DNA of 64,000 nt from Polytrichum commune (Eukaryota > Streptophyta > Polytrichopsida > Polytrichales > Polytrichaceae). Shown in pieces: positions 1-64,000 of this stretch. Position 1 is the first letter of the stretch; each line of letters begins with the position of its first letter. The position numbers were made by a program, and so were the translations under genes. Location of the stretch: contig OX485807.1 of assembly GCA_950295325.1 (NCBI GenBank), forward strand, positions 47,522,440 through 47,586,439, given 5' to 3'. The notes beneath the pieces were generated by a model. That model made no database searches, had not been told where the DNA came from, and saw only the letters and a list, made by a program, of their open reading frames with translations.

Positions 1-158
1 TCGTTATGAGTTCTTTATTGGTTCCTTGATATGAACACCCGCTTCAAAGTATTTGCATCTTACAACAATCTCCAATATTTGTGTCATTTTATCCATGTTC
101 TTCTATTTGTAAAAGTCTCAAAATGCCCAAAAAGTCCCAAATTAACGAATATAGTGTT
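1..158. mobile_element. Terminus of a fourth element of the palindrome-decorated family (E4)
   Basis: Read on the minus strand, this stretch starts AACACTATATTCGTTAA and then follows the left end of E2 (33723-33880) closely, including the GAGACTTTTTGGGCATTTTGAGAC-type subterminal segment and the following 100 bases. It is therefore the gene-D-side end of another copy whose body lies to the left of the window. The next four bases, ATTG (159-162), would be its target duplication, but the other end is not visible. Confidence 0.85.
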
Positions 159-2103
159 ATTGGAAGATAATTTGTGCTCAAAATTTGAACACCATGACAA
201 TCATGAGTCAATGAGTGATTATAAGATATTATATTAATTTAAAACTTGGTGAGGGTAATAATAGAAACTGAATTTGTCACCATATAGTTCCGCATAGGAA
301 TTGGTTGACGCTAAACCCCGCCCTACGAATTTTCAGGGGAGGTGGATAGGGACTAGGGCCCACGGTCCTACACCTTTGGGCAACCCCCACAAAGATCCCG
401 ACCGAAAAATGCTACCCACTCCGCCGGACTTCAAAGAAATGAAATTGCCCTTGCATTCTTGAAGGCCACTCGTTAATATAACCCATATTGAGTGCACTTC
501 ATCTTCAAGGTCCAAAATCCAATATATATGTTCACTTTCATATAGTAAATAAGTAATTGATTGGGATTTCGTTTTTGAAGTGAAATCGTCAATAAAGCAT
601 ATAATTAACTTGGATGTCAAAAATATCACAAAATCCTCATAGCATTGAGGTTATAATTTTTGTGACATACCATTGAAAGGGTCTTTGTCATTCTAAAATG
701 GAACTAAACTTAGTGTTCTACATTTAGTAAGCGTATGGTGAACGGGCTTTCATGCAAGTCGGTGCAAGTCGCTTTTCTACCTCAAGTCCCTGATGCTTTC
801 TGGCAACCTGGACTTTTAAATTAATCTCATTTCATTTCATCAAGGAAATCTCTTCGTAGGAGGGCTAGCTTAGTTTCATATGTGTGCATAAATACCAATC
901 GATGGAAGGAGGCTTGCTAATAAAATTAGACGAAGTACCTCGCATCTCGAAGCAATGAGGTTGGCCGATTCAACAGAATATCACATGGATCGATGTACCC
1001 CACTGCCTCCGATCACTTCCTCCCACTTTTGTGTAAGAAGATCGAGCCCAATGATATGACAACGTCTAGTGTACAAAGCATGAGCTCCAATGTGTGAGAA
1101 ATTCCATGCAAACTTTCGCAATCCTAGCGTCGAGATGTTCTGATAGTTTGACGCAGCCAGACTGTTGAGTTTGCTCTGGTGCTAAAAACTCGAGGAGCGA
1201 TTTTTATGAGCCTTGAAACTTACTTAAATGCAACCTCAACGTTGCAAGAACAGTTTATTGAGGGTTTTGCACGAGGGCTAGCTTTGTTTTAGATATCTAC
1301 ACAGATACTAACCAGTCGAAGGAGGCTTGATAATAGAACTAGACGGAGTACCTTACATTTCGATGCAATGAGCATCGAGAACATGTTTCACTGAGAGGGT
1401 CCGCCCAGAGGAGATTCATGCTATGGTATAATTATGTGCAAATTATCTTGGTGGTATTTTTTTTCTGATCATTTACAAGGTCTTGCAGGAAACTTTTGGA
1501 GTGTAAATTAGAGGATTCTAGACATGCAAACGGCATCAAAACCGGCATTTCGGTTTGTGGATTACCCCACCTACAACAACGCGAGTTGAAAACAGTCAAG
1601 CTCATAGGAAGGGAGCAAGTCACTAGGGTGGTTTGCTCTGCACAAATCGTCTCTTAATATTCCCCTGAAGCTCCGCCTTCTGCTTCTCAGCAACAAAAAT
1701 CTGGCGTGGAGGCGCTCATACTCTACATATTGCAGGAGTGCTGAAAGAACGGAGGGATCACATTCTGCATGTGTTGGCCGTGCATGCCTGCCGGTTGCGA
1801 ATTACCGTCTTCTGAGGCCTCCTTCCGGCATGAACCTTGTCTGGTGCATTCGAGGCTTTTCGTTTTCTTTGTAGATGCTTTCCATAGCCTTTGCCGCAGC
1901 CATATTAGCGCATTTGAGTTGGAATTAGTTCACCACACACTTTCGATGTCAATAACTCTACCTGTCCAGCATGTAGCATCTAACTTGCCTGCATTCATAT
2001 CGCCGTGCACAGATGTTGTCATATTTCCTTCCAATTCATACCTACCAGGGAAGCAGTAGGATAGAACAACAAATTTAGGCATCAAAGACAAATTATAGCG
2101 GCC
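159..2103. other. No gene recognised
   Basis: I see no convincing coding region here; short open frames lack codon structure or similarity to anything I know. The stretch holds one diverged direct repeat (861-1373, listed separately). The start of the interrupted membrane-protein ORF at 2104 is preceded by an in-frame stop at 2062, so that ORF does not extend back into this region without an intron. Confidence 0.5.
861..1373. repeat. Diverged direct repeat, two copies of about 100 bp
   Basis: Bases 861-961 and 1273-1373 align from GAGGGCTAGCTT through GGAGGCTTG and AGACG to GCAATGAG, about 412 bases apart, with many substitutions. The origin is unknown. Confidence 0.7.
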
Positions 2104-2414
2104 ATGCACTTTCCAGTGCGCTCTGAGGAAGATATCACACGGGCGCATCAGCTGCTGAGGAGTCCGAGGTTTCCATTGGTTTGTATTATCGGGCTGACGT
2201 TCTTATGTGAGTTCCTGAGGTTACAGGTAACAATTATATTCCGAGCCTTCAGTATATTACTGATAACAATAATCGGTGTGGCTCTGATGACGTTGACAAT
2301 GGTTTTCAGTGTCTGGGAGGATGTGGCACTTCACTATGTCGGCTCCTTCACCGACGCTCTCGGTACCCGTCAGAAAAAATGGAAGAGGTGGGGGAGACAA
2401 TCGTTAAAGATAGG
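2104..2414 (+). pseudogene. 5' part of a membrane-protein ORF split by the Ty3 element
   Basis: The frame opens at ATG 2104 after a stop at 2062 and runs to the Ty3 insertion point, where ATAGG (2410-2414) is duplicated at 11172. It encodes about 103 residues: a charged N-terminus, then a long hydrophobic block (about residues 24-70) likely to form membrane helices, then a basic KKWKRWGRQSLK segment. Joining after the Ile-Gly codons to 11177 continues the same frame to 11948, giving 360 codons. I do not recognise the family. It may be a host gene or a gene of an older element. Ty3 interrupts it, so the full-length protein cannot be made from this copy. Confidence 0.6.
2410..2414. repeat. Ty3 target-site duplication ATAGG (left)
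   Basis: ATAGG immediately precedes the left LTR and recurs at 11172-11176 directly after the right LTR. Five bases is the usual length for LTR-retrotransposon integrase. Confidence 0.95.
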
Positions 2415-2915
2415 TGTAAGGCCCCGTTAGAACGGGCTAAACACTTAAGAGGTTTTGGGTGCGGCCTTGAGCCGCACCTCTTGAGTTAGGGTTGAACCCG
2501 GTTGGGTTTCGGGACTAAGGCGGGAGGACTTAGTCGCGAAGGTGGGGTGACCCGTGCGCGAGGCACAAAGGTCTTGGCCGCGAGGCTAAGGGGTGAGTCT
2601 TTGAAGAGGCTCGGAGCACATGCGGGGCATGTGGGAAATGCCCAACTCCCGGGCCGTGGCAAGGGTCCGGGGTGCCGAGGGATGACTATTAATAGCCCCA
2701 AGGGAGTGTTAGGAAACTAGCACGTAAGTACTTAGGATCGGGACTCGTTGGGACTAGTCGGGACTAGTCACAACGAGCCGGGACGCGCCGGGACGCGTCA
2801 GGACATGTCGGGACTAGTCATGGCGAGTCGGGACTCACGGTGCAAAGTGGTTTGCAGGTTGTGAGTTAGAAGCTTTGCGTGGGGCGCAAGGGACGTGACG
2901 TCGGGCGACGTTACA
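2415..2915 (+). repeat. Ty3 left LTR (501 bp)
   Basis: It starts TGTAAGG and ends TTACA, matching 9671-11171 after removal of an inserted solo LTR. The 3' third contains about ten short direct iterations of CGGGACTAGT/CGGGACGCG type. The right LTR has about 21 bp more in this iterated tract, so the two LTRs differ by repeat slippage. Confidence 0.95.
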
Positions 2916-2917
2916 TG

Positions 2918-2929
2918 TGGTATCAGAGC
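2918..2929 (+). promoter_or_regulatory. Primer-binding site (tRNA-iMet)
   Basis: TGGTATCAGAGC lies two bases after the left LTR. It is complementary to the 3' end of plant initiator methionine tRNA, the usual primer of plant Ty3 and Ty1 elements. Confidence 0.95.
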
Positions 2930-2991
2930 TGATTTGAGCTCGGGATTGCATTTTGGAGCCTAAGTGCCGAGTTGGAGCCTAAGGGGGAGTT

Positions 2992-5155
2992 TTGGAAACT
3001 TTGAAAATGGCGGCCAACAAGCGGACTAAGAGGGGCGAGGTCGAATTGCAACGAGAGGGCGATCAAGGTGAGCCCGCACCGGGAATTGAGATGTTAACTC
3101 AAGGTGTGGACGAAAGCGGGCCGAACAAGAAGCCTCGGGCAACCCGCAAGAAGAAAGGTTTCGAAGGGGACAAGACGGCGAGTTTGATTCGGGACGAATT
3201 TAACTTAGAGCCGATAGATTTGGACCCGAATCCGGGAGCGGATGAGGTCAACCAAGGCATTGGTGATTTGGGGCCACCTAATGAACCACCTCCGAGAGGT
3301 GATGAGGTTGATTATGAACCCGAACCCGAGGAGTCCGCAAGTGACTCGGATCGGAAGAATCCGAGGCGGAGTGAAACCAAGATGGCTCGGGTTGAAACCG
3401 AGCTAAAGGAAATGAGGGACATGATGAACCTAGTTGTACTTCAACTTGCGAAGGCAACTAGCGCGTCATCGGGAGGCACTAGTCCCGGCCTCTACATGAA
3501 AAACGTGCCCAAACCGCCGCTTTGGGACACAAGAGACAAACGCAATATAGAAGCGTTTCTCACCGAGTACGAGGCCTATTGTGAGGCCGCGGGTTACATT
3601 GGTGACGCCGTTCGGGTGAGAAGTTTCGGCTCCTTCTTGAAGGAAGACGCGTCGACAACCTTCGCTAGTTGGCGGAGTTCGCAAGGTGATGACCTTGGGT
3701 GGGACGTGCTAAGGACTTGGGCGATCCGGGTGTGGCGAAAGCCGCATCAGCACTTGCTAGGTGTCACAGCGCTGGGTGCGATGAGGTGGCAAAGCGAGCA
3801 AAACCTTTCCCGCTACGCCGAGGAGTATAAAGCAAGATTCTTGCGATTGGATTGCGAGAAGAATCCGGGCTTAGGAATGATGGGATCATTTCTAGCGAGT
3901 TTGGATGAAAACATCCGCCGAAAGGTGTGGGAGCGGGAGCGGCTCCCGACTACGATGTTAGAGCTACTTGATGTAGTAATCTGACTCGGCGACGCGCGAG
4001 AGGTTAGCTGGCCCGAAACGACGAACGGCAAGCGCCCGTTCGAGAAGAGTTTCGGGGGCGGAAAATCTAAATTTCCGAAACGGAAATACGAGCCGCAAGA
4101 TGACGGCGAGGGAGGGTCGAGCGGGAAGCCGACTACTCCGAAAGGGTTTGTTAAGCGAGCGAAACGAGTCGACCCGAAGGATGCGTCCAAGAAGGGACTT
4201 TGCTTTAAGTGCGGGAAACCGGGCCACATGGCGAGAGATTGCCGCGAGAACGGGGGCGGAAAGGTAGAATTGAATTCTACCACGATCGAGCCACCCAGGC
4301 AAGCCGAGTGGCCGCCCGCTAATTCAATCAATGAACACGTATTCAAACGGGGGCACCGGGCGCTAGAAAGTTTGAATCGGAGGTTGCTAATCGCCGAAGG
4401 CGGTTTTGAGGCAACGTTGTCGATTGCTAGTCCGAATAAGAAATGTCTTATTTACTTGAAAAGTCAAGTTAGCGGTACTAACATTTCGATGTTGATTGAC
4501 ACAGGAGCATTGAATTTCTTCATGACCGCGGAGTACGCGGCGAGGTTGAAACTGGAAGTGGCGACAACGTCCTCGCCGGTGCGGATCAACTTCACGCAAG
4601 GGTCTTGTCTAGCCGGACAAGTTGCTAGAGGCGTGAAATTCAAAGCGGGCGACGCGAAGTTCGAGGATGACTTCACGATTTGCAACTTAGAAGGCGTAGA
4701 CGTAGTTCTAGGAAATACCTTCCTTCATTACTATGGCGTGGAAGTTAGGCAAAGGCCTAGCATCCACGTCGTGATGGTCGGTTCGGATTGTAAACCGAAG
4801 CCGTTACCGTTTAGTAGACTAGCCGGGCTAGGTGGGTTAGGTATAAACCTAATTACTAAAGAAGCCCTCTTTGAGGAGCAGTTTGTATTGATTTTGACCG
4901 AGAAGTTTCTCGAAAATAATACTAAGGGCAAAACCCCGCTTGTTTGCCCTGCTAGCATTTCTTGTGTGCTTGATGAGTTTCAAGATGTCTTAACGAACGA
5001 ACTCCCGGAGGACTTGCCTCCAGTGCGGGAGGTTGATCATAAGATCGAGTTAGTGCCCGGGGCGGAGCCGCAGAATAAAGCTCCGTATCGGCTCAACCAA
5101 AGTGAGTTGGTTGAGCTTAAGCGGCAACTAACGGAGCTGCTTGCTCGGGGCTACG
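2992..5155 (+). pseudogene. gag-pol: Ty3 gag-pol, 5' part: Gag, zinc knuckle, protease, start of RT
   Basis: One frame from ATG 2992 reads through a Gag-like domain (about residues 160-330), one TGA at 3982-3984, then in the same frame a CCHC zinc knuckle (CFKCGKPGHMARDC, near 4203-4244). An aspartic protease with a DTGA active site (near 4498) follows, and then the N-terminus of reverse transcriptase. The frame is broken at 5156 by a solo LTR whose duplicated target is CTACG. The TGA could be a CGA-to-TGA deamination. The product would be cytoplasmic virus-like-particle protein in an active relative; this copy cannot make it. Confidence 0.9.
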
Positions 5156-6126
5156 TGTCGCGCACCTCTCCATGAGGAGTGCCCGAAACACCATGGGCAC
5201 AAGGGGGACCCCGGAGTGACACCCGGGACTTGTGGCGCCGTTGGTGAGAGGGCCCAAGTGATCCTAGTGTGGGTGAGGGCCCCGGGCGTTGGGAACGCCT
5301 CCCACCCACGAAGACTAGGAGGCACAAGGGGAAGGCCATGAGTTATGCGTAGCTCATGGCGTGGTAATTCTAGAAGCTCAAGAACACCTCAATCGGAGGT
5401 GTGAGCTAGGAGTTATGGCCATTTGAGTGGGGCGCTGTCCCGGGACAGCGCCCTGGTACAGCAGTGCCTGGGAGTGATGCCCGGGACTGCCAAGGTTCAA
5501 ACAGGCATAACTTCCTCAAGACGTGCTCAAATGGGGCAAATGAGGAGTCCATCGGCATCTACGTGAAGTGTAGATGAGGATGGAGTGGTTGGTTGTTATG
5601 ATCAGACATCATACAAGGAAGTTATGATGGTCTGAAGCTGCTGGGGGTTCTAGGCCCAGCAGCTAAAGGAAAATGTCCACTTGGCCCCAACTCTTGGTAG
5701 AGAGACAAGAGGTTGGTTGGCGGTGGGGTAGGGGCCCCGCGTGAAGTCCTAGAGGCTTATATGGGTGAGGTGGTGTGGCCTCACCCACCCGAGGCCGAAC
5801 GGCACGGCCTCCATGGGCATTGACCCAATGTGAGGCCATAGTTGCCTAGTATGGTTCAGGTTGTTGTAGTGTTGCTCCGGCAACGCGATGATCAACATGG
5901 GATTGGACTTCCATGGATGGAAGTCCACATCTAGGAATGGGTTACCGATTAAGGGGTGAGTCCCGAAAGCAAAGTGGGAGGGTTGGTTCCCTCCTATGAG
6001 CTATATGGTCCGGGGTAGGAGGAGCTAACCATTAGCATGGTGGAATGCGAATGGTTAGCGCTCGTAACCTTTGCTAGAATTGAAAATTGGCAAGATTGTC
6101 AAGGGGGGCTAGCAAGGGTTGCGACA
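5156..6126 (-). mobile_element. Solo LTR (971 bp) inserted in Ty3 RT, reverse orientation
   Basis: The unit runs from TGTCGC to GCGACA and is flanked by the 5-bp duplication CTACG (5151-5155 and 6127-6131). Removing it with one CTACG restores the RT reading frame. A reverse-strand TATATAAG-like box near 5755-5765 suggests that transcription runs on the minus strand. An inverted full copy is at 9722-10695 and terminal fragments are at 8909-9066 and 16500-16687. No internal region is present, so this is best read as a recombined solo LTR of a different retrotransposon. Confidence 0.85.
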
Positions 6127-6131
6127 CTACG

Positions 6132-8947
6132 TGCGGCCGAGCAAGTCGCCGTTCGGCGCGCCCGTACTTTTTGTAAGTAAAAAGGGCGGTCAAATGCGAA
6201 TGTGCATTGACTACCGTGCCCTTAACCGAGTGACGGTTAAGAATAACTACCCCTTACCGCGAGTTGATGACTTGCTAGATAGGTTAGCCGGAGCGAAGTG
6301 TTTCAGTCGGATTGACTTGAAATCCGGCTACTATCAGATTCGGGTAGCGGCATAAAATGTACACAAAACGGCGATGAGAACTCGATACGGGTCGTATGAG
6401 TTTCTCATGATGCCGTTTGGATTGTGTAATGCGCCGGCAACGTTCATGTCGATTATGAACGGCATTTTCCATGACGAAATGGATGAATGTGTGGTCGTCT
6501 ATATTGACGACATTCTAATTTACTTGCGAAGTGAGGTAGAGCACGCGCGTGACCTTAGGAGGGTCTTAGAAAAACTTAGAGCGAATAAGCTCTACGTTAA
6601 CGCAGAGAAAAGCGAGTTCGCGCTAAAGGAATTAGACTTTTTGGGTCACGTTTTGGGCGGAGAGGGAATCCGCCCGGATCCGAAGAAAATTCAAGCCATC
6701 CGGGAGTGGGAGACTCCGCGGACGCAAAAGGGAGTGAGGTCCTTTTTAGGCTTAGCTAACTATTATCGAAAGTTCATTAAGAACTTTTCGAAAGTAGCGT
6801 CGCCACTTTCAAACCTGCTAGGTAAGGAGGGGCAGCCCCTCAAGTGAGACGAAGCGTGCGCGAATGCTTTTGACGAATTCAAAACGCTACTATCAACTGC
6901 GGGGGTGTTGAAATACCCCGAGTTCGATAAGGAGTTCGAAGTGCATACCGATGCGAGTGGTTTCGCAATCGGGGGCGTCTTGATGCAAGACGGCCACCCA
7001 GTGGCGTACGAGAGCCGCAAGTTGACCGGGAGTCAACTTCGGTGGCCAACTCATGAAAAAGAGTTGTACGCAATAGTGCACTGCCTTAAGAGTTGGCGTC
7101 ACTATGTTGGCGGCCGGAAAACAAAGGTTTTCACGGACAATATCTCGCTAAAGTATTTGGACTCGAAGGCGCAGGCTACTCCGAAAGAGTTGCGGTGGTA
7201 TGACACCATCATTTCGATGAATGTCGAGTTGATCTACAAGCCGGGGCGAGATAACCTAGTGCCGGACGCACTTAGCCGCCGCGAGGAGTTGCTAACTTCT
7301 TGATTGCTAATACTAGCGGAAGAAGACGTCGACGAGGTCGAACGGGAATTCCGAGATGATATCCGGGAAGCGATGAAACATGACGAAGACGCCGTGACGA
7401 ACAACAAGTTCTTCGAGGCTGAAGGCACGAGTAAGAATATGCCGGGAGGCCGGCGAATGCAAAATTTGAAGCGAAAGAATGGGCTTCACTATTTCAAGCA
7501 AACTAGGTTGTACGTCCCGGACGGCGAACTTCGGAAGCGGTTGCTTCACGAGTTTCATGACACGCCGCTAGCGGGGCATAAGGGAGTTCGCGCCACGATG
7601 GCCGAACTCCAGAAACGGTACTTTTGGCCGTGTATGGGCGCCGACGTTGAAGAATACGTCAAAGCGTGCGTCAAATGTCAAATGACAAAACATAGCACTC
7701 AACCCAAAATCGGGAAGTTGAGGCCCTTACCTATTCCTAAGCAAAAATTTTACTCGATCTCGATGGATTTCATGACGGGTATCCCGAAGGTAGTGGGAGA
7801 CGACGTGATAATGATTATCGTTTGTCGCCTAAGTAAATGGTCGGCGTTTGTGCCTTGCGCGAAGCAAGCGACGGCCGAAGAGGTAGCGCAATTGTTTTTG
7901 GACAATTGGGTTAGGTTTAGAGGGTTCCCGTGGGACATAGTTAGCGATCGCGGATTAGTATTCCAAACGCAGTTTTGGCAACATGTAATGCGACGCACCG
8001 GAGTGAGGTTGTCAATGACGACGGCTTGGCATCCGCAAGGCGATGGCCAAACCGAAAGGATCAATTCTATCCTCAATATGTATATGAGGGCATTTTGCGA
8101 GAATGATCAACAAGATTGGCCAACACTTATACCTCTTGCCGAATTATGCTATAACACTACGGTTTCTAGAACTACGGGCAAGACCCCGTTCTATTTGTGT
8201 TACGGGCAAGAGGCGGTGTTAGCAAGTGACTTGTCCGTTGGTCAAAGTGAGTTTACTCGTGACCAAGAACGACTCTCGGGTTACTACTCGCTCGACGCGG
8301 CCCAATGGGTTGCGCGGAGGCAAATGATACTCCGAAACGCTAAGGCCATGATGGCCAAAGCGCAAGAGAGATACGCGAGTGCGGTAAACAAGAAACGGAG
8401 AGAGATATCATTCCAAATCGGAGAGAAGGTATGGTTGGACTCGCGGAACTTAGGAATTCCGACGGAACTTTCGATTAAGTGGTCCGCGAGGTGGATAGGC
8501 CCGTTTCCGGTGAAGAAAATCCTTCATCCGGACGTGTACGTGCTAGACTTGGGCAAACGAGTTGGTAAGAGTTGGCATCCGGTGTTTCACATTTCCTTAC
8601 TCAAGAAGTATAATCGCGACGAGAAAGAATTGCATTTGTGGCAGGAGGATCCTAGGCCGCCACCCGAGTATGAACTTTGGGACGGGGCAGTTGGAAAGGT
8701 CACGGCAATTTTAGACTCGCGACAAATACATGGACGAGGGAAGCAATATAAGTGCTTGATGCACGGCTACTCGCCATATGAGTACGAGTGGATAAACGGG
8801 GTGAACTTACTGCACACCAAAACTCCTATCAAGGCGTTCGAGGCTCGCAAGCTCGCCGAAGCGGCAGCCGCGGCTAACGCCAAAGCGAACAAACCGGCAC
8901 GCAAGCGTAGCAAAGTAGGAGGGTTGGTTCCCTCCTATGAACTATAA
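6132..8947 (+). pseudogene. pol: Ty3 pol, 3' part: RT, RNase H, integrase, chromodomain
   Basis: The frame holds reverse transcriptase ([21 protein letters not shown], then YIDD near 6500), RNase H (HTDASG near 6944) and integrase. The integrase shows an HHCC zinc motif (near 7548-7690) and a DDE triad seen as SMDFMTG, VSDRG and DGQTERI. A C-terminal chromodomain-like stretch (DSRQIHGRGKQYKCLM to YEYEWI, near 8716-8800) marks a chromovirus. Stops lie in the same frame near 6353 (TAA), 6845 (TGA) and 7301 (TGA), so it is a pseudogene. The stop at 8947 lies inside a captured fragment of the solo-LTR family, so the original C-terminus has been replaced. Confidence 0.9.
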
Positions 8948-9066
8948 GGTCCGGGGTAGGAGGAGCTAACCATTAGCATGGCGGAATGCGAATGGTTAGC
9001 GCTCGTAACCTTTGCTAGAATTGAAAATTGGCAAGATTGCTAAGGGGGTTAGCAAGGGTTGCGACA
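8909..9066 (-). mobile_element. Fragment of the TGTCGC solo-LTR family
   Basis: These 158 bases match the 3' end (plus-strand sense) of the solo LTR at 5156-6126, from GCAAAGT to the terminal GCGACA. The other 800 bases are absent. No target duplication is evident, and the left junction sits on a GCAAAGT-like microhomology, so it may reflect deletion or non-allelic conversion. Confidence 0.8.
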
Positions 9067-9657
9067 AAATCGAGCAAAAGTTGAGTAGAAAGGAAGTGCA
9101 ACCTAAAGCACAAGCTAAGGAAAGCTAAGATTGGGAAAGAAAGACGGTGAGAGCACAAATACACGTAGAACGAACCTAAGTCGAAGTCGGAAGATGGGCG
9201 CCGCCAAGGGGACTATCGAAGCAAAGTAAGATGGCTTGGTTGTGGCGATACCAAGGTGCGGGTGCCGAGCGTGAGGAGGATCTCCCACATGGCACACCCC
9301 GGATCGAAAGAGCATGAATGGCCAATCATGTCCTAATGGGTAAACAGGGGAAGGTCTAGCTAACTCGAACGCATTCTATTACCAGCCGGCAACAAATACC
9401 CGATACTCGCTGCGGCCAGGCGAGGTCTAAAGACCGAGGGACTTGAGGATTGTTCTAGAGGTGGCAATTCCCGATTCATCACGAACGGGAGCCGCAATGG
9501 ATTGGCGCAAGTATGAGGGAAGGCACACGCGTTTAAAGCCTTCGCCTTGGAAGCTAACACGAGCCGGTGAAGGATCCACACCGAGGGCGGTTAGACTTCG
9601 CCCCGTCCGGGACGGGAAGAGCCGTACTAAAGACTTGATGCGGACATCAAGTGTTCT
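9067..9657 (+). other. Ty3 region between pol and the polypurine tract
   Basis: About 590 bases without a recognisable domain. Short open frames on both strands look like chance. Extended 3' untranslated or accessory regions of this size occur in plant chromoviruses. Confidence 0.5.
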
Positions 9658-9670
9658 AAGTGGGGGAGGA
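9658..9670 (+). promoter_or_regulatory. Ty3 polypurine tract
   Basis: AAGTGGGGGAGGA abuts the TGTAAGG start of the right LTR, as expected for the plus-strand primer. Confidence 0.9.
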
Positions 9671-11171
9671 TGTAAGGCCCCGTTAGAACGGGCTAAACAC
9701 TTAAAAGGTTTTGGGTGTGGCTGTCGCAACCCTTGCTAGGTCCCTTAATAATCTTGCCAATTTTCAATTCTAGCAAAGGTTACGAGTCGCTAACCCTTCG
9801 CATTCCACCATGCTAATGGATAGCTCCTCTTACCCCGGACCAATAGTTCATAGGAGGGAACCAACCCTCCTACTTTGCTTTCGGGACTCACCCCTTAATC
9901 GGTAACCCATTTCCCCAATGTGGACTTCCATCCATGGAAGTCCAATCCTATGTTGATCATCGCGTTGCCGGAGCAACACTACAACAACCCGAACCATACT
10001 AGGCAACTATGGCCTCACAATGGGCCAATGCCCATGGAGGCCGTGCCGTTCGGCCTCGGGTGGGTGAGGCCACACCACCTCACCCATATAAGCCTCTAGG
10101 ACTCTACACGGAGCCCCTACCCCACCGCCAACCAACCTCTTGTCTCTCTACCAAGAGTTGGGGCCAAGTGGACATTTTCCCTTAGCTGCTGGGCCTAGAA
10201 CCCCCCTAGCAGCTTCAGACCATCATGACTTCCTTGTATGATGTCTGATCATAACAACCAACCACTCCATCCTCATCTACGCTTCACGTAGATGCCGATG
10301 GACTCCTCGCTTGCCCCATTTGGGCAAGTCTTGAGGAAGTTATGCCTGTTTGAACCTTGGCAGTCCCGGGAATCACTCCCAGGCACTGCTGTACCAGGGC
10401 GCTGTCCCGGGACAGCACCCCACTCAAATGGCCATAACTCCTAGCTCACACCTCCGATTGAGGTGATCTTGAGCATTCTAGAATCACCACGCCATGAGCT
10501 ACGCATAGCTCATGGCCTCACCCTCATGCCTCCTAGTCTTTGTGGGTGGGAGGCGTTCCCAACGCCCGGGGCCCTCACCCACACTAGGATCACTTGGGCC
10601 CTCTCACCAACGGCGCCACAAGTCCCGGGTGTCACTCCGGGGTCCCCCTTGTGCCCATGGTGTTTTGGCCACTCCTCATGGAGAGGTGCGCGACAGCGGC
10701 CTTGAGCCGCACCTCTTGAGTTAGGGTTGAACCCGGTTGGGTTTCGGGACTAAGGCGGGAGGACTTAGTCGCGAAGGTGGGGTGACCCGTGCGCGAGGCA
10801 CAAAGGTCTTGGCCGCGAGGCTAAGGGGTGAGTCTTTGAAGAGGCTCGGAGCACATGCGGGGCATGTGGGAAATGCCCAACTCCCGGGCCGTGGCAAGGG
10901 TCCGGGGTGCCGAGGGATGACTATTAATAGCCCCAAGGGAGTGTTAGGAAACTAGCACGTAAGTACTTAGGATCGGGACTCGTTGGGACTAGTCGGGACT
11001 AGTCACAACGAGCCGGGACGCGCCGGGACGCGTCAGGACATGTCGGGACAAGTCGGGGCTAGTCCGGGACTAGTCATGGCGAGTCGGGACTCACGGTGCA
11101 AAGTGGTTTGCAGGTTGTGAGTTAGAAGCTTTGCGCGGGGCGCAAGGGACGTGACGTCGGGCGACGTTACA
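9671..11171 (+). repeat. Ty3 right LTR, split by a solo LTR
   Basis: TGTAAGG at 9671 to TTACA at 11171 matches the left LTR once the insertion at 9722-10695 and its duplicated GCGGC/GTGGC are removed. The net length is about 522 bp, longer than the left LTR by about 21 bp in the CGGGACTAGT iterated tract. Confidence 0.93.
9722..10695 (+). mobile_element. Solo LTR (974 bp) inserted in the Ty3 right LTR, forward orientation
   Basis: The unit runs TGTCGC to GCGACA and is flanked by GTGGC (9717-9721) and GCGGC (10696-10700). The undisturbed left LTR reads GCGGC, so the duplication has one later substitution. It is the inverse of the copy at 5156-6126. A CATATAAGCC box near 10085 followed by a C-rich leader fits an LTR promoter. 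Confidence 0.85.
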
Positions 11172-11948
11172 ATAGGCACCAAAGCACTCATCTGCTTCCT
11201 CCAGAGGTGGGGCAACGTAGTAGTTCAACTACTTGCCCTGCTCTTGATTACCTACTACTCAGCGCCAACCAAAGCATTCTGGGCGTACCTCTGCCTCGGA
11301 ATCTTCGGTTTCGTCTTACTATGGCTTGGGGAAACACAATTGGATATATCCAAGGCCTGGTGCCTGTGCTTTGCGACCACGTTCGGATTATACCACGTTG
11401 TGTACCTGTCTAACCTCTGGGGCATGGGATTCAAAGGTTCCCACCCAATCACCAGAGTTGCCTTCTACACCACAGGGTACTACATCAAAGCGGCTGATGA
11501 TGACCTGTTAAGCCCTGTCTGTGATGAATTTGCAGAGCTCATGCCACATGCTATTGAAGATACAGACACGAAATTCGAGCTTCAATGCCCGGTACCTTAC
11601 CCTCTGAACCTCATTTTCAGCTCCTCTTCAACGGTTCATCTAAAATGGATGCAAGGGGGAGGCAGATCACGGATCCTGGAAGTCGATCACAAATTCTCAA
11701 CAAAAGTGTTTTGTTTTCCAATCCCCTCCATAGAAACCGATTACCAATTCCGGCTACTGTGTTGTGAGTTCGGGTATGCTAGGGTTTTCAAGTTCATGAG
11801 GGGCGTGGCAAGTGCGAATGAAGTTTTAATGAAAATTGTCGACGACATCTCGCGTTGTTACAGCCTTCGAGAGACCATCACATTCGTGGCCAATCCTCAC
11901 AATGAGCTGATAAGAAATGACTCAGACAAGGAGAACTGGTGCTGTTGA
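11172..11948 (+). pseudogene. 3' part of the membrane-protein ORF split by Ty3
   Basis: After the duplicated ATAGG, this segment continues the frame that opens at 2104 and ends at a stop at 11946-11948. It encodes about 258 residues: two or three further hydrophobic segments (about residues 10-50 and 60-85 of this part), then a mostly soluble C-terminal region rich in Cys and aromatic residues, ending in WCC. I do not recognise the family. In-frame continuity across the Ty3 insertion, without any other stop, suggests the ORF was intact when Ty3 arrived. Confidence 0.6.
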
Positions 11949-13717
11949 TATCAGGTGAGTTCAAGTATCTTGCTGATAAATGCTTTTGCGGATGAAATCA
12001 GGAAAGTGCGAAAACAAGTCAAAGAACTTCAAGCTTTGAAAAATCGTGGGAGGTCAACCGTTACTTGAACCACAAGTGCGTCAAATAACTAGAGCATTTA
12101 GAGAAGAAAACAAGTCTTTGCTTACTATCAATATTGCGTGTGTAACGTAGGCTTAAACCCCGATTATCATGTGAATTCTCATTGATTTGTAGGTCTGCAA
12201 AAGTATGCCTTCGCCTACATGCAGAGCCTCATACGATCGCAGATTGATGCGCATTGAGCAATGCGATTGAATTATCATTGACAGAACTGATAGCTACTGT
12301 TGTCATCAATGTCGATTGCATGCAACGAGACTTTGCTAATTTTGTGGATTTCCAGATTAAGTCGTTTCGTCTGAGCAACATTCACTGGGCCTTGCAGGTG
12401 TGGTAAATACTTCAATGTTCGTAAGTCAGGGTCGGCTCGGAGAAGGGAAAAATGGTCTGGAAGAAGCTCAATATTGAGCAAACCACAGATATCTCCAAGT
12501 TATTGACATTTTATAAACGATCACCTATCCAAGAGCAGAAGAGCGATCAGAACTCATCACAATTAGTCATCCATGGAAATGCGATATCATTCATAATTCC
12601 CAGATTTTGTCCATGAGCTTATTGATTATGTTTGATGAACAACGTCAGTAGGAGAATAACTCGTCAATCCCGCAACTTGTCATCTAGTATCTTCTTGTTG
12701 TTTATCTAGTCCATCTTCAACTCTACTTATTGTTTGTAATTTTCATTTGGACCCTTTCATCCCTTTTAAATGACCATGTACAAAGTGAAGTAGAATTTAC
12801 AACAACTTTCAAGTGTTCAATAGGAGACGATAAAGTGGGTGATAATTTAGGATTGAATATAATAAGAGTAACAAGGGCTTTGTTATTTTATATTTATACC
12901 ATTCAAGAGCACTTTAGACCGTCGAGATTAGGCCATGAAAACCTAATGATGAAATTGTCGGGGGTGCTTAAATTTAGTTTTTGACTTGTGTTGCGAGAAA
13001 AACTAGGACATGAGCATGAGCACAAGCATGAGTAGGGGCCTACTGCTGTGGGACATAGGGACCTATGTATAGGCATGTTCATGAAAAAATTGAGGTGACA
13101 CAAGGTTTTCATATTTTCTTAGGCTCCTCAGAAAAAGGTTGGAGGTGTGACCAACAAACATCCACACCAGAGTACATTGTAGTGGGGAAGATTTGTAAAT
13201 TTTCATTCACAAACACCAAAAGACTAACTATGCTATAACTTGGAGCAATCTCGGTTATTACGCATGTCTCTGGGCTAGGTGGTACAATATGTTGCCTGCA
13301 CATTTGGTATTTTGGCATGTTTTAAAAAAAGAATGGACTTGAATCCAAACTCCTAAGGATAATGGCAAATGTACATGCTAGTTAAGTAACATGATTAAGG
13401 TTTTGTTGATATATGGCTTAAAGTCGTGAGAGATTCCATTGTACACCACATATGGCCTTATCAACTAAAATGAGCCAATTGGTCCGCTCAATTCAATGTA
13501 GGGAACGTGATGGGAACGTAATGGTTGCTAGTTGGTACAAGAGAATACCCGTTGAGGGTTCTTAAAATACAACTCAACCATTCCAATACACCCACACATG
13601 TTTATAAAACCATGCAAATAATTTGTTCATGGTTGGGGTTGGGCTCCTGATTCTCACCCAAAACTTGAACACCAAGAACAAGAACAACATCGTGTGTTGC
13701 TTAGTGTCGGTTATCTC
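11949..13717. other. No gene recognised between the split ORF and E3
   Basis: AT-rich sequence with only short, unsupported open frames. A possible splice donor (CAGGTGAGT) lies at 11952-11960, just after the ORF stop. The segment ends at the left terminus of E3. Confidence 0.5.
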
Positions 13718-13721
13718 ATGT

Positions 13722-13770
13722 AACACTATATTCGTTAATTGGAGACTTTGGAAAGTCTCAAAATAAATTG
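13722..13770. repeat. E3 terminal inverted repeat, transposase side
   Basis: AACACTATATTCGTTAA is followed by the hairpin-forming GAGACTTTGGAAAGTCTC. This is nearly identical to the E1 left end at 17514. The partner terminus of E3 was not found in the window. Confidence 0.85.
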
Positions 13771-15953
13771 GATCCGTAGTTTCGGATGCGAATATTGTGA
13801 ACGTAGCGAACATGGGGAACATGGGGAACAATGGCAACATAATGTTTTAAAGATCCATATGTGATGAATATATATGTTTCTAAATATAGTACATATTTGG
13901 TTGATAATCAAAAACTATGGCAACACAATATTCTAATGACACAAATTCATAATTATTTGTATTTTTGATTCTGTATTGAACAAAACTAATGAATCTATAA
14001 ATAGCCATCTAATTTTACAACTATGGACTTTTGGATGCGTATCCCAAACATAGAGGTCTTAGCCTATTGTGGTTGAATTGAACGGCACATCCCAAACGCA
14101 ATAATACTTAAAATAATTTGACAGTGTGCATAAGAAATTGTAAATTAGCATCTGCAATATAATCATATAGTTTAGGGTCCACATCCGTAAAAACAAAAAT
14201 ATAAAAAACATTTGGATTCCACATCCGTAAATCAATGCATCCATGCACTATAATTGTAATCTATAAAATTGCTATAAAATGTGTCTAATATAGTATTCGA
14301 CCCTAATGTCATATATTTCGTCCAAACCTACGTCAATATCATTCACCATCTTCATCTTCAGCTTCATTTCCATTCTCGACATCGTTTTCTGCAACAGCAA
14401 TACGTGCCAAGTTGTCTTTGGCAAAATCTATATGTTTTTGGGGGATGGTCATTGTCTCAGTTTTGGAACCTTTGCGTGGTTTCCAAGCACAAAGTATGGT
14501 ATCCGTGTTTATCCAAATTGGTTCGTATGCTGAGTCCATTATCCATTTGAAACCTTTTTTCGTGTCCCACCCTAAATATGTGCGGAGCACATTTTGATCT
14601 TTGGTGTTTGGACGGCAATATTCCACCTCAATTTGACGAAAATTTGGGCTAGTTGGAACAAAAATTGGTGATGACAATGCTTTCACCAACCAAACCGGTT
14701 TTGGATGTTCTTCATCTCCAGGACGTACGAGGACCATATAACCTTCGTAGCAATCAATAGCCACACGGAATGATGGAGCCGGGCGATTATGAGCAGGGCC
14801 AACATAATGGTCGTCCGCCGCGAACTCTTCACGGACGTCCCCATTGTTGAAGAACATGGCCTCAGATTCCACGATTGTCACTCAGCTTAGTGGCCAAAAA
14901 CCTTGTGTCAAACATGAATGTCTATCGACATTGGGTGCTAGCAACGCTGAGCGGATGCGATCCCAATACGCAATCAATGGTTCGTGGGTATCCCGAACAC
15001 GTATTGTGATGTCTTCCTCGTACAAATCTTTCCAGTACTGGATGAATCCAGATATACCTTTGATGATTTCTGGTCCATTCCTCATGGGGTTGGGATTGCA
15101 AGGCTTCGGCTCCCCATCAGGTAGCATACATTTTCCATCTTCGTTTTGGCGCCAAACGAGTATCCCTTCCTCTGGACCCCAATTCGGGGAGGTACACAAA
15201 ACTTTGAATTGCATGGCCGGCAGACCATCATCACGCATATAGAACCGGAATTGTTGAGCCTTGGTATGGCCCACTAAGCGGTCACCTCCCTTAAGAATGA
15301 ATGGTTTGATAAACGATTTGAAATCGGGCACTTCTTCAATCAAATGTGGAATGACTGGCACATTATCCAAATCCATGTACGATTTCATGAGAAGAGGAAT
15401 TATGGGAAAATCCTCCTCGTGCAACTTCATACTCCAACGTCCGAATGAAGCGTCAATATCATCGTGCGTGTGGCCAACCATCAAAAAATACACAAAAACT
15501 TCTTTGAAAATGCCCTTGGCTACGAGCAATGACCAAAAACAAAATACGTATCGACATTTGTTGTCCTTGGCACAATTTAATCAAGTTGCACGTGTAGAGT
15601 TAGAGGCAAAGGTTTAGCAAGAACGGGTTGTTCAGGTGGTTCTTGCAGTGAAGATAGGCAAACTTCCTTCCCCTCTAGCACAGCCTCATAAATCGGTGTT
15701 GTTCCACATCCAACAAAAAAAGCACGAAAGGATGATGTTGGCGGACTCTCAAGATCTCGTAGAAGTTTTGCAAAAGACCCTACGGTATGATTGGCGTCAC
15801 CAGAATAAAAATCCAAGCCATAATGTGCATATTTCACATCCACATGGCCATGTGCGATCATACCTGCATTTAGGGTATAAATGAGATGTTCACTCCAAAA
15901 TCGTGTATATGAATGAAATTCAAAATTTCCGCAAGCAAGCCAAAAAATGTACA

Positions 15954-15977
15954 CTTACGGACGTACATCCGTAAATC
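15954..15977. repeat. E3-type palindrome inside the transposase intron
   Basis: CTTACGGACG, centre TA, then CATCCGTAAA: an E3-type site with one changed base in the right arm. It lies inside the 15864-16028 intron. E1 and E2 show no palindrome in the corresponding intron. Confidence 0.75.
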
Positions 15978-16080
15978 TTAACAATGAGTATGTGGGCGCG
16001 CAAAAAATAAATGTGAAAACCAACAAACCTATGACAGATATTGGAAGCTTGAAATATCCATCTGTAGCTTTTATTTTCCG

Positions 16081-16088
16081 TGCATAAC
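16081..16088. repeat. 8-bp target duplication of element X (left copy)
   Basis: TGCATAAC here and at 33386-33393 flanks X. Both copies belong to the E3 transposase gene, and the unoccupied E1 gene has the same eight bases (TGCATAAC near 19624). Confidence 0.9.
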
Positions 16089-16499
16089 CACGGGGGGGGT
16101 GACTATCGGAATTTTAGAAACCACGTGAGATAAAAAAATAGAGTCAATTTAATTCGTTGAGGGTAAAATTTATAACTTCGTTAGATCTACCATAGCTTTG
16201 GAAATATGTCCCATACATGATTATATATAAAATAGGGCGGTGAATAATTCCTCCATTTTAGTAATCAGTAGAAAAAAATAGGATTATAGATATTGGATCC
16301 CCCCAAATATGTGTAGTAGAATCAATAGAATAATTATGGGTTTGACTACTTGGATGAAGAATTATGTAAATTTTATCCAAATTTGAATGAAAAGTGTTAG
16401 TATGGAGGGAAAATGTTGTGGATTTTTTTGGGGGAAAGAACATTGTGACTTCTCAACGGCCCTTGGGTTGGCTTAGGGTTTGGACAAGCATAGTGGCGT

Positions 16500-16687
16500 T
16501 GTCGCAACCCTTGCTAGCCCCCTTAACAATCTTGCCAATTTTCAATTCTAGCAAAGGTTACGAGTCGCTAACCCTTCGCATACCGCCATGCTAATGGTTA
16601 GCTCCTCTCACCCCGGACCTTATAGTTCATAGGTTGGGAACCAACCCTCCTACTTTGCTTTCGGGACTCATCCCTTAATCGGTAACC
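16500..16687 (+). mobile_element. Fragment of the TGTCGC solo-LTR family within X
   Basis: It matches 9722-9908 from the terminal TGTCGCAACCC to GGTAACC, then diverges. Only the first 188 bases of the LTR are present, the same end as the fragment at 8909-9066. Confidence 0.8.
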
Positions 16688-17509
16688 AACCCCTTTAATC
16701 AGTAACCAATCCTAAACCTTAAATTTGCACATTTTCTTGTTGTTTGGTCTTGTATAGATTTTTGAATGAGCATGTTCAATTCTCTAACTCAAAAAATCTA
16801 GTTTTCAAGCCATGAAATTATGAGAATTAAGATTGGAATGTAGTTCATTTTTCATAAATTTTTGTTATTAGTTTACTTGTCTTGCTAGTAGTGTATAATA
16901 TGCCAACATTCTATTCATTGCCTTTTTGCTACAACAACCTTTTGTAGATGATCAATGATGCGCTACAACATTTGGCACCTCACCATGGTAGACTCGGAGG
17001 ATTGCGTTTTGCCTTGGAGGATACGTGATGGAGTGGTTGAAGACTTCGAAGGTTGTCCGCCTCATGCCAATAATTAGTTTTAGTTATTTGTCATCATTGG
17101 TGTTAAACCTCTCCAAAACATTTTGTCTTATCATGACATTGTAGAGGATATCGATATGTACCTTGACATGTATTGGAGGGTGCATAGTTATATCCTAACC
17201 CTTCACATTATAAATATTTGGTACAAGATTGAATGTGTTTGTGAACACAATTACAGTAAATGTTTTAAATTTTTGTATTTGGTTTTTTCAATTGAATGCA
17301 ATCTTTTGTTTTGGAGTAGATAATTATGCAAAATTTCATGTCTTATGACAATTGATTATAATTCTTGTTTTGTTCTATCCGTGTTTACAACTTGTCTATG
17401 TTAGCTTGTACATTTTGTTATGTTCATGTTCATTGGTAATCTTTTAACTAAACTCCAAGTGTTATTGGTTGTGTTTTGAATGGCATTTTGAATGCTTTAG
17501 CATTGGTAT
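16688..17509. other. Left arm of X, no gene
   Basis: AT-rich sequence without supported coding potential. It ends at the AACT duplicated by E1. Confidence 0.5.
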
Positions 17510-17513
17510 AACT

Positions 17514-17556
17514 AACACTATATTCGTTAATCGGAGACTTTGGAAAGTCTCAAAAT
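17514..17556. repeat. E1 terminal inverted repeat, transposase side
   Basis: AACACTATATTCGTTAA is followed by the perfect subterminal hairpin GAGACTTTGGAAAGTCTC. The AACT before it is the target duplication. Confidence 0.9.
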
Positions 17557-17909
17557 AAAATACGCCCATAGTTTGGGATGCCAATATTGTGAACATATGG
17601 AACTTTGGGAACATGACGGTTTACAAATTCGCCCGCGAAGAATATTCACATGACTAAAAATAGCAAGTCTTCATATCATAACATAAACATGAACTACACG
17701 TGGAAAAAACAATCCAATCCCAAAATCAAATAGTATTATGTCATTATAAAGTTTAAGGTGTGCATCCCATATATAAGGGTCTTATGGGATTGTATGGCAC
17801 ATCCCAAACGTATTTATAAATTTGAATATTATAAATTTATTATATAATAATTGCAATAATACCAAGTCTATAAAGTCCCCCTACATTGAGCCATTAAATC
17901 CAACTTATG

Positions 17910-20900
17910 TTATGTTTCCCCGTCTCCATATTCCGCTTCATATCCATTCTCGGCTTCATTTTCCACAGCTGCAATACGTGCCAGGTTGTCTTTGGCAAAA
18001 TCTATATGTTTTTGGGGGATGGTCATTGTTTCCGATTTAGAGCCCTTACGCGGTTTCCAAGCACAAAGTATGGTATCCGTGTTTATCCAAACCGGTCCAT
18101 ATGCTGAGTCCACTGTCCACTTGAAATTCTTTTTGGTGTCCCAACCTAAATAGGTCCGGAGAACGTTCTGGTCTTTGGTGCTAGGACGGCAATATTCCAC
18201 TTCAATTTGATGAAAGTTGGGGCTAGTTCGGATAAAATTGGGTGAAGACAATGCTTTCACCAACCAAATTGGCTTGGGGTGCTCCTCATCTCCTGCTCGT
18301 ACGAGGACCATATACCCTTCATGGCAATCAACACCCACACGAAACGACGGTGCCGGCCGATTGCGCGCAGGACCAACGTAATGCTCGTCCATTTCGAACT
18401 CTTCACGAACCTCTCCATTGTCAAAGAACATGGTGTCAGACTCCACAACCGTCAAACGACTTTGTGGCCAAAATCCTTGTGTCAAAGTTATACGTGTGTC
18501 GCCACCAAGTGTCATCAAGGCCGAGCGAATGCGATCCCAATACGCGATCAACGGTTCATAAGTATTCCTAACACGTTTGGTGATGTCTTCCTCACACAAC
18601 TCTTTCCAATATTCAATGAATCCGGATATACCTTTGATGATTTCCGGCCCATTCTTCATGGGATCGGGTTTACAAGGCTTTGGATCCCCATCCGGGAGCA
18701 AACATTTTCCATCCTTGTTCTGACGCCACACGAGTATCCCATCCTCCGGACACCAATTAGGAGATGTGCACAAAAGCTTAAACTGCATAGCAGGGACACC
18801 ATCATCCCTCATATAGAAGCGGAATTGTTGTGCTTTCGTGTGTCCCACCAAACGGTCGTCTCCCTTCAGCATGTATGGCTTGATGAAGGCCTTGAAATTT
18901 GGTACTTCCTCAATCATGTGCGGGATTACGGGCACATTGTCCAAATCCATGTATGATTTCATAAGAAGCGGTATGGTGGGAAAATCCTCTTCATGCAACT
19001 TCATGCTCCAACGTCCAAATGACGCATCAATGTCATCGTGTGTGTGCCCCACCATCAAGAAAGACACAAACACCTCTTTGAATATGCCTTTTGCCACAAA
19101 CAATGACCAAAAACAAAACACATATCGACATTTATTGTCTTTAGCACAATTATCAAGTTGAACATGGAGAGTTGGAGGCAATGGTTTTGCACAAATGGGT
19201 TCTCCACGTGGTTCCGGCAATGCCGACATACAAACCTCCTTCCCCTGAAGCACTGCCTCGTAAAGGGGTGTCGTTCCACAACCATCAAAAAGCGCACGGG
19301 AAGAGTGAATCGGCGGCTTCTCAAGATCGCGCAAGAGTTTTGCAAATGAACCAACCGTGTGGTTGGCATCGCCAGGGTAAAAATCCAAACCATAATGGGC
19401 ATATTTAACGTCCCCATGGCCGTGGGCGATCATACCTGAGAAAAAAAAACGATGGATGAACAACAAAAATATGGTATAACCACTAAACAGACGGATGAAG
19501 TTTGACATATGACAAACAAACCCAAAAACATTGGAAATCCTTTCAAACACATTTGTGATTCCATACGAACCTGTGACAGCTACGGGCAACTTGAAGAGAC
19601 CATCCGTGGCTTTAATTTTGCGTGCATAACAAGGGCATGCGGTTTTGGCATGGTCCATTTTATCATGGATGACAGTTAGGACCTCCGCAGGCCTCATTAT
19701 GGATAGTGCACGATTCTTGTAGTAATCTTGACGGTGTGCCTCCTGGTTGTTGACATGCTCAATGTATTTTCTTTGGTGTCTTGTATGGGACTCGGTGCCT
19801 ATAGGATGGGCGTCTCGAAGACCTTTGTACTTTTCACACGTCGTACACCTGGCAAACTTGTCCCCGGGTCTCTTCAAAATGTACTCCGCAAACTGTTGGT
19901 TTTTAATTACACTCAACTTGGACAAAGAAATGGGCCCACACCCAGCTTTGCGACCCACTTCGTTTATGTCCGTTAAGATGTTCTTCCATTTTGTGCCCGT
20001 GGGCAACACCATTTGGACAACTTTCTCCCCGGAGGACAATGTCCTCGTCTTGTGGGGCATTGCATCGGCCAACGGGACTATGATGGTGGAGAGTGTCGCG
20101 GAGGCTTGGAGTGTAGCCTCTCTAGGTTTCTTGGTGCCCGAGTTGCCATGAAATCGAGAACGGCGTCCCAACAAAGAATACTTCCTAAACCTATAAAAAT
20201 CAGCCTTGGAGACTGCATGGATGGAATACCATGCTGTGCAACACACTTCCACATTCTCAAGGGTAACCACCTTATTGCCATGGCTGTCAACATGCAAATT
20301 TCTGTGGACCTCGAGTTTTTTTGCCGACCTCATACGAAAATCCGCAAGCCACATCTCTTGCCGAAGGGACCTAATTTTTTCACGCGGAAAGAATTGACAA
20401 CATTTCTTCGCACAACAGTCCTTTGTGGATACTTGACGGATAGAGTCCTCTCCAAGTATGGAATCCCGTCTACGTTCTTTTTGTATGCCAGACACACGAC
20501 TAGAATCGTATTTGCGCAGACCTTTGCGAGGACGTCTTGCGGCCAACAAAGCTGACTGCGTTTGCTTGTGCCGTCGCCCATGATCCCACAAGCTTACTTC
20601 TTCATGGAGAACTCGACGCAGGGGCCATCGCCGCAAGGAAAATCTCCAAGTCAACGGGACTTCCAACGGAAGTAAAGAATTCAAGATGCAAACGCCAACA
20701 TCATCCAATCCAAGGGGGTTGGCATCAATACATTCAAGGGGATCGGAGTTTCTACAAATGCCATTTGCCACAGGGACACCATGCTCGTTCAGAAGAACAA
20801 CATCAAGGCCCACCCACTGCTCCCTCCCGAAACCGGCACACAATGGAATGTGGTCGTTATCATCCCCATAATGTTGGGAATGTTCCTGCCCTTCCAAAGA

Positions 20901-21041
20901 TTCATGGGAGGATGTATCCCCAGACACACCCAGGACGTTAGCCCCTCGAATATAATCCTCCGAAGGCGAAGAGAGGCGACATTCCGTATCCGACGATGAT
21001 GCATTCGTCGACAACTCAAATGCACTATCTCCCATATCCAT
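17910..21041 (-). CDS. E1 DUF7869-type putative transposase (two exons, intact)
   Basis: Exon 1 is 21041-19571 and exon 2 is 19435-17910; the GT-AG intron 19570-19436 is in phase 1. The start is placed at the ATG of MDMGD because E2 and E3 start at equivalent short acidic N-termini. The N-terminal part has a Cys-rich segment (DCCAKKCCQFF) that could bind zinc, followed by basic sequence and CTTCEKYKGLRDAH. The core holds candidate catalytic acidic residues in IHDKMDH, VQLDNCAKDN and VGHTHDDIDASFGRWS, the last being typical of DUF7869 proteins, which are thought to be RNase H-fold transposases. About 1000 residues, no lesions. It is transcribed away from gene A toward the left terminus. The intron happens to be open, so an unspliced reading of 1060 codons exists. 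The function is inferred from family and position. Confidence 0.85.
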   Translation of the reverse strand: MDMGDSAFELSTNASSSDTECRLSSPSEDYIRGANVLGVSGDTSSHESLEGQEHSQHYGDDNDHIPLCAGFGREQWVGLDVVLLNEHGVPVANGICRNSDPLECIDANPLGLDDVGVCILNSLLPLEVPLTWRFSLRRWPLRRVLHEEVSLWDHGRRHKQTQSALLAARRPRKGLRKYDSSRVSGIQKERRRDSILGEDSIRQVSTKDCCAKKCCQFFPREKIRSLRQEMWLADFRMRSAKKLEVHRNLHVDSHGNKVVTLENVEVCCTAWYSIHAVSKADFYRFRKYSLLGRRSRFHGNSGTKKPREATLQASATLSTIIVPLADAMPHKTRTLSSGEKVVQMVLPTGTKWKNILTDINEVGRKAGCGPISLSKLSVIKNQQFAEYILKRPGDKFARCTTCEKYKGLRDAHPIGTESHTRHQRKYIEHVNNQEAHRQDYYKNRALSIMRPAEVLTVIHDKMDHAKTACPCYARKIKATDGLFKLPVAVTGSYGITNVFERISNVFGFVCHMSNFIRLFSGYTIFLLFIHRFFFSGMIAHGHGDVKYAHYGLDFYPGDANHTVGSFAKLLRDLEKPPIHSSRALFDGCGTTPLYEAVLQGKEVCMSALPEPRGEPICAKPLPPTLHVQLDNCAKDNKCRYVFCFWSLFVAKGIFKEVFVSFLMVGHTHDDIDASFGRWSMKLHEEDFPTIPLLMKSYMDLDNVPVIPHMIEEVPNFKAFIKPYMLKGDDRLVGHTKAQQFRFYMRDDGVPAMQFKLLCTSPNWCPEDGILVWRQNKDGKCLLPDGDPKPCKPDPMKNGPEIIKGISGFIEYWKELCEEDITKRVRNTYEPLIAYWDRIRSALMTLGGDTRITLTQGFWPQSRLTVVESDTMFFDNGEVREEFEMDEHYVGPARNRPAPSFRVGVDCHEGYMVLVRAGDEEHPKPIWLVKALSSPNFIRTSPNFHQIEVEYCRPSTKDQNVLRTYLGWDTKKNFKWTVDSAYGPVWINTDTILCAWKPRKGSKSETMTIPQKHIDFAKDNLARIAAVENEAENGYEAEYGDGET

Positions 21042-21206
21042 CGCAAACCCACCTAATGACGCGAACATGGAATCACAACATATATAAGTCAATCACAAAT
21101 ACAACAAGATTTTAGTAAACCTAAGTCACAATAGAGCACAAGTCACAGTGGGAATAACAGAACGATCGTCTGCATGCAAACACGCTTCTGTTTGAGTTGG
21201 GCATAT

Positions 21207-22300
21207 ATACGAACGGGCGTTCGAATGTTCCCCGTCATTCTGTATGTCAACTAAAACATGGACCGTTTCAATTGTGCAGGGATACCTGTTATATGCCTAC
21301 ACATAACTTCCGAGAGTCATTGACGCATATGAATGTATTATTCCATGTGCCCCAAATACACATCCCTCGCCCATACTATGTGTATGTGGAGCAAATGGAG
21401 CATTTTCCCACATCCCGCAGTCAATGTCCAGATACATTCCCTGAATGAATTCGAACGCACGTTCGTATTTATGTCTAATATTTTGTTGTAAATACATATA
21501 TATTTGTGTGCGTGCCCAGGGAGGCGTGATGTATGCATCGACATACTCCTAGGTGGAAATCACGAATGCACGTTCGTAAACTCTCGCTCATCTTATGTAT
21601 ATCTGCTGAAATCATTGATATTTTCGACCTTCTGTTTGCAAATTACTATCGTATTGTATTTACATCTTCATACCCCTTATATCCATGAGTATATGGATTC
21701 TGAAAATAAGCGGTGTCACTTACGAACGCACGTTCGTAAACTCTAATGTCATTTCAGTATGTACCATACACCGTTTACGCGCATTCAATATTTACGAACG
21801 CGCGTTCGTAAACTCTTGCACATTCCCAATGTTCTTCGGATGCTCAAAATGTACATTTACGAACGCTCGTTCGTATATGACTTTCATATTGTTTGTGCCT
21901 ATGCATAATCGTATCTGAGTCTATACATTTATGGATGTAAAATATACGCCAAGGCGGTATTTACGAACGCACGTTCGTAAACATCCAACCAACCTCGATA
22001 TATCTCATCCACAAACACATGCGCGCACTGAAGGTTTACGAACGCGCGTTCGTAAACTCTTGCACATTCCCAATGTTCGGCGGATGCCCAAAATGTACAT
22101 TTACGAACGTTCGTTCGTATATGACTTTCATATTGTCTGTGCCTATGCATAATCGTATATGGGTCTATACATTCATGGATGTACATATATGCCAAGGCGG
22201 TATTTACGAACGCACGTTCGTAAACATCCAACCAACCTCGATATATCTCATCCACAAACACATGCGCGCACTGCAGGTTTACGAACGCGCGTTCGTAAAC
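21207..22300. repeat. E1 palindrome array upstream of the transposase
   Basis: Eleven copies of the E1 palindrome (arm TTTACGAACG, 2-bp centre, inverted arm) start near 21207, 21450, 21561, 21719, 21791, 21856, 21960, 22035, 22100, 22203 and 22277. From about 21780 to 22310 they sit in a 243-bp tandem repeat (about 2.2 units, three palindromes per unit). Centres seen include CG, GG, CA, CT and TT, so only the arms are conserved. The array lies between the transposase start codon (21041) and its probable promoter (about 22460), that is in the transcribed leader. Confidence 0.92.
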
Positions 22301-22454
22301 CCCCGGTATTTGCGGCGGTATTTGCGGGATAAGGTTGTCTGCCACCTATGAGTGTACGGTTCACGCACAGGAAACTGGCTCGAGCGCCCTCCGTCGGGTG
22401 TCTGGAGCGCACACTTGGTGTCTCCCGCAAAAAAGAGCTCTGCAATGGGGGGGA

Positions 22455-22470
22455 GAGCTTTAAGTACTCC
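22455..22470 (-). promoter_or_regulatory. Probable promoter core of the E1 transposase
   Basis: On the minus strand AGTACTTAAAG is followed by CTCTCCCCCCC. The same layout, a TATA-like box and then a C-run, occurs upstream of the E2 gene (TATAAA at 46023, then CCCCCCC) and the E3 gene (AGTACTTAAG at 52981-52972, then ACCCCCC). It is preceded in all three by related GGATCC/GGCGGG-containing sequence. Confidence 0.55.
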
Positions 22471-22675
22471 TCTACCGTGGTTCAAAATCCCTTGGATTCT
22501 CTTTGAAAAGCGGATTCCCGCCGCCTACTTTAACCTAACAATATGCCATTCTATTCATGCAGGACATAAATAACTTTCTGTATTGAATATGTATGGCATG
22601 CACGCATTGATAATATGTTCATCCGTTCCACACCTTAGGTGTTACCAAGGTTTCCCGAACCAAAAAATAAAATGT

Positions 22676-22945
22676 ATATTCCTATATACATATCGATGTA
22701 TATATTTACTTATATTTACATATATATATATATATATCTTTGTATATATGTAAATATATATCTATATATATGTAAATATATATCTATATATATCTATATA
22801 TGTGAATATATATCTATATACCTATATATATGTGAATATATATCTATATACCTATATATATGTGTGAATATATATCTATATATCTATATATATGTTTCTT
22901 ACATATATCTATACTTTACATATATATACATTACATGTATCTACA
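22676..22945. repeat. AT-rich minisatellite
   Basis: Iterations of TATATATCTATATATATGTG type produce a spurious open frame of Tyr, Ile and Thr codons. Confidence 0.9.
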
Positions 22946-23304
22946 TTACATTTATGTACATTATTGCGGCAAATACTCACCAAGTGCATGAACACCAATA
23001 AAAAGTCTGGTGAATTCATGCAAGCTACTAAGGTAGATTAAGGAGATGAATTCAAACCATGCCTAGATATACTTTATATCTTAATTCAAATGCAACTCCA
23101 GGTTTGCAAATAGTGAATTGATTCAACATTGTGTGGAAATGTTGAATTAATTTGGAATGGTGCATAAGATAGTGTAATGATATGAATTGAAACCATACCT
23201 ATATGGAGTCCCACTTATGCATTGTGTAATTAAAATGCACTCAACACTATTAGGTTGGATCACAACATTCCCCCATATAGTGCGGATGGTAAAAAAAACT
23301 AGGG

Positions 23305-23330
23305 GTTTAGGGTTTAGGGTTTAGGGTTTG
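23305..23330 (+). repeat. Interstitial telomere-type repeat, TTTAGGG strand
   Basis: Three to four tandem TTTAGGG units, oriented so that the G-rich strand reads toward gene A. E2 has a longer tract in the equivalent spacer and the same orientation relative to gene A (44618-44666). Confidence 0.85.
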
Positions 23331-23654
23331 TGAGGGATGTGCATGTCCAGTAGTTCATATAACAGGGTTTACATACAAACTATATTCACTACTCATAAAT
23401 CCATATTGCACTAACTTAATTTATTTGTAGCTTACATTTGATGCGAGCCAAACTTTCAACGATCACCATATTCTGTAATTGGGGACATTTTCATGATTTT
23501 GGATACTATTTCAGAACATGGTATTCAAATAAAGAACAAGTAAAACACAAGAATACATTCAATGTGACACAATAAAGCGATTTGCATGGGCAACACTAAC
23601 CAATTTGGCACAAATACATCTCATCCGAATAAGAATTTGAACCACATATTAAAT

Positions 23655-24228
23655 CATTTGCATTTATTTTGAGACTTTCCAAAGTCTCGGATTAACAAAT
23701 ATAATAATAAATTTAATGCAGTAGTTCAAGTTCACACATAATAAACTGAATTGAAAGCCTAGTATTTGAAATTGAATTTTCCCGCACCTCTTGTAAGAAA
23801 ATCCTAAACCGTTCCCACCAATCTTAAATCGGGACCTTTATGGATCTTATATTAAATTATTTGAGGAACCATTTAAAAACTTGAAAGATATTTCAATTAT
23901 GAGAACACTATATATTTGAAAACACCATATTAATACACATCGTTGGGGGTAGGGTTTTCATCGAATCCCTAGTACATGATGTGCAATGTGGAAATTGAAT
24001 TCATACTCCTTATCTAGAAGATGTTTACAATGAATCCAAAGTAGATGAAGGGGATGTAGCATTTAAAATGCATGTTTTGTACTGGACTCCTTATGTTTAT
24101 GTGATGGAGGCATATACATATTAAAAAGCTTGAAATTAACGTGCCTTTATTGCTTATACATCCAACTTAGATTATTTTCGTTAATTAGAGAGTTGGGAAA
24201 GTCTCAAACTAAGTGCAAATGGTGTAAT
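23655..24228. repeat. Inverted pair of decayed transposase-side termini
   Basis: CATTTGCATTTATTTTGAGAC with the following hairpin and ATTAACAAATATAAT (23658-23710) is inverted at about 24170-24228 (ATTATTTTCGTTAATTAG, then AAAGTCTCAAACTAAGTGCAAATG). Each is a degenerate family terminus, and the termini face each other across about 460 bases. It may be a fold-back remnant or the junction of two older insertions. Confidence 0.65.
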
Positions 24229-24359
24229 ATATAGTTGCATTTCTTATTGTGATGACATAGATTTATGTCAAATCGGTTAGTGCCCCCCATGCAAATCACT
24301 TTATTAAGTCACATTGAATATATTTATGTGCTTTGATTACATTGAATTACTAAACCCCA

Positions 24360-25025
24360 ATGAATTCCAACCCATCCCCCCCATCCACCCATCCCACACC
24401 CCATGCTATCTCCCCATCCCATCCCCTCATCTTCCTAGCCCGACCCATCCCTTCCCTCCCCAATGGGAAGCGGCCATGTGGCAGCCCGAGGGAAAACCCT
24501 AGAGGCGCGGGCTACCTCCCCGCGCCCCCTCCTCTCCTTCCTCATTCTCATTTGGAGCAGAGAGAGGAGGAGCGCCGCGTTGGTTTAGAGTTTAGAGGCG
24601 AAGCTCTTGCATTTTTTAGTTTTGTGTGGTGCACTTCTTTTGTAGGCGCAAGTGTTGAGAGTTATTGACAGTCCCTTGAGAGTTGCAGCTCAAGAATAGA
24701 GAACTCGAGTTAGAAGAGTTGAAAGTTGGAGAGTTTAAAGTTTATAGAGTTTAAAGCTTGAGAGTTGGAAGGCTAAGATTAGGATACTCAAGCTATAAGC
24801 TTGATAATTGCAAGTTTTAGAGTAGCAGCTTGAGAGATACTGCATTTGAAGTTGCATATACATCAGAGTCTTAGTTAGGGTTTGTACATAGCATGCAACA
24901 ACTAGTGTGAAGGCAATTTCAGTGGTGCAGTGGTGCATTTGACTTTCAAATCACCTTGCTTTTGTGGGGTTTCCTGGGGTTTTCAACAAGGGAGCAAGCA
25001 GCTTTTGGGTGTGTAAAATTTCAGA
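24360..25025 (+). promoter_or_regulatory. Probable promoter and untranslated first exon of E1 gene A
   Basis: A pyrimidine-rich tract (about 24365-24470) and GC-rich sequence precede a non-coding leader ending at a donor AGA|GTAAGC at 25025/25026. E2 has an equally CT-rich tract on the coding strand (43860-43560) and a donor AAG|GTAAGC at 43240/43239. The exact start site is not visible. Confidence 0.45.
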
Positions 25026-25853
25026 GTAAGCACAATATTCCTTCCCTTCTCAAATCCTTCACAGTCTATATTTGTTCATTATTGAATGGCATGTGTTTTG
25101 GAAGTCAAGTTCGGATCCTCGTTCTGAATTCTCTGTCACATTCCAAGTCTATATGTTTTGATTGTATTGTTTTTCTTCAATCTCACCTTTCTGACGAACA
25201 CTTGCAGGCACAAGTGCAAGCTTTGTTGAGACACAGCAAGCAAGACCTTGCCATACGTATGTATACGAATTCGTATATATACGGACACTATATTGTTATT
25301 ATTAATTATATATATAAAAACAAACAACAGGCTCATTTACGAACGAGCGTTCGTAAATACCTCTACCGCGCACAATATACACCCATTTACGAACGCGCGT
25401 TCGTAAATGCATAGGCCGCGCAAAATATATACCATTTCACGAACGCGCGTTCGTAAAGATTCTTTGGAACCCAAGGACTATGTTTACGAACGTGCGTTCG
25501 AAACTCTAAATCCAAAATGGAGGGATATATCCATGCTGTAATTCATATAAGTACTTAAATCCAATCACAACACTAAATTTAACTCAGTAGTTTCCACAAT
25601 ATCACATGACTTTACGAACGCGCGTTCGTATAGTTATGTACAAAATACTAATAAACAGGAATCTCATATTACGAACGCGCGTTCGTGAAAGATGTGAACC
25701 AATGTGAATGCATTAGAAACACCCTGAAATGCATAAAGCATTCAAAACTTCGTATTTCCAAAAACCACACTATGAAAATAATATGCATGGCACGGTGTTG
25801 TTTACGAACGAACGTTCGTAAAAGCAATTCTGATTTGCTCTTGTGTGATGCAG
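25026..25853 (+). other. 5'-leader intron of E1 gene A with seven palindromes
   Basis: The proposed intron runs from GTAAGC (25026) to the acceptor TGATGCAG at 25853, which is immediately followed by the start codon. Seven E1 palindromes start near 25336, 25386, 25436, 25483, 25611, 25669 and 25801. In E2 the equivalent intron (43239-41927) also ends exactly at the ATG and holds about 17 palindromes of the E2 type. Confidence 0.7.
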
Positions 25854-27150
25854 ATGGCTAAAGCTAACAGAAACGCCATCGACTTGTTCGCAGTGCCAGT
25901 GGAGCGCCTTCCAGAGGGCGTCTCGGATACCAATGGGAACGACAACTATGTCCCAAAAGAAGAATTCATGGCTGAGTGGACGGCCATCCCCACGAAGACC
26001 GAGGAAGGGTTGTTTGCATTGCGATTCACTTATGAGCTGCAGACAAGGGCTGACCAACCAGACCAATGGGTGCAGACAAAGAATTGGGAGATAGAATCCG
26101 CAGAGGCACAAGGAGACTTTGTTATTCTGGATATGAAAAATAAAAAAAACCATGTGAACCTCCTCTTAAACTACCTATTGCACCCATTCTCTTATGCTTA
26201 TGCATGCAATAATGTCGCATCCGATGCGAAACATTTCAATCTGGATGCTCTCTTCACCAAATATGCCCTGAGTCAACACTGGACGGCGAGGAAGTTGACT
26301 GCCCTGACCTTGAATGTTTCGAAGTACAACAGTGTTGCCGCGGAGGCAAATAAAAAAAAAAAAAAAACCGAAAAAACCAGCTGCTTCGGGGGCAGGAGGA
26401 TCGAGAAGTGCTCCGCGGCCTGTGCCTTCGGGGAGCAGGTTGACAGAAGGGCCCAGCAGACAATCCACTCCATCCAAGAGGTCGAGGGACGAGATGGAGA
26501 AGTCCGGATTGACGGAAGGCGCTGAGGTTAGTTCTCCTCCAGTGATGCCAACCCCTTTGAAGAAGGGAGAAAACCCAGACGCTGCCAAAGCGACAAAAAT
26601 CCTTCGAGACTTCAACAACTACTCCAAGGATTGATGGCCTATGGGACGCCACTTCACTTTCAACGTGGATTGTTTCAAGTGCGAGAAATCTCCTAACAAG
26701 TGGGTGGTGAGGTCTCGTGAAAGCGGAGGGGTGAAGTGGCAGATTAATAACCTCATGAACAACGTGAAGTGGGATAGGCAGACCGTCTGCGTGATGCCCA
26801 AGGGTTTTTTGTCACGCCCCACTGAGAAGGATTGGCCAAGAATCCAGAATGGAGAGTTCTGGATAATCGATGGACAACACAGTCTAGAGGCGTCACAGAT
26901 CATCCTAAAGGATGATAATTTCCAGCACGAGCTCAAGGCGGACCTGCGCTACTGGAAGGCGTTTTTGGTTTGGTCTGACGACTGGGACAAGCTCCGCAAA
27001 ATATCGACATTTTTGAATTCCGGAAACAAGATCAAGGCATTCGAGGCCTCCTGGGCGGCGAATATAGTGGCGGCCAGAGACGTGTGGGTCGTGCACGGAT
27101 GCCCGCCAAAAGAGAGGGAGAACGCCAAGACGCAATCTCCACAGTGGAAG

Positions 27151-27273
27151 GTGAGTTTACGAACGAGCGTTCGTAAAGCATATGTTGCATTAAACAATTT
27201 CTAAATTTTCCAACTTACGAACGCGCGTTCGTATTTAGTATTGAACACTGACGTCCTCGTATGTATGTTGCAG
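27151..27273 (+). other. E1 gene A intron 1 with two palindromes
   Basis: The donor AAG|GTGAGT is directly followed by a palindrome (27156-27177), a second is at 27214-27235, and the acceptor is TGTTGCAG at 27273. The corresponding E2 intron (40600-40395) holds three E2-type palindromes, one of them also hugging the donor. Confidence 0.85.
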
Positions 27274-28599
27274 GCGTTCTGTGATGCGATGGTGGACAAA
27301 TTCTCCTCCATCGACATGAAGTCCACAAGCACCAAATCAGTTCTGGAGCTCAAAGGTGAGCTCCGTCTGATTTGCTGCAACAGAGACACCAGGGAGTTGT
27401 GGACCCAGTTCTTCGACGCTCACAGCTCGGGCGATCTGGTGAACCCAGACATAGAAGAGAAGTACGCTCAAGAGAAGAGCGGAGAGGCTCCGCCTCTACT
27501 GCGGGAATTTTTTAGGGCCCTGCAAGGACTGACTGAATCAGAGTTGCAGCGATGTGCGGTTCACGTTCTTGGGAACACCGTCGGAAGGACCATCCCTTAT
27601 CCCAAGATATTTTTGAAGAGACCAAAGCACAAGCCCGGCACGTACTCGATCAAAGAGTGGTGCGACCACAGGAAGCTGAAGACTGCTGCGATGCGGGAGA
27701 TTAGCGGCCTATTGCCTGAGATGCACCTTTTCCAGGCCGACGAAGATATCAACTGGGCGAAATGGAAGGAGTTCAAGGCGCTGTACAATATCAACGGTGC
27801 CTCAATGCGCAGCCTGGTGAAGGAGCACGTCGCCGTCCTGAAGCTCAAGGGAAACAAAATAGCAAAAAAAACAGAAACGGAACCTGAAGAGCTTCAACGG
27901 TACATCTCTTTCTTGGAGAGGAAGAGGAACGCCACCTTCGAGGGCGTGGCAAGATTTTGTGTGGTGACCACGGGGCTGGAGAGGACCACGTTTTCCAAGT
28001 GGGATGGCACCTTCAGCAGGTCCGAGGTCAGGGAGGATCGAAGGGGTTGTCCCTTCGCGGTCATCGACTTCAGAGGGATACCCGGTGCCTCGCGACAGGG
28101 CGCGAAGGGGGAGCCTTTTTACAACCCTTTCATGGCGAGATTCATGGAGCACAAATCTCCGACCATGAGGGAGCCGCACGTATGGCTGTGGATTGTGGAG
28201 CAGGAGAAGCAATCCGTCGTCATCGATTTGTATGAGAACAAGATCAAGTTCGAGTACAACATCTTCCACAGCACATACGTGCCAGCGAAGACGGAGGGAA
28301 TTGTTGCCGTAAACGAGGCCAGAGGCAACAGGCAGGTGGGAGCGGTGAGCCTCATCTTCTTGACGTACAATGCGCTTAGGAATGGGCGAGCACCCATAAA
28401 GGCGATCAACACATTCAAGAAGATATACAGCATCCCTCACCCACCTCCAAAGGATCTCTTCCAGGAGACTCTGTACACTGTCTTCCCGGCGCTGGAGCTG
28501 AGGATGGAGTTCTACGTCTCCATATTGCAGGGTTTGGCAATGATTGGCGAGACTGTCTACAACGTATTTGGAGGCAGCAAATTTATGTACGCGGCCATG

Positions 28600-28787
28600 G
28601 TAAGCCATCTCACACCACTTTTTACGAACGCTCGTTCGTAAACACTGCATGCTCCAAACAATTTACCATGGGCAGCCGATACTTATGATTGTTTTGTGAA
28701 TTGTTTTTTTATTATTTCCTCGCTCAAAGCCTTCATGTTTACGAACGCGCGTTCGTAAATGACTGAATCTTTGCCTTCTTATCTCAG
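28600..28787 (+). other. E1 gene A intron 2 with two palindromes
   Basis: The donor ATG|GTAAGC and acceptor CTCAG|ATG flank palindromes at 28621-28642 and 28738-28759. The E2 counterpart (39063-38747) carries six. Confidence 0.85.
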
Positions 28788-29761
28788 ATGCTGGGGCTGT
28801 GCGTGAACACATATATTGACGCCGTCGACGAGGAGGATTACAAGTTCCACAGGACAAAAGCGTCGACGATGGACCTAGCTGACATGTCCGTGCCCAGAAC
28901 GGACTTCAACATGCCGGCCGAGGAAGGCATGCCGCCCATGGAAACAGACGACGACGAGCCTGGCCCCTCCGTCAACGTCGATGCCATCCTCCAGGCTTTG
29001 GATGTCACTCCTCTCCGGTTGTTGGCCCCATCGGGGGAGCCTTCAGAATACCAAGGGACCCCGGCTGGATGTACTGGATCCTCGGCGGGTGCCACCCAGG
29101 ATGTCCTCCCCGCGCTTACCTCAGGCGCGGAGCCCTTCGGCACGCCAGGAGGTTGTTCGACGTCAGTGTCCCCCAAGCAAAGGCTGGCGGTCCCGAAAAT
29201 GGAGACCCTCGATGTCCTCGACCAACGCTCCCGTCCCACGTTGGACCTGTTCCGCAACACGCGACGGAGGATGAAGAAGACCCCGTACGTGGAGTTGCCC
29301 GAGGGGGCGATCATCGAGGTCTCCGACGAGGACAAGGGGGACATTGACATTATGGTCGAGCTTGGGGTGGAGTTCGACAAGAACAAGAGGGTCAAGGAGG
29401 AGGCCCTTTCCGTCGCCGAGCTTAACGCAAAGCTCGAGCAGAAGATGAAGGAAGACATGGCTGCGGCTGTAGAGGAGAATGCCCGGAAAATGAGAAAAAT
29501 TGAGGAGGAGCTGAAGTCCTCCAACGAGAAGACGGACGCCATACTGGCAATGCTGACCAGGCTGCAGAACTTTGCAGTGGCCCCTCAGGCAGCATTCCCA
29601 TTCCCTGCGGGATACCCCATGCACGGTCCTTTCCCGGGAGGGCATTCCTACCAGCCAGCGCCCCACCCAACGCCGGTGGGGACTCCTCCACCCCCTACAA
29701 TGCCCACGGACACCGCCAACATACACGACGCAATCTCGGCGGCTATCCGTGAGGACGAGGA

Positions 29762-29783
29762 TTTACGAACGCACGTTCGTGAA
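29762..29783 (+). repeat. Exonic palindrome 1 in E1 gene A
   Basis: ATTTACGAACGCACGTTCGT lies in the Pro-rich linker of exon 3 and is translated in frame as Leu-Arg-Thr-His-Val-Arg. E2 has an E2-type palindrome in the corresponding linker. Confidence 0.85.
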
Positions 29784-30150
29784 TCTTCAGGTCCAACAGT
29801 CCTCACCCCACCCCCACCAAGGGTAGGACTGCCTTCACAGACGGACACGGCACCTTTCACCGTCGTCCCCAGTTTACTAGATAGGACAAGGGGCGATGAT
29901 ACTGCGCGACACACTGACTTGGTCATTGTGGAGGACACGCAGGGGAGCCCGAGTGACACCGCAGGCGTCCAGAGGATGGACGTCGAGGACAGCCCTGCGG
30001 AAGACCGACATCCCCCCGCATGCATTGGGGACGTGCACATGGAGACTCTCGACCTGGGTGGCGAGGAGGACGACATACAGCAGACCCAGACGTCTCAGGC
30101 GGCGCGTGCTGACGACGTAATGGAGACTGAGGCACCTGCGGCGGCGGATG

Positions 30151-30172
30151 TGACGAACGCGCGTTCGTTAAT
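30151..30172 (+). repeat. Exonic palindrome 2 in E1 gene A
   Basis: TGACGAACGCGCGTTCGTTA is translated in frame as Thr-Asn-Ala-Arg-Ser near the end of exon 3. E2 again has a second exonic site before the FCP1-like exon. Confidence 0.85.
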
Positions 30173-30230
30173 CGCTGAGGAGGGAGCTGCCGCTCAATCC
30201 AGCGCCGCTGCCCCTCCCTCCGATGACGAG

Positions 30231-30820
30231 GTAACTCATCTTTGAGACTACCGCATGCATTTACGAACGCGCGTTCGTAACATCTCTAACCACATGCGTT
30301 GTGTTTTGGCGCGTTGTATACATCGGCATCCGAAACCTCCGATAGCCCATTTTTGCGTGCTTCCTCAGGTCGACCAGTTTTGTAGGACACGGCATCTTGT
30401 TGCCCTAGGAACCTGTACGATAGATTATCATCTGAGACAAACTGTAAATTTTCACGGAATTCATATAAATGAAACATTTTTTTGCATCGAATCGCGTCGT
30501 CTCGCATTGGTTGTTTTGTGTATGTTCATGCGGGTTCAAATCTGTTGTGCATTTCTGCCTCGATCGCGAACGGACGCTCGTAAAAGGATGCCACCCCGCG
30601 ACCATCTCCTTCACGAACGCCCGTTCGTAAATGCACTATAGGGTTCATTCACAAATGAACGTTCGTGAATGGTGCGCATGGTCACTGCTGGCCTTTCACG
30701 AACGATCGTTCGCAAATGTACCCTTGTTCTCGCCCTTCGTCTTTTTCCATACTGCATCTTCATGTTTGCTAAATTCTTTATTGGATCATAGCATTAAACT
30801 AGTCGAATTGTTAATCACAG
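30231..30820 (+). other. E1 gene A intron 3 with about five palindromes
   Basis: Donor GAG|GTAACT and acceptor ATCACAG|GAC. Palindromes or near-palindromes lie at 30260-30281, 30566-30586 (degenerate), 30610-30631, 30646-30667 and 30694-30715. Confidence 0.8.
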
Positions 30821-31762
30821 GACCCCCCGGAGATAGGTCGCAACCCCTCCACGAGTGGACCTCAGACCCGAAACAAGCCGTTCATCGTGTTTGACCTCAA
30901 CGGGGTGTTGTGTCACACCGAACACATCCCGAGGGTCCCCACGCGTCCCTTCCGTCACCCCGACGAAAGGGACTATGACGGCGAGCTCGACACCCTAATA
31001 AACCGCAAGGCTGTCCGCGCCCGTCCCGGCTTGCGGGACTTCCTTCGCGAGGTTGTCGAGTTCGCCCACGTCATTGTGTGGAGCTCAATGGTCATGGAGA
31101 ACACGGAACCCATCGTCGACTTCCTATTCCGTGATCTCCCGAGCCCTTGCCTTGTCCTCGGGCAAGAGGACTGCGATGAACTACTCGACGAAAAGGGTCT
31201 ACTGGTTCCCAAGTTCGGCGGCCGAGGCCGAGGGCAACAGTTCCTCAAGGTCCTAAGGTCCAGACTTTGGCGCGGCGTCCCCCGGCTTCAGGGGACCCCC
31301 CACGGGTGGTGGCCTACTCCGGAGAACACCCTCCTGGTCGACGACAGCCCCGCCAAGAGCGTTTTGAACCCCCCGGGCAACGTCATCTTTCCCGACACGT
31401 GGACCGGAGATAGGAAGGACGCATTTTTGGTCGATACGCTAGCGCCGTACCTTAGAAGGCTTGTCCTCCACGCCGGTAGCATCCCCTTTTTTGTTAGGTC
31501 CAACCCCATCGGCAATGCGGGACTAAGCCCCCGCGATAATGTATACAAGAGCATCATGAGGCTCGCGAAATTTAATAAACTCATTTGAAATATCTTCATG
31601 TATGTGCGTGTTATCATTTGGTTCACATATCTAACGCTTCATCCGTTTTTGGATGTCTTTGTTGTCTGTGTTGTTGTTGTTATTGTTGTTGTTCCCCATA
31701 GTTTGCCCCCATATGTGACGCCCCCGTCCTCCACGGCCTTTCCCGTCCCCCCTCGTCCCCAG

Positions 31763-32670
31763 GCTCCCCTTCCCGCGGCGTGACGTATTCCGTGATCCCC
31801 TCACTCTACCACTTCTCGGCGGTGGATGCAGCCTCGGCCGTGGACTACTCCCGGGACGTCGACGACGGTGTTGTCAACAGCCCGCCCCCCAGGGTTGTCC
31901 CCCGGGCATTCGCCCCGTCGCCCTCCCCCCTCTCCAAGGAGAAGCGGACGCTCGTTCGTTTGGGGCATGTGTCGCCCTCGAGGGACGACGCCGTCGCTCG
32001 TCGTGGGCCGAGCCGACGTCTCCACCTGGAAGCAACCCGGTGCGACCCCTCCCCCGTCGTCCCCGTTCCTCCTCCTGCAAACCCATCCCCGGTCGTTGGC
32101 CCTCCTTGCCATGTTTCCCCCACATTACTGAACAGTGCCGCAATTCAACCGGATTCGTATGCTCTCCTCGACGCCCCCATCGTCCCCGGGATCGATGTCA
32201 CCAAATCCAAGGTGCCCTTCTTTGTCCCTAAACCCATATTCACCGTTGCTTTCCTCTTTGTCTGCGCGTGCCAAGAGGTTTACGAGCGCCCATCCCAAAC
32301 CGCCCTTCCTCATTTCCCCACTCCGTTCTTATTATTATCTTCCTATGGCGTTTTTTGGCAGGTGGCTCCCCGCTCGCTTGGTGGCCAACCCTCCTCGACT
32401 TCGTCAGTGCCAAGGCACGCCCTCAAGGCCGCATCTTCCGAGTCCGATCGTTCTCTGGCCCTCCGGAGAAGCGCAAGACGTTCCCTTTCGCAAACGCCCT
32501 CGTATTCTACTTATAATACCACCTCGTACAATTCGGGAGCGCGTCCTGAAACATGCAAGAACGACACATATTCCTTTCCAGGCAACACACAAGGATACAG
32601 TCGTGGGCCTGAGATTTTTAGAGCCATGGAGGCCGCCCAAAAAAAGGACTTAGCCGCAAAAAAAAAATAG
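31763..32670 (+). CDS. E1 gene D: small basic protein, probably spliced
   Basis: An exon from about 31763 (after CCCCAG) encodes a domain with AVDYSRD and VNSPPP that matches ASTIDYSKE and VDSPPP in E2. A second exon starts at 32362 after TTGGCAG (VAPR) and ends at 32670, matching the E2 exon VAPTRKP. The C-terminal part has a Ser/Tyr-rich stretch ending TSYNSG, a conserved GYSRGPEIF motif and a Lys-rich tail. The likely intron is about 32211-32361; the unspliced frame is also open. No clear ATG is seen in the conserved frame, so a short upstream exon is expected. The family is not recognised; the conserved basic tail suggests nucleic-acid binding, which is inference. Confidence 0.6.
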
Positions 32671-33072
32671 TGGGTCGGACTAGTGTGACTAGAAGCGTAC
32701 TAGTGGGACGGACTCCCTAAATGGGCTTAGGTGTAGAACATATTTAAGTGCTTACTTTCTATGCTATTCCAAGTTACTCAAGACATTGATGGTATTTCCA
32801 TTATAATTGTATTTCTATCCCAATTAATTCATTCAACTTCCATTCATTCTTCGCATCTTCCCTTCCATTCATAACGAGTTGTCATTTCATACGCAACTAT
32901 TTTCATGTATGCCTCACATTTTTTTTCACTTCCATGCCTTTATGTATAATAATAGTAGCATACCATTATACATATGGGATTTTTAGTCGTCATTACTGGT
33001 CCAATTTTGAAATGTGCATCCTTATATAGTCTCATAATCAACAAAAAGTCTCCAAATACCGAATATAGTGTT
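32671..33072. other. E1 right subterminal region and terminus, gene-D side
   Basis: AT-rich and without genes. Bases 33027-33072 form the terminal inverted repeat: read inward from 33072 it is AACACTATATTCGGTATTTG, then GAGACTTTTTG, the gene-D-side variant also seen in E2 and E4 rather than the transposase-side hairpin. Confidence 0.8.
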
Positions 33073-33076
33073 AACT

Positions 33077-33385
33077 AATTGAAACCAATTAAATGATAAG
33101 ATGGATGGTGTGGAACGTTTGTTGCTCACATAGTTCATTTTGCAATGCTATAGTATTCCGTTCACTATTTGGTACTTGTATGATTTATAAAAAAAAATAT
33201 GATGCCAAAAATTGGTCTCTCTAAAAAATTACAAATAAACATAGGGTGCTTAAAAATATGTCAAAGCAACTTTATATCTACAAATAGGGAGGGAAAAAAT
33301 ACCGAGAGGTGCATAAATACCCCCCCATTAAATACCCCATTATCGCACGTGGTTACAAAATGTAAGGGGGTGTGACCCCCCCGTA
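33077..33385. mobile_element. Right arm of X
   Basis: About 310 bases, AT-rich without a gene, ending in the inverted CCACGTG and G-run terminus at 33385. Confidence 0.75.
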
Positions 33386-33393
33386 TGCATAAC
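33386..33393. repeat. 8-bp target duplication of X (right copy)
   Basis: TGCATAAC, identical to 16081-16088. Confidence 0.9.
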
Positions 33394-33720
33394 AAGGGCA
33401 CGCCGTCTTCGCATGGTCTATTTTGTCATGAATGATTGTCAAAACCTCATTTGGCCTCATTATCGATAATGCGCGATTCTTGTAGTAGTCTTGATGGTGT
33501 GCCTCTTGGTTGTTGACATGCTCAATGTATTTCAGTTGATGTCTGTTGTGCGACTCAGTACCTATGGGATGTGCATCTCGAAGGCCTTTATATTTCTCAC
33601 AAGCAAAACACCTGGCAAACTTATCCCCGGGTCTCTTCGTAATGTATTCTGCGAATTGTTGATTCTTAATCACACTCAATTTTGACAACGAAATCGGCCC
33701 ACATCCAGCCTTTTCGCCAA
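33386..33720 (-). pseudogene. E3 DUF7869-type transposase, middle piece
   Basis: On the minus strand it encodes GEKAGCGPISLSKLS through the zinc-like ACEKYKGLRDAH segment and IHDKIDHAKTACPCYA without lesions. It is bounded on the right by E2 (the gene continues at 50698-51713) and on the left by X (the gene continues at 16088). This 335-bp island, flanked by two different insertions, proves the order E3 first, then X and E2. Confidence 0.92.
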
Positions 33721-33722
33721 CT

Positions 33723-33775
33723 AACACTATATTCGTTAAATTGAGACTTTTTGGGCATTTTGAGACATTCACATA
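33723..33775. repeat. E2 terminal inverted repeat, gene-D side
   Basis: AACACTATATTCGTTAAATTGAGAC followed by TTTTTGGGCATTTTGAGAC. It matches E4 (1-158) more closely than it matches the transposase-side ends. Confidence 0.88.
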
Positions 33776-33867
33776 AATAAGAACAAGGATAAATGGAACA
33801 CATATTGGAGAAAGTTGTAAGATGCGAACACTTTGAAGCAGGTGTTTAGACCAAGAACCCCATAAAT

Positions 33868-34150
33868 AACTCATATTTGTGATGGTTTAGGGTGGGCAAT
33901 CCAAATCTTAGACCACATTTAAGGGGAAACCTTAAAACATTCATATTATTGCACACAAAATATTAGAGCTTGTATGAATATGGTTTAGGTAGGGCAATCC
34001 AAACCATAGATCTTATTGAAGGGTTAATATGTTAACCAATATAATATTGCATACAAAATATTCCAAACTCATATTTGTGATGGTTTAGGTAGGGCAATCC
34101 AAACCTTAGACCATATGGAAGGGGAAATCATGTCTAACTTGTATTATTGC
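33868..34150. repeat. E2 subterminal tandem repeats
   Basis: Three diverged units of about 105 bp, each with a TGATGGTTTAGG(G/T) to GGCAATCCAAACC core that is itself a small inverted repeat (GGTTT/AAACC). Subterminal iterations of this kind often serve as transposase-binding sites; that role is inferred. Confidence 0.75.
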
Positions 34151-34307
34151 AAAAAAAAACATACAAAGTGTGGCATGTAAAATGCATATCATGCTAACAC
34201 CACACATGCATTGGATAGTGCGACCCAAAATGTTCTTGCCTATGGCCCAAAACCCTACGCCTACTATGGCCTATCTAGCCTCGGATACTACCTCTTTTTC
34301 TTTTGCT

Positions 34308-35081
34308 TCATTTTCTTTTGCTTTTTTTTTCTTTTGCCTCTTTTTCTTTTGCTGCAGCTTCTTTTGCTCGCATTGCTTCAACATTCCTGAAAATCTCCGC
34401 CCCGCGACTATAGCCATTCTTGGGGTGAACGCCATCAATAACACATTTTGTATTCCGTCGGCCGCCCGAATTATACGACGAAGAATTCGAATACGATGAA
34501 GTGGACTGTCTTGCATTTCTGGTCATGGAGTAGAAACGCTCCAACTCGATGGACGCACTAGACCGCATAGGTTTACGGGTGGGAGCAACCTGCAACGCGT
34601 CAACGCAAGAACACATGTGTTAGTTTAGGGAGGAAGACCCAAACGTGTCACACGATCATTTTTTAAGTGCAAAATGATTGTAATGCGCGGATAACCATGT
34701 TTTTTTGGGGGGTTGGGGGGGGTTCACCTTGTCACCGGGGGCGTTCCCGTCGGAGTTGGCGAGGAGGGGCAAAGCATCCCGCAAAGGAATAGGAAGGGTT
34801 CCACTCTTCGTAGGCCGAGCGTCCATCCGCAGCCGCCGTTGAGGTGTACTACTGCCGCCGGGCCGAGAGGGGGATGTCCGGACGCATTTGCGATTTATGC
34901 CTTTGAGCGGTGACGGGGACGCAGATCGCCGGAAGATTTGCTTGGGTGGGGGGCTATCGACGACGCCGGCGTCAAGAGGCTCCTTGGAGTAGTCGATGGT
35001 TGACGCGGCGTCGTAAACGGTCTCGTAGAAGAAGCTCCCCAAGTCTGACTCGCTGACGACGTCAATCGAGGGCTCCAAACG
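34308..35081 (-). CDS. E2 gene D: small basic protein, two visible exons
   Basis: Exon 35081-34728 (after CTCCAG) and exon 34589-34308 are joined by a phase-0 intron, donor AAG|GTGAAC and acceptor TTGCAG|GTT. The first exon holds IDVVSESD, IDYSKE and VVDSPPP. The second holds a Ser/Tyr-rich stretch, SYNSGG, GYSRGAEIFRNVEA and a long Lys/Glu tail. It matches E1 gene D exon for exon. The start is not resolved, so an upstream exon is likely. It follows the FCP1-like exon of gene A by about 150 bases. The family is not recognised. Confidence 0.65.
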
Positions 35082-36511
35082 CTGGAGCCAAAATTGGAAC
35101 AAAACAAAACCCAAGGAAAAGGGGGGAGATAGAGCGCGTGAAAATCAAGATACATATGAAGCGTAAATTACACAAAATGGGCAGGCGCATATACACACAC
35201 GCACATACAAACACACGTACTGTCTCAAATGAGCTTGTTAAATTTCGCGTGAGATAACAACTCTCTGTACAAATGGTCTCGTGGATCCAAGTATCTCTCG
35301 CCTATGGGATTATTCCTAACAAAATTGTTTACGGGAAGTCCGCTTCCCCAGAGCGCCTGGAGGTATTTACTAAGGTCTAACAAAAATCGGTCCCGAACCT
35401 TCTCGACCGTCCACGTAGGGCACACTATGAAGTTGGCCGTCGGGTTCAACATGTTCTTTGCGGCGCTGTCGTCCACCATGAGCGTGTTCCCGCGGGTGGG
35501 GCGGACGTCGTAGGGGACGCCTATCAAGGACGGTCGCTGGTCCCAAAAAATGGGCTTCAAGACCTTGAGGTATTGGGGGGAAGCAGGGTTGTTTGGTTTT
35601 TTGACGACTTTGCCGTCCTGTGTGTACAATATTCTACAGGCTTCCTGTGCTAGGACCATGCAGGGGGGCTCGATGCCCTTGAAGATGAACTCCACGACCG
35701 CATTGGTGTTCTCGGCCGTCATGGAGCTCCACACGACCACCCACCATCGTTGTTGGGCGATCTGGAGGAAGGTCCGAAGCCACGGGCGGAGGTGAACTAG
35801 CTTGCTCTTTATGAACGTGGGCGGCCCGTCGTAATTAGCATCCTCGGGCTTGCAAAAGGGCACTGTGGGGGCCCTAGGGCAATGAACGCACTGCACGAGG
35901 ACACCGTTCAGGTCTAACACCAGGAATCGTTTCTTCGGCAGCGGGGGCGGGGCGGGTAAAACCGGGGGGGCCGCCGTGCTGCCCTCTGCGCTCCTTGGAG
36001 AAGAGCGTCGGGGAGCCGCTACGCTATGCTCCGAGCCCTGCGGATACAAGCGAGAGAAAACGGTGGGCGACTTATGTCATGCTATGTCCAAACGAAGCAT
36101 TAAGGAAACGAGTGTTCTTGGTGCAAACACAAAACCAATTGATTCATTTTGGAGGGGGGTGCAACAAGGGATACAAGAGAGACAAGAGCATACAAAATAC
36201 ATTCAAACACAATATACAAGTATATAGGAGTCAAAAATGGTGATTGTATTGTATACAATGCTCTATGTACATTTTGATTGGGGGGAGCCGCGTTGAACGA
36301 TGCGTTCAAACTAGCCTACTTCTAAATCTAAGAAAATTTGAAGAGACGGGCCGCCGTGATGAAGACTTCGTCGCAAGCCGGGGTAGGTGGACGAACGAAT
36401 GGTCGGGGGGATGTGGCGAAGGGCGCGAGTGCCGGGGGGGGGGGGCGACGTGTGTGTGAGTTTAGGGTAGCTAGGGGACACGACCAAGGCAAGAAGACAA
36501 AGACCCATGGA

Positions 36512-36533
36512 GTTTGGGTCGACCGACCCAAAC
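36512..36533. repeat. E2 palindrome in gene A intron 3
   Basis: GTTTGGGTCG, centre AC, then the inverted arm, about 20 bases downstream of the donor GAG|GTAATG (36555/36554). The intron runs 36554-36038. Confidence 0.88.
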
Positions 36534-36814
36534 TGAGTGGGGTCAGTGCATTACCTCGCCTTGGTCGTGCCTTGACGACGTTGATGCCGGCATCGCCTGC
36601 GCTGCCCCACCTCTGTCACCGCCGCCTCCGACGACGACGTCAGCCGCAACCTGCTCCTGCAAAGGCTGACTGTCAGGCCTTTGTCCCAACCCAACCTCCG
36701 CATGCGCATCATGCATTGGTTCATCGACTGGGTTAGGAGTAGAGGTATCACCAGGCCCTTGCGGGCCTTCAACGTCTAACATGCCCTCGTCCACCGGGGT
36801 CTGGTCGGGGACGG

Positions 36815-36905
36815 GGTTTGGGTCGGCCGACCCAAACCCTACTGCTTCGCGAGCGTCGCTCTGGGACGCTGCAACGTCGGCACTGTTTGGGTCGGACGAC
36901 CCAAA
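36815..36905 (-). repeat. Two exonic E2 palindromes in gene A
   Basis: Sites at 36815-36836 and 36884-36905 are read in frame as Gly-Phe-Gly-Ser-Ala-Asp-Pro-Asn and Met-Phe-Gly-Ser-Ser-Asp-Pro-Asn, within the Pro-rich linker before the FCP1-like exon. E1 has two sites of its own type in the same linker. Confidence 0.88.
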
Positions 36906-37185
36906 CATGTGGGGGTCGTCCCGCTGGTGGTGTGGGGGCGAGAGGATGGGAGGCCGGAGCGGCGGGGGCGCCAACGAGCTGGACGCACCGGGGACGCGCC
37001 AAAGGTTGCGGTCGTCCACCTGCTGGACGGGCGCGTAAGGATGGGCGTGCGGCTGCAGCAACTGTGCGAAGCTGAAGGAATGCTGCAGCGTGGGCCGCGG
37101 GGCGATATCCTGTGGCGGGAAGCCTGCGGGCAAGTGCGGGAATGAACTCGGGGGAGCCATCACCAATCCCTGCGCCAGCATGCCC

Positions 37186-37905
37186 CTCAGGGGGTGCACT
37201 GTACTAAACATGTACGAGTATATGTGAGTGCACAGAAGGGGTATTGATTTGGATTTTGCCGTATTACGTATACATATGGTATACGTGTTATAATTTATAG
37301 TTACGTACATATATGGAAGGCCTTTAAAAAATATACAATAATTGTACTTGTATGGTATTGTTACTATACTACATATCATAAGTTTTCATATTGGATGCGG
37401 AGGAAGTTTTGTAATCGTTGGGTGCAGTATAGGGATCCAATTGACTTGATGAACCGTCCATCAAACGTGGAGATTGGTTTATGTTGGTATCAAAAAGGGG
37501 CTAACAACAAGTGGACATATGATCTTACTGATCATTTGATGGTAGACTTAGAGACAATAATTAATTGCATTGGCTACAATGACACATATTGGTGAATCAA
37601 ATGTTTATGAGTTACATCCGGGAGATGAAAAAGTTTTCAACGACTTTGCTGATGAAAGCTAGGATATTTTGTTATACATATTATAGGGGTTGATTATTGT
37701 TCAAAAGTATATTTGTATACTTATGTTAATGACTATATATGAATGGATGTTTTTTTGTGTATACATATTATCACTTGTATATTTATTGTTGCAATTGTAT
37801 GTGTATTACTTCATTTCACAAAAAATAACTTGTATATAGGGGGTTTTTAGAGGATGCAGTGAACGCACGTGATTCTAGGTTTTAATGAAATGTGCACCCC
37901 CCGAG
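37186..37905. mobile_element. hAT-like MITE (720 bp) in exon 3 of E2 gene A
   Basis: The termini are CTCAGGGGGTGCAC and, inverted, CTCGGGGGGTGCAC, flanked by the 8-bp duplication GCATGCCC (37178-37185 and 37906-37913). Removing it with one duplication restores the exon 3 frame at Gln-Gly-Met-Leu-Ala-Gln. The interior is AT-rich; an open frame at 37395-37595 (starting MRRKFCNRWVQYRD) may be a captured gene fragment that I do not recognise. Confidence 0.88.
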
Positions 37906-38829
37906 GCATGCCCTGGATCACTTGCGTGATGAGCTCCGCTTGGGACGGAGTTTGGGCCATCGCCCTTTGCCGCTCCTGCTCCAACAGGAGAGCCCTCAAC
38001 TCCGCCACTTCGTTGCGGACCGAGGGTTCCTCGGCGGCAGCCCTCTGCAGTCGCACACGCTGCTCCTCGTCTCGGAGCATTTTTGCGTTCGCCTCCTCCA
38101 CGGTGAGGACCTCCGGTTTCACCCTCACATTCCCGGCGAACGCTCTAGGGGAGGCAGGATCCGACCTCAGCCTCTTGGCGAGTTCCATGTCGTCCTCGTC
38201 CTCTGAGCTTATTGCGATTGTCTCCTCCACCGCATAGTCCCCGTACAGCTTCTTCCCCTTCATCCTTCTCCGCTCCCTGAAGGTGGCCGTTGCGTCCCTC
38301 GAGTACATGTCCTTCGCGTCGTCCACCGTCAACGCGGGCACCAGCCTGCTTTGCGGCGTGGCAGGCCGCATGGCCTTCTTCCGCTGAGGGGCCTCGGATT
38401 CTTGAGTGAATCCTGTTGCCCCTTCCTCCACCTCCCCCTCCACTTTCTCTGCTTCCTCCTCCTCCTCCTCCTCCTCCCCAACCTCGCCACCTGCTCCCAT
38501 CGACGGATTGCCCGGATGCAACCCGATGAGCGGCTCTGGCAATTGAACGGGGGCACGCATGGCGAATTCACCCGGGTTGATTCGCCTCGCCATATCCAAA
38601 GGATTCTCGCCCCCCTCGACTATCTCTTCAACGTAGGATCCGGGTATCCAGTCAAGGATGTCCATTTTCTTGGCCAGTGCCTTCTGGGTCCTGTAAAATT
38701 GAACATCGGCATCCTCCACATAGGAGTAGATGTTCAACCCAGACATCTGCACAATCCAAATCAATAGTATTAGTATAAACTAATGAAGAGTAAGGAAAAA
38801 TGACATCCAAAATAAAATAAGAATAGTTA

Positions 38830-39029
38830 GTTTGGGTCGAGCGACCCAAACTATGGGCATACCCAGTTTGGGTCGCTCGACCCAAACTAGGGCGTGCACA
38901 GTTTGGGTCGCTCGACCCAAACTAGGGCATGCACAGTTTGGGTCGAGCGACCCAAACTATGGGCATACCCAGTTTGGGTCGCTCGACCCAAACTAGGGGC
39001 AAACACAATTTGGATCGCTCGACCCAAAC
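38830..39029. repeat. Six E2 palindromes in gene A intron 2
   Basis: Sites start at 38830, 38866, 38901, 38936, 38972 and 39008 (the last with a changed arm), about 35-36 bases apart, within intron 39063-38747. Centres are AG, CT, CT, AG, CT and CT. Confidence 0.9.
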
Positions 39030-40456
39030 CGTCCGTATAGGGCTTTCAGGGTTCTTTGCTTACCATTGCTGCAAAAATCGGTTTGGATCCCCCGAAAACG
39101 TTGAAGATGCAGTCCCCTCTCTTAGTGAGGGTCCTCATCATCCGCAGGTAGAATTCCATGAGCAGCTCATCCGCGGGGTAGTTGGCGTACTTCGCCTCGT
39201 CATACAAGCTCCTGCTGGTACCCAACCCTTCTTGGACTTGGAAGAGCTTTTCCATCCTGGCTATAGGATGGTTGGGCACCTTAAGTAGATCAGCTTTGTA
39301 CACGAAGTACAAGCACAACACGTTGACGATCTTCGTCTTCTTGTCTTTCAACGTGCTGTACGCCCCCTCCGCCGGTGCAGCAACGTAGTGAGATTTCGAG
39401 ACGGCATACTCCGGCTGCAATTTGCGCACGATCTCGTAAACCTGCTCTGCCCTCCTGTCCTCGACAATCCAGAGCCAGACGTCGACCTCCCTGAATTTGG
39501 GGCTGGCGTAGTCCACGAACTTCGACAAGAAAGCATCGTAAAAAGGGGTGCTCATAGTCCCCTCGAATGAGGCTCCAGGGATATTCCTGAAGTCTATCAT
39601 TCCGAAGGGGAAGCGGTCCCCAGCTTTAGTCCTGATCGCCTTCCTGGACTCAGAGCCCGGCAACCTTGGATCCTGAGAGGCTCGACGGTGACCATGTTGA
39701 ATTGCGCATCGCCTTCGAAACTGACGATCTTCTTCTCCTTTATGAAGTTGGAGAAGGCCCACGCTGAGTGTTCGGGAAGCACCCGGTTCCTCCCCCCCTT
39801 CACGAGCTTGGATCTGAGGAAGTCGTCTCCCGCCTCCCTCATGAGTGCCGCCATGGACGCACTGGTGAACTTATATTCGGCTTTGAAGGCCCTCCAGTGC
39901 GCCTCGTCGACCTCTCCGTCCACGATGAGCTTCTTCTCGGGCACCAGCTTGTGCAGCTCTTGGACGATGGTCGTCTTCTTCTTCCTGTTCTCCGTCCATT
40001 CCTTCATGGTGTAGCATGAAGGGATGAAGATCTTGGGTTTGGTGAAGACGATCTTGGGGTGGACCCAACATCTCTTCGCCGTCGTCTCCACGTGTAGGAT
40101 GTGGGACGCCGCTTTTCCCATCTCTGTCTCGGAAAGACCTTGAAGCGCTCTGAAGAACTCCCTCACCAGAGGCTTCATTTGCTTGAAGCGCGTAGTCTGG
40201 TTGAAGACCATGCCGGTGTCGGGGTCCATAAGGTCCCCCGTCTCGTGTTTTTCAAAAACACTCCTCCATTTTCCCCACACGGAGTCGGACGCGGTGATCA
40301 AATATATTTCTCCTCGCAACTCGTTATACTTTTTTTGCTTGTGGCTAGCATTGTCTATCGAGGAGAATTTATTGATCATCTGATATTTGAAGTCCTGCAC
40401 ACGTAGCCAACAATTCATGTTAGACAACATCTCATGGAATAACAAATGAAACAGCA

Positions 40457-40592
40457 GTTTGGGTCGATCGACCCAAACTATAAACCTGGTAAAGACAACA
40501 AAGCCATGCAAGAGTTTGGGTCGAGCGACCCAAACTATGAATTTGTTGAAGACACTAAAACAATGAAAGAGTTTGGGTCGGTCGACCCAAAC
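40457..40592. repeat. Three E2 palindromes in gene A intron 1
   Basis: Sites 40457-40478 (centre AT), 40514-40535 (AG) and 40571-40592 (GT) are spaced 57 bases apart inside intron 40600-40395. Confidence 0.9.
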
Positions 40593-41926
40593 ATACTCAC
40601 CTCCCATTTGGGGTTCTTATCTTTAGCATTCTCCCTTTCCCTGGGAGGCCTGCCATAAAACTCCCACACCTCCCTCGAGGCCATGATGTTTCTGATCCAC
40701 GATGCCTGATAGGCCCTCTTTTTGTTCCCCATGTTGAAGAACCTGGAGATGTCGCTGAGGACCGTCTCGTTGTCCGACCAAACCACCAAAGCCTTCCAAA
40801 CTTTTAGTTTCTCCTTCTGGTTGTTCGGGTCGTTCCACTCGGTCATCAGCTGGATTTTTTTTGATGCCTCCACACTGTGCTGCCCGTCAATCAACCAGAA
40901 GTCTCCTTTGGAGATTGTCGGCCACATATCAGGCGTCGGCATTCTCTTCAACCCTTGTGGCATGACAACAATCGTCTGCCTGTCGTCCTTGAACTGCCCG
41001 CCCAAGATTTGAGCGACCATCCAGTCGACGTAGGCGTCCTCCTTGGCTCGGACACATTTCTCGGGTGGCGCAAGGTGGCACTGCGCAATGTTGACCTCGA
41101 ACTTGAAGTCCCTGCCCATGAAGAAGCAGTGCAGGCATTTTGTTTCGAAGTTGGTGTTTATTTTTTGTATTTCGCCTGCATCCACTTCCTGGCCAGGCTT
41201 CGGCATCCGGAGCTTCGGGGAAACAGGCTCGTCAGTCATCACCGATGACTCTCTTCCCCTCTTGGAAGGGGTCGTTTCACGGCTTGTTGATGGCGTTGGC
41301 GTTTCGCTATCAGCCGGCGTTGTTGTAGTACTTGTCCGTCTCGACTCTACAGGGACCGCCCGCGGTTTCCTCACAGTTTGTGGTCTTGAGGACCCTGCGC
41401 CTTCTTCCGTCGGTGCCTTCCGCCTCACAGGCTGTTGTGTCTTGGGTTTGCTTTGCAGCGCCTTGTTTAGAACCGTGATAGCCTGTTTTAACTTCGTGAA
41501 CCTGCTCGCAACCTTCGTGTTGGTTACACTGCCATCTATGAATATGGCCTCCGGTTGTATGGTTTCAGGGTCGACGCAGGTCTCCTTGGCGTACAGGGGG
41601 TCGAAGGGCTCGGAGAACTGGTGCATGAACATGTCGACGTTCTGCACGGCGGAGTTCTCCAGTATGACGTCTACATAGTCCCCGAGAGACTGGACAGACG
41701 CAACCTCCCATCCCGTCAGCGTTGCCCAGGTGTGCTGCTCGTGGGTCCCCACCTTCACCACGAATAGCAGCTTGAACATGGATGCCTTCACCACCTGAAC
41801 GGACCATGCCAGAACGACGCCATCTTTTGGGACGTAAGAATCGTCCTGTGGAGTTTCATACTCCTGCCAAAGGTGGTCTGGCGCGAGCATGAACCACCTT
41901 TCACCTGGTCTCTTTTTAGGGGCCAT

Positions 41927-43239
41927 CTGCAACCCAAGAAATCAAAACTGTGAGTTTCGGTCGATCGACCCAAAGTATTGCAATGTGCATTTAACATTTG
42001 GAGGATTGACCCAAACATTACTTAATTTTCAAAGTCGTTTTAAAAGATCTTTTAGATTTTAAATTGTGGTTTAGGTGGTCACCCTGCAATGTTTGAGTCG
42101 AGCGACCCAAACATGATGAGGCTGCAAATTTATGTAGTTTAACCGATTCATTTCAGACTGCAATGTTTGGGTCGAACGACCCAAACATTTACTTAATTTT
42201 CAAAGTTCTTTTATATTTTACAATGTGTTTTAGTTCTTCTCCGTGTAATGTTTGGGTCGACCGACCGAAACATGTTAGGCTGTAAATTTAGGTATCTCAA
42301 CCCAATCATTTCAGACTGCATTGTTTGGATCGCACGACCCAAACATTTACTTAATTTTGAATGTTCTTTTATATTTTACAATGTGGTTTGTTCTTCTCCC
42401 TGTAATGTTTGGGTCGAGCGACCCAAACATGATGAGGCTGCAAATTTAGGAAGCTCAACCCATTCATTTCAGACTGCAATGTTTGGGTCGAACGACCCAA
42501 ACATTTACTTCATTTTCAAAGTTCTTTTATATTTTACTATGTGGTTTGTTCTTCTCCCTGTAATGTTTGGGTCAAGCGACCCAAACATGATGAGGCTGCA
42601 AATTTAGGTAGCTCAACCCATTCATTTCAGACTGCAATGTTTGGGTCGAACGACCCAAACACTTACTTCATTTTCAAAGTTCTTTTATATTTTACAATGT
42701 GGTTTGTTCTTCTCCCTGTAATGTTTGGGTCGAGCGACCCAAACATGATGAGGCTGCAAGTTTAGGAAGCTCAACCCATTCATTTCATAATGCAATGTTT
42801 GGGTCAAACGACCCAAACATTTACTTCATTTTCAAAGTTCTTTTATATTTTACAATGTGGTTTAGTTCTTCTCCCTGTAATGTTTGGGTCGAGCGACCCA
42901 AACATAATGAGGCTCCAATGTTTGGGTCGCTCGACCCAAACAAGAGGCTGCAATGTTTGGGTCGCTCGACCCAAACAAGACGCTGCAATGTTTGGGTCGC
43001 TCGACCCAAACAAGACGCTGCAATGTTTGGGTCGATCAACCCAAACATTTAGTTCATTTTAGGCTGCAATTCAAATATTTATTATATTTTAATATGAGTT
43101 TGGGTCGTCTCCCCAAACTACTGTGTTTCCAGATGCATGTTTAATGCTTCGGCAACATATACAATGCTTATGCATTGTATATGTAACAGGAACCTAAAGG
43201 GAATGATGCAAATTGTGTGCACTGATGCAAATTGCTTAC
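41927..43239 (-). other. 5'-leader intron of E2 gene A with about 17 palindromes
   Basis: The donor is AAG|GTAAGC at 43240/43239 and the acceptor GGTTGCAG at 41927, immediately before the ATG. Palindromes run from 41954 to 43045. From about 42090 to 42900 they sit two per unit in a 158-bp tandem repeat (about five units). Then five sites follow at 35-base spacing (42884-43045). Several arms carry single changes, for example GTTTCGGTCG. Confidence 0.8.
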
Positions 43240-43240
43240 C

Positions 43241-43900
43241 TTGTCTTTCAAACTCTTGAAAGCTGCTCTCACAATCTACTTCTTACAACCAGACTCAGAA
43301 ACTCTGTTGTGGCACTAAAGAACAACTCTCACAAAGACCTCAGAAACACAATGAATCTCTCAAGCACCCTAAAACTTTCTCACAAACCCCCTGATTCTTG
43401 CAAACTCAGGCCTAATTTGAAAGACCTCTACCTTTCTATCACACTCGACCGTGCTCACTTCTACTCAACCTAAAATCACTCCATGCATGAAATTTACAAA
43501 ACAAGTAAGGAGTTCAACACAATAAACCGCTCCGAACTCACTCAAAGCTAACACTCTGGACCAAGAAGAGAGAATAACAAGAGGAAGACAATAACAAGAG
43601 GAATAGAATGAGAGAAGAGGAGGAGAAGCATCAGAGAGGAGGACAGGAATGAAGGAGAAAGAAGAATGAAAGGAAGCGGCGCGACCAAGACAAAAGCAAA
43701 AGGTGCGAAAGGAAGCGCTTGGCGCGGCGCTATGGAAAGCGGCGGCGGCGTTTCCAAGAGCGGTGCTTGGCGCGGAGGAAGAGAGGAAGAAAAAGAGAGA
43801 AAGAAAAAAGAGGAGGGGAGAGAAGGAGAGAGCGGAAGGGGTCACCCTAAACCCTCGAATCCGGGCCATTAGATTGCGCCGGGCCCATCAACGGCTCAGA
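43241..43900 (-). promoter_or_regulatory. Probable promoter and untranslated exon of E2 gene A
   Basis: On the minus strand a GC-rich block (about 43940-43840) and a long pyrimidine-rich tract (43860-43555) precede a leader that ends at the 43240 donor. A TTTAGGG unit lies at about 43855. The layout resembles 24360-25025 in E1. Confidence 0.45.
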
Positions 43901-44617
43901 AGCCTCGCGGGCCAACACCCTACCAGGTGTCGACACCTCCTTGGTTAAGGTGGTTGCCCGCGAGGCTTGTGGTGTTGACACCTGCCACCCTAGGCAGATT
44001 GCCTTCCTGGTTGTCCTTGCCCCTAGGTGCGGGACATAGGAGGGCCGGCGCCTCTCTTGGCCGCCCGGCCCCGGCCTTCTAACCCGCTATTCATTAGCGG
44101 CAATTCAATACCAGTCAAAAACCTACGTGGACTAAGGTATTCCACAAAATTAACACCATCGCCAACTCATATTTTAATGGTGTTCAATTGAATGATCACC
44201 CGTTGGAATTGATAACATCGTAGAATGTAGCCATTATCGTTTTGGTGTATGAATAATGTAATTTATGGAATCATATGAGAGTGTTACAAAGTCTAAGAGG
44301 AGTAAGTCATAATTATATTGCAATCCACAAAGGCAATTACACGGTGCAATAATATAAATATGGTAACCATTCACATGGTTAACAGTTTAGGATTATGTAT
44401 TGTAATTTATATGATGGTTGTTGGTAGAGGACAATGCTCTAGTCTATAATGGATACCCTAACAAGTAGCATTAGAGTGAACATTAATATATGTACTTAGA
44501 AGTTCACATTTGAAGTACATGGGAGAAACAAATGATTACAAATGTATCTACTGCAACCCCATGGAGTTCACATATCATATGAAGTCATTTAAACACTCAA
44601 TTTGATGTTTGATGATG

Positions 44618-44666
44618 CCTAAACCCTAAACCCTAAACCCTAAACCCTAAACCCTAAACCCTAAAC
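44618..44666 (-). repeat. Interstitial telomere-type repeat, CCCTAAA strand
   Basis: About seven tandem CCCTAAA units. The G-rich strand reads toward gene A, as at 23305 in E1. Confidence 0.95.
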
Positions 44667-45487
44667 AACACAAACCATAACTGGATGGCACATAGGTCAA
44701 ATGACATGGGCCTTGGTGCTTGTAGTTTCCAATACAAATGTATAATGTCATCACAACATCCTAATTCACAAACGTGAAAGATGGATGTGTGGTTTTTCAC
44801 GAATGAACGCACTAAAGGAAATAAATGATATTGTGCTCACAAGTAGGTGATACAATATTAACCTATAACCTTGTCACCTGGTAAGAAGAGCATAAGAACT
44901 AGATTATAATAGATAGGATGTTGTTCATGTTAACATGTTATTTGGAATAGTGAAATATTATATATTAATTTAAGGTAGATTTCATGTTGTGAATGATATG
45001 AGGACATACCTTTTGAACTTTGCATGTTTTGCTCACACACATTGCTAGAGTTCAAGGGACTTCACGATAGGTTCAAACATCATTGAAACATTGAATGTGC
45101 CAAATGTCATTTGTGGTTTATGGTTCCATTAATGACTTCCACATAGGTACTAGGTTATTGTCACACTTGGAGCCTTGAGGATGAAGCAATATTGGGTGCA
45201 CACATTACAACACAACAGATGTTCTTTTAACTAGCGGAAATTGAAAGTTGGCCAAATTATTCAAGTTTGTCATGGCATTAATTATTTGTTTTCAAAATAT
45301 AAGTCCTCATGTGAGAGTGTAAGTAATTGCATTAACTATTATATTTAGTGACTTTTAGTGACTTTTAGTATATGAAGTTTTGTAATACATGCACATCTTT
45401 TGTCAATATATTGTTTGAAATATACCATAATGTTTGACTACAAGTAGAGTAAAACCCCTTAATAGATATAATCTTACATATTGTCAC

Positions 45488-45622
45488 AGGGTTATTGGTA
45501 TTCAGTGTATGCGTTCATATGTAGTGTATCAAAATCTTTATATCCTTTTTAGTTATATGATAGTTAGTGTTTGATACACTTAAAACGAACGCATACACTT
45601 CCTATTACTAACCCTATGAGAG
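45488..45622. repeat. Small inverted repeat (possible MITE or hairpin)
   Basis: AGGGTTATTGGTATTCAGTG with GTATGCGTTC and GTGTATCAAA is inverted at 45572-45622 (TTTGATACAC, GAACGCATACAC, TACTAACCCT). Arms of about 45 bases, imperfect, with a loop of about 40 bases. No clear target duplication. Confidence 0.7.
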
Positions 45623-46022
45623 TAAGTAACATTAAATGTAAACTCAAACACTAAATATCCACTGTGGTGATATATGGAAGTTACATATAGGAATTTAGTA
45701 TTAGTAAGGATGTGAGAAAAAAATACAACAATGATAAAAGGAGAAAGGAGATGGCAATAGGGAAGGTGGTGGTGTATTCATGTATAAAACTAATTATGAA
45801 AGAGTTGAAGAATAGTGTTGACCAAGTTAGGGTGGTAACAACTTTAAATAATATATGTTGAATTATTCATTTGATGGTTGGGGCAACGAAGAGCCAAGCT
45901 AAATATACATTGTCTATTATTGACAAGAAGTGGGAAATTGAGTCAGAAGGTTTGAATTAACGTCCAAAGGAGACTAGGCGGGAAAGGCATCCAAAGAGGA
46001 TGCCCAAAGCGGAGGCGGGTAG

Positions 46023-46028
46023 TATAAA
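46023..46028 (+). promoter_or_regulatory. TATA box of the E2 transposase
   Basis: TATAAA in GGCGGGTAGTATAAAGAG, followed by a C7 run. The position relative to the palindrome array and the ATG matches E1 and E3. Confidence 0.6.
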
Positions 46029-46243
46029 GAGCCCAACCCCCCCAAATGCTAGTTCTTTCTTTCATGTCCCAATCCTGAGATTGCTGCAAGCTCTCTAAGT
46101 TGGAGCTGTAATACACGGTTTGTGTACGTTTCCATTCATGAGCAGCTAATTACAACAAGCATCTACGAGTTCAGTTGTTCCAAATAGGTTATATATAGAT
46201 TAATAGAGAATCACCCGAATAAATAGGCGGATTTTGCGGAATT

Positions 46244-46892
46244 GTTTGGGTCGGTCGACCCAAACCCAGCCTTACAGTGTGGGTGCTCTCTGTTGTGAGC
46301 CTGAACCCATCCTGCCTCAAGGTTTGGGTCGATCGACCCAAACCCAGCCCTACAGTGTGGGTGCTCACTGATGTGAGCCTGAACCCATCCTGCCTCAAGG
46401 TTTGGGTCGATTGACCCAAACCCAGCCCTACAGTGTGGGTGCTCATTGTTGTGAGCCTGAACCCATCCTGCCTCAAGGTTTGGGTCGATCGACCCAAACC
46501 CAGCCCTACAGTGTGGGTGCTCACTGTTGTGAGCCTGAACCCATCCTGCCAAAAGGTTTGGGTCGATCGACCCAAACCCAGCCCTACAGTGTGGGTGCTC
46601 ACTGTTGTGAGCCTGAACCCATCCTGCCAAAAGGTTTGGGTCGGTCGACCCAAACCCAGCCCTCTAAATGTGGGTGCTCTCTGGAGTGACTCTAAACCCA
46701 TCCTGCCAAAAAGTTTGGGTCGCTCGACCCAAACCCAGCCCCCTAAGTATGGGTGCTCATTATCGTGACCTTAAACCCATCCTGCCTCGAGGTTTGGGTC
46801 GCTCGACCCAAACCCAGCCCCCTAAGTATGGGTGCTCCTTGTCGTGACCTTAAACCCATCCTCCCAAAAGGTTTGGGTCGCTCGACCCAAAC
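46244..46892. repeat. E2 palindrome array upstream of the transposase
   Basis: Nine E2 palindromes start at 46244, 46322, 46400, 46478, 46556, 46634, 46713, 46792 and 46871, one per 78-79-bp tandem unit. The units also share TGTGGGTGCTC and GAACCCATCCTGCC. Centres vary (GT, AT, TT, CT). The array lies in the presumed transcribed leader. Open frames through it are by-products of the period being near or equal to a multiple of three. Confidence 0.95.
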
Positions 46893-47105
46893 CCAACCTC
46901 TAAGTGTGGATGGGATCTGGATGACAGTGTGGCCACTGGCCATCCAAAACCTTTACGAACCCAATGGCATATTAGTCATATGAACTTGTATGAGCACTGA
47001 GTATTTGCAATTTTGTTTATATATGATGGTTTTTGTGGTCTTCGATTTGAACCTACAATTTTTGTGATTTTTTGACAATGTTCAATGTTCATGTGTGTAG
47101 GCAGA

Positions 47106-50100
47106 ATGGATGGGTTTAGTGAAATTGGGGATTGGTCATCTGATGACATGGCCACTTGGTCATCTGCATCTGATGATGACTTAGACATTGTCGGGGAGGC
47201 TACTATGGCTGACAGTGCGGATGAAGATCATTTGGATTTACCTTCGTCTTCCGTACCGCAGTGTCCCATTGTTGAATGTACGGGACTTTCAAGGGCTTCG
47301 TGGGTGAATTTGGAGGTGATACTTCTTAACGATAGTGGAGTTGTTGTGGCGGAGGGGATTTGCCGTAACACCCATCCGCAAGATTGCATTGATGAAAACC
47401 CGCTTGGCACCGAGGACGTTGGGGTTGTCATATTGGAGTCGGTCGTTCATTCCGAGGTGGATCCCACTCATAGGTTCTCCCTCCGCAGGTGGCCGTTGAG
47501 GAATGTCACAATTGATGGAGTTAGCTTGCGTGAACATGAGCAACGACACATGCAAATCGAAAAGGAGGTGCAAGCAAACATGCGGCCGCGCAAGGGTCAA
47601 AGAAAGTACGATACATTGGCACGTCCTGCTCCGTCTGCAACTGATTGTAAACGTCAAAGGTTGCTCGGGGAGGAGTCCATTAGAGAAGTTGCCACAAAGG
47701 ATTGTTGTGTGCATCGTTGTTGCCAATTGTTTCCAAGGGATAAATTGAAGGTCATCCGCGAAGAAATGTGGCTTGGAGATTTCCGTCTAAGATCCACAAG
47801 AAAACTTGATGTCCATAGGGCGATACATGTGAATGGGATGGGTCGCAAGGTCATCACCATTGAAAGCATGGACGTGTGTTGTAAGGCATGGTACACCATT
47901 CACGGTGTGTCGAAAGCGGACTTTTATCGACAAGCTGCTTATGCCAAGGAAGGCCGCCGGTCCTGTCACCATGGTAATGTGGGTTTAAAGAAGCCTAGGG
48001 AAGCAACAAGGCAAGCAACGGCCACTCTAGCAACCATCATTGTCCCCCTTGCCGATGCAATGCCGCACAAAACACGCACGCTCACAACCGGTGAAAAGGT
48101 TGTGGAGAAAGTTCTTCCCACATGCACAAAATGGAAAGACATATTGTTGGACGTGAATGCAGTTGGCGAGAAGATTGGGTTGGAGCCAATTTCATTGTCA
48201 AAATTGAGTGCAATTAAGAAACAAAACTTTAGCGAATACATTACAAAAAGACGAGGGGACAAATTTGCCAGGTGCTCTAATTGCGAGAAGTTGAAGCGCC
48301 TCCGGGATGCACACACGATGGGTACCGAGTCATATGCAGCGCATCAATTGAACTATTTCAAGCACGTAAACATGCAAGAGGCACACCGTAATGATTATTA
48401 CACAAATAGAGCTTTGTCCATCTCCAGGCCCTTGGAGGTTCTTACGGTCATCCATGACAAAATGGACCATGCCAAAACAGCCTCCCCATGTTTTGCAAAT
48501 CGAATCAAGGCCACGGATGGGTTTTTTAAGTTGCCTGTATTGGTTACAGGTGAACTTCGAAACAATGTCATGACATACCCTAAATAATGTGGTTTTTTAT
48601 TCCGTGATGTACTTGAGAACATGGATTCACTCAAAATGGTTTAATTATATCTAATCACGTTGGGTTGGCATTACAGGAATGATTGCACATGGACACGGTG
48701 ATGTCAAGTTTGCTCATTATGCTCTTGATTTGTATCCAGCGGATTCAAACCACACAATAGGGTCATTTGCAAGGCTTTTACGTGATTTAGAGAAACCGCC
48801 AGCCTATTCTTCAGGATTGTTATTTGAAAACACAGGTTCAACACCTCTATATGAAGCGTTGTTGGATGGAAAAGATGTATGCTTTCATTCGTTGCCAGAG
48901 CCACCCAGTGATCCCGTGATTGCCAAAAAGTTGCCTCCCACTTTGCGTGTCCAATTGGACAATTGTGCCAAGGACAATAAAAGTAGATATGTTTTTGCAT
49001 ATTGGTCGTTGTTGGTTGCGAAAGGCATTTTCAAGGAGGTTTTTGTGTCCTTCCTATTGGTAGGCCACACGCACGATGATATTGATGCATCTTTTGGGCG
49101 GTGGAGCGTGAAGTTGCGGGAGGAGGATTTCCCTACAATCCCGTTATTGATGAAGTCGTACATGGATTTGGATAACGTTCCGGTCATCCCCCATATGATT
49201 AAGGAGGTGCCAGACTTCAACGCATTTATAGAACCTTATATTCAAAGTGGAGCTCACCGATTGATCGGGCATACGAAGGCACAACAATTCCGCTTCTATA
49301 TGCGTGACGATGGTGTCCCGGCCATGCAATACAAGTTGTTGTGCACGTCACAAGACTGGAGCCCGCCGGAGGGTCTTCTTGTGTGGCGCGTGGATGCGGA
49401 TGGAAAGACCATGTTACCGGATGGGGAGCCTAGGCCTTGCAAGCCAATAGCCATGAAGAATTTGGAGGATATTTTAAAAGGTATATCAGGCTTCATACAA
49501 TATTGGGAGAGTTTGAAAATAGCGGATGTTGGCGGATCATGTTGGCATCGTTATGGGAGTTGGATACATTATTGGACACGTGTTCGTGCCGCCTTGGCAG
49601 ACCTCCACCAAGATAGCCCTCATACTTTGAGGCATGGATTTTGGCCACAAACACGAGTCGATGTACAAGCTTCGGAGCCTAGTCTTTTGGGAAATGGAGA
49701 GGTTCGAGAGGTGTTTGATGTGGACGACCATTACGTGGGGCCGGCTAGTAGTCGTCCCCCACCATCTTTCCGCATTGCAGTGGATTGTCATGAAGGTTAT
49801 ATGCTCATTTTACGTCCTGGAGACGAGACATATGCAAAGCCAGTGTGGGTGGCAAGAGCTTTGTCCAAACCCAATTTTGTAACTTCCAGCCCTCATTTTC
49901 GACAGATACAAGTGGAGTACTATCGACCGACAGCAAGGAATGAAGATGTGATTCGGCATTATACAGGCTGGGATACAAACCCTAACTTTCGGTGGAAGGT
50001 GGATTCTGAGCACGGTCCATCTTGGGTAGATACAGATTCCATATTCATAGCATGGAAACCACGGAAAAACCATAGTGGATCAGTGTCCATCCCTCAAAAG

Positions 50101-50163
50101 TACATAACTTTTGCAAAAGACAACCTTGCTCGGATTGCACAAGAAGCAACCCACATTGAATGA
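47106..50163 (+). CDS. E2 DUF7869-type putative transposase (two exons, intact)
   Basis: Exon 1 is 47106-48549 and exon 2 is 48677-50163; the phase-1 GT-AG intron is at the same site as in E1 and E3. The start chosen is ATG 47106 (MDGFSEIG), matching the short acidic N-termini of E1 and E3; an upstream in-frame ATG exists at 47085. Cys-rich DCCVHRCCQLF and NCEKLKRLRDAH segments may bind zinc. Candidate catalytic acidic residues are in IHDKMDH, VQLDNCAKDN and VGHTHDDIDASFGRWS. About 976 aa with no lesions. It is clearly more diverged from E1 than E3 is, for example in the segment after SKADFYR, as is its palindrome. The enzymatic role is inferred from family and from placement inside the terminal repeats. 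Confidence 0.87.
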
Positions 50164-50693
50164 GAAGTTGGTAGGATTGTGTTAGCATGATTATAGTTTA
50201 ATACGTAATTATAGCAATATAAATTACACATATGTGTGCTCTTCAAAATTGGGGCAGAGTTTGGGTAGAACTTACGAATACTATATTGTTTGGAGTTGGA
50301 TGAATATCCATTTACTATATTTCAAAAAAAAATGAAGTTTATCTTATTATTATGTTTGGGACTATATTGTCGAATGAAGAAATATGCATTTATTACATGC
50401 ACTTTGTATGTTGCAATGTCTATATTCTATTGTGCATGCTAATAATAGAAATCAGTTTATATGTTTTTTGGGTGAAACTTGTTTGGAGTGCTCTACCCAA
50501 TGTGTTTTTGTTGATGAAGTTGGTGTCGAGTGCTCTACCATATGTGCTTATGTCCGCACATCATAGATTTGGGATATTAGAACATATAATATAATTGAGA
50601 TTGTTGACAATATAGTTTCGGGCCTCTTCAAGTTCTTTGATCCATATATTAATTTGAGACTAGAGAAAGTCTCAATTTAACGAATATAGTGTT
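50164..50693. other. E2 right subterminal region and terminus, transposase side
   Basis: AT-rich with no gene. Bases 50650-50693 form the terminus: read inward from 50693 it is AACACTATATTCGTTAAATT, then GAGACTTTCTCTAGTCTC, the hairpin seen in E1 and E3. Confidence 0.85.
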
Positions 50694-50697
50694 AACT

Positions 50698-51713
50698 TCA
50701 TTAACATCCATAAGTATGTTCTTCCATTTTGTCCTTGTAGGCAAAACCATCTTAACAACCTTTTCCCCCGACGGTAGAGTCTGCGTCTTGTGTGGCATCG
50801 CATCTGCCAATGGCAGAATGATGGTTGATAGTGTTGCAGCCGCTTAGAGTGTTGCCTCCCTGGGCTTCTTTGTGCCAGAGTTTCTATGGAATCGAGAACA
50901 GCGTCCTTGCATCGAGTAGTTCCGGAACCTATAAAAATCTACCTTTGAAACTGCATGTATAATGTACCATGCCTTGCAACATACCTCTACATTTTTCAAG
51001 GTCACAACCTTACGACCTTCGGCATCAAAGTGCATGTTGCGATGGACTTCAAGTTTCTTTGCAGATCGCATACGAAAGTCCGCGAGCCACATCTCTTGTC
51101 TCAAAGATTTGATTTTGTCACGGGGAAATAGTTGGCAACATCTCTTTGCACATTAATCTATTGTTGCAACGGACCTAATAGATGCGTCTCCCAATGTTTG
51201 ATCTCGACGACGTTGCGTAGGTTCACGAGGCAAACGAACGGAATCATATTTACGCCGACCTATTCTAGGGCGCATTGTGGCAAACAAAGCCAATTGCATT
51301 TGATCAAAACGGTGGGAATGATTCCACAAGCTAACACCATCATGAAAAACACTGCGCAACGGCCATCGACGAAGAGATAATCTCCAACCAGGAGGCACTT
51401 CCAACGGATGTAAGGAATTCAAAATGCACACCCCCACATCTTCTTCCCCAAGGGGATTTGCATCAATACAATCCGTAGGATTCGAGTTCCGACAAACACC
51501 ATCGGCCACGGGGACGCCACATCCATTAAGTAAGACGACATCAAGATCAATCCACTGCTCCCGTGAATAACCTTCACATGGTGGAGGGAATTCATCCTCT
51601 ACATTGGCGACACCAATTGTAGTATCTTGTTCCACGACAACTTCAAACTCGCTAGCATAGCTTGATGCTTCCGACGAAAAATCAACCCCACTATCACCAA
51701 CGTTGGAATCCAT
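50698..51713 (-). pseudogene. E3 DUF7869-type transposase, N-terminal part
   Basis: It starts at ATG 51713 (MDSNVGDSG) on the minus strand and runs to the E2 insertion point after Asp-Val-Asn-Glu-Val. It encodes the Cys-rich and basic N-terminal regions, close to E1 (SKVDFYRFRNYS against SKADFYRFRKYS). Lesions: TAA near 51152 in the ATID-CAKRCC segment where E1 has Cys, and TAA near 50847 replacing the Gln of REATLQ. The gene continues at 33720. With the C-terminal lesions this shows E3 is the oldest, decayed copy. Confidence 0.9.
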
Positions 51714-51860
51714 GGCCACTACAAGAGAGCCCAATGAAGAGTATGTCAAAATATCCCATTCAATAAATGTCATGGATAGCCCTAACGCTTATTATTGTCA
51801 ATGAAATACAATGTGAACAGTAGTGGATTTCATGGTTTGAAAACAAAGCTAGCATTGGTA

Positions 51861-52707
51861 TACGAATGTGCGTCCGTATACCTCCATGTAATAACATCAG
51901 CAGCGCAAGCACACGCGCATACGGATACATTTATGTGTTCATAGGAGCGGAAAGGTGGAGGCAACAAAAACATCACTGATTTATGGACGCGCATCCGTAA
52001 ATCGGCTTGTGCACAAAATTCAGTTAAACCCTCAACCACAACATAGGTATACGGACGCACGTCCGTAAACATCCGTATGACAAACATCAATGTAGTCCTA
52101 GACACAGAGGTTCAAGGAAGCAAGAGGTCCTCCAAACACGGCCATGTATACACAGGCTTGACGACTCATGAAATTTGAAGAGGTTTAGGCACGGCCATAC
52201 GCGCTTCCTAAAATGTTTAATCAATGTCAAATTATTATACTATGACACATAAGGTGATGTAGGCTAAGGGATGCGAACTCCCAACCCTTCATGACCGTAC
52301 AGTCTCAGTGCATTCCCCTACATGGCACATGGTCAACATTATGGTAACAAAGGTTTCCAAGTTTACGGACGCGCGTCCGTAGACCTCTGTGGACCTCATT
52401 CCTAGCATAGAGACAGTGCTCGATGGAATAGACCTCTGTGGACATCATTACTAGCCTAAATACAATGTCCAACACGCCAAGGGGTTTACGGTTTACGGAC
52501 GCGCGTCCATAAACTTCCATGGCAATATATTGTCGTTGTGGTACTCTACACGACAGGTGGTGTAGGTGACCTACAGAACTATGGCACCAAAGGTATGCAG
52601 GTTTACGGATGCGCGTCCGTAAACCTCAACGTACATGAGTATTGGCTCAAACAAATAAAGGTTCAATGAACCAATATGTTTAAGGTTTACGGACGCGCGT
52701 CCGTAAA
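51861..52707. repeat. E3 palindromes upstream of the transposase
   Basis: Seven sites with arms TTTACGGACG and CGTCCGTAAA start near 51861 (degenerate), 51981, 52048, 52361, 52491, 52601 and 52685. Centres are CG, TG or CA. They differ from the E1 arms by one base each side and occupy the same place relative to the gene as the arrays at 21.2-22.3 kb and 46.2-46.9 kb. Confidence 0.9.
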
Positions 52708-52971
52708 TGTCCGTGATTTGCGGCGTTAAAATAGGACCATTGCACCAGAAATGATAACTGTCCGAAATATTAAAAAATCCAGCACACTACAAGAAGAGTG
52801 CAACCCAAATACAAATTGTCTACCCTAATGGGCTCATGGCTTGGGGTTTAGGGTATAATAGGTCCATTGCAATAGGATCTTTACCTGCACAAAATCTGTA
52901 GCAGGAGCACACTACAAGAGCGCAACTCACAGCTGAGATGCAAAAAGAGTCCTGACGGTGGGGGGTGTCCC

Positions 52972-52981
52972 CTTAAGTACT
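52972..52981 (-). promoter_or_regulatory. Probable promoter core of the E3 transposase
   Basis: AGTACTTAAG on the minus strand is followed by GGGGACACCCCCC, aligning with the E1 promoter core at 22455-22470. Confidence 0.5.
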
Positions 52982-52990
52982 GATCGCTTT

Positions 52991-55900
52991 CCCTTGGATC
53001 CGTTTTCCAACATAGGATACCAGTCACCAACTATGTCCTATAAATACAAACCTAGTATTATTACATTCCGTGTGCCAGCCTTACAATGGAATGTGTATTC
53101 ATGTGGACAACATGCATAGACCATGAGTCCACATAATGACAAAGAAAAAGGCATCTATGTATTTGTGGTATACAACAAAGTAAATTGGCTAATATTATAT
53201 GAGCAATAAACATTGTTGAGGGGTGGTTTATAATATTGGAGTACCTAATATGAAGAGTACATTTTAAAAAACGTAGACAACAAAATTAAATTAGCAACTA
53301 CTTTATTGTTTTACATACAATGTAATGGTATTGACCATTATATCATGCTATCTCCTCTCATCTTGCATTTAATATTATAATTACATTGGCCACCGGCCCA
53401 CCGCCTTACCATCCAACATGTTTAATGTACCCACCTATACACACCTATACATAATTGTATTGATATCTGATACACAAACTTTGATTACCGTAAGGCCATG
53501 ATAGTAGCACATCTATTGTCCTAGGTAACATGGGTTGCATTAAATTCAATTTTGTCAATTTTGTCTCTAAACCTTAGGGGCCCCTTCCGTACATCAACAT
53601 TTACATCAACAAAACTAATTATACTAGCCTTCTGCATGTACTATACGTGAGGAAAAACATTTTTTAGTACCTCATGTACATTACCTACATTAATTAATAC
53701 TCAAACAATACCAATTGTTGCTCCAAGTAGCATTATTGGCCCAAAAAAACATAATGCAGAGAAAGGAAGGGTAGGGTATCCACATAGTAATAAGGCAAGC
53801 AATATTAAGTTGGTGACGCAAGGGGGATACCCTCATGCGTTCGTACGTGGTACCCTGAACCCTAAACCCTATAACCACCCAACCCTAAACAAACATGTGG
53901 ACATAGAGATGCAAGCATGGTTAACTGAACAAATCCTGATACAGGTCAAGGCTTAAGTGGACAGTAATTCAAAAGAAGCAAGCAAACAATTATACCAGTT
54001 GTTGTTCTACGTAACACTATTAACCCATAAAATATAATGGACAGAAAGGGAGGGTAGGGTATCCAAATAGTAATAAGGCAAGCAATATTAAGTCGGTGAC
54101 ACAAGGGGGATACCCTAAACCCTAAACCCTATAAACGACTCCCGACTCATGTCAAGGCTTAAAATTCTCTAAAATAAAACCATAAACATTTCAAAAGTCA
54201 AGCAAATTTATGTTCACAAATTATTCTTGAAGACAGGGTAAGTGGTGAAAGAGTAGGTGACATAAAACAAAGATTTATCAAATTGTGAATGACAATCCTA
54301 ATTACCCTATATGTAGTCTTAATTTGGGTAAGGAAAAGGTACTTGGCTGGGCAAAATCTACCCCTTAGAGACAAGTACAAGATTTAGCCGGGACTTGTTA
54401 GTCTTTGATGTGACCTCAAGTTTATAATGAAACGAAGGGATACAATATGAAAACAATTAATAAGCCTTCAAAACATTTAAGATCATCAAAGTTATGTTCT
54501 AAGTCATATTTATCCATTTGCTTTAAACCTTTACTTTTGAAGATAGGTTTTGAACATCATATATTGGTATTCTATAATTGAATACTTAACACAACCATAC
54601 ATGTCACCATGGAAACAAATCTCCAATATAAACAACAATTTGCTACTACTTATACTACCCAATATTCATTCTACATGGCTTAGAATGGGGTAAACATTCA
54701 CAGTACAATAGATGGATCTGAAGTGGCCTCTTTTCTTAATCGGACCCCTAATATATTTGATTGGTATGTGATTTGGTGAGGATCAAAGAGTAATCATCAT
54801 AATGACACATGTTTAAAAGAGATTGGACAATGTCCTGCGATATTAATAACCTCTCTACACTCAATAGTGAACATAATTGTGAGGACCTATGTATCCATTC
54901 AAGAAATCAACAAACATGCACTTCTAATAAATCTAAGTATATGAGGGAAGACATGATTTCAATCCAAATTTGCAGATGTTTTGTGGTAGATGTGCTAATG
55001 CAACACGAGTTTTGTTATGTAAATCTAATTGATAGAGGTTGGAGAACATGAAAATGATCAATCAACATCCACAAACCCTATCTACTAACAGGGAAGGTGA
55101 AAACATTGAACACTAGATATAGAGCCTGGAATTGTTCTTTTTAGATATATCAACACCTACAGGTACAAGGTAAACAACACAATTGATTATGTTGAGTATG
55201 CATATTAGTGTGAATTATACAGCTAATAAAAATGAAATTCAAAATTGTTGCTGATACTTTGATAATAGTTGGTGCACCGCACATTGACACCCTCCCGATT
55301 GTTGCCATGTGGCACACAATGATATTGTTCACACTCATTCACATAAGGTAGATGTGTCCTAAATGGTTACTCTTGCCAACTAGCCCTCTTCTCTTAGGAT
55401 ATGTAGCAGTCTAAGATAATTAGCAAGTCTACATTGAGGCCATAGCCACTTCCCTCATAATTTTGGAACACAAATGAATATCTTATTCATTATCAAATTG
55501 AAGATTCTTGTGTCCATTAAATGGTCCTATAGGTCTCTCCAACGATGTTTATATTATCTTCTGAGCATGCGGTCCACTCTCTTTTAAAGACATGTCTCTT
55601 TGATATCTGTTTTCAAAGCCACGCCAAGCCATATACCACTAAATATATAGGTGTCTCATTAAGATAAGTAACCAAACTACGCACAACTACCTTACTTGAT
55701 GTAGCTTGGGTACTTTAGCATCTTGCTTAAACTTTCAATTGCTTATATGATAGTGCAAGGGATTCGCTTGCCAAACCTTATGATATACATATCTGAGCTA
55801 ATTTGGGATGTGGAGATCCAAATATGATATCAAATTATCTAGAAATATAATGTAGAACCATTTTCTAAAATAATCCCAACATGAGTTTGTGAGGCCAAAC

Positions 55901-56850
55901 CCACCACCCTTAAGCGTCCTAGTCCGGGTGATGGCTTTGAGAATCACATTCAATTCCTAATACCATAATGTGAATTGCTATATGGCTCTCATGTCCGAGG
56001 TACTAACTTCATCTCAATTCAACTTGCTTTGTTATTGTGAGCATCATTGCTTGTAGTGGAATTTGATTTCTCAAGGGTCCAACCCGCGGCCTTGGCCACA
56101 CATGCCCTTAAAGAGATCCCTCTAGACTTCTTGATTTTTACTTCCTTTATCTTGTCCTTGCTAGGATCCTCCACATTCTCCATTAATTGTGCACGTGATT
56201 TATTCCAACCAAAGAATACGAGTGTTTAAAAACACTTACCTCAATGGGTAACCACCAACACATACAAAAGTCACACACACTTCTACTTTCCTAACATGGG
56301 TAGATCACTCCATTGTCAAGTTGAACACCACGTGCGACCAAAAAAAATCTTCTTTTGGTAAGTTGCACCACCAAAATGGGTCAAAATTTTATCAATTTTT
56401 TTTCATGAATAGATATACACAGTACCTATGACATAGTCAAAAGTGGTAACTAAATTTGATGATTTTTTTTTTCCATAAAACATACCATTTCTAACTATAA
56501 TGACACAGAATTGAACTAAAACAATTACTAAAAAAAATAAAGATGATTAAAATTTTCAAAAAAATATACAAAAGATACTATCAATGGTTATGTATATGTA
56601 GAAAAAATATCATAAATTTTAAAATTATATATGGCATGTAATATAGGGGTAGCAAACTTTGTCCGCACGTGGTGTCAACTTGATAATGAAGTGACCTCCC
56701 CGTGTTTCCTAATGAATCCAACTTTACCTAAAAACCAAGATGGCATGAAAGAATCTAGTATGGTCTAGCAATCCCGCAAGGGATTAGCCTAACTACCACC
56801 CCCATAGTAGCCTAACTTATTAAAGCTAACGAACTAACTTAAGCCTAGCC
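52991..56850. other. AT-rich region, E3 remainder or host, no gene
   Basis: No gene A or D homology, no further palindromes and no family terminus were found, so E3 is either truncated here or its other half has been deleted. One direct repeat with telomere-type units is listed separately. The rest is unremarkable AT-rich sequence. Confidence 0.5.
53703..54133. repeat. Direct repeat ending in telomere-type units
   Basis: A unit at 53703-53876 (CCAATTGTTG, then AGGGTAGGGTATCCA, GCAAGCAATATTAAGT, GGGGGATACCC) recurs at 53991-54133. Both end in short CCCTAAA runs. Confidence 0.8.
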
Positions 56851-56854
56851 GAAG

Positions 56855-57140
56855 TACAGTCCAGCAGCCCAGCTGCCTTGGCCCTGGCCCAGCAGAAATA
56901 CAGTCCAGCAGCTCAGCTCCTTGGCCTTGGCCCAGCAGAAATACAGTCCAGCAGCCCAGCTGCCTTGGCCTTAGGCCCAGCAGAAATACAGTCCAGCAGC
57001 TCAGCTCCTTGGCCTTGGCCCAGTATAAATACAGTCCAGCAGCCCAGCTGCCTTGGCCTTGGCCCAGCAGAAATACAGTCCAGAAACTCAGCTGCCTTGG
57101 CCTTAGGCCCAGCAGAAATACAGTCCAGCAACCTAATCTT
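56855..57140. repeat. Minisatellite, period about 53-56 bp
   Basis: About five units built from CCCAGCAGAAATACAGTCCAGCAG and CTCAGCTCCTTGGCC/TGCCTTGGCC segments. It creates spurious Leu/Gly-rich frames on both strands. Confidence 0.9.
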
Positions 57141-60100
57141 CCTAGTCCAGCAGTCTCGGCTGCCCTTAATAGAACCCCTCTCATCCACTAATCAAAGGTT
57201 TTCTAAATTCTTCTTTTCTTTTCTTTCCTTTGCTTCTAAGTCATGAATTAATCTAACACACTACTTTCACTAACTACCACCTAATCACTACATGCAATCT
57301 TAAGCTCTAAGAGCTCACTCACTTGGGAGGCCTTGAGAGAGAGAGCTTAATTAATTAACTTCACTAAAACTAATAACCCACACATGTGGCTCAAGCTCTT
57401 GAGAGCTTGCTCCCTTGAGAGTGATGGACGCCGTGGGTCGTTCCTTTGCAAGATTAGCTAAGAAGACTCACGATGCACATCACGTAAATTTATATTCGCT
57501 TGAGAACTACCGTGCCTCATTAATATGCTCGGCTCCCGAATTAACAATCCCTCTCTTCTCCTTATGATATGAATATATTATTGGAGTGAACACAATCTCA
57601 TTATCTTAATTCTCACTATCAAAGTAAGGCATCATCGATAATAAGAACCGTTAGATTTAGAGAATGTTTCAAGAGGTGTATAATATGCGTAATAACAATA
57701 TAGTTTTAATAAGTTGTATGAATCCTTAAGTTTTGTAGTTCATAAACATCAATCACACAAATGAAAGTAATCTTATAATGATGAAGAAGATCTAATATTC
57801 TTGAGTCTTCCTTTTGTAGCTCAAGTGTTACTACTTATAATATTGTAACTTAACATATATGCATATAGTAGTTATAATTTCATGAACACATCATTGATTG
57901 TTTTGCAATGTCACGTTTAACTTCAAAGTGTTTCTTGATGATGAGAAGTAAACCTATCTCTCTTGAGTTTTGCTCAAGAGAGAGAGAGAGATCTTCTCTT
58001 AAATAGGTAATCCTTCAAATTGTAATGACATCCAACAACTCACAAAGAATCTTAAAGTAAGAAACTTCAATAACAATTGTATAAGTAGATTATCTTATAT
58101 CAATATTACTTCATTCATATGTATTCAAACTTTTATATGAATTAATGTCTTTATCATTCTTGTCAATCATAAGTTCAACAATCAATATGTAGTATAATAT
58201 GTGTAATACTTATAAGTCGATTATGTAGTTATAATAATAAGCTCCTCCTATTTTGAAGAAGTTTGTATTTGTTAAGAGGTTTCACTTTAATCATTCATGC
58301 ATTATAATTCTTCAAGTATTCAATCATATGTATATTTATAATTCCCTTTTGAGGAGATCAATGATAAGTTCCGCTTTGAGAGATAATCTTGCTTCCTTCA
58401 CTCAAGTTGTATAAATTGCTAATTGCTTTCTCAAATCGATCTTTCTCAAAGTTCCATTGATTCTCCAAAATGTCTTGAGCGCTTTGTTCTCACCCTCACA
58501 CTATCTTTTGAGTTCTTTCTCAAAAGAGTCTATTCAATCTACTCTACTCTCGGTTGCTCAATCACTCAAGTTCCAAGTACCGCTTGACAAACTTTGTAAG
58601 ACAATTTGAGAGAGAGGTAGAAAGGTCACACGCATTTGTAGAAAAGATAAGTGTATTGCAAAAGTTCCTCGAGAGGAGAGTTACAAAAGCTTCAAGTGAT
58701 TCTTGACACTCAAATTTAAGATAACTTCGTTGTGTAGAAAATGAGGTAATAGTCTCCTAATTTGCTTCCCTTATATAGTCTTTTCTTCCTATCCAAAATC
58801 TATACTAAGAGTGGTTGTTAACTTCCACTTCCTAGATACTTACTATCTTTGATATATGTAGATGATTCCTATCCTAAACGGTTATAACCGTTTCACTACT
58901 CTAATGTTTGTAGTACGAAGATTTTACTATATCTTTGTTGTGGCTACATTGTAAGTCTTTTGAGAATCCAATCAAGTCTTCATAATTGATTGATTCTAAA
59001 TGGTTTGTAAAATGTATCTTGTCCTATATGCTCATAATGCATATCCAACATTTATACATTCCATAATCATGTTCTCAAAATTTGCCACATTCCTATATAC
59101 TCCGTCATAATGCCTCTTTATCATAATCGTTGATTCTCAAAATCTTATATTCCTAATGTCTTCTCACATAGACATTGATCCTCAAAATCTTATATGCTAA
59201 ATGTCCTCATATACTCCTTTATAAGTCCTAAACTATTTATCTAATAGTCCCCTATATACCTCTATAAGTCCTTCATACTTACTTAGTGCCCTTTATTTCT
59301 AAGTTCCCTTACATAACCCGCTGGGCACCCATTGCCGCGGGTACTGGGCCTATAGCCGCGCGTAAAGCGTGTGAAGCCGTGGGATGGACCCTAAAGCCGT
59401 GGAAGAGGCCCCTAAGGCCATAGCCGGCCATGGCCGAGTTCGGTGTTGAGCTCCATTGCCGAACCGAGGCCGAGAGCTCTCCAGCTTCTCTCTCGGTGTT
59501 CTCTTTTGATGCTTGATTTGTGTTCTTTTTTGTAATATCATTTGCATGTGCACAATGTTCTTCAACAGAGAGCGCTTGATGGAGAGAGAGGTAAATGAGA
59601 GAAAAAACACCTTAAGTAGCAAAGAGGGAGAGAGGGAGAGAGAGGTGAGGATAGGGTGAGAGGATTAGCACCTCCAATCACAATCCCTTAACCTTCTCCT
59701 CCAAAGTAGGGACTAATCCCCATCCACCAAGCTTCCTTCTTCCTAAACTAACAAGGTGGATCCAAAAGTGGGCATTTAACCCGCGGAGCTCACCTTGCTT
59801 CACCTTACCCCCTACTCACATTATCAAGGCATACTCTTATTGAAATCAAACCTTGAAATAATCACACAACACCACCTAATGCCTAAAGTTGAATCCACAC
59901 CACTCTTCACTCTTTTTATGTTTTGTGAATAATCATAACACATCAAAGTCAAACTAAAATTGGTTTCGAAGAGTTAATCATCACATGTGGGCACCATTTT
60001 GGGCTCACAGAGTTGCTAGAGTACTATATCTAGGCTATAAAATTAACATTCTTGGCTCATATCATAAATTGGAGGCATGAGTAGACTTTTATATTGATCA

Positions 60101-60554
60101 ATTAAGTAGAACTCTAAGAATGTTGTTATTAAATTGTTATCCACCCTGCTAGGAATTCTCCAAAACTTATACATGTTTAATGGATGTCATCTCACAATAT
60201 TGGATGTAGTTCGTAGGTTAACATTTATAAGTGGCAAATTAACAAAGAGGGGAATAAATTATTCTTAACATTTAACAAATTTTACATTCTAGTTAACAAT
60301 ATGAGAGGAGTACGATTTTGTTAACAAATACAATTATGAGTTAACATGTGGAAGTGTAACATTTATCGAGGGTGGACTCTAGCACTCACAAAAAAAACCA
60401 ATAGACATATGCCACGTAAGGGTTACGCGTGGCCTTTGGGCGTGGGGTGATGGGACGTCTAGGTAGGGGCGTTGGGAAGGAGTGGATGCAACGTTTAGGG
60501 TTTAGGAGTTCGTGCATTCTCCCTTTCGCTTCTTTCTTCTTGTTCTTCGTGCTT
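57141..60554. other. No gene recognised
   Basis: AT-rich intergenic or decayed transposon sequence with short GA-rich microsatellite tracts (for example about 57975-57990 and 59575-59645). A GC-rich patch lies at 59320-59470. No coding region is supported. Confidence 0.5.
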
Positions 60555-61103
60555 TGTCGTGTAAATAGCGATCGTGTGTCACTGCAGCTCGAGTACCAAC
60601 CACCACTAACAAACAACACTAAAACATAGCAAAGTCACATATAAACAACACACCTCGACAGAGAAGGAAGAGATGAGAATACTCATAAGAGCTCTAATTT
60701 CTCTCCAAATGTACACAACTAGTCAAGCTATCTCTCACTCCACCAAGGGAGAATCCAAGAGTGTAAGTAAGGGAAGAAGAACTCAAGATTTATTGCAAAA
60801 TCATGCAATCTACACCTCATACACAAGCTCTCTCCACACATTAACTCACAAGACTTGACTTGGCAAGAATGCCAAGCCAAGGAGGAGGCTCCTCACTTAG
60901 GAGCCTTCCTCTCCACATCTAGATTCATCCATCCAAATCTAGATGGATGAAACCCAACGGATAAGGTGCGGCCGTCGACGCCGCATACCGTGATAGCTGT
61001 CGTGTAAATAGCGATCGTGTGTCACTGCAGCTCAAGTACCAACCACCACTAACAAATAACACTAAAACATAGCAAAGTCACACATAAACAACACACCTCG
61101 ACA
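60555..61103 (-). repeat. Ty3 copy 2: likely 3' LTR region with paired 106-bp repeats
   Basis: Bases 60555-60660 and 60998-61103 are near-identical 106-bp repeats, TGTCGTG to CTCGACA on the plus strand. On the minus strand the right copy starts TGTCGAGG directly after a polypurine tract, so it should begin the 3' LTR. Whether the LTR is 106 bp or about 549 bp with terminal duplications cannot be decided because the 5' LTR lies outside the window. Confidence 0.6.
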
Positions 61104-61117
61104 TGCCCCCCCTCAAC
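61104..61117 (-). promoter_or_regulatory. Polypurine tract of Ty3 copy 2
   Basis: On the minus strand TTGAGGGGGGGCA abuts the TGTCGAGG start of the presumed 3' LTR. Confidence 0.75.
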
Positions 61118-61309
61118 TGACTATGGAGTCCCGCCAAGCAGCTAGGACCAATGCCAATCTAAAGGGCACGGATAATGAAAGATTTTTCCGCAACTAACTA
61201 GTGTGGTAAACGTTATTCCAAGGAACTGTAGGCTGGGTGCAAGGTGAGTCCCATCCTTAATCGCCTATGATGTTTGGCCATCAGATCCCAAAGAATTAAA
61301 TCCACCGCC

Positions 61310-64000
61310 TCATGTTGATTGCGTCTCTAAGTCATAACTCCTCATTTTCCATTTGGACAGACACAAGATGATGAAAACCACACAGGATCTTTGAGTACGA
61401 TTGGTGGAAGTACCAAGTACCGAAGATCCTCGACAGCGAGGACAACTCCACTGTCCAGATGGTAGAGAAGTCAAGGGTGGCCTCAAGCATGCCATATGCC
61501 AACCGCGTTGACAGTGATCACACAAGAGCATAGTAGCCGCTCCTTTCTTCTCTCCACACACAAAACCTGGAAGACCCTCTGGCACGATGGCCAGTTCAGG
61601 ATGAACTGTACCCTCAATAGGTAGATGACATGGGGCACAGTTTTTGGAATGCTCGCGACATTCCCTGCCATCCTTGCCTTCCAACAACAACAAACCACTC
61701 GGCAACACCTCCTTCACCCGAAGGATAGTGCGTCCCGCCCTGACATCCAATGTCGTAGGCGCCTCACGTTGGAGATAGACATAATTCCCTTGCCGGAATC
61801 TCCGCAACTGAGGTCGGTAAGCACCACTGCGAATGCGTGCATAACGCAATGTGTCACGGTGCTGAGCAATGGACAAATTCTCCATGGCCATAGGCATGGC
61901 CCTCTGGAAGAATTGAGCCCGCTCCTGCAAACACTCAGCCCAAAGGTCTGGGTCATCCAAGTTTACAACAGGAGCTAGTTTTTCCCGAATAGAACTTGGG
62001 AGTATTGGCTTACGTCCATACAACAACTGATACGGGCTGTAGGACGCCAAAGAGGCCTGCCTACTAAATCGATAGCCTATAGCAATCCAAGGCAACATAA
62101 GGTCCCAATCCCGGTGGCTTCCCCGAAGTAATCCATACTTCCTCAAGCCACGCTTGGTTGTCTGAACAACCCGTTCAGCCAAGCCATCTCCCTCCGGATG
62201 ATCCCGAGAGGTGGTGCGGTGATCTATGAGAGCCTTAGTGCACAACTCCTCAAAAACACCAAGGAACTCCCTCCCTTGGTCCGTCAGCACCTCAGCCGGT
62301 GCTCCAAAACGTGCAAACACACGATCCAAAAAGGCGGCCGCGGCCAACTCTGCAGAGTTTTGGGATAAAGCAACAAGCTCAATCCACTTGCTAAAATGCT
62401 CCACCATTACCAACACGTACTTTGCTCCACGTGGCGTGACAACCAACGGTCCCGCAAAGTCTAGCGACCAACGGTAGCCCAATCCCATGATAGGTAAGGG
62501 CTGTAACTGAGGTGACAAGGTGTTAAAGCTAGACCTGACCCGGTCACAAACTTCACACCTCCCGACATAAGCAGCCACCTGCTGATACATGCCAGTCCAC
62601 CAATATTGACCACGCAACATCGAATGTGTCCTGCGTATGCCAAAATGGCCAAGTTCCTTGTGCACTTGTCGCACCAAGGAGGCCCTATGATCCGGCCTAG
62701 GAACAATACGCCTTGTCCCATCCGGCCACAATCGAAATAACAAACCGTTCTCCCAACGGAACCTTGTTATTCGATGTCCAATCCTATCCCTTTCCATTGC
62801 CGAAATAGACAAAGGAAATGTACCATGTTGAAGCTTATGCAATACGGGAAGATCCTCCCATATATCCGCAATAGCTTGAGGCCGATCAATTTCATCATCC
62901 GAGCCCTGTATCGGAATCTCAACAGATGCACCAGAAAATAAAGTGAGGTAGGCAGCCGCGTGCCAACCTGGAACCGCCTCTCGATCACAATCTCCATGCC
63001 ACCTGGCCCCGGTCAAGTCCTCATCCGAAGGACTTGGATTGCGTGAGAGTCCATCTGCATCCATGTTGGTAATCCCAACACGGTGTACCACCTCAAAGTC
63101 ATACTCCTGGAGCAACAAAGCCCACCTAGCAAGCTTGCTAGTAAGCTTATCCGACTCCATGAGCCACCGTAACGGCTGATGGTCAGTCACTAAAGTGAAG
63201 TGCTGACCATAAAGATACGGTTGAAAATGGGCAATAGCCCATACTGCCGCCAATGCTTCTCCCTCGTAGGATGAATAATTAGCCTCCGCCGTGTTATTGC
63301 TTCGCGAAGCGTAAGCAACAACATACTCCCGGCCAAAATCATCTTTCTGAGTGAGAACTGCTCCCAAACCCAATGAACTCCAGTCTGTATGCAACTGGAA
63401 AGATTTGGAGACATCTGGACGTCGAAGCACTGGAGCCGTACCCAGTTTCTGCTTCACTGTTTCAAACGCCTGTTGTTGCTCACGAGCCCAAGTACACGGT
63501 TGGTCCTTGCTCGTGAGAATGGTGAGAGGCTTGGCGATCAAGCTAAAGTTCTTGACGAATCGCCGATAGTAATTCGCCAAGCCCAAGAAAGCACGAAGTC
63601 TCGACACATCAACTGGTGCCGGAATCTTCTGCAAGGCGTCCACCTTAGCTTGTTGTACCCCAAGACCTCCTGGAACAATCATATGCCCCAAATATGCCAG
63701 CCGGTCATGGAAAAACTTGCACTTGCCGTGATGCAAGTGCAATCCCCACCGTTGCAACCGCTCAAAAATGGCTTGCAGATGCCTCACATGCTCCTGTGGT
63801 GTTGTGCTGAAGATGATCACATCGTCTATGTAACACCGAGCAAAGGGCAAGCCAGAGAGAACCTGATCCATCACCCGCTGAAACTCAGCGGGTGCATTCT
63901 TCAGGCCAAATGGAAGAAACTTCCAATGATAAAGTTGATCTTTCCCATCTTAATCAACTCCCCAAAATGCGGTCTTCACCCGATCTCCCGTAAGTAATGG
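61310..64000 (-). pseudogene. pol: Ty3 copy 2 pol, 3' part, with C-terminal PHD-finger-like motif (runs off the window)
   Basis: The main frame runs 63874-61310 (854 codons) and continues upstream past an in-frame TAA near 63950, so the copy is probably inactive. Domains in order: RT with YIDD (near 63830), RNase H (HTDWSS near 63395), integrase zinc motif (HKELGHFGIRRTH and CEVCDRVR) and DDE core seen as LDFAGPL, TDQGREF and GLAERVV. A Cys/His-rich C-terminus (LLCDHCQRGWHMACLRPP to WSCPRC, about residues 765-800) resembles a PHD finger, with only one Cys of the usual first pair clearly placed. This replaces the chromodomain seen in the copy at 2415-11171. Confidence 0.88.

Follow-up and report, generated by a model that had tools for sequence, protein, structure and literature searches.

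The window, by which we mean the whole 64,000-nt stretch of Polytrichum commune DNA analysed here, contained three transposons, one more than the two described in the first-pass annotation. Element E1 (17513-33073) ends in TAACACTATATTCGTTAA and GAGACTTT in inverted orientation, with inverted arms (17513-17541 and 33045-33073) that agree at 90% and with AAC before and ACT after the element. Element E2 (33722-50694) carries the same terminal repeat as E1, and its arms (33722-33750 and 50666-50694) agree at 100%. Both were nested inside the third element, E3, whose first piece (13721-17512, reverse strand; terminal sequence at 13721) comprises the end and the C-terminal part of the transposase, and whose further pieces lie at 33074-33721 and from 50695 onwards. 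The flanks of E2, joined by eye with a doubled AC counted once, gave an unbroken stretch of the E3 transposase. The transposases of E1 (17910-21092, reverse strand, an open frame with the intron read through) and E2 (two exons, 47107-50163, forward strand) matched Pfam DUF7869 (E=1e-38, and E=1.3e-42 on 48655-50163, respectively), and they were 58% identical in the first part and 65% in the second. The E3 transposase was 83% identical to that of E1 at 14342-15577, 58% at 15580-16086 (intron included), 89% at 33386-33739 and 73% at 50691-51584.

E1 and E2 also carry a gene with four predicted exons, gene A. In E1 it lies on the forward strand: exon 1 (25854-27150) has a frame shift within a run of A residues near 26352-26367 and a TGA stop at 26632-26634, its second half being 45.7% identical to E2; exon 2 (27274-28599) is open over 442 codons; exon 3 occupies 28788-30230; and exon 4 (30821-31588) encodes an NIF/FCP-type phosphatase domain (Pfam NIF, E=8.9e-16). 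In E2 the gene lies on the reverse strand: exon 1 (40601-41926) encodes a variable N-terminal domain, a basic S/T/P linker and a conserved DGQHSxEA domain; exon 2 (39064-40394) has one frame shift near 39640-39690; exon 3 (36555-38746) includes an extra AT-rich insert of about 600-650 bp near 37200-37850; and exon 4 (35225-36037) encodes the phosphatase domain (Pfam NIF, E=8.6e-15). Between E1 and E2, the fastest-diverging parts of the protein were the N-terminal domain (23% identity) and the linker (17%), against 45% for the DGQHS domain. Active members of the NIF/FCP type carry a DxDx(T/V) box, from which the DLNGV of gene A differs.

Domain searches of gene A gave no significant DNA-binding match, and all ParB-type matches were sub-threshold (E 0.028-0.5). 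Over the DGQHS box these weak matches were to PHROG 1033 (ParB-like, E 0.028-0.28, in four of ten proteins), GmrSD_N (0.063), DUF6551 (0.055-0.072) and DGQHR (0.5, in one of 50 proteins); the DGQHSxEA box may resemble the ParB/DGQHR box. Unrelated families matched single gene A members equally weakly or better (GHBP 0.0013; SPX and YEATS 0.019), as did, in a single member, a PHROG without assigned function (0.0051). A PDB sequence search with gene A returned only weak unrelated matches, none to ParB, and tblastn of the DGQHS domain against phages and plasmids returned none. The conserved DGQHS domain may be ParB-like.

The palindromes of the two elements proved to be real, each spanning 22 bp as two 10-bp arms around a 2-bp spacer. 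E1 contained 29 sites at up to five mismatches and E2 contained 40 at up to four, of which 37 were strong (at most two mismatches) and three were four-mismatch matches at the gene A end (33983, 34083 and 34623). Order-1 Markov shuffles of 34 kb, five per motif, gave 0-1 sites. There were no E1-type sites in E2, and no E2-type sites in E1 or the rest of the window. E3 has a third motif, TTTACGGACG, present at seven sites in its transposase leader (51859-52707) and at another site at 15954-15975.

The first-pass annotation had placed the palindromes of E1 and E2 in the same compartments, and our counts agree with this for both leaders, introns 1-3 and exon 3. In E1, eleven sites lie in the transposase leader (21206-22299), seven in the gene A leader (25336-25822), two in intron 1 (27156-27235, the first of them 5 nt past the donor), two in intron 2 (28621-28759), five in intron 3 (30260-30716) and two within the coding sequence of exon 3 (29762 and 30150). 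In E2, nine lie in the transposase leader (46244-46892, in tandem units of 78 bp), an array beyond the span to which the palindromes had been assigned, 16 in the gene A leader (41954-43046, tandem units of 158 and 35 bp), three in intron 1 (40457-40592, the first 8 nt past the donor), six in intron 2 (38830-39029), one in intron 3 (36512-36533) and again two within the exon 3 coding sequence (36816 and 36885). In both elements there were none in gene A exons 1, 2 and 4, in the transposase, or in the 2-kb centre between the promoters, whose places were judged by eye; nor did the terminal repeats and their immediate surroundings contain strong sites, the three weak E2 matches at the gene A end being the only ones at element ends. 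Under uniform spread over non-coding element DNA, this distribution had P of about 2e-9 for E1 and 2e-8 for E2 (weak matches counted), values that overstate the case because tandem copies are not independent.

The same arrangement recurred in 15 further E2-type copies, where sites were present in the leader (15/15), intron 1 (14/15), intron 2 (15/15), exon 3 (14/15) and intron 3 (13/15), and in coding exons 1, 2 and 4 of none of the 15. The number of sites varied in the leader (2-16), intron 1 (0-9) and intron 2 (1-7), and was exactly two in exon 3 of 14 copies and one in intron 3 of 13. The exact E2 palindrome occurred 9,231 times in the 408-Mb genome, and its reversed control did not occur. 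Exact E2 palindromes, 5-17 per copy, were present in each of the 30 copies with 97-100% identity (the window's own included), and the five other motifs counted had no exact palindrome there; 15 copies of 90-96% identity showed the same pattern. Near-identical proteins with unrelated palindromes, sought as a refutation, were therefore absent among these 30 and 15 copies, all of the E2 type. Within the same genome, all four sampled copies of clade III gene A (of 93 scored) had the E3 motif both in the leader and in intron 1, and two of the intron matches contain a single mismatch. The distant relative L001, at 28% identity, had its own palindrome, TTTATCCTCG-NNN-CGAGGATAAA, at matching places, with four copies ahead of the start codon and a fifth some 20 nt past the likely exon 1 donor. 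The cyanobacterial label of this relative was set aside, its exons being split like those of gene A, which suggests a eukaryotic contig in that bin. An apparent intron loss in another relative (L036) was likewise rejected, the junction being a deletion that takes exon ends and no splice product. Viral contigs contained no relatives of gene A exon 1, exon 2 or the transposase, and no E1 or E2 palindromes.

The seven motifs found all read TT at arm positions 2-3 and CG at arm positions 9-10, and they differ by substitutions elsewhere. The arms of E1 and E2, called unrelated in the earlier annotation, have five of ten positions in common, and the E3 arm shares nine with E1 and six with E2. The motifs form a ladder, E3 lying one base per arm from E1, and two sister motifs lying one and two bases from E2; wholesale replacement of the motif, as first proposed, is thus wrong, because the change is stepwise within a scaffold. 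At arm position 8 all four bases occur between families, and within E2-type sites only 10 of 628 half-sites carry a change there; such a combination is as expected if position 8 were a position determining specificity, although other T positions are rarely changed too.

In relatives of gene A the open reading frames run on from exons into introns and so reveal the palindromes there. Among 100 read-through tails, 70 encoded a family palindrome at no more than one mismatch, against none of 345 exonic control segments, the mismatch counts being minima over synonymous codons with a one-codon overhang allowed and the same rule applied to the controls. Other palindromes named as family motifs were GTTTCGGGCG and GTTTGGGCCG, the former being predicted, from read-through, to lie beside P0022-like genes.

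The motif and gene A descend together. On the exon 1 tree the motif needs five changes for six states, compared to 13 or more in 500 shuffles; here P0025, P0029 and P0044 were left unlabelled as ambiguous, P0040 was left out as too short, and P0046, P0053 and P0057 were labelled E1 from two-mismatch matches. On the exon 2 tree it needs five changes for five states, one above the minimum and located within clade III, compared to eight or more in 200 shuffles; P0123, P0124 and P0161 were unlabelled, eight labelled proteins were left out as too short, and P0125, compatible with E3 and, in a single scanning window, with E1 as well, was labelled E3. The exon 2 tree was built with the intron tails, and cutting them off gave identical counts. 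Where a peptide left arm position 7 open (E1 or E3), tips in the E1 clade were labelled E1, which may hide a change. Pairs with the same arm were at least 62% identical in protein, and pairs whose arms were 4-5 positions apart at most 38%. The proposal of coevolution between the motif and an element-encoded factor is, in our opinion, well supported by these trees. However, whatever is passed on with the element would agree with the gene A tree, and therefore the transposase or another product would also fit.

Could the sites instead act in RNA, as hairpins of 8-9 bp near splice donors that control the splicing or translation of element transcripts? The sites lie only in transcribed leaders, introns and one exon, in 13 of 15 copies the first of them is 8 nt past the donor of intron 1, and the folding energies of the RNAs range from -8.7 to -13.2 kcal/mol. 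Where both bases of a pair have changed, a Watson-Crick pair is kept in six of eight cases in E1, E3 and L001 and in eight of eight in clade III, and all eight single transitions in the window's E2 leave a G-U pair. However, among 314 distinct E2-type sites (L012 and L017, which could not be oriented, were dropped from the 45 loci), single transitions that leave a G-U pair and those that break the pair numbered 60 vs 44 (two-sided P 0.14, not significant), and a Watson-Crick pair was restored in only 1 of 11 double changes; the corresponding numbers of single transitions were 6 vs 9 in E1 and 3 vs 4 in E3. Moreover, half-sites of a palindromic DNA site that change together would look compensatory too. 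With no significant G-U excess and one restored pair among 11 double changes in E2-type sites, we rejected RNA hairpins as the main reading and consider them unlikely. An Rfam search of the window gave no match.

It is improbable that the sites serve transposition by binding the transposase. This is the other element-specific protein, and a leader array stands before it in E1, E2 and E3; yet the terminal repeats and adjacent DNA are without strong sites, the termini of E1 and E2 are nearly the same although their palindromes differ, and the transposases of E1 and E3 are 73-89% identical (three coding pieces) while their motifs already differ. To a similarly small degree we credit recruitment, family by family, of host transcription, replication or chromatin proteins: a host binder would fit the data here, but the seven related motifs step with gene A and three of them occur together in a single genome, so that an equal number of co-changing host factors would be required. 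Functionless selfish repeats spreading by slippage and conversion within elements would account for the widely varying site number and the largely tandem array, but are very improbable given their absence from the 2-kb non-coding stretch that separates the promoters, their near absence from the ends, the constant numbers in exon 3 and intron 3, and the matching places of another motif in the 28% relative.

We consider it fairly probable, judging from sequence, that a dimer of an element-encoded protein, most likely gene A, binds the palindromes as DNA sites, and that these sites are used in anti-silencing or in control of the element's own transcription. The gene A protein, with its fast-evolving N-terminal domain, conserved DGQHS domain and NIF/FCP-type phosphatase domain, would bind as a dimer to the palindromes of its own element, and the protein of each family would read its own arm only; it would therefore act on its own gene A and transposase leaders and introns, and relatives would be spared. 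The bound protein would then most likely either keep the transcribed regions active against host silencing or regulate transcription of the element. It is as if each family had a private lock and key, the tag changing together with its companion protein.

In bacterial ParB-parS, palindromes serve as binding sites for a protein that the system itself encodes; ParB has an N-terminal fold with a nucleotide-binding box and acts as a CTP-dependent sliding clamp with a ParA partner. Unlike in that system, there are tens of sites per element here, located in eukaryotic introns, and the sequence likeness is not significant; no match to a ParA-like partner was found among the proteins scanned, and PADLOC gave weak matches only. 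In En/Spm, TnpA is an element-encoded DNA-binding protein and its iterated motifs are subterminal in its own element. The elements studied here likewise have iterated motifs and a putative element-encoded binder, whereas their termini lack a strong site.

VANDAL elements are MULEs with a MULE-type transposase (VANA), whereas the transposase here is of the DUF7869 type and Pfam finds no MULE domain. The VANDAL accessory protein, VANC, leads to loss of methylation at its own family. DUF1985 and DUF287, the domains of VANC proteins, had no match in exon 1 (50 members), exon 2 (38 members) or exons 3-4 of E1 and E2. The VANC precedent named in the first-pass annotation is thus apt in its details but not in its proteins, which are neither VANC nor MULE. 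In the part of the VANC literature consulted, introns and the region upstream of the transposase contain the motifs, arranged in tandem and differing between families (PMC5735166). As far as these sources go (PMC5735166, PMC10398659), the likeness to the Arabidopsis system extends to a short motif repeated within the non-coding DNA of the element that carries it, tandem arrays in accessory-gene introns and upstream of the transposase, motifs a few bases apart between related families, and an accessory protein that varies more than the transposase does. Compared with the same accounts, the differences are a 22-bp palindrome instead of a directional 8-9-mer, the lack of sites between the promoters with three weak matches near one end only, and a gene A that ends in a phosphatase domain (PMC5735166, PMC10398659). 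In the available portion of its description, Sola1-1_Ec32 of Ectocarpus is a giant algal transposon with a ParB-like and DNA methyltransferase accessory gene (PMC12477816); it resembles our elements in its large size, an accessory gene opposite in strand to the transposase, a product proposed to bind its own element, and a possible ParB-like domain. It differs in its transposase and in its methyltransferase, gene A having no such match (exon 1, 50 members; exon 2, 38 members; E1 and E2 exons 3-4), and that portion mentions no palindromic sites (PMC12477816). We found no literature on DUF7869 or on element-specific or intronic palindromes. By analogy, the best reading is that these elements would work like the VANC anti-silencing system without belonging to it.

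A further-reaching scenario is possible, though we regard it as doubtful. The transposon regulator would be a DNA-binding module fused to a phosphatase of the RNA-polymerase-CTD type, which docks on family-specific palindromes in its own leaders and introns and resets polymerase or chromatin, so that the copy escapes silencing. Anti-silencing would then have had an origin separate from that of VANC, in a genome where gene A copies number well over a hundred and at least three private specificities reside together. To our knowledge, sequence-specific anti-silencing by a transposon has been worked out only for VANDAL elements, and the present elements may follow the same logic, although neither the transposon nor the protein is related to those of VANDAL. 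The 9,231 exact E2 sites and the ladder of near-neighbour motifs open the evolution of DNA-recognition specificity to direct tests and, if this reading is true, would provide large natural sets of orthogonal 22-bp operators together with their proteins.

Three related large transposons lie in the window (G000:C5:47522440-47586439 of the 408-Mb, 64-contig host genome). E1 (17513-33073) and E2 (33722-50694) share their terminal inverted repeat, TAACACTATATTCGTTAA..GAGACTTT, and are nested in the third, E3, which lies in three pieces around them (13721-17512, 33074-33721 and 50695 onward) and whose transposase is interrupted by both. The transposases of both E1 and E2 are of the DUF7869 type; the E3 transposase pieces are 73-89% identical to that of E1 (58% in the intron-containing piece). 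In E1 and E2 the accessory gene A lies beyond some 2 kb of central sequence and is oriented divergently to the transposase gene; the gene A of E3 was not found within the window. Splice signals and frame, rather than RNA, indicate a gene A of four coding exons joined throughout in phase 0; both window copies have frame shifts. Exon 1 encodes an N-terminal domain, a basic linker and a DGQHSxEA domain, exon 2 matches no known family, exon 3 is of low complexity and exon 4 encodes a NIF/FCP-type phosphatase domain (E about 1e-15; E1 30821-31588 (+), E2 35225-36037 (-)). It reads DLNGV at the position where such phosphatases usually have an acidic pair. A further conserved coding stretch, which has no Pfam match, follows the phosphatase stop on its 3' side (E1 31702-32670 (+), E2 34656-35144 (-)), and exon 3 of E2 includes roughly 600-650 bp of AT-rich sequence (37200-37850), either an insertion or an extra intron. 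The window also holds a retrotransposon polyprotein with reverse transcriptase, RNase H, integrase and a C-terminal PHD finger (61310-63949 (-)), and an LTR-retrotransposon-like element (2065-11948) that encodes an integrase, weakly matches a chromodomain and bears decanucleotide repeats (TCGGGACTAG) close to either end.

Each of the three transposons has its own 22-bp palindrome of two 10-bp arms and a 2-bp spacer. We found 29 sites of TTTACGAACG-NN-CGTTCGTAAA in E1 (at most five mismatches), 40 sites of GTTTGGGTCG-NN-CGACCCAAAC in E2 (at most four mismatches; 37 strong and three weak) and, in E3, seven sites of TTTACGGACG in the transposase leader and one at 15954. In the window-wide search, E2-type sites were confined to E2, and E1-type sites were located in E1, the only other matches at up to five mismatches being the sites of E3. 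As the first-pass annotation had described, the palindromes of E1 and E2 occupied the same compartments: the leaders of the transposase (11 sites in E1 and 9 in E2) and of gene A (7 and 16), introns 1 (2 and 3), 2 (2 and 6) and 3 (5 and 1), and exon 3 (two in each). Neither element had any palindrome in exons 1, 2 and 4, in the transposase or in the 2.1 kb between the promoters, which were placed by eye on TATA-like sequence. At the element end on the gene A side, E1 had no sites and E2 had the three weak ones, four-mismatch relatives at 33983, 34083 and 34623, two of them within a 98-bp tandem repeat. The exon 3 palindromes are part of the coding sequence, and the peptides they specify differ between the two elements, so that selection on them more likely acts on the nucleic acid.

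Gene A is very abundant in the host genome: searching with exon 1 turned up 1,149 first-look candidates and the best 95 were scored (90-100% identity), and a query from clade III, the gene A group with the E3 motif (P0065), gave 1,078, of which 93 were scored (70-78%), although the two candidate sets may overlap. All 30 loci excised at 97-100% identity, the window's own copy included, contained exact E2 palindromes (5-17 per 4.3 kb), and 15 further copies at 90-96%, selected among those scored, with about 9.8 kb analysed for each, contained 9-23. Exact palindromes of five other motifs were absent from both sets. The finding proposed as a refutation of coevolution with an element-encoded factor, near-identical gene A with unrelated palindromes, was thus encountered neither among the 30 copies nor among the 15, all of them E2-type. 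In the latter, E2 palindromes were present in the leader and intron 2 of all copies, in intron 1 of 14 (L036 lost it through deletion), in exon 3 of 14 (two each) and in intron 3 of 13 (no exon 4 could be located in the remaining two), and in coding exons 1, 2 and 4 of none. The first intron 1 site was 8 nt behind the donor in 13 of 15, and the number of palindromes in the leader and introns 1-2 varied several-fold. Genome-wide, the exact E2 palindrome occurred 9,231 times and the reversed pattern not once. The E3 motif was found in the leader and intron 1 of all four sampled clade III copies, two intron sites having one mismatch. Of the leader sites, the one closest to the start codon was E1-type in L052 (exact, 821-842) and L056 (one mismatch, 822-843), two mismatches from E1-type in L050 (816-837) and E3-type in L054; the E1-type sites there are possibly a fossil of an ancestral motif.

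Three protein searches returned 49, 34 (20 new) and 164 relatives (120 of them listed), mostly from public contigs, and 189 proteins were taken into the analysis. As these are ORF predictions, many continue beyond the splice site into intronic sequence, where the palindrome becomes visible as a peptide: VWVDRPK, FGSIDPN or LGRSTQT for E2 and LRTSVRK, YERSFVN or FTNARS for E1. We scored 100 such tails (46 from exon 1 and 54 from exon 2; at least six letters, a stop counting as a letter) for six motifs, three of them (E1, E2, E3) known from the window and the others derived from tails, either as unique palindrome solutions or, for P0065, solved by hand. A family palindrome was encoded by 70 tails at up to one mismatch and 76 at up to two, against 0 and 1 of 345 exonic 50-residue controls; since the motifs came partly from such tails, this indicates recurrence, not discovery. 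From the peptides we obtained GTTTCGGGCG as a single solution (P0022, P0024, P0026), GTTTGGGCCG (P0015, P0107, P0117), TTTACGnCCG (P0065, P0121, P0129) and TTTACGGACG (P0066, P0068, P0119, P0126), the last being the motif of E3 read in DNA; the assignment of P0044 was ambiguous. A distant relative with DNA available (L001, 28% identical; its protein is the same as P0047) has five sites of TTTATCCTCG-NNN-CGAGGATAAA at up to two mismatches, with a spacer of 3 instead of 2, four upstream of the start codon and the fifth some 20 nt downstream of the likely donor of exon 1. The pattern was absent from 99 of 100 shuffles, and its exact form was restricted to that contig within the 4.8-Mb bin. The contig, in which the gene A exons are split and a palindrome family of its own occurs, is labelled uncultured Synechococcales and is probably a eukaryotic contig in a cyanobacterial bin.

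The seven arms share TT at positions 2-3 and CG at positions 9-10, with all four bases at position 8 and at least three at position 7. The arms change stepwise on a common scaffold, by descent with modification and not by the wholesale replacement suggested earlier. With 37 labelled tips and six motifs, the exon 1 tree required five changes, the minimum, in comparison to at least 13 (mean 17.2) in 500 label shuffles. The exon 2 tree, with 28 tips and five motifs, required five (minimum four; at least eight in 200 shuffles), and its counts were unchanged once intron tails were removed. Gene A identity was at least 62% between pairs with the same arm, and 42-83%, 60-71%, 32-34%, 29-37% and 31-38% for one to five arm differences, a strong but not smooth relation. 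Such joint descent is expected of any linked trait and is insufficient alone to identify the binder.

The palindromes can fold into hairpins, and the sites could act as RNA, through pairing rather than through protein contacts on DNA. Complementary double changes (6 of 8 in E1, E3 and L001, 8 of 8 in clade III) and the G-U-compatible single transitions of the window E2 (8 of 8) are in line with this, but joint half-site change and a strand-biased C>T process would produce the same patterns. All eight single transitions in the window E2 palindromes (43025, 42565, 42797, 46400 and others) were C>T on the sense strand of the transcribed gene; in the larger copy set the bias was weaker (69 C>T versus 42 G>A). 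Among 314 distinct E2-type sites, 60 single transitions were G-U-compatible versus 44 that were not (P 0.14), and only one of 11 double changes was compensatory. Changes at half-site positions 2, 3, 4, 6 and 8 numbered 5, 1, 5, 9 and 10, and those at positions 1, 5, 7, 9 and 10 numbered 34, 51, 31, 44 and 19, an unevenness that may be partly due to T mutating less than C and G. Judged by this substitution pattern, protein contacts would fit the E2-type sites better than pairing.

The likely binder is the gene A protein, because the majority of sites lie in gene A (18 of 29 for E1, 28 of the 37 strong for E2), the N-terminal domain and linker of its product diverge fastest (23% and 17% identity between E1 and E2, versus 45% for the DGQHS domain) and it is more divergent than the transposase (58% and 65%). 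VANC likewise diverges more than VANA (PMC5735166). VANDAL/VANC, the precedent named in the first-pass annotation, follows the same logic, but the parts differ in domain searches of the element proteins. The main difference is in the targets, which for VANC include intergenic and terminal regions (PMC5735166), whereas the palindromes are confined to transcribed parts. The DGQHS domain had several matches to ParB-type families, all sub-threshold, and unrelated families matched single members as weakly. In algae, a ParB-like accessory protein was proposed to bind its own transposon; the available part of that report (PMC12477816) mentions no palindromic sites, unlike the elements described here. 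A search of the open-access literature, which takes in few subscription papers, listed no earlier description of comparable family-specific palindromes.

Starting from the observed sites, their specificity, the conservation of their places and their joint descent with gene A, we propose that a gene A dimer would bind the palindromes of its own family in leaders and introns, those of gene A as well as of the transposase gene. Bound in this way, gene A would keep the two genes active in transcription, and its phosphatase domain may be the effector, acting on the polymerase; the presence of sites only in transcribed parts, and of none between the promoters, is as this role of the phosphatase would predict.
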